DNA of 64,000 nucleotides from Telopea speciosissima (Eukaryota > Streptophyta > Magnoliopsida > Proteales > Proteaceae): assembly GCF_018873765.1 (NCBI RefSeq), contig NC_057924.1:11061001-11125000 (forward strand), read 5' to 3'. A model generated the notes under the pieces. That model saw only the letters and a program-made list of their open reading frames with translations, searched no databases and was not told the origin of the DNA. Of the stretch, positions 1 through 64,000 are shown piece by piece (the stretch's first letter is position 1; each line of letters begins with the position of its first letter). The position numbers and the translations under genes were made by a program.

Positions 1-120
1 ACAATTGGGCCCTGTTGGACTGTGACAACAGTAGGTCCCCACTTCATCCTCCCATGTTCTATAGGCCCATTTGTCACTCTGCAACAACGATGGTATTTCT
101 GGGATTTTCTTAAATTTTGG

Positions 121-640
121 TAAGGGTGTCAATTGAGAATCGAAATCAGTCCGTTTTAAAACCGAATCAAATTAAATTGGTTCAATTTTGATTTCAAAAT
201 CTGGATTCTTTTATCGGTTTGGTTTTGGTTTCATGATTGAAATCGTCTAACTGAATCAAATTACCCATTTTGAAATAGAATAAATAATATTTTTTAAAAA
301 TATTTTAATTAATCTGAATGATAAATTTTATTCTATTTTGATGTTTAGAAAATGTTTGGTGGATTATGACCCTAACAAACAAGGGGTTCTTTTGTTGTAA
401 AGATGTAGAAAAATTTACCCAAAGACCTAAAAGAGGGACCAAACCAAATACAAATTGGGTCAAAACTGAACATGGAACCAAACCATGCCAGATTGGTTAT
501 GGTTTTTTCTTTTTTTTGGATCGAAATTCGGTTATGGCTTTGAAACACATTTTCCTATTCGGTTTCGGTTTATATATGTTGTATCTTGAACTGAATCAAA
601 ACTGGACCGAAAACTAAAACCGAACCAATTGATACCCTTA
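121..640. mobile_element. Non-autonomous hAT-like DNA transposon with 8-bp target duplication
   Basis: The ends are imperfect inverted repeats: TAAGGGTGTCAATTG at the left, and its near complement ending GATACCCTTA at the right. The element is flanked by an exact 8-bp direct repeat AATTTTGG (113-120 and 641-648). An 8-bp duplication and a short TIR are the hallmark of the hAT superfamily. The 520-bp body is AT-rich and encodes no transposase; open frames inside it are chance. Related ends (CAATTGACACCC) recur in intron 8 of both nuclease genes. Confidence 0.85.
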
Positions 641-648
641 AATTTTGG

Positions 649-1680
649 ACATTAAAACAGTAGAATTGATTAGTTTATTGGTCTCGTTCTGGTCCTGCCA
701 TTAAGGAACCAAACTGAGCCCAGAACCAGACCAATTTACACCCCTAAGTAGAGTACTTCATCATTGTTTCTTTAATTATTATCTATGGGCCTTGGGCTTT
801 TAATGGCTAAGGGATCCAAATTTATATGAAATATTCAAGTCTAGGCTCTGCCCTAATGTTTTCGGGCTTTCCCATGCTCTGGCTAGGCTAAAATACAAGT
901 CCAAGCCAACCCTGGATAGGATGGGTTTGCAGGGCCCACACGGAATTGGGCTAACAATTGCAACTCGGCCCACTTCTTCCAACATATCAAAAGTTCTCTG
1001 GTATGAATAAGATATGAACTAGGATAATTCGGATCTAATGCAATGAACCCGTTAATGGCATTAATCTTCCCTTACTTTGATAAGTCCCTTTAGTTCACAG
1101 TATCCCGATTGGAATCGAATCGATCACCGCCAATACTGATAACGATACTAATCCGTATCGATCCGTATCAGGCCGATACTGTATTAGAAAGTCATTTTTT
1201 TCTCAGACAAAGTCTAGGGGTCGGTTTCAATGTTCGGTTCAGTTCGGTCCTATCGGTGGCCCATTGGTTTAGCCCGAACCGAGCCAAAATCAAATGGTGT
1301 TCTAACCCGTAAAGCAAAGTCGAACCGATAAGGCATTGGTTCAGTTTGAATAGGCTCAATCGGGTCGGGCCGGGCCGGTTTGACAGATTCGATTTAGGTT
1401 TTGATATCCTTACATTAGATAGACAATAAACCCTAGGATAGGCTACAAAGTCATATTTAGTGGATCATCTTAACCATATGGTGCATCATTATGAAATTTT
1501 CTTTTTATTTTTTACAGGTGTTTGTTCTTAATTAAAACATATCCATTTTTTAAGAAATTTTGAATTTTATTTCATTATAAGAGCACATGAGAAGCGTGTA
1601 TATGCGTGTGGAATTTAATATATGACTAGATGATGATGATGACAAAATATCCATTAAATTTAAATTTAAGTACAAACCTA
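649..1680. other. Intergenic, degenerate repeats only
   Basis: No coding signal is seen. From about 1085 to 1400 there is a degenerate stretch rich in GTATCGATCC and CGGTTCGG words, which recur at 6380-7015, 29395-29640, 38215-38410 and 39015-39440. They look like old copies of a dispersed repeat whose ends I cannot define. Confidence 0.5.
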
Positions 1681-2190
1681 GCTGCCATTGTTTGTTTTAA
1701 AGTTAATTCAATCTTATCTTATTCTTCAAATCGGAAACTTGGAAGACTTTTGAGACACTCAAATCAACAAAAGAAGACTTGCACTCAGTGGGAACTTCAT
1801 TCTCGTATGTTGTGTACACCTTTATTTTTATTGGGAAAATTACAAAAAAAACCCAGTTAGTTTGAAAAAATTATACCGATCCTCTTCAAAATTACATTCA
1901 CCTCCCCTCTTATTTTTTAGATTATCCTAATCAAGGGTCTGTAGGCCAAGTACAAACTAAGGGGATCATAAACCTACAACTACCAAGGGAGAGGGGAGGG
2001 GTTGTTTTTTTGGTACAAATCTGCAATTAGGAGAGTAGATCTCTTGACTTCCTGGGGGCATACACTTCAACCGACAAACCACCACCCAACCTATCAAGCA
2101 CTCCATGATGGGTTCATTTCTCTTGTATTCATGACTCAATCAACAACAATGAGGATAGCTATCGTTGGAGAAAAATGGGGATTCACATTT
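1680..2190 (+). pseudogene. Relic 5' end of an ENDO1/BFN1-type nuclease gene (promoter and leader only)
   Basis: About 1690-1830 matches the region upstream of nuclease copy B (31185-31300): it shares TTGTTTTAAAGTT, GGAAACTTGGAAGACTTTTG, GACACTCAA, CTTGCACTCA and GGGAACTTCA in the same order. A second part, about 2105-2185, matches the copy B leader up to the start codon (TTCATTTCT, then TGTTGGAGAAAAAATGGG in B and CGTTGGAGAAAAATGGGG here). Homology stops just after the ATG, and no exon 1 signal-peptide sequence follows. The intervening 1830-2100 is an unrelated insertion. This is a truncated gene copy or a duplicated promoter, not a functional gene. Confidence 0.65.
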
Positions 2191-2472
2191 GATAGAGGTG
2201 AGAGGAGTGTATTCTTCCTCCCAAATTTTGTGAACATGTTTACCATCGAGTACTCGTAGGTAGATTTTGAGATCAATCTATCATAAATTGGGAGAATGCT
2301 TTGTAAATTGTTGGGAAGACTCTTCATTTGTTTCCTGGAAAAAAAAGGGCTCTGTTTGTTTTCATGTAAATATGCAAAACTTTCCTTTGGAAATATTACA
2401 TTAAATTTTTTCTAATGTTTGAAAGAGGTAAAATATGATGTGCAATGTTCTTGTAACATTTTTATGGGTGAA

Positions 2473-2626
2473 AGTTTTTTGTCCGGAAGTTTGGCCTATG
2501 CCAGTACTCACATGAATCTATCTCTTTTCTCACCATTTGAAAAGACACCTCTGCCCCCTTGTTTTGAGGAGGAGAGAGACAAACACATGGGAGTACTAAC
2601 GTAGGCCACACTCTTGGACTAAAAAC
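2473..2626. mobile_element. Foldback MITE, family M1, copy 1
   Basis: The element is a near-complete palindrome of about 150 bp. The left arm (GTTTTTTGTCCGGAAG, then TTGGCCTATGCCAGTACTC) is mirrored by the right arm (GAGTACTAACGTAGGCCACAC, then CTTGGACTAAAAAC). It has no coding capacity. A second copy follows after 24 bp, and a third is at 51908-52073. Confidence 0.75.
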
Positions 2627-2650
2627 TACCTCCCCATTTTTAGGGAAGTA

Positions 2651-2803
2651 GTTTTCTGTCCGGGAGTGTGGCCTACGCCAGCGCTCCCATGTGTCTATCT
2701 TTCTCCTCCTCAAAGCAAGGGGGCAGAGGTGTCTTTTCAAATGAGGAGGATAGAGATAGACTCATGGGAATGCTAACATAGGCCACACTCCCGTACAGAG
2801 AAC
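2651..2803. mobile_element. Foldback MITE, family M1, copy 2
   Basis: Same family as the neighbour at 2473-2626. The left arm reads GTTTTCTGTCCGGGAGTGTG and is mirrored at the right end by CACACTCCCGTACAGAGAAC. The internal AGGTGTCTTTTC block is shared with the other copies. The open frames read on both strands here are products of the palindrome. Confidence 0.75.
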
Positions 2804-3075
2804 TTTCTCCCCCATTTTTATTTAGCGTTTGTTTGCCATATATTATAAAGCTCTTTAAAATAGTTTCATAAAATACCATTGTGATCAAATTTGAATTATA
2901 CAACACTTAGCACATGATGGTAAAAATCATCTACAAACATGGCTGGGTGCCACAAATATAGGCCATATGTGATCCATCCAAAGCTACAAAGGATACCCTT
3001 AAGATATTGAAAATTTTATGAGATAAGATTTTACAGTTAAATTGCATATAAATTTTGTTAAGATCGACAAAATCT

Positions 3076-3115
3076 CAAATGTGTAAATTTTTTTTTTTGG
3101 TAAGCAAATGTGTAA
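3076..3115. repeat. 18-bp poly-T/GGTAAG insertion between 11-bp duplications
   Basis: CAAATGTGTAA occurs at 3076-3086 and again at 3105-3115. Between them lie 18 bp: a T-run followed by GGTAAG. The long duplication plus a homopolymer tail is the signature of target-primed retroposition truncated almost to nothing (minus-strand tail CTTACC plus A-run). Confidence 0.6.
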
Positions 3116-3287
3116 TCTATTTGTGAAAAAAGTAACGATTTTTTTTTAATGAATGAAAAATATATTAATGAAGCACAGAGAATCTTCCTCCCACCCTCCT
3201 CCAAAAAAAAAAAACAGAAGGAAAGAGCATTCCCTTTTTAAATCACGAATTTAAACATAAGTAATGAAAAGATTTTTTTACTTGTCA

Positions 3288-3440
3288 GGTTCCCTATCCC
3301 GTTCGGTTGTCCGGTTCCTCGCATAGGGGGGCAGAAATGACAACTTAACCACACCCGGGTAGTGTGTTTGGGCAGAGGGTTAGGTCATCATTTTTGCCCC
3401 CTTATGAGAGGAATCGGACAACTGTACCAGGCAAAAAACC
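3288..3440. mobile_element. Foldback MITE-like element
   Basis: Arms at 3306-3343 and 3383-3423 are inverted copies: GTTGTCCGGTTCCTCGCATA against the complement of TTATGAGAGGAATCGGACAAC. The loop is about 40 bp. No open frame of interest. The exact outer ends are uncertain. Confidence 0.6.
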
Positions 3441-4260
3441 TAAGACGATAATGATCCGTAAAAAAAAACTGAATTTTATGATAGAATTACTAGGAATCCA
3501 TTCACTTCTTAGGTCTGCATGACAATACTTGCAATTACAAATAAGGGGAGAGAGAGGATCGGTACGACGCCAGAATGCAGTTTTCAACGAATTACGAGGT
3601 GGGTGATCATACTATAAGAGTTCAGATATGCTACCCACATGAAGGGTTCAAATCTGTCCCCACCTGTCCCATCTGTCCCCATGTGGATAGCAGATCTAAA
3701 GTCAATAAAAGACGTTTAATGAGGAGAGAGAATGAGTTCCATGGATGAGCTGTGAGTTGATCACTTGCGTACGAATATGCACATTAACATCGTGAGTTTC
3801 TTTTACTCTAAAAACTAAGAGTTTTCATAGAATAATGAAACACCTTAAATTTATTCAAACAGGAAGGAAAGGGCCAAGTGGATCTTAGTACCCACCAATT
3901 TTTTCTTCTTCTTCATCTTCATCTAATATAAAGAATCCTAACAAAACGTGTTGCATTCACGATAGAATATAGATAGGTATCGTCTTCACCCAATATAAAA
4001 AAAAAAAAACTTACAACTTTTCTATGTCTCTCTTCATGGACAAAAAATCTTCTCTGATGCTGCATCTGCCTGCTGTGTGGTGCAGTATGAACACTAAAGT
4101 TCAATACATGGAAGATGCGATATCCAATGGTGCCAAGCTCGAGAAAAATGAAAGAAAAAAAAAAACTCGAGTTATGCAACTTCGCCCAAATCGTTGGCTG
4201 CACTACCTCTCACGATGTCTGGTGCACCTTCGAGTGTTCCTATAATAGTCTATCCAATGC

Positions 4261-6212
4261 GCTTTTTTTTGCTAAAAGGTCAGTAAGTATATTGAGAAAT
4301 GATAAATATGTACAAGAGGCTATACGCCAGAAAAAGATTCAAGTCTCAACCAAAACAAGACAAATTAGCAGAAGCGGTAGTACGATCTGCCCGTGGCTTC
4401 CCTATCAATCGAGTGTGCTATGAAAGATGGGGAATCATTCCACTTCTCCGTAGCCTTAGTGTATGCTGCCCGATTAGCAAGAACATCTGCTGGGACATTC
4501 CCTTCTCTGTAACAGTGAGAGATACGCCATTGAATGGAATTAAGATAAACCTTAATAGACCACCAGCGTTGAATGAACTCCCAAGGCATATTAGAAGCTA
4601 GAATGCCATTGACTACCGTGGCTGAGTCGCATTCCACCCACACTCGTTGCATCTCTAACTCCTGTGCTTCTTTTATGCCTAAGAAGAAGGCAGCCATCTC
4701 CGCTTGATAGTTCGTTCCATTGCCTTGATGAGAGGAGAAGCATTGTCTAGTTAACCCCTAGTGGTCCCTAAAGATTCCCCCTGCACCTGCATGACAGGGT
4801 TCCCAAATGATGAGCCATCGATGTTCAGCTTCCACCACCCCATAGGCGGTGGTTTCCAACGAACCTCAATCACCCTCTTCAGTTTTGGAGTAGCCTTGGA
4901 AACCTTAAAAATCTTAGCAAGCATGAGATCATTTACTGATTTAATTGTAACCCCTTTGATGATAGAACAGCTTGAGATCTCGTTGATGCATCTTTGCACC
5001 ACTTGTCTTGGAGGGGAACGCTGGTTATCATATCTTCTTTTGTTTCTTTCAAACCAGATTTGTTGACATATAATAATAAGGAGAGCCTTCCAGATATCAG
5101 CTAACAAGACAACTTTAGCTTTCTTCCTCCACCACGAGAACAAGAGCTCCAAAGAAGGGAAGCCAATCCAAACTTCGTTGAACAGACTAAGAGCCTTGGA
5201 CCACACTTGACTCGCAAAGTTACAGCTGAGCAAGATGTGATGACTAGTTTCTTCTTCAGCCCAACATAACTCACATCTGGAAGCCATAGGAACTCCTCTT
5301 CGACAAACATTCTCATCTGTGTACGTGGGAAGAGCCTTATGGGCTAGTCTCCAGCCAAACAAAGAACTGTGGGGGTGAAGGTGTTTATCCCAAATTGCCC
5401 AAATCCAATCCGGCCTAGCTGTTTTCTTTCTTAGTTCCTCCCAAGCAAACCGCACCGAAAAGGATCCAGATTTGGTGTGAGTCCAAATCGAGCATCCTCC
5501 CTTTCTGATGGAATAATGCCCAAATTTTGAATGCTATTGAAGACGCCTTGAAGCATATGATCTTCCACTTGAGGGATCACCCAGGTACCTTCGTCAATAA
5601 AGTCCGCCACCGAGGCTGATAGGTTGCTTGGAATTTGGACTGGAAGAAGCTGATCTACGATGCTCTGGTATCCCATCCACCTATCATACCAAAAGTGAAT
5701 AGATTCACCATTCCCAACCACCTAACGTTCTTCAGTCTGTATAAAGCTGCAAACCTTCTTTAAACTTATTAGCAAAGTAGAAGTGCTCACATAGTTCTTT
5801 ATTGAACCATCCTAATTAACCAATCTTCCTAGTAGAAAGGCTGTTAAGCTTGAATTGCCACTTCTGATAGACCAGGCGAATTTGGCTAGAAGGGCCAAAT
5901 TAACTTCCTTGAGATGCCTTATACCCAACCCACCTTCTTGTTTAGGTTTACAAAGGGCGTCCCATTTCACTGTGATAGCTTTGGCTCTGTCAGCTTCCCT
6001 TGACCAAATGAAGTTACGAATCCATCTCTCCATGCTAGCAATTGCAGTCGCAGGCCAATAGTAAACAGAGAGATTATGAATAGGGATGCCTCCCATTACA
6101 GATCTTACTAGTTCAACGCGCCTTGCCAAAGAGAGAAGGCGACCCTTCCAAGAGGAGAGTCTTTTCTTGAAATGATCAAGAAGAGGTAACACATTGGCTT
6201 TGGTAACACATT
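4261..6212 (-). mobile_element. 5'-truncated L1-type LINE with 13-bp target duplication
   Basis: Read on the minus strand, the pieces run in L1 order: C-terminal part of reverse transcriptase (6222-5812, with FKKRLSSWKGRLLSLARRVE and GGLGIRH), a zinc-binding RT-associated domain (5455-4751, with FGWRLAHKALPT and CELCWAEEETSHHILLSC), then an RNase H-like domain (4697-4365, with WVECDSATVVNGIL and ADVLANRAA). The A-tail appears as the T-run at 4263-4270. GTCTATCCAATGC occurs at 4248-4260 and again at 6213-6225, a clean target-site duplication. The 5' half of the element, including the endonuclease, is missing, and the reading frame is interrupted, so the copy is dead. Confidence 0.9.
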
Positions 6213-6225
6213 GTCTATCCAATGC

Positions 6226-7160
6226 ACTAGTTATGCAACTTCGCCTGTTTCTTCAAACCACTAAGCGTGGCTCCTCCACAGTTCAAGAGTAAGTACCTTC
6301 TAAAGCTCAAGAATATCACAGATCTCCTTGCAGCCGCGGGTAAACCTATAAGTGATGAGGACATGGTTTAAAGTATCACTGTCTCATCTCATCTCCGCAG
6401 ATATGTATCGGTATCATAGGGTATCGATATGACACAATGGAATACTATTCTTTTTTTATTTTTGTTGCAAAAAATGGTATCAATCAGTGTCGCATTGTAT
6501 CGGCTGATACAGTGCAATACGATACGTACCCATACTCTCTATATGATTGATTTAGGAGTTGAAAAAAACATTAAAGTATCGGTGCATATCACATTTTATT
6601 GGCCGATACAGTGTGATACAATGTGATACGTACATTAAAAGGCACATGTGACTTCAAAATCGTGATATCAAAAACTAAAAAACATCAACAACACCTGAAC
6701 TGACAAGCTTTCACCCAAAACTTCAATTTTGTGACATCTTCTTTCAAATTTCATGCTTGGGGTTTTGATTCCTTGTTGAAAAACAAATTGAATCAAGAAA
6801 ACTAACTGCACTTTGGTTGGATCAAGGAAACAAACTGTAATATTACTTATTTATATTGTTTTTTTTGCTAAAAAAAATGTATTTCTATGTATATCTTGAT
6901 CATTTCTATGTGTATCTATGCAATATGTATCTCTAATATAATATGATACAATACGATACATCTCTTAAAAATCACCCCACCAATACGATACGTAGTATCG
7001 ATATTTTAAACCTTGGATGAGGTTGCATTCTTTGTCGTTTAAACAATATTACAATCGATCTTGACAATATTCATCTCTCCCAAGACTACTTAATTTGGTA
7101 CTGATCAGATTCGAGTAGGAAATGGTTCAGGTTTGATTCCCAACACGCCAGCTTCATGGA
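6226..7160. other. Intergenic with a GATACG/GTATCG-rich dispersed repeat
   Basis: About 6380-7015 is rich in GTATCG and GATACG words and ends in TTTTAAACCTTGG, similar to repeats at 29395-29640 and 38215-38410. No gene seen. From about 7075 the sequence starts to resemble the region upstream of copy B (CCCAACACGCCAG at 7138-7153, compare 30979-30991). Confidence 0.5.
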
Positions 7161-7282
7161 CATATATAATTACCTCTCATGCTGCTTAGTTTATGCTTAA
7201 TTAATTGGTATAATATGCCCACGTTCCTTTCATTTTTCTTTTATTATTGTTTTGTTTTCAAGTTGAAGCCCATGTTTGTGTG

Positions 7283-7293
7283 TATATATATAT
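7283..7293 (+). promoter_or_regulatory. TATA box of nuclease copy A
   Basis: TATATATATAT lies 58-68 bp upstream of the ATG of copy A. Copy B has GTATATAT at 31299-31306, and the relic at 13990-14410 has GTATATATAT at 14381-14390, each following the same flanking words, so the position is conserved across the duplicates. Confidence 0.6.
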
Positions 7294-7350
7294 GGGTTTA
7301 TATTTACATTTTGGATGAGTTCATTTCTCTTCTGCTTACACTTCTAAAGT

Positions 7351-8393
7351 ATGAAGGTGTTAGGGTTGTCTCCTCTCTTTCTTGTTTTGACTGTTGGTTT
7401 TCTTTTCTTCTGGGCGCCCGGAGCTCAGGCCTGGAGCAAAGAAGGTCACATCATGACTTGCCGCATCGCACAGGTAGGCTTCTCCACTATAACATGCCAC
7501 TTGTTGTATTTTGATAAGAATTGTGAGTTCAGAGCTACTTTTGATTGAGTCCCAGTTACGAGATTAGTAGAAATCTGTTGTCTACCTTTCTTGTGGCGAA
7601 CTTTAGCCCGATGTTTAAGTTGTGCTATTGCAACCTGTTGGTTGTTAAAATACTTTTTCTGAGGTGGTCGGAAGACAAGATTTTAACATAGTGCATGGGC
7701 ACCACTGCTTTGAATAGTTGACTAGTTCGTACTTGGGGACCAGCTGAATGGGTGAACAAGTTAGATCAGGGTTTAAAAACTCTCTGGTTCGATAGTGGAA
7801 TTGGTCTGTAGATCCATTAATTGGGATCGACCGAATTAGCGAGTTTACCAACAAATCCAAATTTCTGTTGCTTGTTTTAGAATTTTCATGAAAAAAATGT
7901 TACAAATAAACCACATATTTTCATTGCACACCAAAAAAAATAGAGAAAAAAAAAAATCATATTTTTATTTTTTGGATTTTATGCGACCGTAAAATCTTCC
8001 TTCATGAATTTTCAATATCTTAATGACAACTTTAGTTGCCTAGGATGGATTACATATGACTTTATGTATAAGTGGGATCCATGGTCATAAATTATTTTCA
8101 GAACCAAATAATATATAAATGTTTTATTATTCAAATTTGATCACTATAGAATCTTATGTAATTTTTTAAAATAATTGTATCACGTAAAATAAATGACAAA
8201 CAAAACATTAAAAAATTTACAATGATATTTTACATCATATTTTATCTCTTACAAATAACTAATGGAAAAATTTTAACTATATTTTATATGGAAACAAACA
8301 AAACCTTTCCTCTTATGCTAATGTAGGGAAGAATATGCACACCACACCATTTGTTGGATAATAAGAATCATCCACATGGGGTCACATGGCATG

Positions 8394-8439
<46 letters not shown>

Positions 8440-11400
8440 AAGAACCCCTTGAGAAAGGAGTCTGAATCTGGTCCCCACGTGGAGACAGGTAGGGACAGAC
8501 CTCACCCCTCTATATGGTGTGGGTCCTATGTGTTAGAGGTGAGTCACACACCCCATGGAGAGTGTGAGACCTGTCCCGCTCCCAAACTTGAAAGGAAATT
8601 CTTTTTATTTTTTTATTTTTTAGACAAAGCGGGAAATGTTCTCTGCCTGGAAGTGCACGGGGGCATATACAGGCTGTGCCGAAACGCATGGTGCCAGATG
8701 GGATGGTTATTTAGGGGGCGGGGCAATCATTTCGCCCACCCCCATGTGTCTGGGTGCATCTTGCATCTCCAGGGTAGAGAACATTTTCCCTTATGAAGTT
8801 GCTTCTAACACATTCGTTGTTACTCCCCCCCCCCCTCATTTCCCAGAATTGGGATCAACTACCCACATGGATCTCACCATTCATGGGTGTGGGTCCCGTG
8901 CATCAGAAGTAGGATCACATCGTCCATGAACGATGAGATCCATATAGGATGGCACCCCATATGGGTAGAGAATCCGGATTCCTTCCCCACCCATTTTTTT
9001 TTCTTCCTCCTCTTCTGTTTGAGATAAATTATCTGATTATGCTTTCTCCTTCATGTTAACGATTGACTAATGACTCTTAAAATGCATTTAGTCTCTTCTA
9101 GATCCCGCAGCATCAGAGGTTATTAGTAATTTACTACCTGATTATGTTAATGGAGACTTGTCATCCTTATGTACATGGGCGGACCAAATTCGTATCTTGT
9201 ACAAATACCGGTGGACTAGCCCTCTTCACTACATTAACACTCCTGATGAAGCTTGCTCCTTTGATTATTCCAGTGAGCTCTCATAAATTAATTTCTTAAG
9301 TTCTTCTAAAATGTTCTATCTAAATCATTCTTGTTATTAATGTTATAATAATTACCTTCTTGCAAATGTTAATTAATTATATAGGGGATTGTCACAACCC
9401 AAAAGGAGTGAAGGACATGTGTGTGGCTGGTGCTGTTCAGAATTTCACAACTCAGCTGGCGAACTACAAAAAAGGATCATCTGACAGTCGTTGTAAGGGA
9501 GCTGTTCCTTGTAAAGCTTTAACTTCTCATGCATGATAGCAGAGAGCCCTGCATCTGATTTTGCTTTAAAATCTTGACTTTTAATTACTATTCTTATATT
9601 TCTTATCCAGATAATATGACTGAAGCCTTACTATTCTTGTCACATTTCGTGGGGGATATCCATCAGGTATGTATGAACTATATATGGTAGTTAGGCATCT
9701 TTAGTGTTCCTCTCTCTGGGTAATGGCGTTCAACCCAATAGCCCGAGCTTCAGGTTGGAGAGGCCCTTTCAAAATCATAAGTCAAATTGCTGCAAATTAC
9801 TTGACTGATCCCCCTTTCCATTCTTGGCCATGGAACGCATTCACTGTATCAACTCCCACCAGCTTTGGGCCATGGGCCCCCACATGACCGGTGCCCGGAC
9901 AATCCACTCTGATACCACCATTTAATGGTGTCCAACCCAAAAGACTGAGCTTCAGGGTGGAGTGGCCCTTCCAAGATCATAAGCCAAACTGCCACATACT
10001 ACCTGACCAATCCTCTCCCCTTCCATTCTTGGTCATGGAGCACATTCACTGCACCATTGGGTATTGAGGGAATGTTTTGTATTCCATCGCTTGCATAAGT
10101 GAGCTGATTCTAAAAGGCCTCTAAGAGGACATTAAGGCTTTATGTGGTTTGGCAAGATTGCCTATGTCCACCGTGAAATGAGATCTCCTTTACTATCAAT
10201 GGAAAATAGGTTCTTACAACATCTCGTCCTCACACCTATTAGATTGATTATAGAGAAAGGACTCTCCATCTAGCTAATAGAGTTTATAGTAAAATTCATG
10301 TTTAGGGTTTCGCTATAAATTTGTAGCGATGGTTCTTTCTCTGTAAGTAATCTGAAAGAGGTATGAGGACGAGTACTGACTGTAACCTTATTCTCCATTG
10401 ATAACGATCCTTGAGTGCACTATGTGATTATTTGTTTGCGATTTCTATTCTTTTCTGCATCGTTATAGGTTTCGGTTCCTACACCTCTTTGTGGGTTATT
10501 CTAAAATTTGTTTCTTTTGTCTGTGCTTGTCCTTTCAGCCAATGCATGTTGGATTTTCAAGTGATGAAGGTGGGAACACAATTGAATTGCGTTGGTACAG
10601 GCACAAGTCTAACCTTCACCATGTGAGTGGTACCAAATTAATAAGAACTATCTGTTCTTTTATTTGCGTAGTAGTTTTAATTTAATGTTTACAGTATAGT
10701 TGTTTCTATATATTGTAGGTCTGGGATAGAGAGATCATTCTTACTGCCGAAAAGTTATTATATAACAATGATATGGATCTCTTCCAAGAAGACATACAGA
10801 AGAACTTCACCAATGTAAAAACCCTAAGCAGTTGTGTTTTCATATAAGAAGAAGAAGAAGAAGGCCGGTTCTATTTTAATATCAGATAGGCTTACTTAAC
10901 TTTGAATGTGGTGTGTTACAGGGAATCTGGTCAGATGACCTTTCATCTTGGAAAAACTGTAGTAGTGATGATCTCTCCACTTGTCCAACCAAGTAGCTAC
11001 AACTCTCTCTCTCTCTCTCTCTTTCTTCTTCTTCTTCTCTGTGAAGATCTACAAGTTCTCATTTTTACCATGTATTACAGGTGGGCTGAAGAGAGTATAG
11101 ACTTGGCATGCAAATGGGGTTACAAAGGTGTTACGCCCGGTCAAACTTTATCTGGTAAGATGATAACCTCACCCTACGATATTACTCAAAAATACCTTTG
11201 GATATTAATTACTAGTCTTTAGGGGAATAATTGAAGATCCTCCCAAGTATAATGGGAAAAGGATTCTCTCCAGCCGTGCGTTCAGCCCCACTAAACGACA
11301 GCTAAATCATGGTGGGGTAGTCATTTCACAAGTGGGTCCCACCTGGGCCCCACATGTGAAATGATTACCCCTGTTTTGAGGTTGGTTTCCAAGCGTTGGA

Positions 11401-12152
11401 CCGTCCAACTCCCGCCACGGCTGGACAGGAACCAGGTCTAGTACAATCTTTAACTTCTTAATTCTTAATCTTCATGAGACTAGATGTTTCATTGTGAAGA
11501 AGTTGTCATAATTGTTAAATAATGGGCATCGGTTCATGCACAGCCCAAAAAATGAAAGGGCCACGGGCTCCCTATTCGGCCCTAGTATATGCCCAACTGG
11601 TAGGTTGGATGGGATTGGAATTTTGTAGACCATTATATTTCTATAGAAATTAAAAAATCCCACTCCCTATTATGAAAAACATAACCAAGCGAGTAATAGC
11701 CCAATAACAAGCCATTAAGCCAATCTTATAAACTGCCAAATCAAACCGGATTGGAACGAAACTTTTGCTTGATGGTTTGGTTTCAGTTTGGCCAATTACG
11801 ATCAAAATCAAATTAAATCGACCAATTGACACCCTAATTAGGGCCTATGATCTCCTACTCACCTGTCAAGTTTCGATTCAATAAAAAAAGATAAAATTTC
11901 AAAAATTTATATACAAAATTAAACTTTTCCTTAAAAATTGTTGGAAAAAATATGGGTCAACTCAGACGATTAGTGATACTAAGATGTTATATATTTTGTG
12001 TATTTGCAGATGAGTATTTCAATTCAAGATTTCCGATTGTTGCGAAACGAATAGCACAGGGTGGAGTGAGGTTATCCTTGATTTTGAACCGGTTATTTGG
12101 GCACCAGCCAACCCTCCACCACCACAGTCAAGAAATGTTGGCAACAACTTGA
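7351..12152 (+). CDS. ENDO1: S1/P1-type nuclease, ENDO1/BFN1-like, tandem copy A
   Basis: Secreted zinc-dependent endonuclease that cuts single-stranded nucleic acids; the plant BFN1 group acts in senescence and cell death (family knowledge). I read nine exons: 7351-7473, 9092-9272, 9385-9492, 9611-9666, 10539-10622, 10719-10814, 10922-10992, 11081-11154, 12010-12152. All junctions are GT-AG and the total is 936 nt, 311 aa. Residues 1-27 form a signal peptide, so mature Trp28 is the N-terminus. The nine zinc ligands of the P1 family are present: W28, H33, D72, H87, H149, D153, H159, H183, D187. N-glycosylation sequons are at N121, N139 and N213. Residues 70-81 (WADQIRILYKYR) differ from the family-typical WPDQIRHWYKYR kept in copy B. 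The tail has HHH near the C-terminus. Its 5' and 3' neighbours are repeats. Frame, splice sites and ligands indicate an intact gene. Confidence 0.93.
8397..8437. repeat. GA microsatellite in intron 1 of copy A
   Basis: About 20 uninterrupted GA units. A shorter GA run is found at 34043-34066 in intron 3 of copy B, not at the same position. Confidence 0.9.
8631..8790. mobile_element. MITE, family M2, in intron 1 of copy A
   Basis: The ends are the inverted repeats GGGAAATGTTCTCT and AGAGAACATTTTCCC. The core contains CCACCCCCATGTGTCTGGG, shared with copies at 33685-33808, 35682-35817 and more weakly 41163-41313 and 42399-42564. Non-coding. Confidence 0.75.
9717..10055 (-). mobile_element. TRIM-like LTR element remnant in intron 4 of copy A
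   Basis: Two direct repeats of about 130 bp (about 9717-9848 and 9918-10055), sharing CCATTCTTGG and CATTCACTG words, flank about 70 bp. Next to the right repeat, 9904-9917 is the complement of TGGTATCAGAGTGG, a tRNA-Met-type primer-binding site, so the element lies on the minus strand. There is no coding sequence, as expected for a TRIM. The repeats are clearly diverged, so it is old, and it is a fossil. It is absent from intron 4 of copy B. Confidence 0.6.
11261..11433. mobile_element. Foldback MITE-like element in intron 8 of copy A
   Basis: The left end GGATTCTCTCCAGCCGTGCG is mirrored by the right end GCCACGGCTGGACAGGAACC. An inner palindrome around GGGTCCCACCTGGGCCC lies at its centre. 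The matching part of intron 8 in copy B lacks it. Confidence 0.6.
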
Positions 12153-12420
12153 GCATTGCTTATCTCATCAGCTTTCCTTCTGCAATGTATTCTTTTAATG
12201 TTCAAACCGTGGGTAGCATTATCCCAACTTCTTCTCTCCTCCTCCTCTTCCTCTTCCTCTTCTTCTTATTGTTCTCTGGATTGTTAGGGTTTAATGCTGT
12301 GATATTGTTTCAGTGTGCCATGTGGCAGATTTTGTAGGGCTGACTAGGATTATCCATTCACTTAGCAGGACTGCAGGATAATGCTTCTTTTTAGATAATT
12401 GATAAAACAAAACCAACCAT
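12153..12420 (+). other. 3' untranslated region of copy A
   Basis: TGTGCCATGTGGCA, TAGGGCTGAC and GGACTGCAGGATAAT are shared with the region after the copy B stop codon (37450-37530). A pyrimidine-rich stretch of roughly 110 bp at about 12200-12310 is present only in A. The likely end is near 12400, where GATAAAAC stands in the place of the AATAAA seen in B. Confidence 0.55.
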
Positions 12421-12639
12421 TGAAAGATAGAAGAGAAATCTATAATTGAAGAGCCAGGTGCACCAAGGAAAGTTTTCTAGATATTGCGTGAAGACCTAAC
12501 TGGTAAGTATTTGATCTATATGCCAAAAGCTTCAAAGTAGATAGAACGTGTTAAATCAAACCCTTTAACTTATCTTATATTAGGCTGATCCAATCTAACG
12601 TCCATACATTAGAGTAGACCCCATTAGACACATATCAAA

Positions 12640-13990
12640 AAGGCATATTGGAAAAAGAGAGGAAGGATCCAAAAAGCATGATAGAAGATGCTAGGACCGA
12701 GTTCCCATCTTTGGTTCAGGTAGAAGTCTTGTCAAATCTATCTGATGAGTCCAAACTTCCTTAATTCGCCATCCCATTTTGGTGGCTTTTTGTTCATCCC
12801 GTGAAGCATGCTTTGCACTTTTGCGGCATAAATTTGACCTGTCGTTATGCAATCCAAACCTGTCAAAACAAAGTGGCCTTGGAGCAAAGTGCCATAGGCC
12901 CTGCCTGAAGCGTTCAAGAGACATAAGACCCACATTTCATTGTTTGGAAATAATAAAATCACTCACCCAAAAGAGGGACACATGACAAGAAACAGAAACT
13001 TGATCATGAAGATTACGAGAGGAAGGGATCCATGGGTCAAACCAGAAGGATGTTGACCTACCATTATCAATCTAACGGATCACAATAGATTTCAAGAGGT
13101 AAAATACCAGCAATGCTATTTCAGGTCCAAGAGCCCTTTTGGCTAAGACTTTAGGGTCAAATATGGATTTCCTTTCAAAATAACTGACTTTAATAATCTG
13201 AGTCCAAATGGTAGAATCCTCATTAATAAGCCGCCATCTCAGCTTCAGGAGAAAAGATTTGTTTTGAGTACCAGCATCCTGAAAACCTACACCTCCATTA
13301 CATCTTAAGGGTACATAACTTAGACTAAGAAACTAGGTGGAGAGATCTGGAATTCTGCTTAACGCCAATCCAAAAGTTAGAACATATGGAATCCTAACTA
13401 CGACAGATTTTATTTGGAAAGGCAAAACAAGACATAAGATATGCCAGAAAAGAAGAAAGAAAAGATTGGATCAATACCTGACGGCCCGTGTAGGATAGTA
13501 ATTTGGCTTTCCAAATCGATAACCTGGATTCCACTCTTTTGACAATATGCTAAAGACTAGCAATACGAGATCGGGGAGGGAGAAACTACGTGCCTAAGTA
13601 GGAAGCATCACTAGACATTTCATTAATACCAAGAAGAGAACATAAATGGTATTTCTCAAAAGTTGGGACATTTTTGCTAAAAAATAAACCAGTTTTTCCG
13701 AAATTGATAGATTGGCTTGAAAGATCGGAAAAAGGCTCCAATACTGATTTAATGGTGAGTAAGTCCTTAGTAGTGATCGTGCAAAAGCTAAATGTGTCAT
13801 CTGCAAATAAAATATAAGAAATTTCAAGGGTACAACGAGCCACCTTCATATCTCGAAAGAGTCCTAGTTCCATGGAGGTAAGTAAGAAACAAGAAAGAAA
13901 TTCCATAGCAGTAATAAAAATGTATGAACTAAGCGGACAACCCTGTCAAATTCCTTTCGAGGGACATATATGTTCATCGAGGCTGGTTAG
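12640..13990 (-). mobile_element. Decayed L1-type LINE fragment
   Basis: On the minus strand the piece at 13906-13586 carries the reverse transcriptase core YILFADDT, preceded at about 13950 by a region reading QGCPLSSYIF. Further toward 13200 comes GGVGFQDAGTQNKSFLLKLR, typical of the L1 RT C-terminal part. The frame is broken by stops and shifts and both ends are truncated. I see no target duplication. It lies between the 3' end of copy A and a relic promoter. Confidence 0.75.
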
Positions 13991-14410
13991 ATCACCGAAG
14001 ACTTCCCAACATGCTAATTAACCTCTCATGCATAAAAAAAAAAAAAAATAACTACTCTTTTTCATTTGGTTTTTTTTTGGGTAGAAATAACTACTCTTGT
14101 TATATTCTTCCAAGACGAGACAAATGAATAATAGATATATGGAGTAACATTGGTTCTCTCTTTTATTCCGTTTTGAGCTGCCGTTTTCAAGCTGTTTAGT
14201 CTGTTTATGTGGGTATATAATATGCCCATATATGTTCCTTTGCCGTTTTCTTATTGTTTGTTTTAAAGTTGAAGCCAATCTTATTCTCTAAATCGGAAGC
14301 TTGGATGACTTTTGGGGCACTCAAAACAATAAGAAAACTTGCACTCAATTGGAACTTCATTAATCTCGTATGTTGTGTGTGTATATATATGTCTTTGTGA
14401 TGCTAGTATG
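13990..14410 (+). pseudogene. Relic promoter/leader of a nuclease gene copy, without exons
   Basis: GAAGACTTCCCAACATGC (about 13997) matches GAAGACTTCCCAACACGCC upstream of copy B (30973). The words TTCTTCCAA, GGTATATAA, GTTGAAGCCAA, GGAAGCTTGG, GACTTTTGGG, AAAACTTGCACTCAA and GGAACTTCA then follow in the same order as at 31025-31285, ending in a TATA-like GTATATATAT (14381-14390). No exon 1 follows; sequence after 14410 is unrelated. A short T-run insertion at 14060-14084 lies inside it. Confidence 0.7.
14046..14098. repeat. 25-bp T-rich insertion between 14-bp duplications
   Basis: AAATAACTACTCTT occurs at 14046-14059 and 14085-14098. The 25 bp between are T-rich and end TTGGGTAG. The left copy follows an A-run, so the true duplication may be a few bases shorter. 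Same pattern as 3076-3115 and 45738-45789. Confidence 0.6.
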
Positions 14411-14506
14411 TAATAGGTTAAAAAGTTTGATTTAGTTTTTGACATTTTGGTTAAGTACCTAACATTGGTAGCAAAGCCAGATACTACGTCGAGGGCTACC
14501 TACCGG

Positions 14507-15170
14507 CTAGGGGTGAAACAGGACTGGGTTGGGCCAGGATTTTTAAAACCCTAGCCCAACCACGAGTCCTCTTAGTTCAACCCAAGCCCAACCCGCCCTT
14601 ATGTTGGGCTGAGATATTTCAGCCTAGGTCCAACCCTGTTGGGCTCAGCCCAATCCAGCCCAGTCCAATTGACTCTGATCAGGTCGGGCGAAGCGGGGTT
14701 GACCCTGATTTTCGCCAAGGGTTGGGTTGGCCCTGACTGACTCTAATTTTTTGCCATTTACGTCATCTTATACATTAAAAAAACGAGACACATGTGACTG
14801 GGTATTGGTTTGTTTCATATTCAATTGATTATTAGATTTTTCTTTGTGTTAAAATACTTGGTCCAATCTTAAAATTGCAAATATTTTCGTTCAATAAATA
14901 ATTAGTTTTTTTTTTTTTTTTTTTAAACTAATAGATAATTAGATACTAAACAAAAATTGTAAAATATAAACAATAAATTACAAAGCATAACCTAGCACAG
15001 GGTCGGGCCGAGCTAGGCTTAGCCCGAGGCTTCAACCCTGGCCCAGCCCGACCCTGATCCAGAACCTAAAAATTTCAACCCTAACCCACCCTCAGGGTTG
15101 AAAAATCTATGTTAGACCCTGTTGGGCGCAAGCTGGGCTCAGACTAACAGGGCCAAACTTACACCCCTAC
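14507..15170. mobile_element. GGGCC-rich TIR element, family M4, copy 1
   Basis: The left end CTAGGGGTG is mirrored by ACACCCCTA at the right. The outer parts are rich in GGGCC and GCCCAACCC words around an AT-rich middle. The words GGGCCAAACTTACACCCCTA and GCCCGAGGC recur in copies at 34374-35072 and 52992-53527. Non-coding. Confidence 0.6.
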
Positions 15171-15411
15171 TTTGGCATTAAAAATCATATATAATAAAGA
15201 GAGCGAAAGAAAATAAAATGTTAAAGTACTTGTGGATAGCAAGATGGATTGCAGCTCAAATAACTTCACCAACAAGACTCTCATTCAATTTAAGAAAATG
15301 AATGTTGAGATTCACCTCAACAGTAATAGGGTTGGGGATTATTAAAATGACACAAGGGGGGGGGGGGGGAGAGACAACCAGACTTAGCCGAACTTCTCTG
15401 GTGATCCCCCT

Positions 15412-18224
15412 TGTTATACCCGTACCCCGGGATATAATTAAATATCATTTCTTCTCGTGACGTGTAGATACCGCTGCCATGTATGCTGGTGACCTGTTCT
15501 CCATGATGGTCAAACCTAGCTACAAAATCGTTGACCACAGCACGGGTTTGCCTGTGGAGGAAAGATTTCTCAACCGCCAGTGGGGAAAGTTCGTGGACGG
15601 CGACTTCGTCGACTACCCTCCAAGTACCAGCCCGGGAAGCGAGGAGTTCGGAGAGAGCATCCTGGACCGTCACCTCACTGGATATTTCGTTCGGTGATGA
15701 GCTTAGCGTTGCCGTGGTGAAGTCGTTCGGGGTCATGGGTAATAAACCATGACAGGGGGAAAAGTAAGTTCTAGCCTCAAGTCTTATTAATTATTCTTCC
15801 CTTGGTAACCTCGAAGTGCGGGTCCGGGCTTGAACCGCCGAGCTATTTCATGAGAGAAGGGAATAATTTAAGTTCGGTCCCGCGTACCTTTAGGAAGTAC
15901 ATTGGGGACTTAAACCCATCTCATATGAACCCATCTAAGAATGGGTTTTTCCCTAATTGAGGTTGTGGGCAGGCCCATATAACCTATTGACCCAATGATG
16001 GGTTATTCCATCCACTTACCCACATAGGACTAATGGGTTGACCCATTAGGCCTCATGACCCATTTGACTAAGGGTACCCATAGACCCATTTGTTATAAAT
16101 GAGTCCATGAGGGAGAGAGAGAACATCACTTCTTCTTCAACATCCTCTTCTACCCTAAATCGTGGAGGAGAGAAAGAGGAGAGAAAGAGGAGAGGAAGAG
16201 AAAGAGGAAGGAGAGAGAGGCTTGGAGGAAGGTGGAGACCCCATCTCTTGGGCCGAAATCGTGGAGCTCTCATCTTGGGGGTAGGTAAGCTTCTTCCTTC
16301 TTCTATTTTGGATTTCAAAAGGGGTTGGGTAATGGGAGAGATTGACCTAGATCTCTCTTGGAACCTAGGAGTAGATGGAGCTTTAAAGCCAAGCTATGGT
16401 GGAGTTAGTTCACTCCATTATGAGCTCTAATGTGAGGGTTCTCATTGCCTTTTGAGAGATTTAAGGTTGGACCCTAATGAGCTTAGGATGGAGTTTTCTA
16501 GAAGTCCTTGTGCTTAAAACCACTTGAAATGGGGTCCTTGGAGGGGAATCCTTTGGATTTTTGGACCTGAAGGTGTGAGGGTTACATGTGGGTTCGGACC
16601 TACAAGAAACCACCACGAAACTACCTTCCCGAGAAGGATTCATGAAGGTCGGATTTACACTCGGATTGTTTTTAAAACCACATCCGCATCCGACCTTGAC
16701 AAAAATTGTCCGAGCCCTGTGAAGCTCGGATTTACACTTGGATTCAGTTTTTACGAAACCACATCCGCATCCGACCTTGACTAAAAGCTGTCCCGTTTCC
16801 TAGGATTTACATGTGGTTGCAGAATTTGGGCATGAAACCACTCCTGCAACCACTTCGTCTCGAAACCTTATACTTAAGTGTTTATGGGAGACCTTTGGGG
16901 ATCCGTTCCTTCGCTCGTTTAACCTTATTCCACTCCTTGTATAGGTTAAAATATTCACTTTTGTGGCTTATTGCTTGATCGAGGCGACAGCGATAATCGT
17001 GGTGCTTGGCGTATACGAGTGAGTGGGTTTGGTTGTTTGGGTTTGTTATTATTATTGCACTATATATTATGTACTCATTATAATTAATAAGCATGTTTGC
17101 GCATATTGCATAATTTTATATCTATTTGTTATAATGTTGATTGGTAATGTTGTATCTTGATGGGTCTCGGTGCGGTGGGTACGGTCTTAACCCCGAACTC
17201 TATAAACATTTATGAAGAAATTATGTTGAATGTCATGTTGAATCGTATGCGCCGTGCGTCTTGTAACCGGGCACTAAACCGGATGAAAAGTTGATGCGCC
17301 CGGATTACCTCTCGGGACGATAGGACTTGCATGTAGTATATTTGTGGCTAGGATTTCACACCCTTATGCTACGACCCTTACCAACAGGGGTTTAGGTGTT
17401 GGGTAATCAGCACCGGATTTCGTGGAGGTGGGAGAGGCCGATCATGGTAGTATTGGTTATCGGGGTCCGCACCGAGTGGTCTTGGAGGCTTCGATCGGCG
17501 TAGGTCCCACGTGACAATTGAGGTTTCATTGTGGCGATAAGTTAAGTGACCCACAGTGTCTCTCCGAGTTGTCACGATAGCATATGCCATTGACTTAGTT
17601 GTTTGTTAGGTGGAAAAATGGACTTAACATGTGCATGCATCATTGGACTATGTGAATTGCGTGTTGTGCATTCCCATCCCCTCACCGGCTCGAGTGGAGC
17701 TAACCCCTCGTGCGCACATTTTTTTAGATTATGGTGCGGTGACGGATATCTCGCGGGACTTGGAGTTCAGCCCTCGGATACGATGAGATCGGTGAGGAGG
17801 AACCGGAGGCCGTGTTTGAGGAACATGGCACGGTGTCCTTGCGATGATTGTGCCTACGGCCGTGAGGATATTCGGGACTCGATCCCCTTTGATTACTTTT
17901 GAGGCTAAGGCCTATGGTGAAATACTTCATCAATACCATTTTTGATAGTTATTAGATGATCATTGGAAATGTAACTAATTCATCGTATTTATCATCTAGC
18001 TTTGAACATCTTGTAACTATTCGATTTATACGCCCGCAATACTACTGATCATTGGAATGTAATATTCCTCTTTCTCGCATTCTAATATTATATTGTGTTA
18101 ATATTGGATATGATATGCGTTGGGACAATCGTGGTCGTGATCCAAGGCGGTTTAGTAGGATGACACGCGTCGCCCTAGTCACCCTTTATATGATATTATA
18201 TCCCTTGTCGGGATGGGGCGTGCA
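15412..18224 (+). repeat. 5' LTR of the Gypsy fossil
   Basis: Starts TGTTATACC and ends CA, about 2813 bp, and matches 25893-28700 along its whole length. It contains a GAGA-rich block (about 16100-16210) and two tandem units carrying GGATTTACACTCGGATT and CCACATCCGCATCCGACC (about 16650-16790). Those words recur in the leader near 20800-20940. The basic open frame at 16107-16430 is repeated in the 3' LTR and is not a gene. Confidence 0.93.
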
Positions 18225-18227
18225 GCG

Positions 18228-18239
18228 TGGTATCGGAGC
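18228..18239 (+). other. Primer-binding site of the Gypsy fossil
   Basis: TGGTATCGGAGC lies three bases after the 5' LTR end and matches the initiator tRNA-Met primer site (TGGTATCAGAGC) at 11 of 12 positions. Confidence 0.8.
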
Positions 18240-18925
18240 GAGATGCTCGCACCACCACGCCTAGCGGATTTGTGATTTACTCTCCACAATAGGTTGCTAA
18301 GTTAAAAGCTTCCAACAATGCATAATTGGAATGTGTGTGAATGCTAGGGAGAAGACTAGCTTAGGAGAAAGCCGAAGACAATAGCAAATAATAGGCACGG
18401 TGGAAGGAAAAGACATGTGTTTATATTTATATATATAATCCTTAATTCCAGTGTGAAACATTTCCATAAGCCAAACGAGTGATTACAACAAAATTCAGCG
18501 AACTGGAGACTTCGAGTTCTTACAACCAAGAAAAAGAAAAATAAATTTCTTTGCATGGTAAGACAAAAAGCTAGGGGTCCATTGAGAGCATGGTGGGAAT
18601 GGACGGAGGTCTCACCGCTCCATCTCATCATCACTACTGGGCTCGTCCTCTGTGCCCTCATCATGGAGGTAGGAGTGCAAGTCCTCCATCTCTGGCCGCC
18701 GAGGCTCTCCATGCGTCCTGTCGATGCATCGAGCCTAGTGTTCACTCCTTCAAACCCCGAGCCATGTTGGTGCTCATCGGCCCGTAGTTGCAAGAATTCG
18801 TCGATGTCGACCCACTAGGAGCAAGGTTGGATGAAGAGGCCGCATGCACATGGCCGGTGAGGAGGAGGCTCCTGCACGAGGCTCGTGCCCATGACCCTCT
18901 GGCTGGGACCAATGGCTCCCCATCA

Positions 18926-19744
18926 CTATATGCATCCATCGCACTGCATCCTCGCCACTGCATTACGATCTAGAGGTGGATCTTCGGTTAAGTCTTGATC
19001 CTCCTCACTCAAGTCAACTCCAAAATGCTGAAAAATAGTGGTGAGCAACCTCCCATAGGGTAAATCTAAGTTCCTCCTGGGATTTCGCCGCATGATCCAT
19101 GGTCCGCATGATAATGTAGGGCAGGCGAGATGGGAATGCCTTTGTAGAGGTGATAGGCCACATAGCCTACGAAGATGGAAGGCATGGTGCGGTGACTCGC
19201 TATAGGCACGATGTTGTCTTGCACAATCCGGCTCGATATCCTGGGAGAATTGGCAAAAGAAGTCTCGGCACTTTCTTCTCGAATGCCCCACGTGTAAGCT
19301 CCCCGTATAATTCCGTATGCCTCTCTCCGAGAAAGGAGTAGGGATTCTTCCATGGTGCGTGAGGTCTTCTCTCCCCGGATAGCTACATTGAGGATGCGCC
19401 AACCGTGCCCCCGTGAAGGATATGGTGACTCCTTGACATAAGAGAGGATCCAGGTAATCTCGCGTGCCTAGGTTCTCGGTGTGCAGGTTGGCGTAGAAGT
19501 GACGAACGAGCTTGGGATAGAATGGCTCGGAAGGTTGAGGAGGTTGGACCACCCCGATAGCTTCAAATCTCGGCCCTACTTTGTAGGCCTTGAGGTCTTC
19601 CAAGACCACATCTCTCCCCTCCAAGATACTCTTAAAGCGAAAGTGGTCTTGGTACATCTCCCGTTTCTCTAGGTCTTGGAACCATAGTGCATCCAAAGCG
19701 TGGGCAGCTTGTTCGGCCCGTGTACGCCTTGTTCTAGGAGCCAT
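18926..19744 (-). other. Reverse-strand open stretch in the leader of the Gypsy fossil
   Basis: An 819-nt open frame (272 codons, starting MAPRTRRTRAEQ) runs antisense to gag-pol between the primer site and gag. The part FYPKLVRHFYANL resembles what I recall of plant transposon-associated proteins of unknown function, but I cannot confirm this. A second, overlapping minus-strand open stretch lies at 19066-19353. Part of the fossil, decayed; no function is proposed. Extra antisense frames are known in some plant Gypsy lineages, mainly Tat/Ogre. Confidence 0.45.
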
Positions 19745-21122
19745 TTAGATTCCCTAACCTGCAACCAAAGAAGGCCAAGAATACAGAAACACATTAAGTC
19801 CATGCTTGGATATTAAGGTCTAAGTAGGTATACAATGAAAGGAGACAAGGAATTAGAACCTAGAACTTGATTCCTACAATGATTAACCACATTACGTAGG
19901 AATGTACTAGGACAATTTTGTTGTGAATGGTCTAAGGAGTTAGGGAAAAGGGGAAAGCATGGCCAACATGTAGATGCAATCATAGAGGATAAACGTACAT
20001 GGCCACATTATGCTTGGAGAAGCATTATATCATACAAGCATTTAGTTCAAACAAAATTGGACTGAATTGATAAAAATTATACTATGAAACCCAAAGAGGA
20101 AATTTTCAGAATTTGGTTGGAAGTTGAATGATATAGTACACAATATACATACATGGCCATAGTATACCTAGAACATGAAGTTTATACTAAATACCTAGTT
20201 CAAGCAATATATGGAGCTAAATTGTAGTAAATAATGCTTGAATCTCTAAAAGAAAATTCAGATGTGATTCTTGAAGTTCCAATTTGCAAGAAATAAATAA
20301 GTAATGGCTTGAGACAACCCCAAATTATATACACCAAGCCTACCTAGCAAAACCGAACTTGAATTGGGCAAAAGACATAGAATTTCGGTTAGGGTTTTGG
20401 GATTTCACCAAAATCCAACCCAAACCCATGGTGAAGGTGCAAAATTGGGGGAAATACCTCAACTAGGTTGCATATGATGGGAAACGAATGGAGAATGGAC
20501 AATAATCCATCTATTTAGCTAGGAGAAAACAAAAACCCAAATCTTGTAAACCCGAAATGGATTTTGGGGTTTCTCCATAATAGAAGTCGAAAGGAGAAAG
20601 AGATAGATCGATAGAGAGGGAAGAGGGCATACTGAACTCGATCGGATCTGTTGTGCGTGGATTGAGTGCCAAAAATCCACCTTGAAGGGAGAGGGAGCAA
20701 GGGACGAGTGCGGTTTTGGGTTCTCCGGAGCGTAGGGTGTGTTTAGAAAAAGGGTTTTGGGTTTTGAAGAGGAGTTTCGAGTGAGAAATTCTGCTTTTGG
20801 ACCATGCGGTTTTACACTCGGATGCAAGATTTTGAATCCGATCGTGAATCCGCGGATTCCCGAGACCAGCCTTTGGTCTGTGAAGGTCGGATTTACACTC
20901 GGATGCAGCCTAGTGAAACCGCATGTAAATCCGACCGCCGTAAAGGGTTTTTTGACCTGTTTTGCTTAACCAACTTGTTTCTAATGTTTATTACCCTCAT
21001 TATTGCTTCCCTTACCCCTCGTGTAACCTATGTTTACCTTTGCAAATCGATTTTTTTGATTGGTTTGCTTAATATTGCAATTGTGCCTATAACTGTGGGT
21101 GTTGATCGTAACCGTGTGAACC
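19745..21122 (+). other. Leader of the Gypsy fossil
   Basis: Non-coding spacer between the antisense stretch and gag. At about 20800-20940 it repeats the LTR words GGTCGGATTTACACTCGGAT. Nothing else recognised. Confidence 0.6.
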
Positions 21123-24100
21123 ATGGTTAATACACGGCCAAATGCCAACCGTTCTCCTGCTAGGGAAGAGGCCGGTGAGGCTTCGAATACGGTTCTACCG
21201 GTAGCACCGCCAATTAGTAATAATGCGGATGTCGCCGCGTTGTTGAGCAATAGGTTGCAATCCATGGAACGAGAGCATAGGGAGGCGCAACAAGAGCAAC
21301 GCCAATTTATGCAAAACATGACGGCTATGTTCCAAGCCTTTGTTAGGGAAAGGCAGCCGGTGCCTCCTCCCGTGCAAGTCAATCCTCCCCACCGCCTTGT
21401 GGGTTCTGCTGTACCTAGTGTTCCTCCGGCTCAAGCCACTGCGGAATTCCTTTGACACAAGAGGTGCCAAGCACCTATTCTACCTTCCACTCGTGGCTCC
21501 TTCGGTCCAAGCGGTGACTCCGGCTTGGGTGGATCGCTAGGTTATCGGAGAGATTTCGAAACATCGTCCTCCAACCTTCTACAAGATGGCCCATGATTCC
21601 TTTTTCCCGCAACATTTATAAGGGATCTTGAGAGAATCTTTGAAGTGATACAAAGTGCAATGACACGGACAAGATCCGGTGTGCTACCTACCACTCCGGG
21701 TGATTCGATGCGTGGTGGCTCTCCTCTAAAGACCATTTTTGGGCAACTCACCCGAGGCAACTTGGGCTCAATTCAAGGAAGTCTTCTTCAAAAATTTCTT
21801 CCCTCAAAACTTCCGTGATAGGAAGGAGTCGAGTTTATGAGCTTCTTTCAAGGATCCAAATCGGTCCTTGAGTACCAGCAAGCTTTTGAGGAGCTGTTTT
21901 ACTTCGCCCCGACACATGAAGGCCGAGAATGTGAAGGCTAGGAAGTTTGAGAAGGGGCTTAGACCTATCATTAGTACTTACGTGGTGCTACACAAGTACC
22001 CTACTTATCTTGAGACGGTCCAAGCCGCTAAGGTGATTGAGGACAAGAGAGAGAGAATTACAGGGCCATTCAGGCGGTAAAAGGCCCATGACCTCTCATG
22101 AACCTAGGGGATCCACAAAATTCCAAAAGAGAGGATCTTACACTACTACTTTTCCGGTCCGATCCAGGAGGTCGATGCAGTGCAAGCACCCAGGCCTACA
22201 TCAACTCCTCACTATGGTTCCCTGACTCTCATATGTTACAATTGCAAGGAGTCGGGCATATGGTTCGAGACTGTCCTCATCCGCGGATGATAGGTCCTCC
22301 AGTGCAGCTACGAAGGCACCCCAAGCCAAGGTTGTGCGTTCTCTTCTTCCGCTCCGGCCCATAGATCTCAAGGTCGGGTGTGATTCCGTGACAAATGAAG
22401 AGGCCCAGGCCGATCCCAAGTGTTAATACAGGTAATGCACTCTACTCTTAAGATGTGCATATAATAGCTTTTGTTTCTATGATTGGTTATCCGTTGCTTG
22501 TCGGTGTCGTTCTTGTTTGCTCTCACCTGCTTATGCTTTATTTGATTCGGGGCATCACACTCTTTTGTGTCCCCTAGTTTTGCTAAGAAGATGTCCATTG
22601 AACCAAAGCTAATGGCCCGAAATTGATAGTCGATGACACCAACGGGTAGCAAGGTTGAACTTAACTCGGTTTATGATCCTTGCCGGTAGGTGTGGGTGGT
22701 CACGGACTCGAAGCAAGCTTAAATCTGCTGGATATGAAAGACTTTGATGTGATTTTGGGAATGGATTGGCTATCAACTCACAAAGCCAGTCTAATCTGTT
22801 GGAGAGGAAGGTTCTATTCAAACCAATTGAAGGTGAAGAGTTTGTGTTTATGGGTACTAAGCGGAGAGACCCAAGAAAGTTATCATCTCTGCCTCCAAGT
22901 ACGTGGTTGTTGGCGAGAGGGATGTCGGTGTTATCTAGCATCCGTGATAGACACTGAAGCCAAAGCGAGGCCTTTGGAAGAGTTGTACGTGGTGAAAGAC
23001 TTTCCGGATGTCTTTCCCGAGGATCTAACGCGGTTGCCACCAGATCGCGAGGCGAGTTCATGATAGATCGATTCCTGGTGCAGCCCAGATATCCAAGGCA
23101 CCTTACAGGGATGGCCCCAACTGAGTTAAAGGAGCTACAAGAAGCGGTTGAATGACTTTGTTGAAGAAGGGTTTCATTAGACCCAGTGTATCTCCTTGGG
23201 GAGCACTGTGTTGTTTGTGAAAAAGAAGGACGGTAGTATGCGTCTGTGCATTGACTACCGTGAGCTCAACAAATTGACAATCAAGAACCAGTATCCTTTG
23301 CCTAGGATCGATGACCTATTCGATCAACTACGGTGCGAAGGTGTTCTCGAAAATTGATCTCGGTCAGGGTACCATCATTGAAGATCGAAATAGTGATATC
23401 AGCAAGACAAGCATTCGAGATCTCGCTATGGTCATTATGAGTTCTTGGTCATGTCCCGCGGGCTGACCAATGCCCCGACGCCTTTATGGAGTTGATGAAC
23501 CGGGTGTTCCACGATGTTCTAGACAAGTATGTCATTGTCTTCATTGATGACATCTTGGTCTATTCCAAGAGCGAGGAGGAGCACGCAGACCATCTTCGCC
23601 TAGTATTACAACGCCTAAGGAGAAACTTGTACGCCAAATTCGATGAAGTGTGAGTTTTGGCTACAACGGTGGCATTCTGGGACACCTTGTTTTCGGTAAG
23701 GGCATAGAGGTTGACCCTGGCAAGGTGAAGTCGATGAGTTGGTGGCGATACCCAAGAATGTGGCGGACATTCGTAGTTTCCTGGGACTAGTCGGCTATTA
23801 CAGGAGATTTATTGAGAACTTCTCAAGGCTCTCCGCTCCTATGACACGATCGACCCGAAAGGGAGTGAAGTTCGAGTGGTCTCGATAGGCGTGAAAAGAG
23901 CTTCCAAGAGCTCAAGCAGAGGTTGGTTTCCGCTCCAAAGACTTACCATTCCTAATGGTACTTGGAGGGATGGTAGTCTCGATGATGCATCTAAAATGGG
24001 CTTGGGTTGTGTTCTAATGCAAGATGGGAAGGTAGTGGCCTATGCTTCTCGGCAATTGAAGGACTATGAGAAGAACTACCCGACCCATGATTTGGAGCTT

Positions 24101-25892
24101 GCCGCTGTGGTTTTCGCTCTGAAGATCCGGAGACATTATTTATATGGTGAGAAGAGCGAAATACAAGTGATCACAAGAGCCTCAAATACTTCTTTACACA
24201 AAAGGAGCTCAATATGAGGCAGCGCGGTGGTTGGAGTTGTTGAAAGATTATGATTGTACTATCCATTACCACCAGGCAAGGCAAATGTAGTAGCGGATGC
24301 GCTGAGGCGAAAAATCTCGATCCTTGTCACCTGGCATCACTAGCAACAAGGAGAAACTCATCGAGGAAGCTAGAAGGATGGACACGGAATTCTTGGTTGA
24401 TGGTGTTACCTTATCTCTATCGACTTTATCAATACAATCCACACTTGGTAGGGCGAATTCAATCAGCCCAGGCTTCGATGAGGAGATTCAAAAGGTTATT
24501 GAGGCTATCAAGGGGACACGCATGGGGCTGGATTTTACTTTAGCAGAGTGGTGTTCTCATGTTCGACAACGGCTATGTGTTCCTAGTAACCCTCGGTTGA
24601 GGAAGGAAGTGTTAGCCGAGGCCCATGACTCTCCTATTCTATTCATCCAGGTAGTACGAAGATGTATAGAGATCGAAGGAATATTCTGGTGGAGTGGAAT
24701 GAAGAGGGATGTGGCTGAGTATGTGGCAAAATGTCTTACTTGTGTCACGGTGAAGGCGGACGACAGCGACCTCATGGCCTCTTACATCATTACTGTTCCC
24801 AGTGGAAGTGGGAGCATGTAACCATGGATTTTGTCACGGGTTGCCCCGCACGCCTAGAGGTGTCGATACCATATGGGTTGTCGTTGTGATTGACAAAGAC
24901 GGCTCACTTCATCCCCATGAAGATTACCTATTCGATGGACAAGTGGCTCGCTTGTACATTGATAATGTAGTTCGTCTACACGGAGTTCTGTCAGCATCAT
25001 CTCCGATCGGGATCCCATTTACATCTAAGTTGGGGAGGTTTTCGAAGGCAATGGGTACCTTTGTTGAGTTTTAGTACAGCCTTCCACCCTCAAACCGACG
25101 GACGATCGGAGAGGACTATTCGGACATTAGAAGATATGCTCCGAGCTGTGCCATTGATATGCAAGGGTGGGATGAGCATCTCTCACTTATTGAGTTTGCT
25201 TACAATAACGAGTTACCAGGCTACTATAGGCATGGCACCGTTTGAGGCTCGAGATGGGAAGAAGTGTCGGACACCGTTATATTGGGACGAAGTAGGTGAA
25301 CGGCGTATTCTTGGACCCGAGTTGATTCGAGGCAACATGCGAGAAGGTGGACTTGATTCGTGAGCGGATCAAGGCGGCTCGACCCAGGCGAAGGGTTATG
25401 CGGACTTGAGACGGAAGGACCTTGAGTTCACTGTTGGCGATAAAGTGTTCCTTAAGGTATCACCCTCTAAAGGGGTGATGCGTTTCACAAGAAGGGCAAG
25501 CCGAGTCCGAGATTTATAGGACCTTTTGAGATCCTTGCGGATTGGACCGGTGGCATATCGGTTAGCACTCCCTCCATCTTTAGAAGGTGTGCATGACGTC
25601 TTCCACGTATCCATGTTGAGGAAGTATGTCCATGATTCAAGCCATGTATTGACGCATGAACCACTGAACTTGCGGCCGACATGTCCTATAAAAGAGCTCT
25701 GAAAGATTTTGGACAGCAAGGTTGTTCATCTTCGCAACCGCCCATTCATTATGTGAAGATAAAATGGTGCAACCATCCGGAAGAGGAAGCTTCTTGGGAG
25801 GCAGAGGTAGAAATGCGGGCGAAATACCCTTTTCTTGCCTATCTACAAGTACGTCAAATTTCGAGGACGAAATTTCTTATAAGGTGGGGGGA
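21123..25892 (+). other. gag-pol region of the Gypsy fossil, broken
   Basis: Parts in order: gag N-terminus from 21123 (MVNTRPNANRSP), a CCHC zinc-knuckle-like stretch near 22235-22275, the protease/RT junction near 22735-22790 (DVILGMDWLSTH), reverse transcriptase near 23200-23800 ([28 protein letters not shown]), RNase H near 23930-24280 ([20 protein letters not shown]), integrase about 24560-25500, and a chromodomain-like tail near 25700-25880. The region is interrupted many times and is inactive. A purine-rich tract (about 25881-25891) precedes the 3' LTR. Confidence 0.88.
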
Positions 25893-28700
25893 TGTTATAC
25901 CTGCATTCCCGGATATAATTAAATATCATTTCTTCTCGTGACGTGTAGATACCGCCATGTATCTTTGGTGACTGTTCTCCATGATGGTCAAACCTAGCTA
26001 CAAAATCGTTGACCACAAGACGGGTTTGCCGTGGAGGAAAGATTTCTCAACCGCCAAAGGGGGAAAGTTCGTGGACGGCGACTTCGTCGACTACCCTCCA
26101 AGTACCAGCCCGGAAGCGAGGAGTTCAGGAGAGAGCATCCTGGACCGTCACCTCACCTGGATATTTCGTTCGGTGATGAGCTTAGCGTTGCCGTGGCGAA
26201 GTGCATTCGGGGTCATGGGTAATAAACCATGACAGGGGAAAAGTAAGTTCTAGCCTCAAGTCTTATTAATTATTCTTCCCTTGGTAACCTCGAGTGCGGG
26301 TCCGGGCTTGAACCGCTCGAGCTATTTCATGAGAGAAGGGAATAATTTAAGTTCGGGTCCCGCGTGCCTTTAGGAAGTACATTGGGGACTTAAACCCATC
26401 TCATATGAACCCATCTAAGAATGGGCTTTTCCCTAATTGAGGTTGTGGGCAGGCCCATATAACCTATTGACCCAATGATGGGTTATTCCATCCACTTACC
26501 CACATAGGACTAATGGGTTGACCCATTAGGCCTCATGACCCATTTGACTAAGGGTACCCATAGACCCATTTGTTATAAATGAGTCCATGAGGGAGAGAGA
26601 GAACATCACTTCTTCTTCAACATCCTCTTCTACCCTAAATCGTGGAGGAGAGAAAGAGGAGAGAAAGAGGAGAGGAAGAGAAAGAGGAAGGAGAGAGAGG
26701 CTTGGAGGAAGGTGGAGACCCCATCTCTTGGGCCGTAAATCGTGGAGCTCTCATCTTGGGGGTAGGTAAGCTTCTTCCTTCTTCTATTTTGGATTTCAAA
26801 AAGGGGTTGGGTAATGGGAGAGATTGACCTAGATCTCTTGGAACCTAGGGAGTAGATGGAGCTTTAAAGCCAAGCTATGGTGGAGTTAGTTCACTCCATT
26901 ATGAGCTCTAATGTGAGGGTTCTCATTGCCTTTTGAGAGATTTAAGGTTGGACCCTAATGAGCTTAGGATGGAGTTTTCTAGAAGTCCTTGTGCTTAAAA
27001 CCACTTGAAATGGGGTCCTTGGAGGGGAATCCTTTGGATTTTTGGACCGAAGGTGTGAGGGTTACATGTGGGTTCGGACCTGCAAGAAACCACCCGAAAC
27101 TACCTTCCCGAGAAGGATTCTGTGAAGGTCGGATTTACACTCGGATTCGATTTTCAAACCACATCCGCATCCGACCTTGACAAAAATTGTCCCGAGCCCC
27201 GTGAAGCTCGGATTTACACTTGGATTCGTTTTTGAAACCACATCCGCATCCGACCTTGACTAAAAGCGTCCCGGTTTCCTAGGATTTACATGTGGTTGCG
27301 GAATTTGGGCATGAAACCACTCCTGCAACCACTTCGTCTCGAAACCTTATACTTAAGTGTTTATGGGAGACCTTTGGGGATCCGTTCCTTCGCTCGTTTA
27401 ACCTTATTCCACTCCTTGTATAGGTTAAAATATTCACTTTTGTGGCTTATTGCTTGATCGAGGCGACAACCGATAATTGTGGTGCTTGGCGTATACGAGT
27501 GAGTGGGTTTGGTTGTTTGGGTTTGTTATTATTATTGCACTATATATTATGTACTCATTATAATTAATAAGCATGTTTGCGCATATTGCATAATTTTATA
27601 TCTATTTGTTATAATGTTGATTGGTAATGTTGTATCTTGATGCGTCTCGGTGCGGTGGTACGTGCGAACCCGAACTCTATAAACATTTATGAAGAAATTA
27701 TGTTGAATGTCATGTTGAATCAGTATGCGCGTGCCGTCCGTAACCGGGCACTAAACCGGATGAAAAGTTGATGCGCCGGATTACCTCTCGGGACGATAGG
27801 ACTTGCATGTAGTATATTTGTGGCTAGGATTTCACACCCTTATGCTACGACCCTTACCAACAGGGGTTTAGGTGTTGGGTAATCGTACCGGATTTCGTGG
27901 AGGTGGGAGAGGCCGATCATGGTAGTATTGGTTATCGGGTCCGCCACCGAGTGGTCTTGGAGGCTTCGATCGGCGTAGGTCCCACGTGACAATTGAGGTT
28001 TCATTGTGGCGATAAGTTAAGTGACCCACAGTGTCTCCCGAGTTGTCACATAGCATATGCCATTGACTTAGTTGTTTGTTAGGTGGAAAATGGACTTAAC
28101 ATGTGCATGCATCATTGGACTATGTGAATTGCGTGTTGTGCATTCCCATCCCCTCAGCTGCTCGGTGGAGCTAACCCCTCGTGCGCACATTTTTTAGATT
28201 ATGGTGCGGTGACGGATATCTCGCGGGACTTGGAGTTCAGCCCTCGGGATACGATGAGATCGGTGAGGAGGAACCGAGGCCGTGTTTGAGGAACATGGCG
28301 ACGGGTGTCCTTGCGATGATTGTGCCTACGGCCGTGAGGATATTCGGGACTCGATCCCCTTTTGATTACTTTTGAGGCTAAGGCCTATGGTGAAATACTT
28401 ACCGTAATACCATTTTTGATAGTTATTAGATGATCATTGGAAATGTAACTAATTACTGTATTTATCATCTAGCTTTGAACATCTTGTAACTATTCGATTT
28501 ATACGCTTCCGCAATACTACTGATCATTGGAATGTAATATTCCTCTTTTCTGCATTCTAATATTATATTGTGTTAATATTGGATATGACTGTGCGTTGGG
28601 ACACTGTGTCAGTGATCCGGGCGGTTTAGTAGGATGACACGCGTCGTCCTAGTCACCCTTTATATGATATTATATCCCTTGTCGGGATGGGGGCGTGACA
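25893..28700 (+). repeat. 3' LTR of the Gypsy fossil
   Basis: Starts TGTTATACC and ends GTGACA, about 2808 bp, followed directly by the CCCCT duplication. Near-identical to the 5' LTR. Confidence 0.93.
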
Positions 28701-28705
28701 CCCCT

Positions 28706-30490
28706 CCCCTGGGCGATCCTCTCTCTAAGGTGTGGTGTATGATAGTGATTAGGGTTTTGGAAACCCTAGTTCGTTGGTGATAATTTTGTTGATCGCTTGC
28801 ATTGAATTGAAGAATTAAGAGTTGATCGTCGTCAATTCTCATCATTGCTCAAGTGAGGAAGAACTATTATTTGGAAGAAGAACTACATTTACGGTTCTAA
28901 GGGGACCTATTGCTCCCTTTTCGTTTATTTTGTTATGAGATGTTGATCTCAAACTTGAATGCAAAGTTTTTGCACCTGATCTGGTTCTACTTACGCATTC
29001 GGGTAAACCATTGTTTCTCAACACATAAGGCACAAATGTTTGTTGGTGATGGTTGTATTTTTGCCATTATATTTTGGAGAAGAAAATGCACACCGCCCAT
29101 GTAAGCTAAACTAGGAAGTGACACTACTGGGGGCACAAAATGGGGTATCATACAAGAGAAGCAGGGTCATTTCAAAAAAGTGAAAAGAGAGAGATAGACA
29201 TAGTGGAAGTAACCTTAGGATACACCAACGATGTGCCCAACCTTTTCCCATCACGGAATTTAATTTGTTCGGGGATTGGACTAATGGACGTCAGGCTCGC
29301 TCACTTGCTACTTACTTGGGTCACCGGCTCACATGTCGTCTCTTGCTGGTGTTGAGACTTGAGAGCCCTTGATAGCTCAACACTTACGTAGTGAAAAGAG
29401 CATGGTTTTAGTGCACAGTATTGGAACGAGTATCGGCAACACGCAAAATTGATATAGTATCGGCTTAGATTGGTTGTATCAGATAAAATTATCCCTGAAA
29501 TTTCTTTAAAAAATAAATTTTCTGACCATTTTACCCCTTGTTCATACCATGTTATTGATACGATATTAGCATGGTATCGATATCGATGATTAATAAAACC
29601 GATAGAGACGATACGATACGATACGAATACTTGGAAACATGGAAAAGAGAAATAGAAAGACTGTAAGAGTTTTTTATGTTGGGTGAAGATGAAACCTATC
29701 AATATTCTATACGATGAATGCAACACGTTAAGTTAGGTTTCTAAATTAAGTTGCCATAATCCCATTTGCAGAGTCAACCCTCCTAGAATCCCAGTTCACA
29801 CCTGCTTCTTTCGTTTTATTTAATTTGATTATAATATATATAGACCCTCCATTATTTGTTGGGGGAGCTAAGTCACCCAACACAGTCATCATTCCATCAT
29901 AAAAAAAAATAAAAAAAAAAAAAAAGAAAACCCAAAGCCCTCATGTGCCATTTTATTATTCTATGGAAACTCATTATTTATTTTTAGAAGAAAAGAAGCC
30001 CACAATGTAGTTTGTATATTCCTTAACGATTCTTACTTTGGCGGTAACCTATGAGACATACAATCAGGGTCCCTCACATAATTTGTGAGATATCATTAGT
30101 TTTTTAGGTTCCATTTGCTTAGAAATGAATTGTGGTGAAAGTTTTACCAAAATATAAAAATTGAGGTGACAGCAGTATGACTCTTTGATTTTTATTATAC
30201 CTTCTTTATCCAAAAAAGGAAAAAAAAATATATTAGAATAACGTAAAATAAAATTTTTCATGAAAAAGATGGCAGCGCAACAGCTATTATTGTGCTAGGG
30301 CTGGCGTATTGATCCAGTTTGAGAAGTTGTTGATCTTAGTTTCTAACCTCTGACCTTACTGAAATTTTGAAATATACCATTTTCAAATAATTACACCTAG
30401 CACTCTCTCATTGGTTGTGGGAATCTATCCATGGTGGGAGTTCCTCAAATTTCCCTTCCCAACCAACCCTCTTAGAAGCCAGACCCACAG
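28706..30490. other. Intergenic, no gene recognised
   Basis: This is the continuation of the target sequence interrupted by the Gypsy insertion. About 29395-29640 is another GATACG-rich dispersed repeat with end words CATGGTTTTAG and CCAAGTATTCG. No coding signal on either strand. Confidence 0.5.
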
Positions 30491-30491
30491 T

Positions 30492-30895
30492 TAGGGATAT
30501 GTAAATGGATAATCAAAATTTTGAATTCGATTCGTATTCGTATCCGTTTAGGGATATTTATATTCATTTAGAGATATCAAGAAAAAAAATCCCAATACTT
30601 AATAATAAAAAATTAAATAAATAATGATCTTGAGGGTTTTTGAAAATTCAACGGATTCTAGAACATGAGGAAAAGAGAATCATGATCTAAGAGATATGGA
30701 TTGAGAGTGAATTGTATCCGATAAGAGGAGGAAGGTCCGGGTTATACATGACAGAGATATAAACGGATGATCGAAAATCCGAATAAGATCTGCATTCGAA
30801 TTCGCTTAGAGGTATCTATATTCAGCTAGAGAATATCCGAATCCGATCCGTATCTGAGCCGAATCCCATCCATTTACAAGTCTACTTACAAGGTA
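30492..30895. mobile_element. hAT-like non-autonomous element, GGGATRTAAA family
   Basis: The left end TTAGGGATATGTAAATGGAT and right end ATCCATTTACAAGTCTA are imperfect inverted repeats around an AT-rich body with GAATTCG and TATCCG words. A second copy with the same end words is at 41695-42106. I could not define a target duplication. Confidence 0.5.
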
Positions 30896-30908
30896 GGTAG
30901 ATAGATAG

Positions 30909-30910
<2 letters not shown>

Positions 30911-30943
<33 letters not shown>
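30911..30943. repeat. AG microsatellite upstream of copy B
   Basis: About 16 AG units directly before the first block conserved among the nuclease promoters. Confidence 0.9.
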
Positions 30944-30945
<2 letters not shown>

Positions 30946-30960
30946 TTCCGTGGCCGGCCA

Positions 30961-31409
30961 GATCATCAGTGAAGACTTCCCAACACGCCAGGTTCAAGGG
31001 ACATAAATAATTACTGTATAGATTCTTCCAACACAAGACGAAAGGCACTTATATTGGTTACCTCTTTTATTTAATTCAGTTTTTGGTATATATTAACGTT
31101 CTAAAGGCTAAAGCTGCTTAATTAGTTTATGCTGGGGTATATGCCCTTTTTTCTTCTAATTGGGAAATCTTTTATTGTTTTGTTTTCAAGTTGAAGCCAA
31201 TTAATCTTCTCCACCGGAAACTTCGAAGACTTTTGGGACACTCAACAACATAAGAGAAAACTTGCACTCAATGGGAACTTCACCCATGTTTTGTGTGAGT
31301 ATATATCACACACATATTGGATGACTTCATTTCTTCCCTTCTGTTCCTTATAAAGTCAACAGCAGCAGCAGCAGCAGCAGCGAAGTTAATAAGAATTGTT
31401 GGAGAAAAA
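30961..31409 (+). promoter_or_regulatory. Promoter and leader of nuclease copy B
   Basis: Contains all blocks shared with the two relics: CTTCCCAACACGCC, the GTTGAAGCC region, and the block 31199-31284 (GGAAACTTCGAAGACTTTTG, AAAACTTGCACTCAATGGG) that copy A lacks. The TATA-like GTATATAT is at 31299-31306. A (CAG)7 run at 31360-31380 lies in the leader. An in-frame upstream ATG at 31317 would add 31 residues including an alanine run; copy A has a stop codon in the equivalent stretch, so I place the start at 31410. Confidence 0.65.
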
Positions 31410-34400
31410 ATGGGTATGGAGGTGTTAAGGTTGTCTTCTCTCTTTCTTGTTTTGTCTTTTGGGTTTCTTTTCTTCTCGGCACCCGGAGCCCAGGGATGGA
31501 GCAAAGAGGGTCATATCATGACGTGCCGCATCGCACAGGTACAGACTTCTTCTAGCTACTCATGCCACTTGTAGTACTTTGATAAGGATTGGGACTAATT
31601 GGAACCTACTTTTGAGTTTTGATTGGGTCCCATAGCTAATTAAGAGATTAATTACTAGCTAGAAACAAAAATTAGTATAGCTTTATCAAAATGGTTACAA
31701 TAGTGTTTTTCTTTGTTATTTTGATCAGCTCAGAGAAATTTGATTTGAGTTTCAAAAACCCCAGTAGAGTTATATTTTGATAATTTCATATTGGATAAGC
31801 TTAATGATGAATAAAATTTCATGAAACCCAGATTGATTTGCTGCCAATTTAGACAGATCCAGCCGATTAGATCCAGAATACTATTTCCTGAAACCAACCA
31901 TTAATTTTAGGGAACTAGATTTAATCTTCCTCTTTGAGACTAAGATTTGTTAAACCCGTACCAATTCCTGCTTGTAGAAATCTATTATGTTCAAGTATCA
32001 TGGGGCAAAGGTTCTGAAATCCAACCTAATCAATATAATGTACTTTTCTGAGGTAGAGGACTAGTTTTGAAATGCATGGCACCACCAAGAAAAAAAAGGA
32101 AGGAAAATTATCTCCTACAATTTCCTGTCGAGTCCAATTCCCTAGTGCCTGTAATAAGAGGGAGATGGACCCCACCTGGGCAGAGTGTTCAAGCAGGGGT
32201 GGAATAATCATTACCCCCCCTTTGTTAGGGGCAATAGGGTAACTGGACTGAGCAGGGAATTGCAGGGGATAAAGATTCAAAAAAAAAATTGCCGCTACCT
32301 AGGTTGCGGGAACTTTCCTCCTACTAAGGCTCTCATCCAAAGGAATCGAATGATTCATTTCCTTTTAGGTTCAAAAAACCCTTCCTAAGTTTATGCATTT
32401 TCCACAATTCCCTTTGAGATTTTAATTTTTTGGCTAGGAGCCCAAGTAATAGAAAAGTTCTTGCAACCAGTCGGCGAGTTGGGATTGTCCTTGAAGACCA
32501 GTTGAATGGGTGAACCAATGAAATTAGGGCAGTGTTTGGTATGCATTCTAGATCAATTTCACATTCTCGGGCCATAAAAATGACTCTATTTATCATCCAA
32601 GAATCAACTTGAAATGCATACCAAAATACTACCCTAGGGTTTAAAAACTCGTAATCGATATATAACGATTCAAATGGATTGGTCCTAGAATCGATTTCAA
32701 ACCAACAATGGAAATTTTTCCAAGTGAAAATTTTACATGGAAACAAGCATAACCTCGTTTTTTCTTTTTCCCTATTGTGGGGAAAAATATGCATACCACA
32801 CCAATGGACCACTGGTTGGATAACAAGAATCAACCACATGGGGTCACATGCAAGAGCAAGAGAGAGATGATAATAAAGAATCCTTTTTGAAAGTATTTTT
32901 TTATTTTAACAAATATGAAATTGCCTATGACACATTCGATGTTACTCCCCACCTCTCCTTGTGACACCCCACGTGGGTAGAGGATCTAGACTCCTTCCTC
33001 AAGTCCAGTATTTCTACCCATGTGGGTGGGGTGGCACCCCACATGGTAAATGCCAATGAAGTGAAATTTCTACCCCATCTGACATAGGGTCAAGATGTGG
33101 TCAGATGGATGAAAATTCCATTTCATTGACCTTCCTCCCTATGTGGGCCCCACGTGGGTAGAGGATCCAGAATCTCTTTCTCCCACATCTTTTTTTAGAC
33201 TCGGATCTTGTCCAGCACCATGCCTGGGTTGCATGTGCAGCACCGAACACAGTGAGGCGTGAAAAGACTGCCTCACCCCTACCCGAGCGCCTTGCACGAG
33301 TAGGGGTGAGGTAGTATTTTCACACCTCACCAAGTCCGACGTTGCACATGCAGCCCGGGCAGGGTGCTAGACAGAATCCTTTTGGCCTTTTTTCTTCTTT
33401 TCTTTTGTTTGAGAAGAATTATCTAATTATGCTTTCTCTCTGTGTTAAAATGCATCTAGTCTCTTCTAGATCCGGCAGCATCAGAAGTTGTTCGTCATTT
33501 ACTACCTGAAAATGTAGATGGAGACTTGTCGTCCTTATGTGTATGGCCGGACCAAATCCGGCACTGGTACAAATACCGGTGGTCTAGCCCCCTTCACTTC
33601 ATTGACACTCCTGATGAAGCTTGCTCCTTTGATTATTCCAGTGAGTTTTTTTTTTTTTTTTTTTCTTTAATATTAATTAAGGCTCATGTTCTCTATGCCG
33701 CAGTGCATGCTGCTTCCAGACACATGGGCCTGCCACTCAGGGGGGCAGAATGGTCATTGCGCCCACCCCCATGTGTCTGGGCGCAGCTGACACAGAGAAC
33801 ATTCTCCCTATTAATTATTTACTCACCTCTCATATTTCTAAATTTTAATTAACTTGTTTTACCTTTCTTGGAAATGTTAATTATATATATAGGGGATTGT
33901 CACGATCCAAAAGGAGTGAAGGACATGTGTGTTGCTGGTGCTGTTCAGAATTTCACAACTCAACTAGAGCACTACAAAGAAGGATCATCTGACCGTCGCC
34001 GTAAGGAAGCCGACTCTTGTAAAGCTTTAACTTCATTCTCATGAGAGAGAGAGAGAGAGAGAGAGAGCCAGCCCTGCATCGATCTGATTTTGATTTAAGC
34101 TCTTGATCGAGTACTGTTAATTACTGTTCTTATATTTCTTATCCAGATAATATGACTGAAGCCTTGCTTTTCTTGTCACACTTCATGGGGGATATCCATC
34201 AGGTATGTATGAACCCAAACAAGTGTATTATTTGGGTTATATGAGTATTTCGGTAAATTTCTTGTATAGGATTTCGTTATAAATTTATAGTGATGGTTCT
34301 TTCTCAATAATCAATTTGAAAGAGGTGAGAGTGAACAATTATAACTCTGTTCTCCATTGATTGTAAAGCAGATAGGGCTGCAATATGGTCGGGTTGGGCT

Positions 34401-37397
34401 GGACTATTTAAAACCTAAGCCCAACCCTAAGTCCCTTTAACTGGGCCCAAGTCTGGCTGGGTCTTGACTTAGGGCCTAAAAAATCCAACCTTGACCCACC
34501 CTCACGGCCAGGCCAAGATGACCCTAGTTGGCCCTAACGATGGGCTGTAAAAATATGGTGCTATGTTCCTTCTTTTTTTGTTTGGATAGTTTAGTTCATA
34601 TCAAGTTATTTTGCAATTTTAATGTTCGTTAGGCTGATCTTTAGAAAATGTATTTTAGCCACATGGTTTGAAATTCTATCTATTTTAACCTAAGGTATCA
34701 TAGGCTACTAAGGTATGTATAAGTATCTTACTACTAAAGTACTACTATATGTATTATTATACGCAAAACTACATGAAATCAACCACTTTTAGGCTGCTAT
34801 CATGATAAATCAACCAAAATTATCTTTAGAAGATGAAGGGGCTGGGATGGAGCGGTGAGAAGAAAAAAGAAAAAAAAAGAAGACAGGGTCGGACTAGGCC
34901 GGGCCAAGCTAAGCCCGAGTTTTAACCCTAGTCCGGCCCGCCACTTACTCAGGGCTAGAAATTTCCAGCTCTAACCCGCCCTCAGGGCCAAGGTATCTCA
35001 TCCCAGGCATTGTTCGGGCTCAAGGTGGGGCAGGATGGGCTTGGGCCTATAGGGCCAAACTTACACCTATACAAGCAGATCGATCTCATCTCAGTGTGGA
35101 CATAGAGGATAAAGGTCCTAGCTATCTTGTCAAACCATGTAAATACTTGTGTTCGATTGTGTAATTGTTTGGTTCTTTTATGCATAGTTATAGGTTTCGC
35201 TTTCTACAATGGGTTGTACTCAAATTCGTTTGTTTTGTCTGTGATTGTCCTTTCAGCCGATGCATGTTGGATTCACAAGTGATGAAGGTGGGAACACCAT
35301 TGAATTGCGTTGGTTCAGGCACAAGTCTAACCTTCACCATGTGAGTGTTGTGAATGTTTCATCAAACAAGTTCTTGTTCCTCAACTTTACTGTTTTAGCT
35401 TAAATTCATCATCTAGCTGATCAAGTCTTTAACTTCAAATTTCTTTGTAAGATCGATAATCTTTGCTCCATATGTTAGCAGTTAGTCATTTACTCTCTCA
35501 TTTTTTTTTCTACTGTGTAGGTCTGGGACAGAGAGATCATTCTTACAGCTGAAAAGGAATTATATAACAATGATATCGACCTCTTCCAAAAGGACATACA
35601 GAGCAACTTCACCCATGTAAAAAACACTAATTAATTAGCAACTGTGTTTTCATATAAGAAAAAGAAGGTTTCTTTTAGGCCAAATGTTCTCTGTGCCGGG
35701 GCGCAATTGCGCCCAGACCGCCCAGACACATGGCGGTGGACGAAAAGATTACCCTGCCCCCTGAATGGCAGGCCCATTTGTTTGGGTGCAGGCTGCACTG
35801 CGATACAGAGAACATTTGCTCTTTAACATCATATAGGGTTACCTAATTTTGAATGTGGTGTGTTACAGGGAATCTGGTCAGATGACCTTTCATCTTGGAC
35901 AAACTGTGATGATCTCTCTGCTTGTCCAACCAAGTATGACTCTCTCTCTCTCTCTCTCTCCTCTTCTTCTTCTCTGGGAAGATCTACAGGTTCTCATTTT
36001 TACCATGTGTGACAGGTGGGCTGCAGAGAGCATAGACTTGGCATGCAAATGGGGTTACAAGGGTATTACGGCTGGTGAAACTTTATCTGGTAAGATAACC
36101 TCACCCTAAGATATTTACTCAAAAATACCTCAGTATATTAACTAGATATTTTATGGGAATAATTGAAAATCCTCACAAGTACAAAGTTTAACTTCTTAAT
36201 TCTTAATCTTCATGAAACTAATAGATGTTTCAATGTGAAGTTGTCATAATTTGAGTTGGAAAAATGGGCATCGGTTCATGCACAGCCCAAATAGGAAGGG
36301 CTCCCTATTCGGCCCTAATAATTAGTATGTGCAACTTATTGAGGTAATCCCACATCGGTTGTGGGTTCTACGACTATCAAATATAAAAGCAACAAGTGGT
36401 CATCCCATTTTGAAACAATTGGTTTTTAGATGGAAGCTTGATATGGTATAAGAGCGGGTACGTTGGGCCTCCGTAAAGAGGAGTAATGAGGTAATTCCAC
36501 ATCGATTATTGGTGTATAAGAGCCATAAGATACTACCCCACTTTGAACCAATTGGTTTAAAGATGGAAGCAGCTTAATACAACTGTTAGGTTGGATGGGA
36601 GTTAAATTTTGTACACAAATAGGGTTAGTGATGTCAATTTCCAGCCCAAACGGATTGGACCAATTGAAATGAGCCGAACCCTTATAGGTATGTGTTTTTA
36701 TGAAACCAGTTGAAATTGAACCCAGATCAGAAATTGAACCGAATCCAAAAAGTCAATGCAATTAAAAAAACTGCTTAAAAACCCATTATATTTATAGAGA
36801 AAATGAAGATTGTTTGGCGCCTGTGCCCAGAAATTGGAAGGGCGAAATGATCACCCCACCCCCAATGAAACAAAAATCCCACCCCCGTTATGAAAAACAT
36901 AACCAAGTAAGTAATAGCCCTACAATAGGCAATTAAGCCAACCCTACAAAATACCAAACCAAACCAAAGTGGAACGAAACTTACGGCTTGATGGTTTGAT
37001 TTCAGTTTGGCCCCTTACCAGCCTGACCAAAACCAAATTAAATCGATCAATTGACACCCTTAGGTAGGGCTTATGATCTCCTACTCACATGTCAAGTTTC
37101 GATTCAATCAAAACTTTTCATGGGACAAGATAAAGTTTCAAAAATCTATATACATAATTAAACTTTTCCTTAAAAATTGTTGGAAAAAAAAAAGGGGTCA
37201 ACTCAGACGTTTAGTGATACTAAAATTGTTTTATATTTTGTGTATTTGCAGATGAGTATTTCAATTCAAGATTTCCGATTGTTGCGAAACGAATAGCACA
37301 GGGTGGAGTGAGGTTATCCATGATTTTGAACCGGGTGTTTGGGCACCAGCCAAACCACCACCACCACCATACTCATGAAATGCTGGCAACAACTTGA
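31410..37397 (+). CDS. ENDO1: S1/P1-type nuclease, ENDO1/BFN1-like, tandem copy B
   Basis: Second secreted zinc nuclease of the locus. Nine exons with the same phases as copy A: 31410-31538, 33460-33640, 33893-34000, 34147-34202, 35257-35340, 35521-35616, 35869-35933, 36016-36089, 37252-37397. Total 939 nt, 312 aa, all GT-AG. The signal peptide covers about residues 1-29 and mature Trp30 starts the enzyme (GWSKEGHIMTCRIAQ). Zinc ligands are W30, H35, D74, H89, H151, D155, H161, H185 and D189. Sequons are at N123, N141 and N215. It keeps VWPDQIRHWYKYRW, as I recall for Arabidopsis BFN1, so B is the more conservative copy. Exon 7 is two codons shorter than in A. The C-terminal tail carries NHHHHHTHEM. 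Start choice: ATG 31410 or 31416; 31416 aligns with the start of A. Intact by frame and motifs. Confidence 0.94.
32108..32272. mobile_element. Foldback MITE-like element in intron 1 of copy B
   Basis: The left arm TTATCTCCTACAATTTCCTG is mirrored by CAGGGAATTGCAGGGGATAA at the right; the arms are about 45 bp, with GTCGAGTCCAATTCCCTA against TAGGGTAACTGGACTGAG. Absent from intron 1 of copy A. Confidence 0.65.
33203..33379. mobile_element. Foldback MITE-like element in intron 1 of copy B
   Basis: GGATCTTGTCCAGCACCATG at the left is mirrored by the right end AGGGTGCTAGACAGAATCC, with inner mirrored GCATGTGCAGC/GTTGCACATGC and CCTCACCCCTAC/GTAGGGGTGAGG. Almost the whole element is a palindrome. 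Absent from copy A. Confidence 0.7.
33685..33808. mobile_element. MITE, family M2, in intron 2 of copy B
   Basis: Ends ATGTTCTCT and AGAGAACAT; core CCACCCCCATGTGTCTGGG. It accounts for much of why intron 2 is 252 bp in B and 112 bp in A. Confidence 0.75.
34374..35072. mobile_element. GGGCC-rich TIR element, family M4, in intron 4 of copy B
   Basis: Flanked by an exact 8-bp repeat AAGCAGAT (34366-34373 and 35073-35080). Ends AGGGCTGCAA and TTACACCTATAC. It shares GGGCCAAACTTACACC with copies at 14507-15170 and 52992-53527. The 8-bp duplication suggests a hAT-type mover. Intron 4 of copy A lacks it, so it came after the gene duplication. Confidence 0.75.
35682..35817. mobile_element. MITE, family M2, in intron 6 of copy B
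   Basis: Perfect 12-bp inverted ends AAATGTTCTCTG and CAGAGAACATTT around a GC-rich core. Intron 6 is 107 bp in copy A and 252 bp in B because of it. Confidence 0.8.
36337..36579 (+). mobile_element. TRIM-type LTR element in intron 8 of copy B
   Basis: A miniature LTR element: LTR 36337-36443, a primer-site-like TGGTATAAGAGC at 36444-36455, about 30 bp of interior, and LTR 36484-36579. It is flanked by the 5-bp duplication CAACT (36332-36336 and 36580-36584). Both repeats carry GAGGTAATYCCACATCG and AAGATGGAAGC, typical of plant TRIMs. It has no coding capacity, and its LTRs are diverged but the element looks complete in outline. Copy A has the empty site near 11593-11600. Confidence 0.75.
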
Positions 37398-37560
37398 GCT
37401 TCGCCAATCTCATCAGATTTCCTTCTGCAATCTATTCTTCTAATTATCTTAGTGTGCCATGTGGCAAATGTTATAGGGCTGACCTGTATTAATCCATTCA
37501 CTTAGTAGGACTGCAGGATAATTTTTCTTGTTAGATAATAAATAATGATTTTAATTTTTT
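37398..37560 (+). other. 3' untranslated region of copy B
   Basis: Shares TGTGCCATGTGGCA and GGACTGCAGGATAAT with the copy A 3' region. AATAAA within GATAATAAATAATG at about 37531-37545 is a likely polyadenylation signal. Confidence 0.55.
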
Positions 37561-38714
37561 TTAGACACCGAATTATTTATTAAACGATTTTATGATTTCA
37601 ATTTGATTTTGACACCCATACCCACACCGATCGTGATGGACGAAGGAAACTGCCTCAATTAATTTTTCTCAAGAAAAATATTGTGAACAAATGGGATTTT
37701 AGGAGTGTTGTGTTGACTCTTCAAATGGCAATAACTTTACTGAAAAAGAAGCCTGGAAGATTCCAAGGGGAATCTCACTAATTTCTTCCATCTTCACAAA
37801 ACATAAATGAGGAGTGGGGAGTCTCTCATGTCTCAACACCCACAGCATGCCATGGTTGTAAAACTCAGTCCGAGTTTGTTGAATCATGAATGTTTGGCCA
37901 ACTCAGTTAACAATCGAGCGATGAAACCCAATTCTATGCACACCGAGTTAGGTCAAGTCCAACCGATTCAGATTGAGTTTGACTGATTGTAGCCAATTTT
38001 ACAACTCGGAATCGATGGACACCGATCATATATCAGGTTCCGAGTTTTAAAACCTTGCACATGTAGCATGTGAGTCGGTTTGGACCATTTTACCCTCAAA
38101 TTGGGATAATAAAAAAAACTGATTTTTGAATTGGCTATATCAAGCTGGAGATTTGACCATTTTGCCATCAATTTTGGATATAAAGTTAATTTATTGACCA
38201 TTTTATTCTCAATAGATACTAATACTATACCAATATGTATTGACTAATACCTCAATACGATACCAATACTTAATACCAAAAAAAAACTTAAAAAAAAAAA
38301 TAAAAAGATAAATAAAGTTAGTTTTTATTAAAATTTATGAATAAAATTGTTCGATACAAACTGATCGAGATTGGTATTGATCGAGATCAATACCGATTAC
38401 CAAAAACCCTGGTTGGAGAGGCTTTGATTGAAGCAGAGTAGCTAACCAACCAACCAACCAACCCATAATAAGCGCCGATGACCTAACTAAGGAAACGCAC
38501 CGTTCTCGTGTAGTTAATTTAAAGCAACAGTCCCAGTTTCAACAGTCCCAGTTTTGGTCATTAAGAGCATACCAGGAGCGTCAACGGCTATAAACGCCCC
38601 ATACCAATTACTAATTCCCAATTCCCAATTCCCAAGTCCACCTAGTATGACCTTTTCTAACTTTCCTTTGTTCCTTTTTAGTTTTATAAGCTTATCTTCT
38701 TCGACATCACGGAC
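37561..38714. other. Intergenic, no gene recognised
   Basis: AT-rich sequence with weak TATCGAT/GATACC dispersed repeats at 38215-38410. Open frames on both strands are short and have no recognisable motifs. Confidence 0.5.
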
Positions 38715-38722
38715 CAAGGTTC

Positions 38723-39016
38723 AAAATCTAGGTATCGGTTGTATTGTTGTAAGGGTATTGATGTAATATTTTTTTATATGTTATAATATAATTTTATTTG
38801 TATTAATGCTCAGATTGTGAAGGGTAATCTAATAATTAGTTTATCTGATCTAAATATAATTTTTCTATAAATACTTGCTTAAGGCAGTAGCTTGGGTATT
38901 CTAAACTCGACACTCAGGATGTAATGCTTTAAGCAAAAGGTTGCTTAATCCCTAAACCCTAACTTCGGTTTCATCCCAAAAACAAAAAACCAAAAAAAAA
39001 AAAATCTAGATATCGG
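38723..39016 (+). mobile_element. Poly(A) retroposon with 16-bp target duplication
   Basis: AAAATCTAGGTATCGG (38723-38738) is repeated with one change at 39001-39016. The 262 bp between end in an A-rich tail (38977-39000). The inserted body contains CTATAAATAC and no open frame. The duplication length and tail point to L1-type target-primed insertion. Source not recognised: it could be a SINE or a retrocopied non-coding transcript. It is inserted in a TATCGG-rich dispersed repeat. Confidence 0.6.
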
Positions 39017-39724
39017 ACTCGGTATCATTCATTGCCAAAACCTTTCTGGATCGGGCATAGATTGGTTCAAATCAATCAAGATCGGTCAAAAAACTCCCAA
39101 AATTGTTTTTTTTTTTATTTATGGATCGGGTCATGTATCGGCCAAAATTAATGAGTGTTTTGATCTCAAGATTAGATCGGCCGATATTATCTGGATCAAA
39201 TCGGTCAAATATTTGTTGGGATCGGTCAGTATCGATCAAGATAATATTAAAAAAAACAACTTAAACACGATGAAAAAATAAAAAAATATTCAGTCGGATT
39301 GGTCAAGGATCGGATCGAATCGGTCGATCTAGGAAACGATCCAGTCAAACCTTGTTGTGTCAGCCTAATCTCAGGATCGACCTCGACCGATACCAATCCG
39401 ATCCGACCAATATCAGCTGATCCGATCTGAGATTCAGAACCATGTCAAGGAATTCTCTTTTTGACTTTTAGGCTATGTTTGGATGCCAAGAAAGAGGGGA
39501 AAAAAGCACTGTTTTTAGCGCTAAGTTTCTGGAATTTGGAGTTTGGACAACCATTCCAAACATTTTCGAACAAATTAAGCACTTAACATCCACTTACTAT
39601 CTAAATTTTAGTACATCTTAAAATATCACAGAATCAGTGATTATATGTTAGACTGTTAATAACTAACATAATTGGAAATAGATAAAAAAAAGAGAGAAAA
39701 AGAAAAAGGGGAAAAAAAAAAAAT
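39017..39724. other. Intergenic, degenerate GGATCGG repeats
   Basis: Rest of the dispersed repeat that hosts the retroposon (GATCGGTC words to about 39440), then the AT-rich 3' flank of the zinc-ribbon gene. No gene seen. Confidence 0.5.
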
Positions 39725-39931
39725 TCATCTGTAAGATTTAAGAATAGCTCCACAGAATGTGCAGATTATAGCTTTCCAGCATTTCCAGTGGAAGGGAACG
39801 TAGCAGAATCTGGTGGAAGTCTTCATATCTGCAACGCTCGCCCCTCCGCCGCACCGTGAACATATCCCTGCCGCAGGCTTGCTGCTCTTCACCTTCCGCC
39901 GCTGATCCACCAGGAAACAAAAGAATACCAT
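39725..39931 (-). CDS. Small zinc-ribbon-like protein, conserved plant family of unknown function
   Basis: A single-exon 68-residue protein. Two CxxC pairs, C24-S-R-C27 and C57-T-F-C60, are spaced as a treble-clef or zinc-ribbon site, with extra cysteines C5, C43 and C51. Distinct words are GICSRCGGGASVADM and FCYVPFHW, and the C-terminus CGAILKSYR is basic. The N-terminus MVFFCFLVD is hydrophobic but too short for a clear membrane segment. I recall near-identical small proteins in many plants, but know no assigned function. A TATA box lies 82-89 bp upstream of the ATG on the same strand, with a pyrimidine-rich leader between. Length, compositional contrast with its surroundings, and promoter support a real gene. 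The overlapping minus frame at 39738-39938 is a shadow. Confidence 0.8.
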   Translation of the reverse strand: MVFFCFLVDQRRKVKSSKPAAGICSRCGGGASVADMKTSTRFCYVPFHWKCWKAIICTFCGAILKSYR

Positions 39932-40012
39932 CTTTCAAATCTTTCTTCCTCAGCCCTCACTCACTACTGCTTCTGTCTCTGGTTGTTAAAGTGGAAGAAA
40001 TGTGTCATATCG

Positions 40013-40020
40013 TTTATATA
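40013..40020 (-). promoter_or_regulatory. TATA box of the zinc-ribbon gene
   Basis: On the minus strand the sequence reads TATATAAA, 82-89 bp before the start codon at 39931, a normal distance for a short leader. Confidence 0.65.
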
Positions 40021-40404
40021 GCAGAGTGGGAGTTAAAGGTCGAGCTGTTTCTGTCTCTCTCTGTTTGTCTTCTCTGTATTTAAACCGTTAGATGAATGCC
40101 ACGTGGATACTAATTACTCCAACGTACGCGGTTAGAATAAATATGTTGCTGAAAGATCTCCACCGTTGGATATTTATCAAAGATATGAAAAGTGATGACG
40201 TACGAGCAACCCAAAGCTTTGATTACGACTGGGATTACAGTTGGGCCCGCCCATTTGCACATGTCGGACGGTGGAACTGTGGAAGTACGAAAGGGACTGC
40301 AGAAGAACCAGTTTGGACCAATAGGAGTGCGAAAATTTGTCATAAGGAAGTGTCAGGGTCAAAAACAATGTACGAGTGTTTTTTTAAAAAAAAAAAAAAA
40401 ATGG

Positions 40405-40475
40405 AAAACAGTGTGTCTATCTCCCTTCTAGCTCCTCAAAACAAAGGGGCAAATGTGTCTTTTCATATTTTTTCT
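40405..40475. mobile_element. Fragment of MITE family M1
   Basis: Only the internal part, with GTGTCTATCTCCCTTCTAGC and AAATGTGTCTTTTCAT, matches the core of the elements at 2651-2803 and 51908-52073. The ends are missing. Confidence 0.45.
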
Positions 40476-40635
40476 ACGTTTAATTCTCTTTAGGGTTTTT
40501 TGTTCAAGGATTAGACGAGTTGGATCAGCCAAGATCAAGAATGACCTTGGACGATCTAGACCTGATTCTTCGAACATTGATATCAGTTCTTTCTAAGTGG
40601 TCTTTCCATGATCAAGTTCTTTCGAACATTGATAT

Positions 40636-40827
40636 ATATATATTTTTTTGGTAGAAAAAAAGGCTATTCATTCATGTGCGCCCAACGCCAAATAAAGAAG
40701 AACAAAAGACAAAACATTGACAAATAGCATGATAAACACATGGTATGGATAACTGGTACCCAAAACCAAGGAGTGGAAATTGACCCGGTCTCACATGTCA
40801 TTGACTGGGTCATCCTAACTAGGGTTT
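40636..40827 (-). mobile_element. tRNA-type SINE with 12-bp target duplication
   Basis: GAACATTGATAT occurs at 40624-40635 and 40828-40839. The 192-bp body ends, read on the minus strand, in TTCTACC followed by an A-run. On that strand GGTCAATTTCC, about 50 bp from the 5' end, resembles a weakened pol III B box (GGTTCGANTCC). The length, the A-tail and the duplication fit a plant SINE; the A box is not clear. Confidence 0.65.
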
Positions 40828-40839
40828 GAACATTGATAT

Positions 40840-41162
40840 GGGTTCATGTTTTTAGGAGATATAGTACTTAAAAATGCATCAAAATTTCAAGATGATTCTC
40901 ACAAGTGATTTTTATAGTCAAGTTATGGACTGAGTTTCTCTTCAACCATGGTTAAGAGAGAAAACCCCAAGCAATGCCTTGGGATTGTAGTTGGAATGGG
41001 TGTTTTGGATTTTTTACAATAGAAAATGGGAGTTAATGATGAAATTCACCTATTCAAAAGTCCAATCATATGGTCAAATCATAGTAGATGAAGAGATTCT
41101 TTCTTCTTTTCCTCCTCTCCCGTCAAGTAAAAAATATAATTTTTAAAAACTATTTAAAAAAT
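40840..41162. other. Intergenic, nothing recognised
   Basis: AT-rich unique sequence without motifs, palindromes or credible open frames. Confidence 0.5.
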
Positions 41163-41313
41163 AGGAGAGAGAATGTTGATGGGTTGCATCTACGCCAATG
41201 TGAGAAACAGTGGGAGTGTGCAACTAGACATCCAACATGAGATCATTTTGCTACCCTATGTCCCTATGTGTCTAGGCATAGGGGGTGTGTGACCAAATAA
41301 CATTCTTTCTCCC
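41163..41313. mobile_element. MITE related to family M2
   Basis: Ends AGGAGAGAGAATGTT and AACATTCTTTCTCCC are inverted repeats; TGTGTCTAGG in the core recalls the M2 family. Non-coding. Confidence 0.5.
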
Positions 41314-41694
41314 AAAAAAACAAAATAAAGAAAAAAAGAAATGAAAGAAGAGGGAAAAGTTGTGCACAACGGCATTTCAAAAATGAAATTGCGCATCTAC
41401 TCTCACATATCACTATTCATGTAAGAAGGCGATATTTCATAAATGCCCCTCTCCCTATTGTCAAATTCCAAATGGGATTCTCTTATTCACATGAAACTAC
41501 ACATGAAGAGTGTAGGGAACCTTCTCGCCCAAAGAAATTACCATATTTCATAGCATATGTTAGCAACTCTTTGTATTTATCTCTCTCCTCCCTCTTATGA
41601 GTTATGACACAACGTAACAACAAGATTTTTCTCAACTTTTAAGCCAAAATTTCTAAAAATAGTGAACAGTAGCTTTCCAAAGATGATGTGTATC

Positions 41695-42106
41695 TAGGGA
41701 TGTAAACGAATCGGATTCGGATATTCCCTGGCCGAATACGGATACCCCTAAACGGATTTGAATGCGAATCGAATTCGAATTTTTTATCATCCGTTTACAT
41801 CTTTGCCTTGTGTAACCCACTAACCCAGACCTTCCTCTCCCTAACGGATATAATACAATCTCAATCCATTTTTCTTAGATCATGATTCTCTTTTCCGCAT
41901 ATTCTATAAACAGTTGAATCTTCAAAAACCCTCGAGATCATTATTTACTTATTTTTTATTATTAAATATTCATATTTATTTCTGAACGAATTGTTATCAG
42001 AATATTTGGAATTTTTTGTAGATTTTTTCTAAACGAATACGAATATCCCTAAACGAATGAGATGTGGATCAAATTCAAATTTTCAGTTATCCATTTACAT
42101 CCATGA
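41695..42106. mobile_element. hAT-like non-autonomous element, GGGATRTAAA family, copy 2
   Basis: TAGGGATGTAAACG at the left and the complementary CCATTTACATCCATGA at the right enclose an AT-rich body with GAATTCGAAT and TATCCCTAAACGAAT words, like 30492-30895. Confidence 0.6.
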
Positions 42107-42398
42107 TAGAACATCACAAAGACACAGGAGGAGAGGACCAGATAATGACACTTGAGAACACAAGAGATCCACGTTGGGAAGTGGAAACATCAAAGTAATC
42201 AAACATGTCATGCTTGAAGTAGCTCAGAGGCCATTTTCTATGCCTCTTAATGGCACGGTAGTTGGTGACTTAGTGGTTAAGTATTTGTGGTCTATATATT
42301 CATCCGAGAAAATCAGATATTTTTTACAAGGTAGAAAATTTTCCTATACCACTTTTCACTTCATAAGGTGATGTTTTTTGGCTTGTACTTAATTTTTG

Positions 42399-42564
42399 GT
42401 GAAATGTTCTTTGCAATGGGGGTGTAGGATGCATCCAGACACATTGGGGGTTGGCTAAATGACTGTCTTGCCCCTTAAATGAATGAAATGGTTGCTGTCT
42501 CGTGCCCCATGTGTTTGGGAGCAACCTACGGTCCTATACGCTCCCAGGTAGAAAACATTGTCCC
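42399..42564. mobile_element. MITE, family M2, diverged copy
   Basis: GAAATGTTCTTTG at the left and GTAGAAAACATTG at the right are imperfect inverted ends; CCCATGTGTTTGGG lies in the core. Confidence 0.6.
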
Positions 42565-43189
42565 TTAACTTGTTTCCACAAAAACAATATATAGGAAACC
42601 CAAAAACCTTAATTTCCACTCAATTACAATTTTACATCGTAAATATAATATTGTAACGAGTCGAAAACCCAACTTAATTACAAATATAATCTCAATAATA
42701 ATTATGTGGCCCTGCAGAATACATGAAACACTCAACCTCAGTAGAATCAATCAAAATTGTTCTGAATAAACCTTAATTATTGTTTTTGAATAGTGATCTA
42801 TCGATCTGAACCCAGTTTTTAAAACACTTGATAAGATAAATACATCAGACCTAATAAAGGTTGTAGTGATCACTACTAATGCAAAACTATTTCAATTAGA
42901 ATTGTTGTTGGTTACAATTAAGTTAGACACAAACAAGTCGAGGACAAATTATACATTTGGTAGGCCCTTGCATTTAAAATTCCTATCTTAATTTCCCTTT
43001 TCTTAAGAGTTAAGGAATAAGAAACCAACATAATTGAATCCAAAGTTCTTAATAGCATCTTAGCTTCTTTTCATTTGATTTGTATTTTCTTACTTGTTAT
43101 TTTATTTTTTCTTTGGGAAGAATGGGTTGGAAATTAAGAATGTAAAGAGTCATATAAGTTCATCACTCAAGTGGTCTTGACTCGGACCA
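42565..43189. other. Intergenic, nothing recognised
   Basis: AT-rich sequence; no repeat boundaries or coding signal noticed. Confidence 0.5.
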
Positions 43190-43313
43190 GGATCCTTTGT
43201 AGTACCGGCGGGGCAGCGGTGCACATTCGATGGCACAGCAGATGCCAGGTGGCACACATGGCCTCTGCTGAGCCGCCAGATGTGCACCCCACCCCGCCGG
43301 TACTGCAGAGGAT
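43190..43313. mobile_element. Foldback MITE, GC-rich palindrome
   Basis: GGATCCTTTGTAGTACCGGC at the left is mirrored by GCCGGTACTGCAGAGGATT at the right, with GGTGCACAT/ATGTGCACC inside. Its high GC content stands out from the surroundings. Confidence 0.7.
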
Positions 43314-43349
43314 TTTAATACTCTTGACTCTTGCCCACAGCTATGGATG

Positions 43350-43890
43350 GTTGTAAGTGGGCTGGGCCCAGGAATAGATAAAGCTTGAACCAAACTGGAC
43401 CAGAGCTCAACCCAGCATAGCTCATTTTGGTTTAAACTGGAGTTTGAATGCCAATCCCTGATTACCTGTCTTATTTATGACGAGATGCATGTTTGGCCCG
43501 CCAAGTCCGAGCCCAATTGAAAGCCCAAAAAATTTCTGGGTCTTAGCTAAGCTCTTTAACCTGCGGATTGGGTTAAGGTTGAGATTTTCAGGCACAAGGT
43601 CGTGCCAAATGGGCTTAAGCTATAGCCATGGGTTGAGCCTAACCCAGCCCAACCCTACCCTAGGGTTATGGTCTTATGGATCAAGTATAGTAATTTACAT
43701 TTAATATATGTTTAGGTTAATATTTGTTTTTTATTTTTATGAAAAAAGAAACATAAAAATGAGAAAAGAAAGGACCAAGCTCAGATCTCTTGAAGCCTGG
43801 CATGGCTAGGCCGAGGCTGAGCCCTGGGAACCTCAGGCTGGGCCTAGATTTCAAAAACTTGGCCCAGCTTTACCCAATTGCACCCCATGC
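43350..43890. repeat. Degenerate GGGCC-rich repeat, possibly family M4
   Basis: Rich in GGGCTGGGCC, AACCCAGCCC and GGCCGAGGC words like the M4 copies, with an AT-rich middle. The ends are unclear. A TC microsatellite follows at 43900-43932. Confidence 0.4.
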
Positions 43891-43894
43891 TAAC

Positions 43895-43899
<5 letters not shown>

Positions 43900-43932
<33 letters not shown>
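43900..43932. repeat. TC microsatellite
   Basis: About 16 CT units in an AT-rich region. Confidence 0.9.
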
Positions 43933-43935
<3 letters not shown>

Positions 43936-44119
43936 AGTATAGGTCTCTTTTAGTAAAGACAAAATCTTACATATGGACATGTCTCTTAAACATAGAGACA
44001 TGCCTTTATACCCTTATAAGTATGTATACATCTCTACATACGTAAGAATATGACTCATATCGCTTTGTACATGTTAAAGTGTAACTCTTCCAGAGTCATA
44101 TCTCTTGTTTATTCGCTAA

Positions 44120-44511
44120 GGCCCCGTTTGTTTAGAGGGGAAGGTGGGGTGGGTTTATTGGGAAGATGGGACCCATATGTTGATGGAGTTTTTTTGTGTT
44201 AGAAATATTTAGGTAAAGATACTATTCACATGGTAATTAAAGTCTTATCAATTTGATGGGATTTTGGATAGCAAATGGATGGGATTTTGAAGTGCCACAT
44301 CAGTGGACAAAACAATTAATGATGTTCTCTGAGCTTTTGTAAGTTTACCATCCCAAAATAACCAATTATTAATGATGTCTCATCAGCTTTTGTAAATTCG
44401 TCATCCCAAATTAACTTAACAAGATTGGGGTGAGATTTTGAAGTGCTACATCAATATTTTCTCATCCCAATTTTCCCATCCCACCTAAGTCCCCTCTGAA
44501 CAAACAGGGCC
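44120..44511. mobile_element. Tourist-like MITE (PIF/Harbinger)
   Basis: The inverted ends GGCCCCGTTTGTTTAGAGGGG and CCCCTCTGAACAAACAGGGCC differ at only a few positions, and the element is flanked by the 3-bp duplication TAA (44117-44119 and 44512-44514). Both the ends and the TWA duplication are typical of Tourist elements. 392 bp, non-coding. Confidence 0.85.
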
Positions 44512-44783
44512 TAAAAGGAATGTGACTCATCCAAGCGTCATATCTCTTGCTCGTAAACTAAGGGATGTACCTCTACATACTCCACATAGACACCACATTC
44601 ACTTAATTATAAATACGTACTAGGCCACGTAAATACTCACGTACTTGCGCCCTGTCTCATAATATAATAACCCGACATGACATGATGATGGAAACAAAGT
44701 ACAAGCAAAAGACAGGTATTTTGAATCTTTGACTTAAATTCATTTTAAAAACGATAACTACAAAGTTGTGGCCCTAACCATAG

Positions 44784-45307
44784 TTAGCAAAAACAAGAAC
44801 AGTAAAAAAACAAAGTCCTACGTACGGTACGGATTTTAAATGGTAAAAAATTACAAACGGACGGTCAAATAAAACGGTGAAAAAAACAGAGAACGGTAAA
44901 AAACAAAAAACGAACAGTACGGATTTTAAACATTTATATTTAAAAAAAAAAGGCACTATTCTCATAGAAATTGAGGAATTTTTATTTGAAATATATGTTT
45001 CTATTTTCAGTATCCGTGAATTGACCTTGAGTTAAAGGTGATATCATGGAAAAATGTAGCTCTTCAAGTCATCTTTACGTCGATGAAAGAATCAAGCCGA
45101 TCAGAGTTTAAGAGAGAAAGATATGGTCAGTTAATTCCAAAGTCTTAAAAAACACCAAAAAAATGAAAACGTGTTTTAAACGCGTACGAGAATACTTGCC
45201 GTACGCCCCTTTTTACCTTATGTTTGGGTAACATACAGCAAAACGTGTTTAAAACGGTAAAAAATGGAAACGTGTTTAAAACAGAGTTTTAAACGCGTTT
45301 TTGCTAA
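44784..45307. mobile_element. Non-autonomous TIR element, family M5, copy 1
   Basis: Ends TTAGCAAAAAC and GTTTTTGCTAA form an 11-bp inverted repeat; TAG lies directly outside on both sides, a possible 3-bp duplication. The interior contains ACGGTAAAAAA, ACGTGTTTTAAACG and TTTAAACGCG words near both ends. Non-coding, superfamily uncertain. A second copy starts 105 bp downstream in the same orientation. Confidence 0.65.
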
Positions 45308-45411
45308 TAGTGGTCTTAAGTCCTAACTACTACAATGGTTCTGATGGTGGATTGTGAAATGTTTATAATCAGTCATGTACTCATGTTACGTGCATCTAGT
45401 TGGAGGCATAG

Positions 45412-45979
45412 TTAGCCAAAACGGGAATGGCAAAAAAACGGAGTCTTAGGTACGGGTTCTAAACTGTAAAAAAGTTGCAAATGAAAGGTGAAATAAAACG
45501 GTCTAAAAAACAGAAAATGGTAAAAAATGGAAAATGGATGGTATATGTTTTAAACGTTTATATTTAAAAAAAAGGTACTATTCTAATATAAATTAAGGAA
45601 TTTTTATTTGAAATACATGCTTCTAGTTTCGGTTTCCTTGCATTGACTTTGAGTTGAAGGTGATATCATGAAAATTGTAACTCATGGAGTCATCTTTACG
45701 TCGATGAAACAATCAGGCCGATTAGAGTTCGGGAGATAGAGATATGGTCAGTTTTTTTTTTGTTTTTTGTCGAAGAGATATGGTCAGTTAAGTAAGCCAT
45801 TGTTCAACAAGTTCAAGGTCTTAAAAAATACCAAAAAAAGGGAAACGTGTTTTAAACGGGAATGCTTGTCATTTGCCTTTTTTCCCGTATGTTTGGGAAG
45901 CATACAATTGCAATAAGTGTTTAAAACGGCAAAAAATGGCTATGCGTTTAAAATGGAGTTTTAAATGCGTTTTTGCAAA
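45412..45979. mobile_element. Non-autonomous TIR element, family M5, copy 2
   Basis: Collinear with 44784-45307 throughout and again flanked by TAG. It carries an extra 36 bp at 45754-45789 (T-run insertion plus its duplication) that copy 1 lacks. Confidence 0.65.
45738..45789. repeat. 20-bp T-rich insertion between perfect 16-bp duplications
   Basis: AGAGATATGGTCAGTT occurs at 45738-45753 and 45774-45789. Between them are 20 bp, mostly T, ending GTCGA. Copy 1 of the host element has a single GATATGGTCAGTT at the matching place (about 45121-45133), an empty-site control. Confidence 0.75.
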
Positions 45980-46258
45980 TAGATCAAGGTCTCTCACACA
46001 CAAACAAAGCATGATATTTAATTTGTTTGGAATTAAGTACTAAATTAACATGTTTACCAAAAAGAAAATTTATTGAGTTAACATCCACGTAGCTATGTTT
46101 GGTTGCCAATAAAATCAATCACTTTATCATCATTATTATGGTCTTATTATGTTTTTCTCTCTTTCTTTGTTTCTCTTCTCAACATCCAAACATAGTTAAA
46201 CCTAATATCTTGAGGAAAAGACACAAAACTAAAGCAATAATGGAAATGCCCAGTTTTT

Positions 46259-46442
46259 GGATCCGGCTCCTCTTCAGGGAGCCCGATGTCCAAGACGAAA
46301 GCATGCCTAGGGAGCATCCAATGGTTAGATTGTGCCGCACACATTCCTGTGTTTGTACCGATATGTGTGCGACACAGTCCAATCATTGGATGCCTCTTGG
46401 GCACTCCTTGGACGTTGGGCTCCCTAGAGAGGAGTTTGATCC
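46259..46442. mobile_element. Foldback MITE with long arms
   Basis: The arms are about 85 bp: GGATCCGGCTCCTCTTCAGG and CATCCAATGGTTAGATTGTG at the left are mirrored by CACAGTCCAATCATTGGATG and CCCTAGAGAGGAGTTTGATC at the right, around TGTGCCGCACACAT. The overlapping open frames on both strands result from the palindrome. Confidence 0.75.
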
Positions 46443-46482
46443 CAATTTTTTTCCCCATTTATTGAGCTACCATCAGGATTTC

Positions 46483-46628
46483 ATCCTCTCAAGTGCAGTG
46501 CACTGCCCAGTGCACCTTTAAAGTGCATTAGATATTGTACCGCACTTGACACTTAGATTTTTATCCTCCCAAGTGTAGTGGCCAGTGGTCACCTTAAAGG
46601 TACATTAGTGCACCGCACTTGAGAGGAT
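46483..46628. mobile_element. MITE-like element with AAGTGCGGTGCA ends
   Basis: ATCCTCTCAAGTGCAGTGCAC at the left is mirrored by TGCACCGCACTTGAGAGGAT at the right. It contains a second internal TATCCTCCCAAGTG, so it may be two nested copies. Confidence 0.6.
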
Positions 46629-46668
46629 AAAGATTTACTATAATCAACCTATACCAATCGAATCGCTG

Positions 46669-46785
46669 TCCTCTCCAATTCGTTGTCCGCTCAAATTTCC
46701 TTCAATTCTTCACATAGGAGCAGAAATGATCACCCTACCCCACCTTGGGCAGTTTATTCAGGCAGGGAGTAACGAATTGGAGGTG
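46669..46785. mobile_element. Foldback MITE-like element
   Basis: CCTCTCCAATTCGTT at the left is mirrored by AACGAATTGGAGG at the right; ATGATCACCCTACCCC in the core recalls other foldback elements of the window. Confidence 0.5.
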
Positions 46786-47224
46786 ATAATTATTCATACC
46801 AATCACATAAGACAAGTTACAATTATAAGCATACATCATTGTATGGTAATACATTAACCTTTTTTCCATAGAAAAAGAGTGTCACCAATCTTGTTACGCG
46901 TAAGCGGGCAATTCTGGTATGCCAGGTGTCAAACTGTTTGTTTGATTCGGTTTGGTCAATTTGAATCAATTTATGATGCACCGTCTAAAGGCTCTAAACC
47001 AAAGCCGAACTTTTCAGGTGAGTTTTTTGGTGTTGTTTAGTTTCAGGTTTTTAGTAAGTTGGATTAATGGGCTCTTGTTAGTCCATTATCAGGTTGTTAA
47101 CTTGTTTTAGGTTTGATTTAAGTTTTCCTTTTTATATAAAAAGATGTAAAAAAATAAAATTTTATCAGCTTTTTTGGGTTTAATTCATTTATGGTTTAAT
47201 TGGTCCGGTCATTTTGGTTTCTAT

Positions 47225-47635
47225 TAATTTCTAAAGAGAATGGATCATCTGCACGTACCAACAAGTGAACATACGTCTTAGAGTCAATCACATTTTAATT
47301 TTGTTTTCATAAAAACCAAGTCAATCACATTTTAATTTTGTTTTCATAAAAACCCCTCCTCCCCTTGTAAATGGTAAAAATAGGACAGATGGTTGGCTCT
47401 CATATGTCGTTCACCTATTAGTACGTGTAGAGGAACCGAACTCATTTCGAGAATGGATCATCTACACGTATCAACAAGTAAACGTACATCTTAGAGCCAA
47501 TCACTTTTTGATTTTGTTTCCATAAAAACCTAAGCCAAAGGCGAACTGGTAAAGTGTACGTTCACCGGTTAGTACGTGTAGAGGAACCGAACTCATTTCT
47601 TAAAAACCCAAGCCAAAGCCGAACTGGTAAAGTGT
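47225..47635. repeat. Local direct and inverted duplications
   Basis: GAATGGATCATCTRCACGTA occurs at about 47240 and 47451. CAATCACATTTTAATTTTG is repeated within 60 bp near 47286-47343. AGTACGTGTAGAGGAACCG occurs near 47420 and 47572 and is the inverse of the first motif. AAGTGTACGTTCACC mirrors GTAAACGTAC. A rearranged repeat cluster; no gene. Confidence 0.5.
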
Positions 47636-49378
47636 TCTGTTTAGTTTTACTGATCAATTCGATCTTGAATTTGAAACCCTTATGTTATAATATATTAAAG
47701 GCAAAAGGTTCCATGCATGGTCATGCACACCGTGCATGGTTCTATCCCCCTTCTCACATAAGGCTCTCGAAATGAAAGCTCCAACCTATTTATGCATTGT
47801 AACCAATTTCTTCTCTCATGCAACCGTGCAAAAAAACCTTCCCTTATAATTAAAACTCATTGTAACCATTTATAGTTATATCAAATACGATTTTTTCTTT
47901 ATTGGGTAAAAGCATAGTTGGAAAACTGGGTTTTGACTGGGCTAGTTGTCCAGGTCAAGGTAAAAAATGGCGAGACTAGATCATAAATCGTCTGAGTCAA
48001 ATAAGACTCGGTATTTTTACCCGAGTCATAACAAACTCGACGAGTATAGTCGTTTATAAAAAAATCGTAAAACATATTCACTTAGAAATTGAATTGAGTA
48101 AAATAGTAAATCCATATTCTAAAACAATAAGAAACCCTCAACTCCCTTGTCTTGTTCAATGATATGAACTCAAAATGCATTGATATGTGATTTTTTTTTA
48201 TTTTTTTTCTTGGTTTTCTCTTATTTTTTTGTTTTTTTTCCTGGGTTTCCCATATATTTCTATTTTTTTTTTTTTACTAATTTATACATATTTATTGTAT
48301 TAAAAAAAAAAAAAACATGATTAATTTTGATCGGGTTTGATAAGACCAAGTCATAGTGTTTTTTTGAAAGACGAGTTGAGTCAGAAAACTAGGTTTTCGA
48401 ACTAGGAGTAAAAGTAAGAAAAAAGATTCAAACGCTTGAAGGTCAAGAAAAAGAAATTGAATTTAAAAAAAGATACACACATAAATCAATTATTATGTCA
48501 TCATGATTTTTGTGCAAATATGCCATAAATTAGTGAGTTTTTATAATAATTGAAGTTGGTTAGTGTGCATTTTACTAAGTCTAATAAAAGGGGTGTTTGA
48601 TCGGATTTTTGAATGAATTAAACGCAGACCATACCGGGTCAATGTGTAGAAGTGGAATATTCTGATGAAGTCTATGGATCTTAATTTTCTTTGTTGTTGG
48701 AAAGTCTATGGAAATCTTAATTAATGAATGCACTTGATGGCGTTTTCTTTGGAAAACGTGTATGAATTTTGACCAAATATGGTCAAAATTCATACATTGT
48801 GAAAGATGGCCTACATTTTTTTTTTGGGTGGTAAAAAAAAGATGGTCGACATATTAAGCTATTTCTTGTTTATCAAGTGTTCACGGGAAAATTATCGATC
48901 CAGTACTATTGGGGGTGTTGTGTGCATCGTGCGGTGCTAGTAGTACTTGGAGCAATAAAGGTTCGTGTTCACGTTTGTCTATTCCAACTGTAGGATAGAG
49001 AGGACATGATTTAGATTAGTCACATGTTAAATTTCAAAGTTTTTCTTTTTTTTTGGTTAGAAATTGGTTAAGAGTGACAGTTACATATGATAAGAGAGTG
49101 AGTCAAAAAGTGTAAAATAAACTTGTATCTCTTCTCTGTTCTTGTTCTTCAGGAGGCTTGCTACCCTCGAAGTAACTATAATTGTTGTGTTATTAATGAA
49201 CATTCTTTCTCTCTTGTGAGCATTCTTCATCTCTGTTTCTCTCCAACTTCCATCAGTTCTCCCACTTTTCTTAAATTTGCTTAATTCACAATTTTTGAAT
49301 GTCATACCCTATGTTTTTAATAAACTAATATAAAATATATTAATCAAAATATTTAGTTAGCATTAGCCACATGCCCAA

Positions 49379-49380
<2 letters not shown>
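47636..49380. other. Intergenic, nothing coding
   Basis: Long AT-rich stretch with T-runs near 48190-48310. A T-run insertion at 48817-48837 sits between near-identical 15-mers (AAAGATGGCCTACAT at 48802-48816 and AAAGATGGTCGACAT at 48838-48852). No genes seen. Confidence 0.5.

Positions 49381-49409
<29 letters not shown>
49381..49409. repeat. TC microsatellite
   Basis: About 14 CT units. Confidence 0.85.
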
Positions 49410-49522
49410 CACGTTTTTTATTATTTTTTTTTTCTTCTACTTTTTTGTTAATTGTTTATTAAACCATTCCAAGAGTTCATTCTAAATGAGGCCGGCTATA
49501 TGGATATTTGTTATCCAATCAA

Positions 49523-50868
49523 CTTTATTCAATGTCATACTTGATACCAGAACTAAGTTGTGCATTTTTTCCTCATCACTTCTTCTAGGGTCATTTTATA
49601 ATTACCATCCCAAAATCTTTACTATCTATTATTATCCCCCCCCAAAACTTTCAAACAATTGTTACCCCTCTCTGATGCATACTAACCACTAATTGACCCC
49701 CACCAGTGTGCCGTTGTCACAAATTTTTTAGGATCAAAATGCCCTTTTGGGGTGGTAATTGTAATAAATAAAAATAAAAAAAAACCATCACCGTCCTTCT
49801 CCTCCTCCTCCTTCTTCTTCTTCCTCCTCTGCAACCCCAAAATGTGGCTGCCATCAAATCAGAATAAAAAACCTTGGATGGAATGAAACCACGCTGCGAA
49901 GTCTCTCCACCTTGCATCTACATTTGCTTCTCTCTCTCTCTATCCCTGTAATGAAGGCTAAAAACTAAATTCGGATGAGAAGCTTTCAGATAAACATTGT
50001 CTGAGAAGAGGACAAAATGCCGAATCAAAGCCCAAGGAGTGAAGACAATCTGGACCACACTCATTTCTCATAAATCCCCACACAAATTTCCGATTTGATC
50101 CCTTCCCTTCACTGTATATATATATTTGCAAGACGAAAATACATAACAAACACAAGTCCAAAGCCCTAATTCCGAAATTTTTGATTTTTACAGCCCGAAC
50201 ACATACCTCTAATGGCAAGAAAGAAAAAGAGAAGGGGAGGAAGTGGGAAAAGCACAGGGAAGCGGTTTCAATTAGTTTCATCTTTGAGCGTCAAATCCCT
50301 TCTGCTTCCTGCCATCCGAAACGCCTACAAAGCAACAATTAATTGCGGCTTAATTTTCGAAATCTCTCAAATAAACAAATAAAACGTTCAAAAAGAAAAA
50401 TCAGTTTCAGGCTTTCAGCAACAGGTCACAAGAAGCAGAACAAAAAGGCTATATGGACTATGGGTTGGAGAAGAAACCATATTCCTAAATCCGCAAATGT
50501 ACTTCAAAAAATAAGGCAATATAATCAGGTTTGCGGTTGCAGAGGAGGAAGAAGAAGAAGGAGAAGGAGGAGGAGGAGGAGGAGGAGGACGGTGATGGGT
50601 TTTTGTTTTTTTTTTTTTACAATTACCACCCCAAAAGGGCATTTTGGTCTTAAAAAATTTGTGACAACGGCACACTGTCATGATCAGTTAGTGGTTAGTA
50701 TGCATCAGAGGGTGGTAACAGTTGTTTGAAAGTTTTGGTGGGGGATATTAATAGATAGTAAAGATTTTGGGGTGGTAATTGTAAAAAACCCCTTTATTCA
50801 ATGTCATACTTGATACCAAAACTAAGTTGTGCATGTCTTTCCTCATCACTTCTCCTAGGATCATTTTA
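49523..50868. mobile_element. Foldback element with long inverted arms between 76-77-bp direct repeats
   Basis: Inverted arms at 49599-49836 and 50535-50791: TTACCATCCCAAAATCTTTA and a CTCCTCCTCCTTCTTCTTC run at the left are mirrored by GGAGGAGGAGG and TAAAGATTTTGGGGTGGTAA at the right. Between them are about 700 bp of single-copy-looking sequence. Outside, a 76-bp stretch starting CTTTATTCAATGTCATAC (49523-49598) is repeated in the same orientation at 50792-50868. The arm length suggests a foldback or Mutator-like element. No transposase is seen. Confidence 0.65.
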
Positions 50869-51907
50869 AGTCGGTTTTAACTTGTAGTTTCTTTATGGGG
50901 AATTGACTTCCAAGAGGGTGCACAGATTACTGTGAGGATGCATGAATATACATGAGAGTTGAAATAATTGAATTTAATGATGAAATTTATCAAATAGAAA
51001 ATGCAGATTATTATCAATTAGCAAATACATAAATCTCTCTGAGCATGCAAAGTAGCCTATACCTCCTCACATGAATTATTATTATTTTTTGAATAAAGAA
51101 AAATGAATACATAAATCTTTGTGAAGGGACATAAGAGACATAGATTACTTGTTCAAAAAATTTGCATAGATAAATTTCTCATTTCTTAAAGGGTTAATCT
51201 TATTGTAACCAAAGTGGTGAATTAAGAAGTTTTAACCTTGCTCTTTTTATCGTTTTAAGATGACACACTATTTTTCATTAAGGGTAAATCTTGTCATTTC
51301 ACATAAATACTGCATTAAATAACTTTCAACTTTTGAAAAAAACAGTTTTACCTATAACACTAAATATTACATTAGGACAAGAAAAGGCTAACCGATCGTG
51401 TAGAGTACATCATCACATCATCATCTCATCATCGGACCCTGCACACCAGAAAAATCTTTCACCAACAAACATAGTCTAAGACTGGTACTTTGAAACTTGA
51501 TGGAAAAGTAGATCACGTGAGAAGACTTGAGAAACCAATTTTACACGTGTTACAACTAGAGCTGCCATGTGACCTTTTCATGTGTTACAAGTTACAACTA
51601 ACTTAATATTTGGTGAGGTCACATGGACTATGCAGGCCAGAAAAAATCTTTCACCAACTAACATAACCTAAGACTAGTACTTGAAACTTGAATGATAAAA
51701 AGGTTGATTACTGGGGATGAATTGAGAAACAAATTTCGCTTTTGGTACAACAATATAGCCTAAGATGGTAATAGAAAGATGAAAAATTAGATTACTGGGA
51801 TGACTTGATAAAATAAATGAATTTCTTATTGGACATACCGATTGATCTGACCGTTGTAGCATTTTTGACTTACCTTTTTTGCATAAAATAGTTGAATTAG
51901 ATTTGGG
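50869..51907. repeat. AT-rich intergenic sequence with diverged direct repeats
   Basis: AAAATCTTTCACCAAC, AACATA, CTAAGACT and GTACTT.GAAACTTGA occur in the same order at about 51450-51510 and 51640-51695 (spacing about 190 bp); a third weaker match is at 51755-51815. Non-coding. Confidence 0.5.
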
Positions 51908-52073
51908 AAGTAATTTTCTGTTTGAGAGTGTGGTCCGTCTACGCCAACTCTTTGATTTGTCTATCTCTTTCCTTCTTAAAACAAGGGGTTAGAGGTGTCT
52001 TTTCTCATATGGAAGAGAGAGATAGACCCATGGGAGTGTTGGTATAGGTCACACTACTTGACAAAGTTCTTTT
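51908..52073. mobile_element. Foldback MITE, family M1, copy 3
   Basis: AATTTTCTGTTTGAGAGTGT at the left and CACACTACTTGACAAAGTTC at the right; the core AGAGGTGTCTTTTCTCAT is shared with 2651-2803. More diverged than the two copies near 2.6 kb. Confidence 0.6.
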
Positions 52074-52991
52074 TCTCATTAAATTTATAAGTAGGGGTTT
52101 CCCAGGCAACATGTGTGAGAGAATCTCTCATGCCACATCGATCACAACATGGAAAATGGTTTCTCAATAAAAAAAAAAGCCCACATGGTCATTTATTTTT
52201 TATAAGAAGAAGATGTTATTTAGATCAACGTGAGGAGCTCATGGAATGAGAATCAGTCATCTTTACAATCAATGGATCGAAATTGCGTCAAATCATTGTA
52301 CATATTTCCAACAACGCTCTCCAAGCCAGAGAGTCAACTAAACTGTTAATCTCCCTTGGAACATAATTAAAAGTACAAGATAACAAGTAAGAAAACAATA
52401 AAATAATATCTTCAAGGATAGGCCGAAGTAGTAATGGTGACATTACTCCAGTTTGAGTGAACAAACCACATGGTCACAAAGGAGATAAGAGTGTCAGTGC
52501 ATGATCTATATTTTTTTGTGAGAAAATAGAACAGAATCGAACATAAAAATTGAGTTAGTTTTATTTTGAAAGACGAAAATTTATTCAGTTCGATTTGATT
52601 TTGGTTAGCCTAAAAACCGATCGTTTTGAATCAAATTGAGCTGAATAAGTATAAATGATATAAATCGAACCGAACCTTAATAATAGTTAACTTTACAATC
52701 ATGTGTCTTATTTAGGTTGTACAAAATTACCTACTATGGTTTTTTTTTTTTTTTTTGTTTAGTTGTGTAAAAAATGTCGAGAGGTACCATATTTAAATTG
52801 CGGAACTCTATATTCATGAGGTTGTAATTTCCTTTCTAATTTTATTTGTTTCAGAATGTTATGTCTTATTAAACCACATTTAAATTGAATTACTATTATC
52901 ATATACGAACTGAATAAAACTGAACCGATTCAACTTAGTTTTGGTTTTGGAATTATGAAAATTAGTTGATTCAATTTGATATCGATTTGTA
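52074..52991. other. Intergenic, nothing recognised
   Basis: AT-rich; the CGAACCGAAC and AACTGAACCG words near 52560-52960 may be a worn hAT-like element. No gene. Confidence 0.4.
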
Positions 52992-53527
52992 CTAGGGCTG
53001 CAACAAGGCCGGGTTGGGCCAGGCTTTATAGAACCATACCCCAACCCTAATTCCCCACTAGCTGGGCCCAGGCCCGACCCTACTGGACCCTGACCCGCCC
53101 TCAAGGTCAGGTCGGACTGACCCTGATTGGCCCTGATTATGGGGAGGGAGAAGGAAATGCATGGACTAGAATGGGCCGGGAAGAAAATTATCAATTTTAT
53201 GTAAAATAACACTGTAATAAAATTTAGTGTATCACTTATTGTCTTCATATATAATATTTTATATAACTAAATGTGGGTGACGTTTAAAGTTTATATTATA
53301 TATATATATATATATTATATCAATATATATTTTATAGTATAACTTAAAACAGGGTCAGGTCAGGCTGGTCCAGGCTTAGCCCGAGGCCTTAACCCTGGCC
53401 CAACCTGATCCCAACTCAAGGCTAGAAATTTCCAGCCCTGACCCGCCCTCTGGGCCAAATATCACAGGCGGGCCCTGTTCGAGCTCAGGGCGGGTTCGGG
53501 CTATTAGGGCCAAACTTGCACCCCTAG
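52992..53527. mobile_element. GGGCC-rich TIR element, family M4, copy 3
   Basis: CTAGGGCTGCAA at the left and TTGCACCCCTAG at the right are inverted ends. TTGTA flanks both sides (52987-52991 and 53528-53532). Outer GGGCC-rich parts enclose an AT core with an AT microsatellite at about 53295-53315. Confidence 0.7.
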
Positions 53528-53532
53528 TTGTA

Positions 53533-54590
53533 CATATTATATCGTCAATCGAATTAAAACCAAAACCCAATCATTGACACCTCTAGTCTCAGAGAGGCAC
53601 TAGGGCAGTCATCATCCTATGTGTTTATATATCTCTTCTTTACATGAAATGACCTTATTACGCCCTAATATAAACTTCTTTGCAGCACTTCCCAATGCGA
53701 CTTGCTGAGAGAATCATCCTCTCTCATTTATTAATGTCAATCCGAAATTTTGCATTGGGATCTACTTGGGGATCCGAATGTGAATCTACTATGATTCTTC
53801 CCAACAAATGAGGATAGACGCTTGTTCAGAGAATCAAACTTTCAAAATTTCAAGCATGTTTATTCTTTTTAGGTTGAACTTTCAAACATGTTAGAAAGCC
53901 ACCGTGATGGGAATGAAGACAGAATTTCAATCTGATGGGTGCCTCCCCTCCGACCTTGTCATTTACCCCTTGCATCTTGTTAAGTATCTATAATATTTAA
54001 TTAAAGGGATAAAAAATGCTAACCGATTGCGTGGTTCGACATGTACCTGTGTAATTCCACGTGTAAATGACCGATACACCTTTGAAAAGGAAAAAAGAAC
54101 CAAGAATGTGATGACCATTTCGCGTGCAATTGTGTTTGGACTCTAGGGACACGCTTTGACCAGCGATCGACGTTCCTTTTTCTTTAATTAATAAAAAAAA
54201 TTTACGTTACATATGACACAAACCTCATCAGGTGGGGGTGTCGGCACTGAGAATGACAACCCTGATATCTGGGAAAAATATGAAGTTATATGCGCAATGA
54301 ACGGTCCAGATTCTGTGAAGGTAGCAAACCAAATCCTTCTCTTTCTCTCGTAACTTTTGACCAACTGACCAGGAGGCGAAGGACCGTGGGAAGGACCCGT
54401 GATTAGCATGACAGAAAATCATAAAATTAAGTCTAAAAGGCGGCCCATCCAAAATGGTGGAAGAAGAGAAATAATATTAAAATGAAACCGTCTATTCAGC
54501 CCTGAGATCTGATTCCAATCATACGGTTTCAAGCATCATCACCATTTTGCTTTGATTTTGTCTTTACACTTGAAATACCCAATATGCCCT
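53533..54590. other. Intergenic, nothing recognised
   Basis: No repeats with definable ends. Two overlapping minus-strand frames at 54188-54452 show no motif and are treated as chance. Confidence 0.45.
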
Positions 54591-54599
54591 TATATTTTC

Positions 54600-56346
54600 C
54601 TCCAGGTCACTAAGTACAGCTTCCTCCCCAAAGCGGGGAATTCTCCTCAGAAACAGAGCTTTTTACATCTTTGGTCTTCCAGTCCAAGACAAAGTGGAAA
54701 GTGCTATTTAAGGAGTCGAGCCATGACTTGTTACGCTCCAAGCTGCCTCTTCTTCTTCTTCTTCTTCCTCGCTCCGGACTCATATTTTTTGCAGTATCGA
54801 AATATTTCGTATTTGATGAACAATTGAATACTCACCACAGAGCATCATCATTTTCATCTTTTAGTTTCAGATTCAGCTTCTGCTATCGCGGTAACGTATT
54901 TGATCTCCATTTTTATTTTCTCAAACTTCTTCGCTTAAGCATATCAATCGTTTTAACATATAATTTTTTTGAAATGTTCTTTCATTATTTGTAAAGAAGC
55001 TTGCTTGTTCCACCGCTGTTTGATGATGGATTTCGAGTTTCCAATCGACTTAAAATCATTTTTGTGGCTCAGATCTTGTTATAAGTTGATTCGATGCGGT
55101 AGAATTGTTTTTGCTTTTCGCTATCATGCTGTGTACAGCTGTAGTTGATTTACGCTGTTATTGTTTGGTTTGTTGTCAGGGATTGTGCGGTTAGGAGTTA
55201 GGAGAGCTTCATTCTTCTACCTTCGACCCGCGTGACAAAACATTGAATACAGAGGTAGGTAGATCGTGTGCGCCGACTGGTATGAAACGAACTTTAGGTT
55301 TGAACGTGTTATCCCAGGAAACCCGTTCCCTTCAACAAGTATTAACTTGTCTAAAATACCCTTGTCCTCCACTTTATGGGTCTCTCTAGAAGCGTTTATT
55401 TTACCGTATGCATGTGCTTCTGTTGCTCTTTACCAAAAAAAATTAAAATTTGTGTAGCTCTCTACCAAGAAAAGAAATACAAAAAAAAAAAAAAGCAAGC
55501 TTGTGTTGCTAGGACTCTGAGCAATTTCTTTGAGGCTCCACAAAAAAAACTTGAATTTTTTTCTTGTCCTGTACCCTGTCCCCGGTACAGTGGTACAGTG
55601 ATGAAAGGACCATTTAATCTTCTTGGGCAGTATGTTCGGACAAAAGGGTTAGATGGTCATTTCCAACTCCCTATATAAGGCGGGTCAATCACATAGATGA
55701 AATTACCGTATCACCCTTTGATATTGTACAATTATAAATCACATAAGAAGAATTCGAGTCAAGGTCCTTTCCAGCACGCCAGTGAATGCAGCGAACATCG
55801 GACGGCTGGAACTGTTCGGCATACATGCTGCATTCGTTGACGTGTTGAAGAAGCATTTTTTTTCCTAACGCGCATCGGACAGCTGTTTGATCAGGACTTG
55901 AAGGTGAAAAAGTCCTTTCCATCCATTGGCGCTGTGGGGAGGGTTTTTTCGTCTTTACCCATTCATTATTACTTCCCCCTTTCCCAATATTTTGGAGATG
56001 AATAATATCTTCCACGTTTCCCCGTAACCGTTGGCATGGCATGAGGCAAACTTGTTTGACAAGCAACTCTTTAAAAAGAAACATTTTAAAATGTGCCTTT
56101 TCTACTGTACACGCTGTGAATCAAGACATGTGTAGGTGTAGCATGTTGGAAAATAATGTTTTCATTCCATTCATCTCAGTATTGTTTAACCTCTGAACTC
56201 CGAATCTCTCACCTCTTTTTTCCCCTTTACGATTTCAGAGTTGCAGTTCAAACTAGTGGCTACCACCTGACTGTTGTTTTGAAGAAAGAGTCTAAAAAGG
56301 AGGCCTCACACTCGGCTCTTTAAGTCAAGAGGTAGTAGTTCTTAAC
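54600..56346 (+). promoter_or_regulatory. Promoter and 5' leader region of the NDA gene
   Basis: CTATTTAAG at about 54703 is a possible TATA box, followed by a TTCTTC-rich leader. Possible leader introns: donor GGTAACGTA near 54890 with acceptor TTGTCAG near 55178, and donor GAGGTAGGTAG near 55252 with acceptor GATTTCAG near 56238. The final leader piece then runs to the ATG at 56347. This leader structure is inference and needs transcripts; the true start could also lie just upstream of 56240. Confidence 0.4.
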
Positions 56347-59300
56347 ATGGCGTGGTCAAGGATTGCAAGTAGTAGCCTGAAACAACCTGGAAGAACCATT
56401 AATAGTTACATAAGAAAGACGGGTGTTGTTGGTGAGGGAGCACCAGCTGGGGATTACTTCTTAGCTCCCATCAGAAATTTTTCAACCAGTACCAATCTGA
56501 TGCAACATTGTGGACTCGAAACGATAAATCAAACAAGTTTTGGGAGCAGAGGAATAAAGGTAACCCCACAATACCAATTTCCTTCGTCTTCAGTGGAGAG
56601 AATTTTAGAGGATTCTGATTCAGAGTATGAAAACGTAAGATTACCTGGGCTCAAACCAACTGGGACAAACGATAAGCCGAGGGTGGTAGTTCTGGGCACT
56701 GGATGGGCAGCTTGTCGGCTTCTTAAAGGACTTGATACAAACACTTACGATGCAGTCTGCATATCACCAAGGAATCATATGGTATTCACTCCTCTTCTTG
56801 CTTCAACTTGTGTTGGAACCCTTGAATTCCGTTCAGTTGCCGAGCCTGTTACTCAGATTCAATCTGCATTAGCGACATCTCCCAACTCGTATTTCTACCT
56901 GGCCAATTGCACTGGAATAGACATGGAAAAACACGAAGTAAGCCCCTCGATTCTGTTTCATTTGTTTCACAGATAACTACTTGTTTTCATCATTTTCGTT
57001 ACTTCATGGATAAAATTTGAATTGCACAGAGTATATACAGTAATGGGCATATTCACAGATGAGTAGGCAAAAAGCAGAATCTTTCAATTGCTTTCGTCAT
57101 TGGTTTGGTCCTGCTTACCTTTGCTATGGGCATTGGTATATGACCATTTTATGTAAAACAGAGCAAATAGGCCAAATAAATTTTCACTACCAAAATTTAT
57201 CAGGAAGTTTTGCTAATACCATTCATTATTTTATTTGATTACCTTTAGGTGTTCTGCGAGGCGGTTGGCAACGTTGGACAATCTAATGAGCCTTATCGAT
57301 TTAAAGTCCCGTATGACAAACTTGTCATTGCTACTGGGGCTGAGCCCGTGACGTTTAACATTAAGGGAGTGAAGGAAAACGCTTTCTTCCTTCGTGAAGT
57401 AAGTCATGCACAAGAGATACGAAAGAAGATTCTTCTGAACCTGATGCTTGCTGAAAATCCTGGTGAGACATGTTTATTAAGAGTATATGTTACTGCTGAG
57501 ATATTGAATGCCTAATTGGGAATTGCTTTGTATATAGTCTTGAGTCGACCTGTTGCATCATTTGCTCTTCTGAAACCCCATTAGTTTTCGCAGGAGCTAG
57601 TATTAATTTGTTCTGTTCCATTAAAAATGATAGTTGAAATTTATTTTCATATCACTAAAGATCTTTCTAGTGCAAATCATTTTGGTAGCCGAACTAGCCA
57701 TTGGTTTCATTGTTTTCTTTTTAGTAAACCTAGAGCAAATTAGATAAACCCTTGATATAATTGTTAATGCTGAACTCTATCCATGACCACAGGCTTACCA
57801 GAAGAAGAAAGGAAGCGCCTGTTACATTGTGTTGTTATTGGAGGTGGCCCTACTGGGGTGGAGTTTAGTGGTGAATTGAGTGATTTTATCATGAGAGATG
57901 TCCGTGAGCGATTCTCTCATGTAAAGGATGATGTTCAAGTTACTGTCATAGAGGTGGGTATATGATAACATTTACAGAAATCTTCATGCAAACTAGGAGG
58001 CAAAATATACTGTTACTAACTACTGAGTTGACTGGTTATTTTGCTTGAACAGGCAAATGAGATCTTATCATCATTTGATGTAGGACTACGGGATTACGCT
58101 ACAAGACACCTAACCAAGGTAATATCAATTAGGTATTATAAACCAAAAGAAAAAAAAAAAAAAAAAAAAACAGTTCTTGTTTTTACCATTTATCAATTGT
58201 TGATTAACTGGCTTGGGGATCCCAAATTTGAAACAGAATGGTGTTCGACTAATGAGAGGTAGTGTAAAAGAGGTGCACGACAAGAAGATAATTCTCAACG
58301 ATGGAACTGAGGTCCCTTATGGACTCCTGGTCTGGTCCACCGGTGTAGGCCCTTCACATTTAGTAAAATCAATAGATGTTCAAAAGTCTCCAGGTGGAAG
58401 GTGTGTTTTAACTTGCATTTCTATTTCAATGCTTATTTGATATTCTAATACATGTTCTTTCTATCCTCCCTATCATGTATCCAATTATTTTATGCTTGTC
58501 ATGATACAGAATCGGTGTAGATGAATGGATGCGGGTTCCTTCTGTTGAGGATGTGTATGCACTAGGGGATTGTGCTGGATTTCTTGAACAGACAGGGAGG
58601 CCAGTACTTCCGGCTCTGGCTCAGGTGAGAACCCATGGTGTCTATTTAGTAATAGCTAACTTATATCTTTGCTGTTCTGTTCTTTTTAATTTTTGAACTG
58701 GTAGACCTTCGATTCAAGTACTAGTGATTTTGTGATTCTACATCTCTCCTAACTGATTCTTTATTTTTGTTCGGTAATTACTGTAAAAATTGAGTAGGGA
58801 CATTTAACTTTAATGTTGAACTGCAAAATTACTCAGGGCAAAGAATCCGGAGATGATCAGATGCAGTTAGGATTTTAATTCTCAAGTCCAAATTCTAGTC
58901 CTACATAACATCAGATGAATTTGACAGTTCAACTGAGATGATTTTCTTCTTTATAAATCCATAATCATTTGACCCAGTCCTGGACAACTGATTTCCATGT
59001 CAGCTCACAGGTTATGGCAATTGTTTGTGAACTCAATCGCTGAGCTTGATTACAATTCGATCTTCAGAGCCCATAAGTTGGTCGTTATGTTCCTCAAAAC
59101 TAATATACGATTAGTATTCAAAAACTTGAGGTTGACATTAATGTGGATTTGGATTCATCTTCCTCAACTAAAATAGGATTTGAATAAAAACTTAAGCTTG
59201 AAATTCAACTGGAATTGGATTCCTCAGTCAGTTTATAACAAATTAGTGAAAAAAAAAACAGGGAAATTCAGCAATGTCTCACAAATACTTCAAGATGATG

Positions 59301-60289
59301 AGGTGTCGAAAAAGCTATACATGGAAAGATATAGGGTGTATTACACAAAAGGGTGTTTGGAGGGGGGGGGGGGGAGATATAGTGATAGTGGACATTTCTG
59401 TACATTCATAGGATTATTGGAGTGAGTATTGGTTCCTTTAAATTTCAAGTCTTTGTGCTTTGAACTAACTAGTTACACCCTTTTAAACAGGTAGCTGAAA
59501 GACAAGGCAAATTTCTGGTAGAATTGATTAACAGGATTGGTAAGGAGAATGGTGGCAAGGGTTACAGTTCAAGAGGTATTCCCATGGGTGATCCTTTTGT
59601 CTACAAGCATCTCGGTAGTATGGCTTCTGTAGGTCGCTTTAAAGCGTTGGTTGATCTACGCGAGTCTAAGGTAATCTGCTATTTTGTTTTTCCCTTTTCC
59701 AAACCTAAATTATATTTTCTTCCTTCAGTTACTTGCACAATTACCATATCTTAAATTCTTAACATGATGTTGACTTGGACTCTCAGGGTTCAAGTCTTAT
59801 ACTTCTTGAGCCAATTAAACCTCCCTTGCCCCTTTTGATGGAGACCAAATTCCTGGCCACTTGTTGGGTTTTATCTATTCTATTGTCCAAAACTTAATTT
59901 GACTTTTTCGAAGTGTTATTTGAAATTTCTAATGTATGATAATGTAAGATTGGACTGAAATTCAAGGTATGACTAAATGAGGATGTGAACATGTCTACAA
60001 GAATAGAGCCCCAACAAGATTTTTTTTTTAATTCTTACTCATCCTTACATTCTATTTTGAGTCTTTGACTCAAGAATGAAATCTCACACTAATCTCTACC
60101 TGTTCTAATCTTTCCTTTTCTGGGTTTCGGCAGGATGCGAAGGGCCTTTCACTTGCAGGATTTACAAGTTGGTTGATATGGCGTTCAGCTTATCTTACAC
60201 GGGTGGTCAGTTGGAGGAACAGGTTCTATGTGGCTGTGAACTGGGCTACTACTTTGGTTTTTGGTAGAGACAACTCTCGGATTGGCTGA
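56347..60289 (+). CDS. NDA2: Internal alternative NAD(P)H:ubiquinone oxidoreductase (type II NDH), NDA1/NDA2 class
   Basis: Single-subunit FAD enzyme on the matrix side of the inner mitochondrial membrane; oxidises NAD(P)H and reduces ubiquinone without pumping protons (family knowledge). Eight exons: 56347-56937, 57249-57462, 57793-57953, 58053-58118, 58237-58400, 58510-58624, 59491-59670, 60134-60289. All GT-AG; 1647 nt, 548 aa, against roughly 510 in Arabidopsis. Residues 1-50 are a Ser/Arg-rich presequence. FAD-binding [10 protein letters not shown] is at 113-122, ATGAEP at 225-230, NAD(P)H-binding [12 protein letters not shown] at 282-293, and ALGDCAG at 416-422. No EF-hand insert is seen, which excludes the NDB class. 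The C-terminus reads GRDNSRIG; homologues end SRI. NDA1 and NDA2 cannot be separated by eye. The gene looks intact. Confidence 0.95.
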
Positions 60290-60760
60290 TGCTGTGATGT
60301 GTTAGTTTTAGTCAGTAACTTCTCTCCCTTAAAATCCTCCCTTTTTCTCCTTTTTTGACTATAGAATCGATAGCTTTCTATGTATTCTCCACTTATGCCA
60401 GGTCTCATGTATACGAGTCTCTCTGGTTCCTATTATTTCATTTTATGGGAAAAAAAATAGAAGCAAAAGCAATATTTTTTCTTTGGGTAATCTTATCATT
60501 TTGTGAAGAATTTTGCTTACCTGAAAATAACAGTTGTTGGCAACTTGATCAAGTTTCTGCCCGCTTGATAACCTTACGGGTGTTTCTGTTCTGGTTATGT
60601 GCTGAGAAACAGCAGAACAGTTTTTTCATTTTCTGTGCTGAGAAACCGCTTTTGACCCGCTTGGTAAACCTGTTCTAGAGAATTGTTCTCCTTTCTTTTT
60701 ATTTTATTTTTATACCAAGTACTCTATATATGCTGATTGTAACAGGTGGTACATGAGCTC
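60290..60760 (+). other. 3' untranslated region and downstream flank of NDA
   Basis: Sequence after the TGA at 60287-60289 is T-rich and non-coding. I see no clear AATAAA close to the stop, so the end is not fixed. Confidence 0.4.
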
Positions 60761-61486
60761 TGTAAAATTCACTAGAGAGGTCTTTCAATATTACATGAGT
60801 TCTCATTTGATCCCTTCAGCTGCCTCCATTCGTTGTCGCTTGGCTATGATCCTTCTGTAAAATCACCTTCTAACGTTCCTTCTCATCCCTTTCATGAAAT
60901 CCTCCGAATTGGCCCAGCTGCTTCTTCTGTTCTCTAAAATTGCTGACCACCTATATATGAAACATTAAAAATCATATTTCCCAAAAGAATCATTGGACAG
61001 TCCTCAGACATGAGTTCCCCCCCTCCCTCTTCTCCCCTTCTTCCCTGTGAAAGTGTGGTAGTGTATAGAAAGGTTAGTAGATGAAAACGATTAACTAGCA
61101 AGGCTTATGTTATGATTGGTCAAAAGAATATTGACTAAACTAGCTAGCATCTTAAAAAGGGTCTCCAGATCGAATAAAATTCTCTTGAAAGGTTCTCATA
61201 TGTGATGCGATTGCCCATTTAAGTGCTTCCCACAGTAGCATTCCAATATAGAATTACACTCTGGAAGGTGGGAGAAAAATGTTTACAATAGAGACAAGAA
61301 TCATGCTTCAATCAGAAAATGCTGAGAATACCCAAATGCCTAGCGATTTTAGATTCAATGAAAATCAAGGAAATAAATGCATTTACATACACATGCACAC
61401 AAATACTGAAATACGCAGAGAAAGATGAATCGAAGGTCCAAAAAAACAAATCTAACACAGATCATACAATTTTAGGTAACAGTAAT
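60761..61486. other. Intergenic, nothing recognised
   Basis: No gene, repeat boundary or palindrome noticed. Confidence 0.5.
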
Positions 61487-61645
61487 TAAAAATCCCTAAA
61501 ATCCATACCTAAGAATCGATTTTGCTCAAGAAATCCCTAAAATCCTTAAAATCCATACCTAAAAATTGATTTTGCTCAAGAAATCTCTAAAATCCTTAAA
61601 ATCCATACCTAAAAATCGATTTTGCTCAAGAAATCCCTAAAATCC
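61487..61645. repeat. 50-bp tandem repeat, about three units
   Basis: Units of the form AAATCCCTAAAATCCTTAAA ... GATTTTGCTCAAG repeat with a 50-bp period and few changes. The first unit lacks ten bases and a partial unit ends the array. Directly next to the GA microsatellite. Confidence 0.85.
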
Positions 61646-61656
61646 AAAACAGAGAC

Positions 61657-61756
61657 GATCGAGAGAGAGAGAGAGAGAGGGAGAGAGCGAGAGAGAGTTG
61701 CAGAGACTGCGAGAGAGAGAGAGTTGCAGAGCCTGCGAGAGAGAGAGTGAGAGAGG
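61657..61756. repeat. Interrupted GA microsatellite
   Basis: GAGA runs are interrupted by two copies of GTTGCAGAG.CTGCGAGAG, giving a small minisatellite. The Leu/Ser-rich minus-strand frame here is a product of the repeat. Confidence 0.85.
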
Positions 61757-63896
61757 GATTGCTGTTCTTACCTTGATATCTCAGGAGTTGCAGGTAGGGG
61801 TCTCCTCCTCTGCTCTTGCTCTTCCCCTTCTCTTCCCCTTCATTCACAAGGTGCTTTCTCAAAACGAATAAATGACAACATTTTATCGGGAATAACATGT
61901 CAAGTTTGTGCTGAGAAACGACAAAACATGTTGGACATTTTTTGTCAAAAGCCTTTTGAGGGAACATAAATTTTGATTTATCCACCCAAGAACATATTCT
62001 ACGGAATACTGTTTATCAAGCACTTTTTAGGTGTTTTTTCGTTTCTCAAAATGGAAAAACACCAAAATCAATTTCTGATAAGGTTATCAAACGGGCACTT
62101 TCTTTTCTTGTCGTCTCTTCTTTTGTTATCCAATGACCAGTCTCATAGTCAAGCCTATCAATATTGATCCAGCACTTGAATTTAGAATTGCAAGATTTCA
62201 AATTCTTCATCTCTAACCCCATTTGATAAATTCTTCAGAAACATTGTTAAAATTAACAAAAAACTGTTAATTTTTTATAGGATTTCCTTAATCAAGACCC
62301 AAATTCCTAAACACAAACACAAGATCGATAGCATGAGGAAAGATAAGAAAAAAAATTAAGAGGAAGAAATAAGGATCATCTATTACTTGCAGCCAAAAAA
62401 AAAAAAATACAAATTATACATCTGAACAATTACATGGACAAAATTTTCTCTTCTCTCTACCAGGTTACCCAAGTACCAAATCCCTCAAGTCCTCATCTTT
62501 TTAGAGTCCAAAAAGAAACGCAGATTTCCCACACAAATCTTAAAAGACTCAATAATGGGTTCGTTTGGATTGTGCGAAGTGGGCTGCAGAACCTTTATTT
62601 CTGTGACTATGAGAGAAGAGAGAAGCGAAAGAATGGGCCAACCCTATAACTATCCCAGCCTTCACCCTTCCCCTCTTTGGAATCGGCCGCCTTGAAAGAG
62701 TCCTTGGTGTGAAGCTCCTTTCATTCATCATCTTTGTCCTCCTCGCACCACCTGCCATCTTTGTCTCTTTTGTTGTTCTTCTTCTTCTCACTCGCAGCAG
62801 GCACAAGACCAAATCAGGAGTTACCCAGCTAAAATTTGTAAGTGGAGAACTCTGATGTGGTTGTGACTTGTGAGAAGATGAAAGGGCAGATGACCAGTTA
62901 TATACTGAGAGAGATAGTGAGAGAGGGACCCTTTGGTGCGGGAAAGGTAGTTAACTATCAAGGCATTTAGACTTTATATATAAATATCAAAGTGGTCAAT
63001 TCAAAATTCAAAATTGCCTGCTTGGGTGTGTTAGAATTTCGATACATGAAGTGGGTGGGGCAAAACACCAATGCCCATCTGGGTTTTTGGAAACTTCTTT
63101 TGGAACTTTGAAGAGTAAATTGGAAGTCCAGAGTTCATTATTAAAAGTGGATTCCTATACCTGTCTTGGTCTCTTTCTCTAAAGTCTAAAGCTATATATA
63201 TTCAATGGTGTGGTTTGTACTGACGATATTGCCCTTCTCAATCAGCTGTATATGGTCCAATAAGTCTTACAAAAAAATGAGAGAGAAAGGGAATGGCACT
63301 ATAGTTATTTTGTGTTAGAGAATGGTTTAAACTTTAAGCCATTGTTTGGTGCATTGTATATGCCAGAGACTACATATACAACACGTGGTGAATGGTTTTG
63401 TTGGGTTGCGTGAATTGGACTCCTTTGCTTTATTTAGATTCCTTTTTATCTACTTTACTCTATTAAAGCCCCCACCACCACCAGATTTTGAGAGTTGAGA
63501 GATTGGATGTGTGATGTGTCTCCTCCTCCACCACCTGTCTTGCCCTCCTTGCAATACAAATCTGAAATTTGCCAAAACAGATTTGGGTGGGTCCAGTTCT
63601 AAATTATATATGGTTAAACCAGTGGGTTAACCCATGAATCCATGGATGAAGGATTAAAGTTGCAGCCAATGCACCAACTCGGCAACCTGTCCAAACTCAA
63701 GTAAAAGGTTTAAAATTCTAAATTTTTTGGGCAAGAGATGGTTGTCTGGTCATGTTTCCCCTGCACCAGCACTAAGTCAACGAGAATGTGCATTGCGGGA
63801 TTTGTTGGAATGGGATTTTTAATTTCATTCGGTTTGAAACGTGGAGCCTGAGATCAAATCTGTGAATCTTCGATCAAACGGGAATTTCTACGTCCT
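61757..63896. other. Intergenic, no secure gene
   Basis: One short + strand frame at about 62641-62853 encodes a hydrophobic stretch (VLGVKLLSFIIFVLLAPPAI and onward) but has no ATG; see findings. The rest is AT-rich with a GAGA-rich patch near 62905 and no recognisable motif. Confidence 0.45.
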
Positions 63897-64000
63897 GGCT
63901 CTGATACCACTTGTTAGGTACTTGAGTAGAACTCATCCTCAAAAGCTAGCTGTTAAGGAGGTACCCAAGTACCTCTTAACTCACCCACATTCCCATTCAT
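63897..64000 (-). mobile_element. Edge of an LTR-type element in reverse orientation
   Basis: GGCTCTGATACCA (63897-63909) is the complement of TGGTATCAGAGCC, the initiator tRNA-Met primer site. TGTTAGGTAC starts right after it, as an LTR end would on the minus strand. The LTR would run past the window edge, and the interior would lie to the left. Only the edge is visible, so family and state are unknown. Confidence 0.45.

Follow-up and report, generated by a model that had tools for sequence, protein, structure and literature searches.

Promoter-only copies beside two intact S1/P1 nuclease genes of Telopea speciosissima

How can a promoter come to stand without its gene, twice, next to two intact genes of the same kind? 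This question is raised by a nuclease locus of Telopea speciosissima. The window, which is the whole stretch of DNA analysed, is C9:11061001-11125000 (64 kb), and the genome searched consists of 822.9 Mb in 1287 contigs. The two intact genes are located as follows.

7351-12152, plus strand: G1, nine-exon S1/P1 nuclease gene, intact, 311 aa; PF02265 295.2 bits
31410-37397, plus strand: G2, nine-exon S1/P1 nuclease gene, intact, 312 aa; PF02265 302.6 bits

According to splicing by the GT-AG borders, G1 and G2, which lie in the same orientation, have open frames and the same intron phases (0,1,1,0,0,0,2,1). The two nine-exon genes with identical phases that a preliminary description of this DNA had proposed are borne out by this splicing. 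The proteins of 311 and 312 aa are 84% identical (263/312), and the values of Ks and Ka are 0.21 and 0.072, respectively. Both proteins match positions 1-257 of the 258 positions of the PF02265 profile, far above the cut-off of 29.5. A hydrophobic N terminus precedes W1, the putative first residue of the mature protein. Judged by position, motif and spacing, all nine of the residues that we take to be the zinc ligands (W1, H6, D45, H60, H122, D126, H132, H156 and D160 of the mature protein) are present in G1 and in G2, in agreement with the preliminary description. Ligands are found in the motifs SHF, GDIHQP and NLHHVWD, and further ones are residues 1, 6, 45 and 60. The P1 numbering of these zinc sites is likewise our assumption, and the P1 numbers that we presume (116-153) have no literal fit in G1, G2 or the 3sng chain.

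The nearest solved structures are 3sng and 4dj4, which are presumably tomato TBN1, a nuclease of the BFN1 type. The 3sng nuclease is 70% identical to G1 over 268 aa and 76% (75.6%) identical to G2 over 266 aa, whereas Endonuclease 2 (3w52, 4cxo; ENDO2 subgroup), which is of the same family and is aligned end to end, is 56% identical to G1 and G2. The bit scores of G2 are 504.5 against the 3sng nuclease and 358.6 against Endonuclease 2. Being nearer to the 3sng nuclease than to ENDO2, G1 and G2 would belong to the BFN1/ENDO1 subgroup. They resemble the nucleases of this type (3sng, 4dj4) in the full-length PF02265 domain, the nine ligand residues and the hydrophobic N terminus, and they differ in that two tandem copies and a histidine-rich C-terminal tail are present here, and in that G1 lacks a part of its proximal promoter. 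The PF02265 search of the genome gave eight exon matches, four on C9, two on C6 and two on C1. The exons of the S1/P1 paralogues on C6 and C1 are much more diverged from G1 and G2, and the paralogue on C6 tends towards ENDO2 (69-76% in three exon matches vs 50-61% to the 3sng chain). Judged by sequence, the products of G1 and G2 are most likely secreted zinc nucleases of senescence and cell death. A passage of PMC13300488 names BFN1 as the plant nuclease whose role in programmed cell death is supported by the most compelling evidence. The count of four additional S1/P1 genes in Arabidopsis given in that passage fits the single BFN1 that the preliminary description had assumed there (PMC13300488).

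Two repeat copies, 81% alike, are located in intron 4 of G1 (9721-10051), and the repeat also matches a locus on C1 (L013). An open frame of 854 aa on the minus strand (L033:6763-9324), approximately 11-13 kb from the left end of the window and outside it, corresponds to a receptor kinase with malectin-like and kinase domains.

The promoters of the two genes and the two relics, A and B, are located as follows.

1687-1815, plus strand: relic A, proximal promoter block; 82% to 14253-14378 and 80% to 31174-31282
~1820-2100, plus strand: dispersed repeat DNA (one or two repeats) within relic A, not derived from the nuclease; at least 43 other genome matches
2092-2182, plus strand: relic A, leader piece; homology ends just past the start codon (ATGGG)
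7128-7350, plus strand: promoter and leader of G1; ~80 bp of the proximal block absent
13959-14391, plus strand: relic B, promoter sequence only; extends to the TATA region; collinear with 30932-31306 upstream of G2
30407-31409, plus strand: upstream region, promoter and leader of G2, the fullest copy; 30407-31234 collinear in four pieces with C7:1747046-1746345

When the window was compared with itself, 1687-1815 was aligned with 14253-14378 (E 5.9e-29), 14251-14388 with 31172-31306 (E 1.1e-25), and 1687-1799 with 31174-31282 (E 1.5e-17). The preliminary description had named the alignment of the upstream blocks of the relics with 31100-31300 as a check, and the alignment is significant (E 1.5e-17 for A and 1.1e-25 for B). 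The leader piece of relic A is aligned with the G2 leader, up to ATGGG, with a score that none of 500 shuffles and none of 828 other windows of 111 bases reached. The match of the same piece to the G1 leader is weak, and 2/500 shuffles and 12/828 windows score as high. The repeat DNA at ~1820-2100 has at least 44 matches including itself, distributed over 11 contigs; the others cover 5-101 or 95-285 of the query. The region 1680-2190 had been described as one stretch of promoter and leader. The match holds, but the continuity does not: relic A consists of two pieces split by a dispersed repeat. Upstream of relic A, and between its right flank and exon 1 or the start of intron 1, homology stayed within that of shuffles. 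The region 13990-14410 had also been assigned to promoter and leader; the promoter part stands as relic B (13959-14391), but no leader was found after it, and homology downstream of B is within that of shuffles.

In G1, both ends of the proximal block are present and the middle is missing. The gap is located at 7274-7275, and the counterpart of the missing part (31202-31282) is kept by G2, A and B. The relics match G2 better than G1 because the G1 promoter lacks ~80 bp of the block. Relic A as the displaced promoter of G1 is ruled out, since G1 has its own copy with the ~80-bp gap. NAC, W-box and EIN3 motifs show no consistent pattern as a signature common to the five promoters, and a sigma-70 scan is without bearing on plant promoters.

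The rarity of the promoter sequence was examined genome-wide. In the 823-Mb genome, a distal 27-mer with up to 3 mismatches was found at three places only (C7, B and G2), and a proximal 28-mer with up to 3 mismatches was also found at three places only (A, B and G2); each reversed control gave 0. Among longer DNA queries, the A query found A and B, the B query found B, A and G2, and the G2 query found G2, B and C7. These genome searches score the best candidates only, and G2, at 80% identity, escaped the A query; thus, the absence of further copies holds only for comparably alike ones or for those within 3 probe mismatches. In 264 kb (the window and 20 loci), a profile of the proximal block matched its five source copies (G2, B, A, C7 and G1), the next match having an E value of 0.33, and a profile of the distal block matched its four source copies (G2, C7, G1 and B) and none further up to E 5. 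At the sensitivity used, the three places per probe and the 2, 3 and 3 query matches rule out that the block is a common dispersed repeat, the possibility against which the preliminary description had asked its reading to be checked. Nor is the block a feature of every nuclease gene: in the sequence read at the paralogues on C6 and C1, the best match has an E value of 0.005 and is not convincing.

One further copy is located outside the window.

C7:1747046-1746345 (L023:5046-4345), minus strand: fifth promoter copy, promoter only; four pieces collinear with 30407-31234 of G2

Further short pieces of the C7 copy match G1 and relic B. The copy lies in an intron of ~12 kb of a methionine S-methyltransferase gene, on the same strand as that gene, and the flanking exons are 1747886-1747704 and 1735764-1734790. 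It is broken by a 288-bp insert flanked by ATATG, which in our reading resembles a small terminal-repeat element. No significant nuclease match was found in 80 kb around the C7 copy. C7 was rejected as a whole-genome-duplication partner of the C9 locus because the copy sits inside the methionine S-methyltransferase intron; in addition, a search of 144 kb of C9 found no methionine S-methyltransferase gene, and the surroundings have only short or transposon-like matches in common among the best 60 tblastx rows. Tandem duplication alone cannot account for the C7 copy. The preliminary description, with four units only, had missed both this copy and the repeat inside relic A.

The sequences between relics and genes contain the following features.

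2401-2464 and 2828-3037, minus strand: pieces like intron 1 of G1, matching 8276-8209 (76%) and 8204-7986 (70%), inverted
3773-4035, plus strand: segment of the A-G1 spacer; pieces 3773-3840 and 3932-4035 have inverted counterparts in the B-G2 spacer
4368-5533 and 13589-13945, minus strand: two fragments of LINEs, with zf-RVT and RVT_3 and with RVT_1 slightly under the cut-off
15412-28700, plus strand: Ty3-type LTR retrotransposon, 13.3 kb, between relic B and G2
29642-30021, minus strand: segment of the B-G2 spacer, inverted counterpart of 3773-4035

The two spacers share a longer pair of pieces (3932-4035 / 29742-29642) and a second one (3773-3840 / 30021-29951), both inverted. The genome query 3770-4040 found itself and C9:11090642-11090742(-) only, the latter between B and G2. 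A repeat at 2465-2827 interrupts the stretch 2401-3037, which lies immediately to the right of relic A. In the stretches of DNA compared, the intron-1-like sequence occurs at these two places only. Since it has no clear counterpart in G2, the first intron of G1 is longer at that point, and its divergence is above that of the promoters, the sequence suggests an inserted repeat. A true intron remnant at this position could favour exon loss. The second LINE fragment ends (13945) shortly before the start of relic B.

The LTRs of the large element are located at 15412-18224 and 25893-28700, and the 5-bp direct repeat CCCCT is present at both ends. The domains RVP_2, RT_RNaseH and Integrase_H2C2 appear in separate pieces, in the order protease-RNase H-integrase. 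According to the paired LTRs, the target-site duplication and the domain order, 15412-28700 can be classed as a Ty3 LTR retrotransposon. No Pfam match was obtained for 24971-25360 of the element. An antisense frame near the 5' LTR (18929-19744) has a weak likeness to Transposase_32, below the cut-off. The LTRs differ at 34 of 2773 aligned sites, indicating that the element is much younger than the duplications. It was rejected as the cause of the truncation of relic B, being much younger and beginning 1 kb past the end of B.

The promoter copies differ at 11/121 sites between A and B, 15/130 between B and G2, and 14/119 between A and G2; for C7 and G2, 22/125 and 7/51 mismatches were counted from the alignments. 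In the aligned introns and UTR of G1 and G2, 220 of 1739 sites differ (12.7%). Thus, the divergence of the relics is like that of neutral DNA of comparable age. In a comparison of 65 columns, six informative ones separate A and B from C7 and G2, and one gives another grouping; the bootstrap value for A and B apart from the rest is 90% (200 replicates). With G1 included, the informative columns of 52 are divided 2:2:1 across the grouping (A,B)/(G1,G2) and its alternatives. The divergences suggest the order C7, then G1/G2, then A/B and, much later, the Ty3 element. The promoter copies (~120 sites each) differ from one another in divergence by no more than sampling error, and the last step alone clearly exceeds it.

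The order relic-gene-relic-gene is found in one orientation, and the neighbours have the gene and locus-specific non-coding sequence in common. Same-orientation neighbours with common genes, common promoters and a spacer piece confined to the locus point to tandem or block duplication. For the origin of the relics, the best explanation, which we adopt tentatively, would be a truncated tandem duplication followed by one duplication of a relic-spacer-gene block. The locus would go back to a single gene of the BFN1/ENDO1 type. Tandem duplication, with the breakpoint on the right close to the start codon, would have placed a promoter-leader copy, born without exons, upstream of the intact gene. 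A breakpoint at this position gives exactly such a copy in the same orientation. A single later duplication of the block would then have produced A-G1 and B-G2, which explains the shared spacer with few steps. Because the spacer piece is shared and confined to the locus, stray exons were not found in 224 kb of C9 and C7, and A is closer to B than to G2 or C7, four independent units are unnecessary. Subsequently, dispersed repeats may have entered the leader of A, and the spacers may have received a LINE fragment as well as other repeats; a segment of the spacer would have been inverted, ~80 bp lost from the proximal promoter of G1, and the Ty3 element inserted between B and G2. The link of the same promoter with the methionine S-methyltransferase intron on C7 would go back to a different copying event, perhaps an older one. 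Two features do not fall out of this account. The shared spacer pieces are mutually inverted, so that a further rearrangement is needed, and A ends past the start codon whereas B ends at the TATA, with no sequence in common after both ends.

Alternatively, full-length tandem duplicates may have lost their exons by later deletion, leaving promoter stumps, which was the first mechanism offered in the preliminary description. The same orientation, a divergence similar to that of the intact genes and the plentiful repeat insertions at the locus are consistent with such losses, as is the resemblance of 2401-2464 and 2828-3037 to intron 1 of G1, although in inverted order. However, when G1 and G2 were used as DNA queries on the remainder of the window, a further 80 kb of C9, 80 kb of C7 and the stretches at C6 and C1, 23 matches were obtained at E <=1e-4. 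Fifteen of these lie outside exons, the two intron-1 pieces beside relic A among them, and the eight that overlap exons are all in the C6 and C1 paralogues (8/8; 70-81%). No exon of G1 or G2 was found outside the two genes in 224 kb (144 kb of C9 and 80 kb of C7). Since the relics are 9-12% diverged and the search detects exons at 70-81%, any remnant of an exon next to A or B should have been detected. Moreover, all of the relics (3/3) keep the 5' part, and none found keeps the 3' part. We therefore regard exon loss as possible but rather doubtful. Thus, the earlier inference of a duplicated locus with two genes and two relics is retained, whereas repeated duplication with loss of exons is disfavoured, and we lean to 5'-end copying with block duplication.

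A third possibility, which we consider unlikely, is that A, B and C7 arose independently of each other, as promoter fragments used as filler DNA in the repair of breaks or carried by a mobile element. The C7 copy inside the intron of an unrelated gene would be explained in this way, and filler-DNA copying of gene fragments at breaks is proposed for dispersed plant pseudogenes in a passage of PMC7935947. On the other hand, A and B adjoin genes in the same orientation and the spacers have a locus-only piece in common; the copies have no common ends, and by probes and queries the blocks occur nowhere else.

Do the relics have a function? Most likely, A and B do nothing; they are taken as dead because they have diverged like introns, repeat DNA interrupts A, and the search for a leader of B found none. 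It is highly improbable, in our estimate, that they are regulatory DNA (an enhancer, a decoy or a promoter of non-coding RNA) kept by selection. Such a role would be in line with the three promoter-only copies, no exon-only copy having been found, and with the many plant non-coding RNAs that, according to a passage of PMC7935947, arise from regions upstream of pseudogenes. However, the divergence of the relics (9-12%) is not clearly lower than the 12.7% of introns and UTR, and neither the split of A by repeat DNA nor the leader not found for B agrees with selection.

The fragmented tandem, proximal or dispersed pseudogenes of plants described in a passage of PMC7935947 are likewise truncated duplicates near or far from the parent, some of them intronic, whereas the fragments here consist of promoter and leader with no coding exon. 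As fragmented, partly intronic copies and filler-DNA copying are described in that passage, the kind is already known; the locus is ordinary in kind and an unusually clear example. Among the matches listed for the literature on promoter or partial duplication, none treats promoter-only relics, and the search for Telopea speciosissima with nuclease found nothing on the subject. Having no coding exon, relics of this type would, we infer, not be listed by searches that start from proteins.

A broader reading, to which we give only a slim chance, is that the 5' regulatory region of the nuclease multiplies or survives geneless (3 promoter-only and 0 exon-only copies found), with possible effects through the C7 and locus copies. 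If so, the copy in the C7 intron, which is on the strand of the host gene, could place an unrelated enzyme under the control of senescence, and those at the locus could serve as promoters of non-coding RNA or as competitors for regulators of senescence. The absence of the proximal stretch in G1, compared with G2, offers a clean natural test of its importance for the expression of a cell-death nuclease. Searches for dead genes are usually protein-based, and promoter-only copies escape them. The present locus shows that such copies are recognisable, can be compared with introns as a clock, and can be found both beside the parent gene and far from it.
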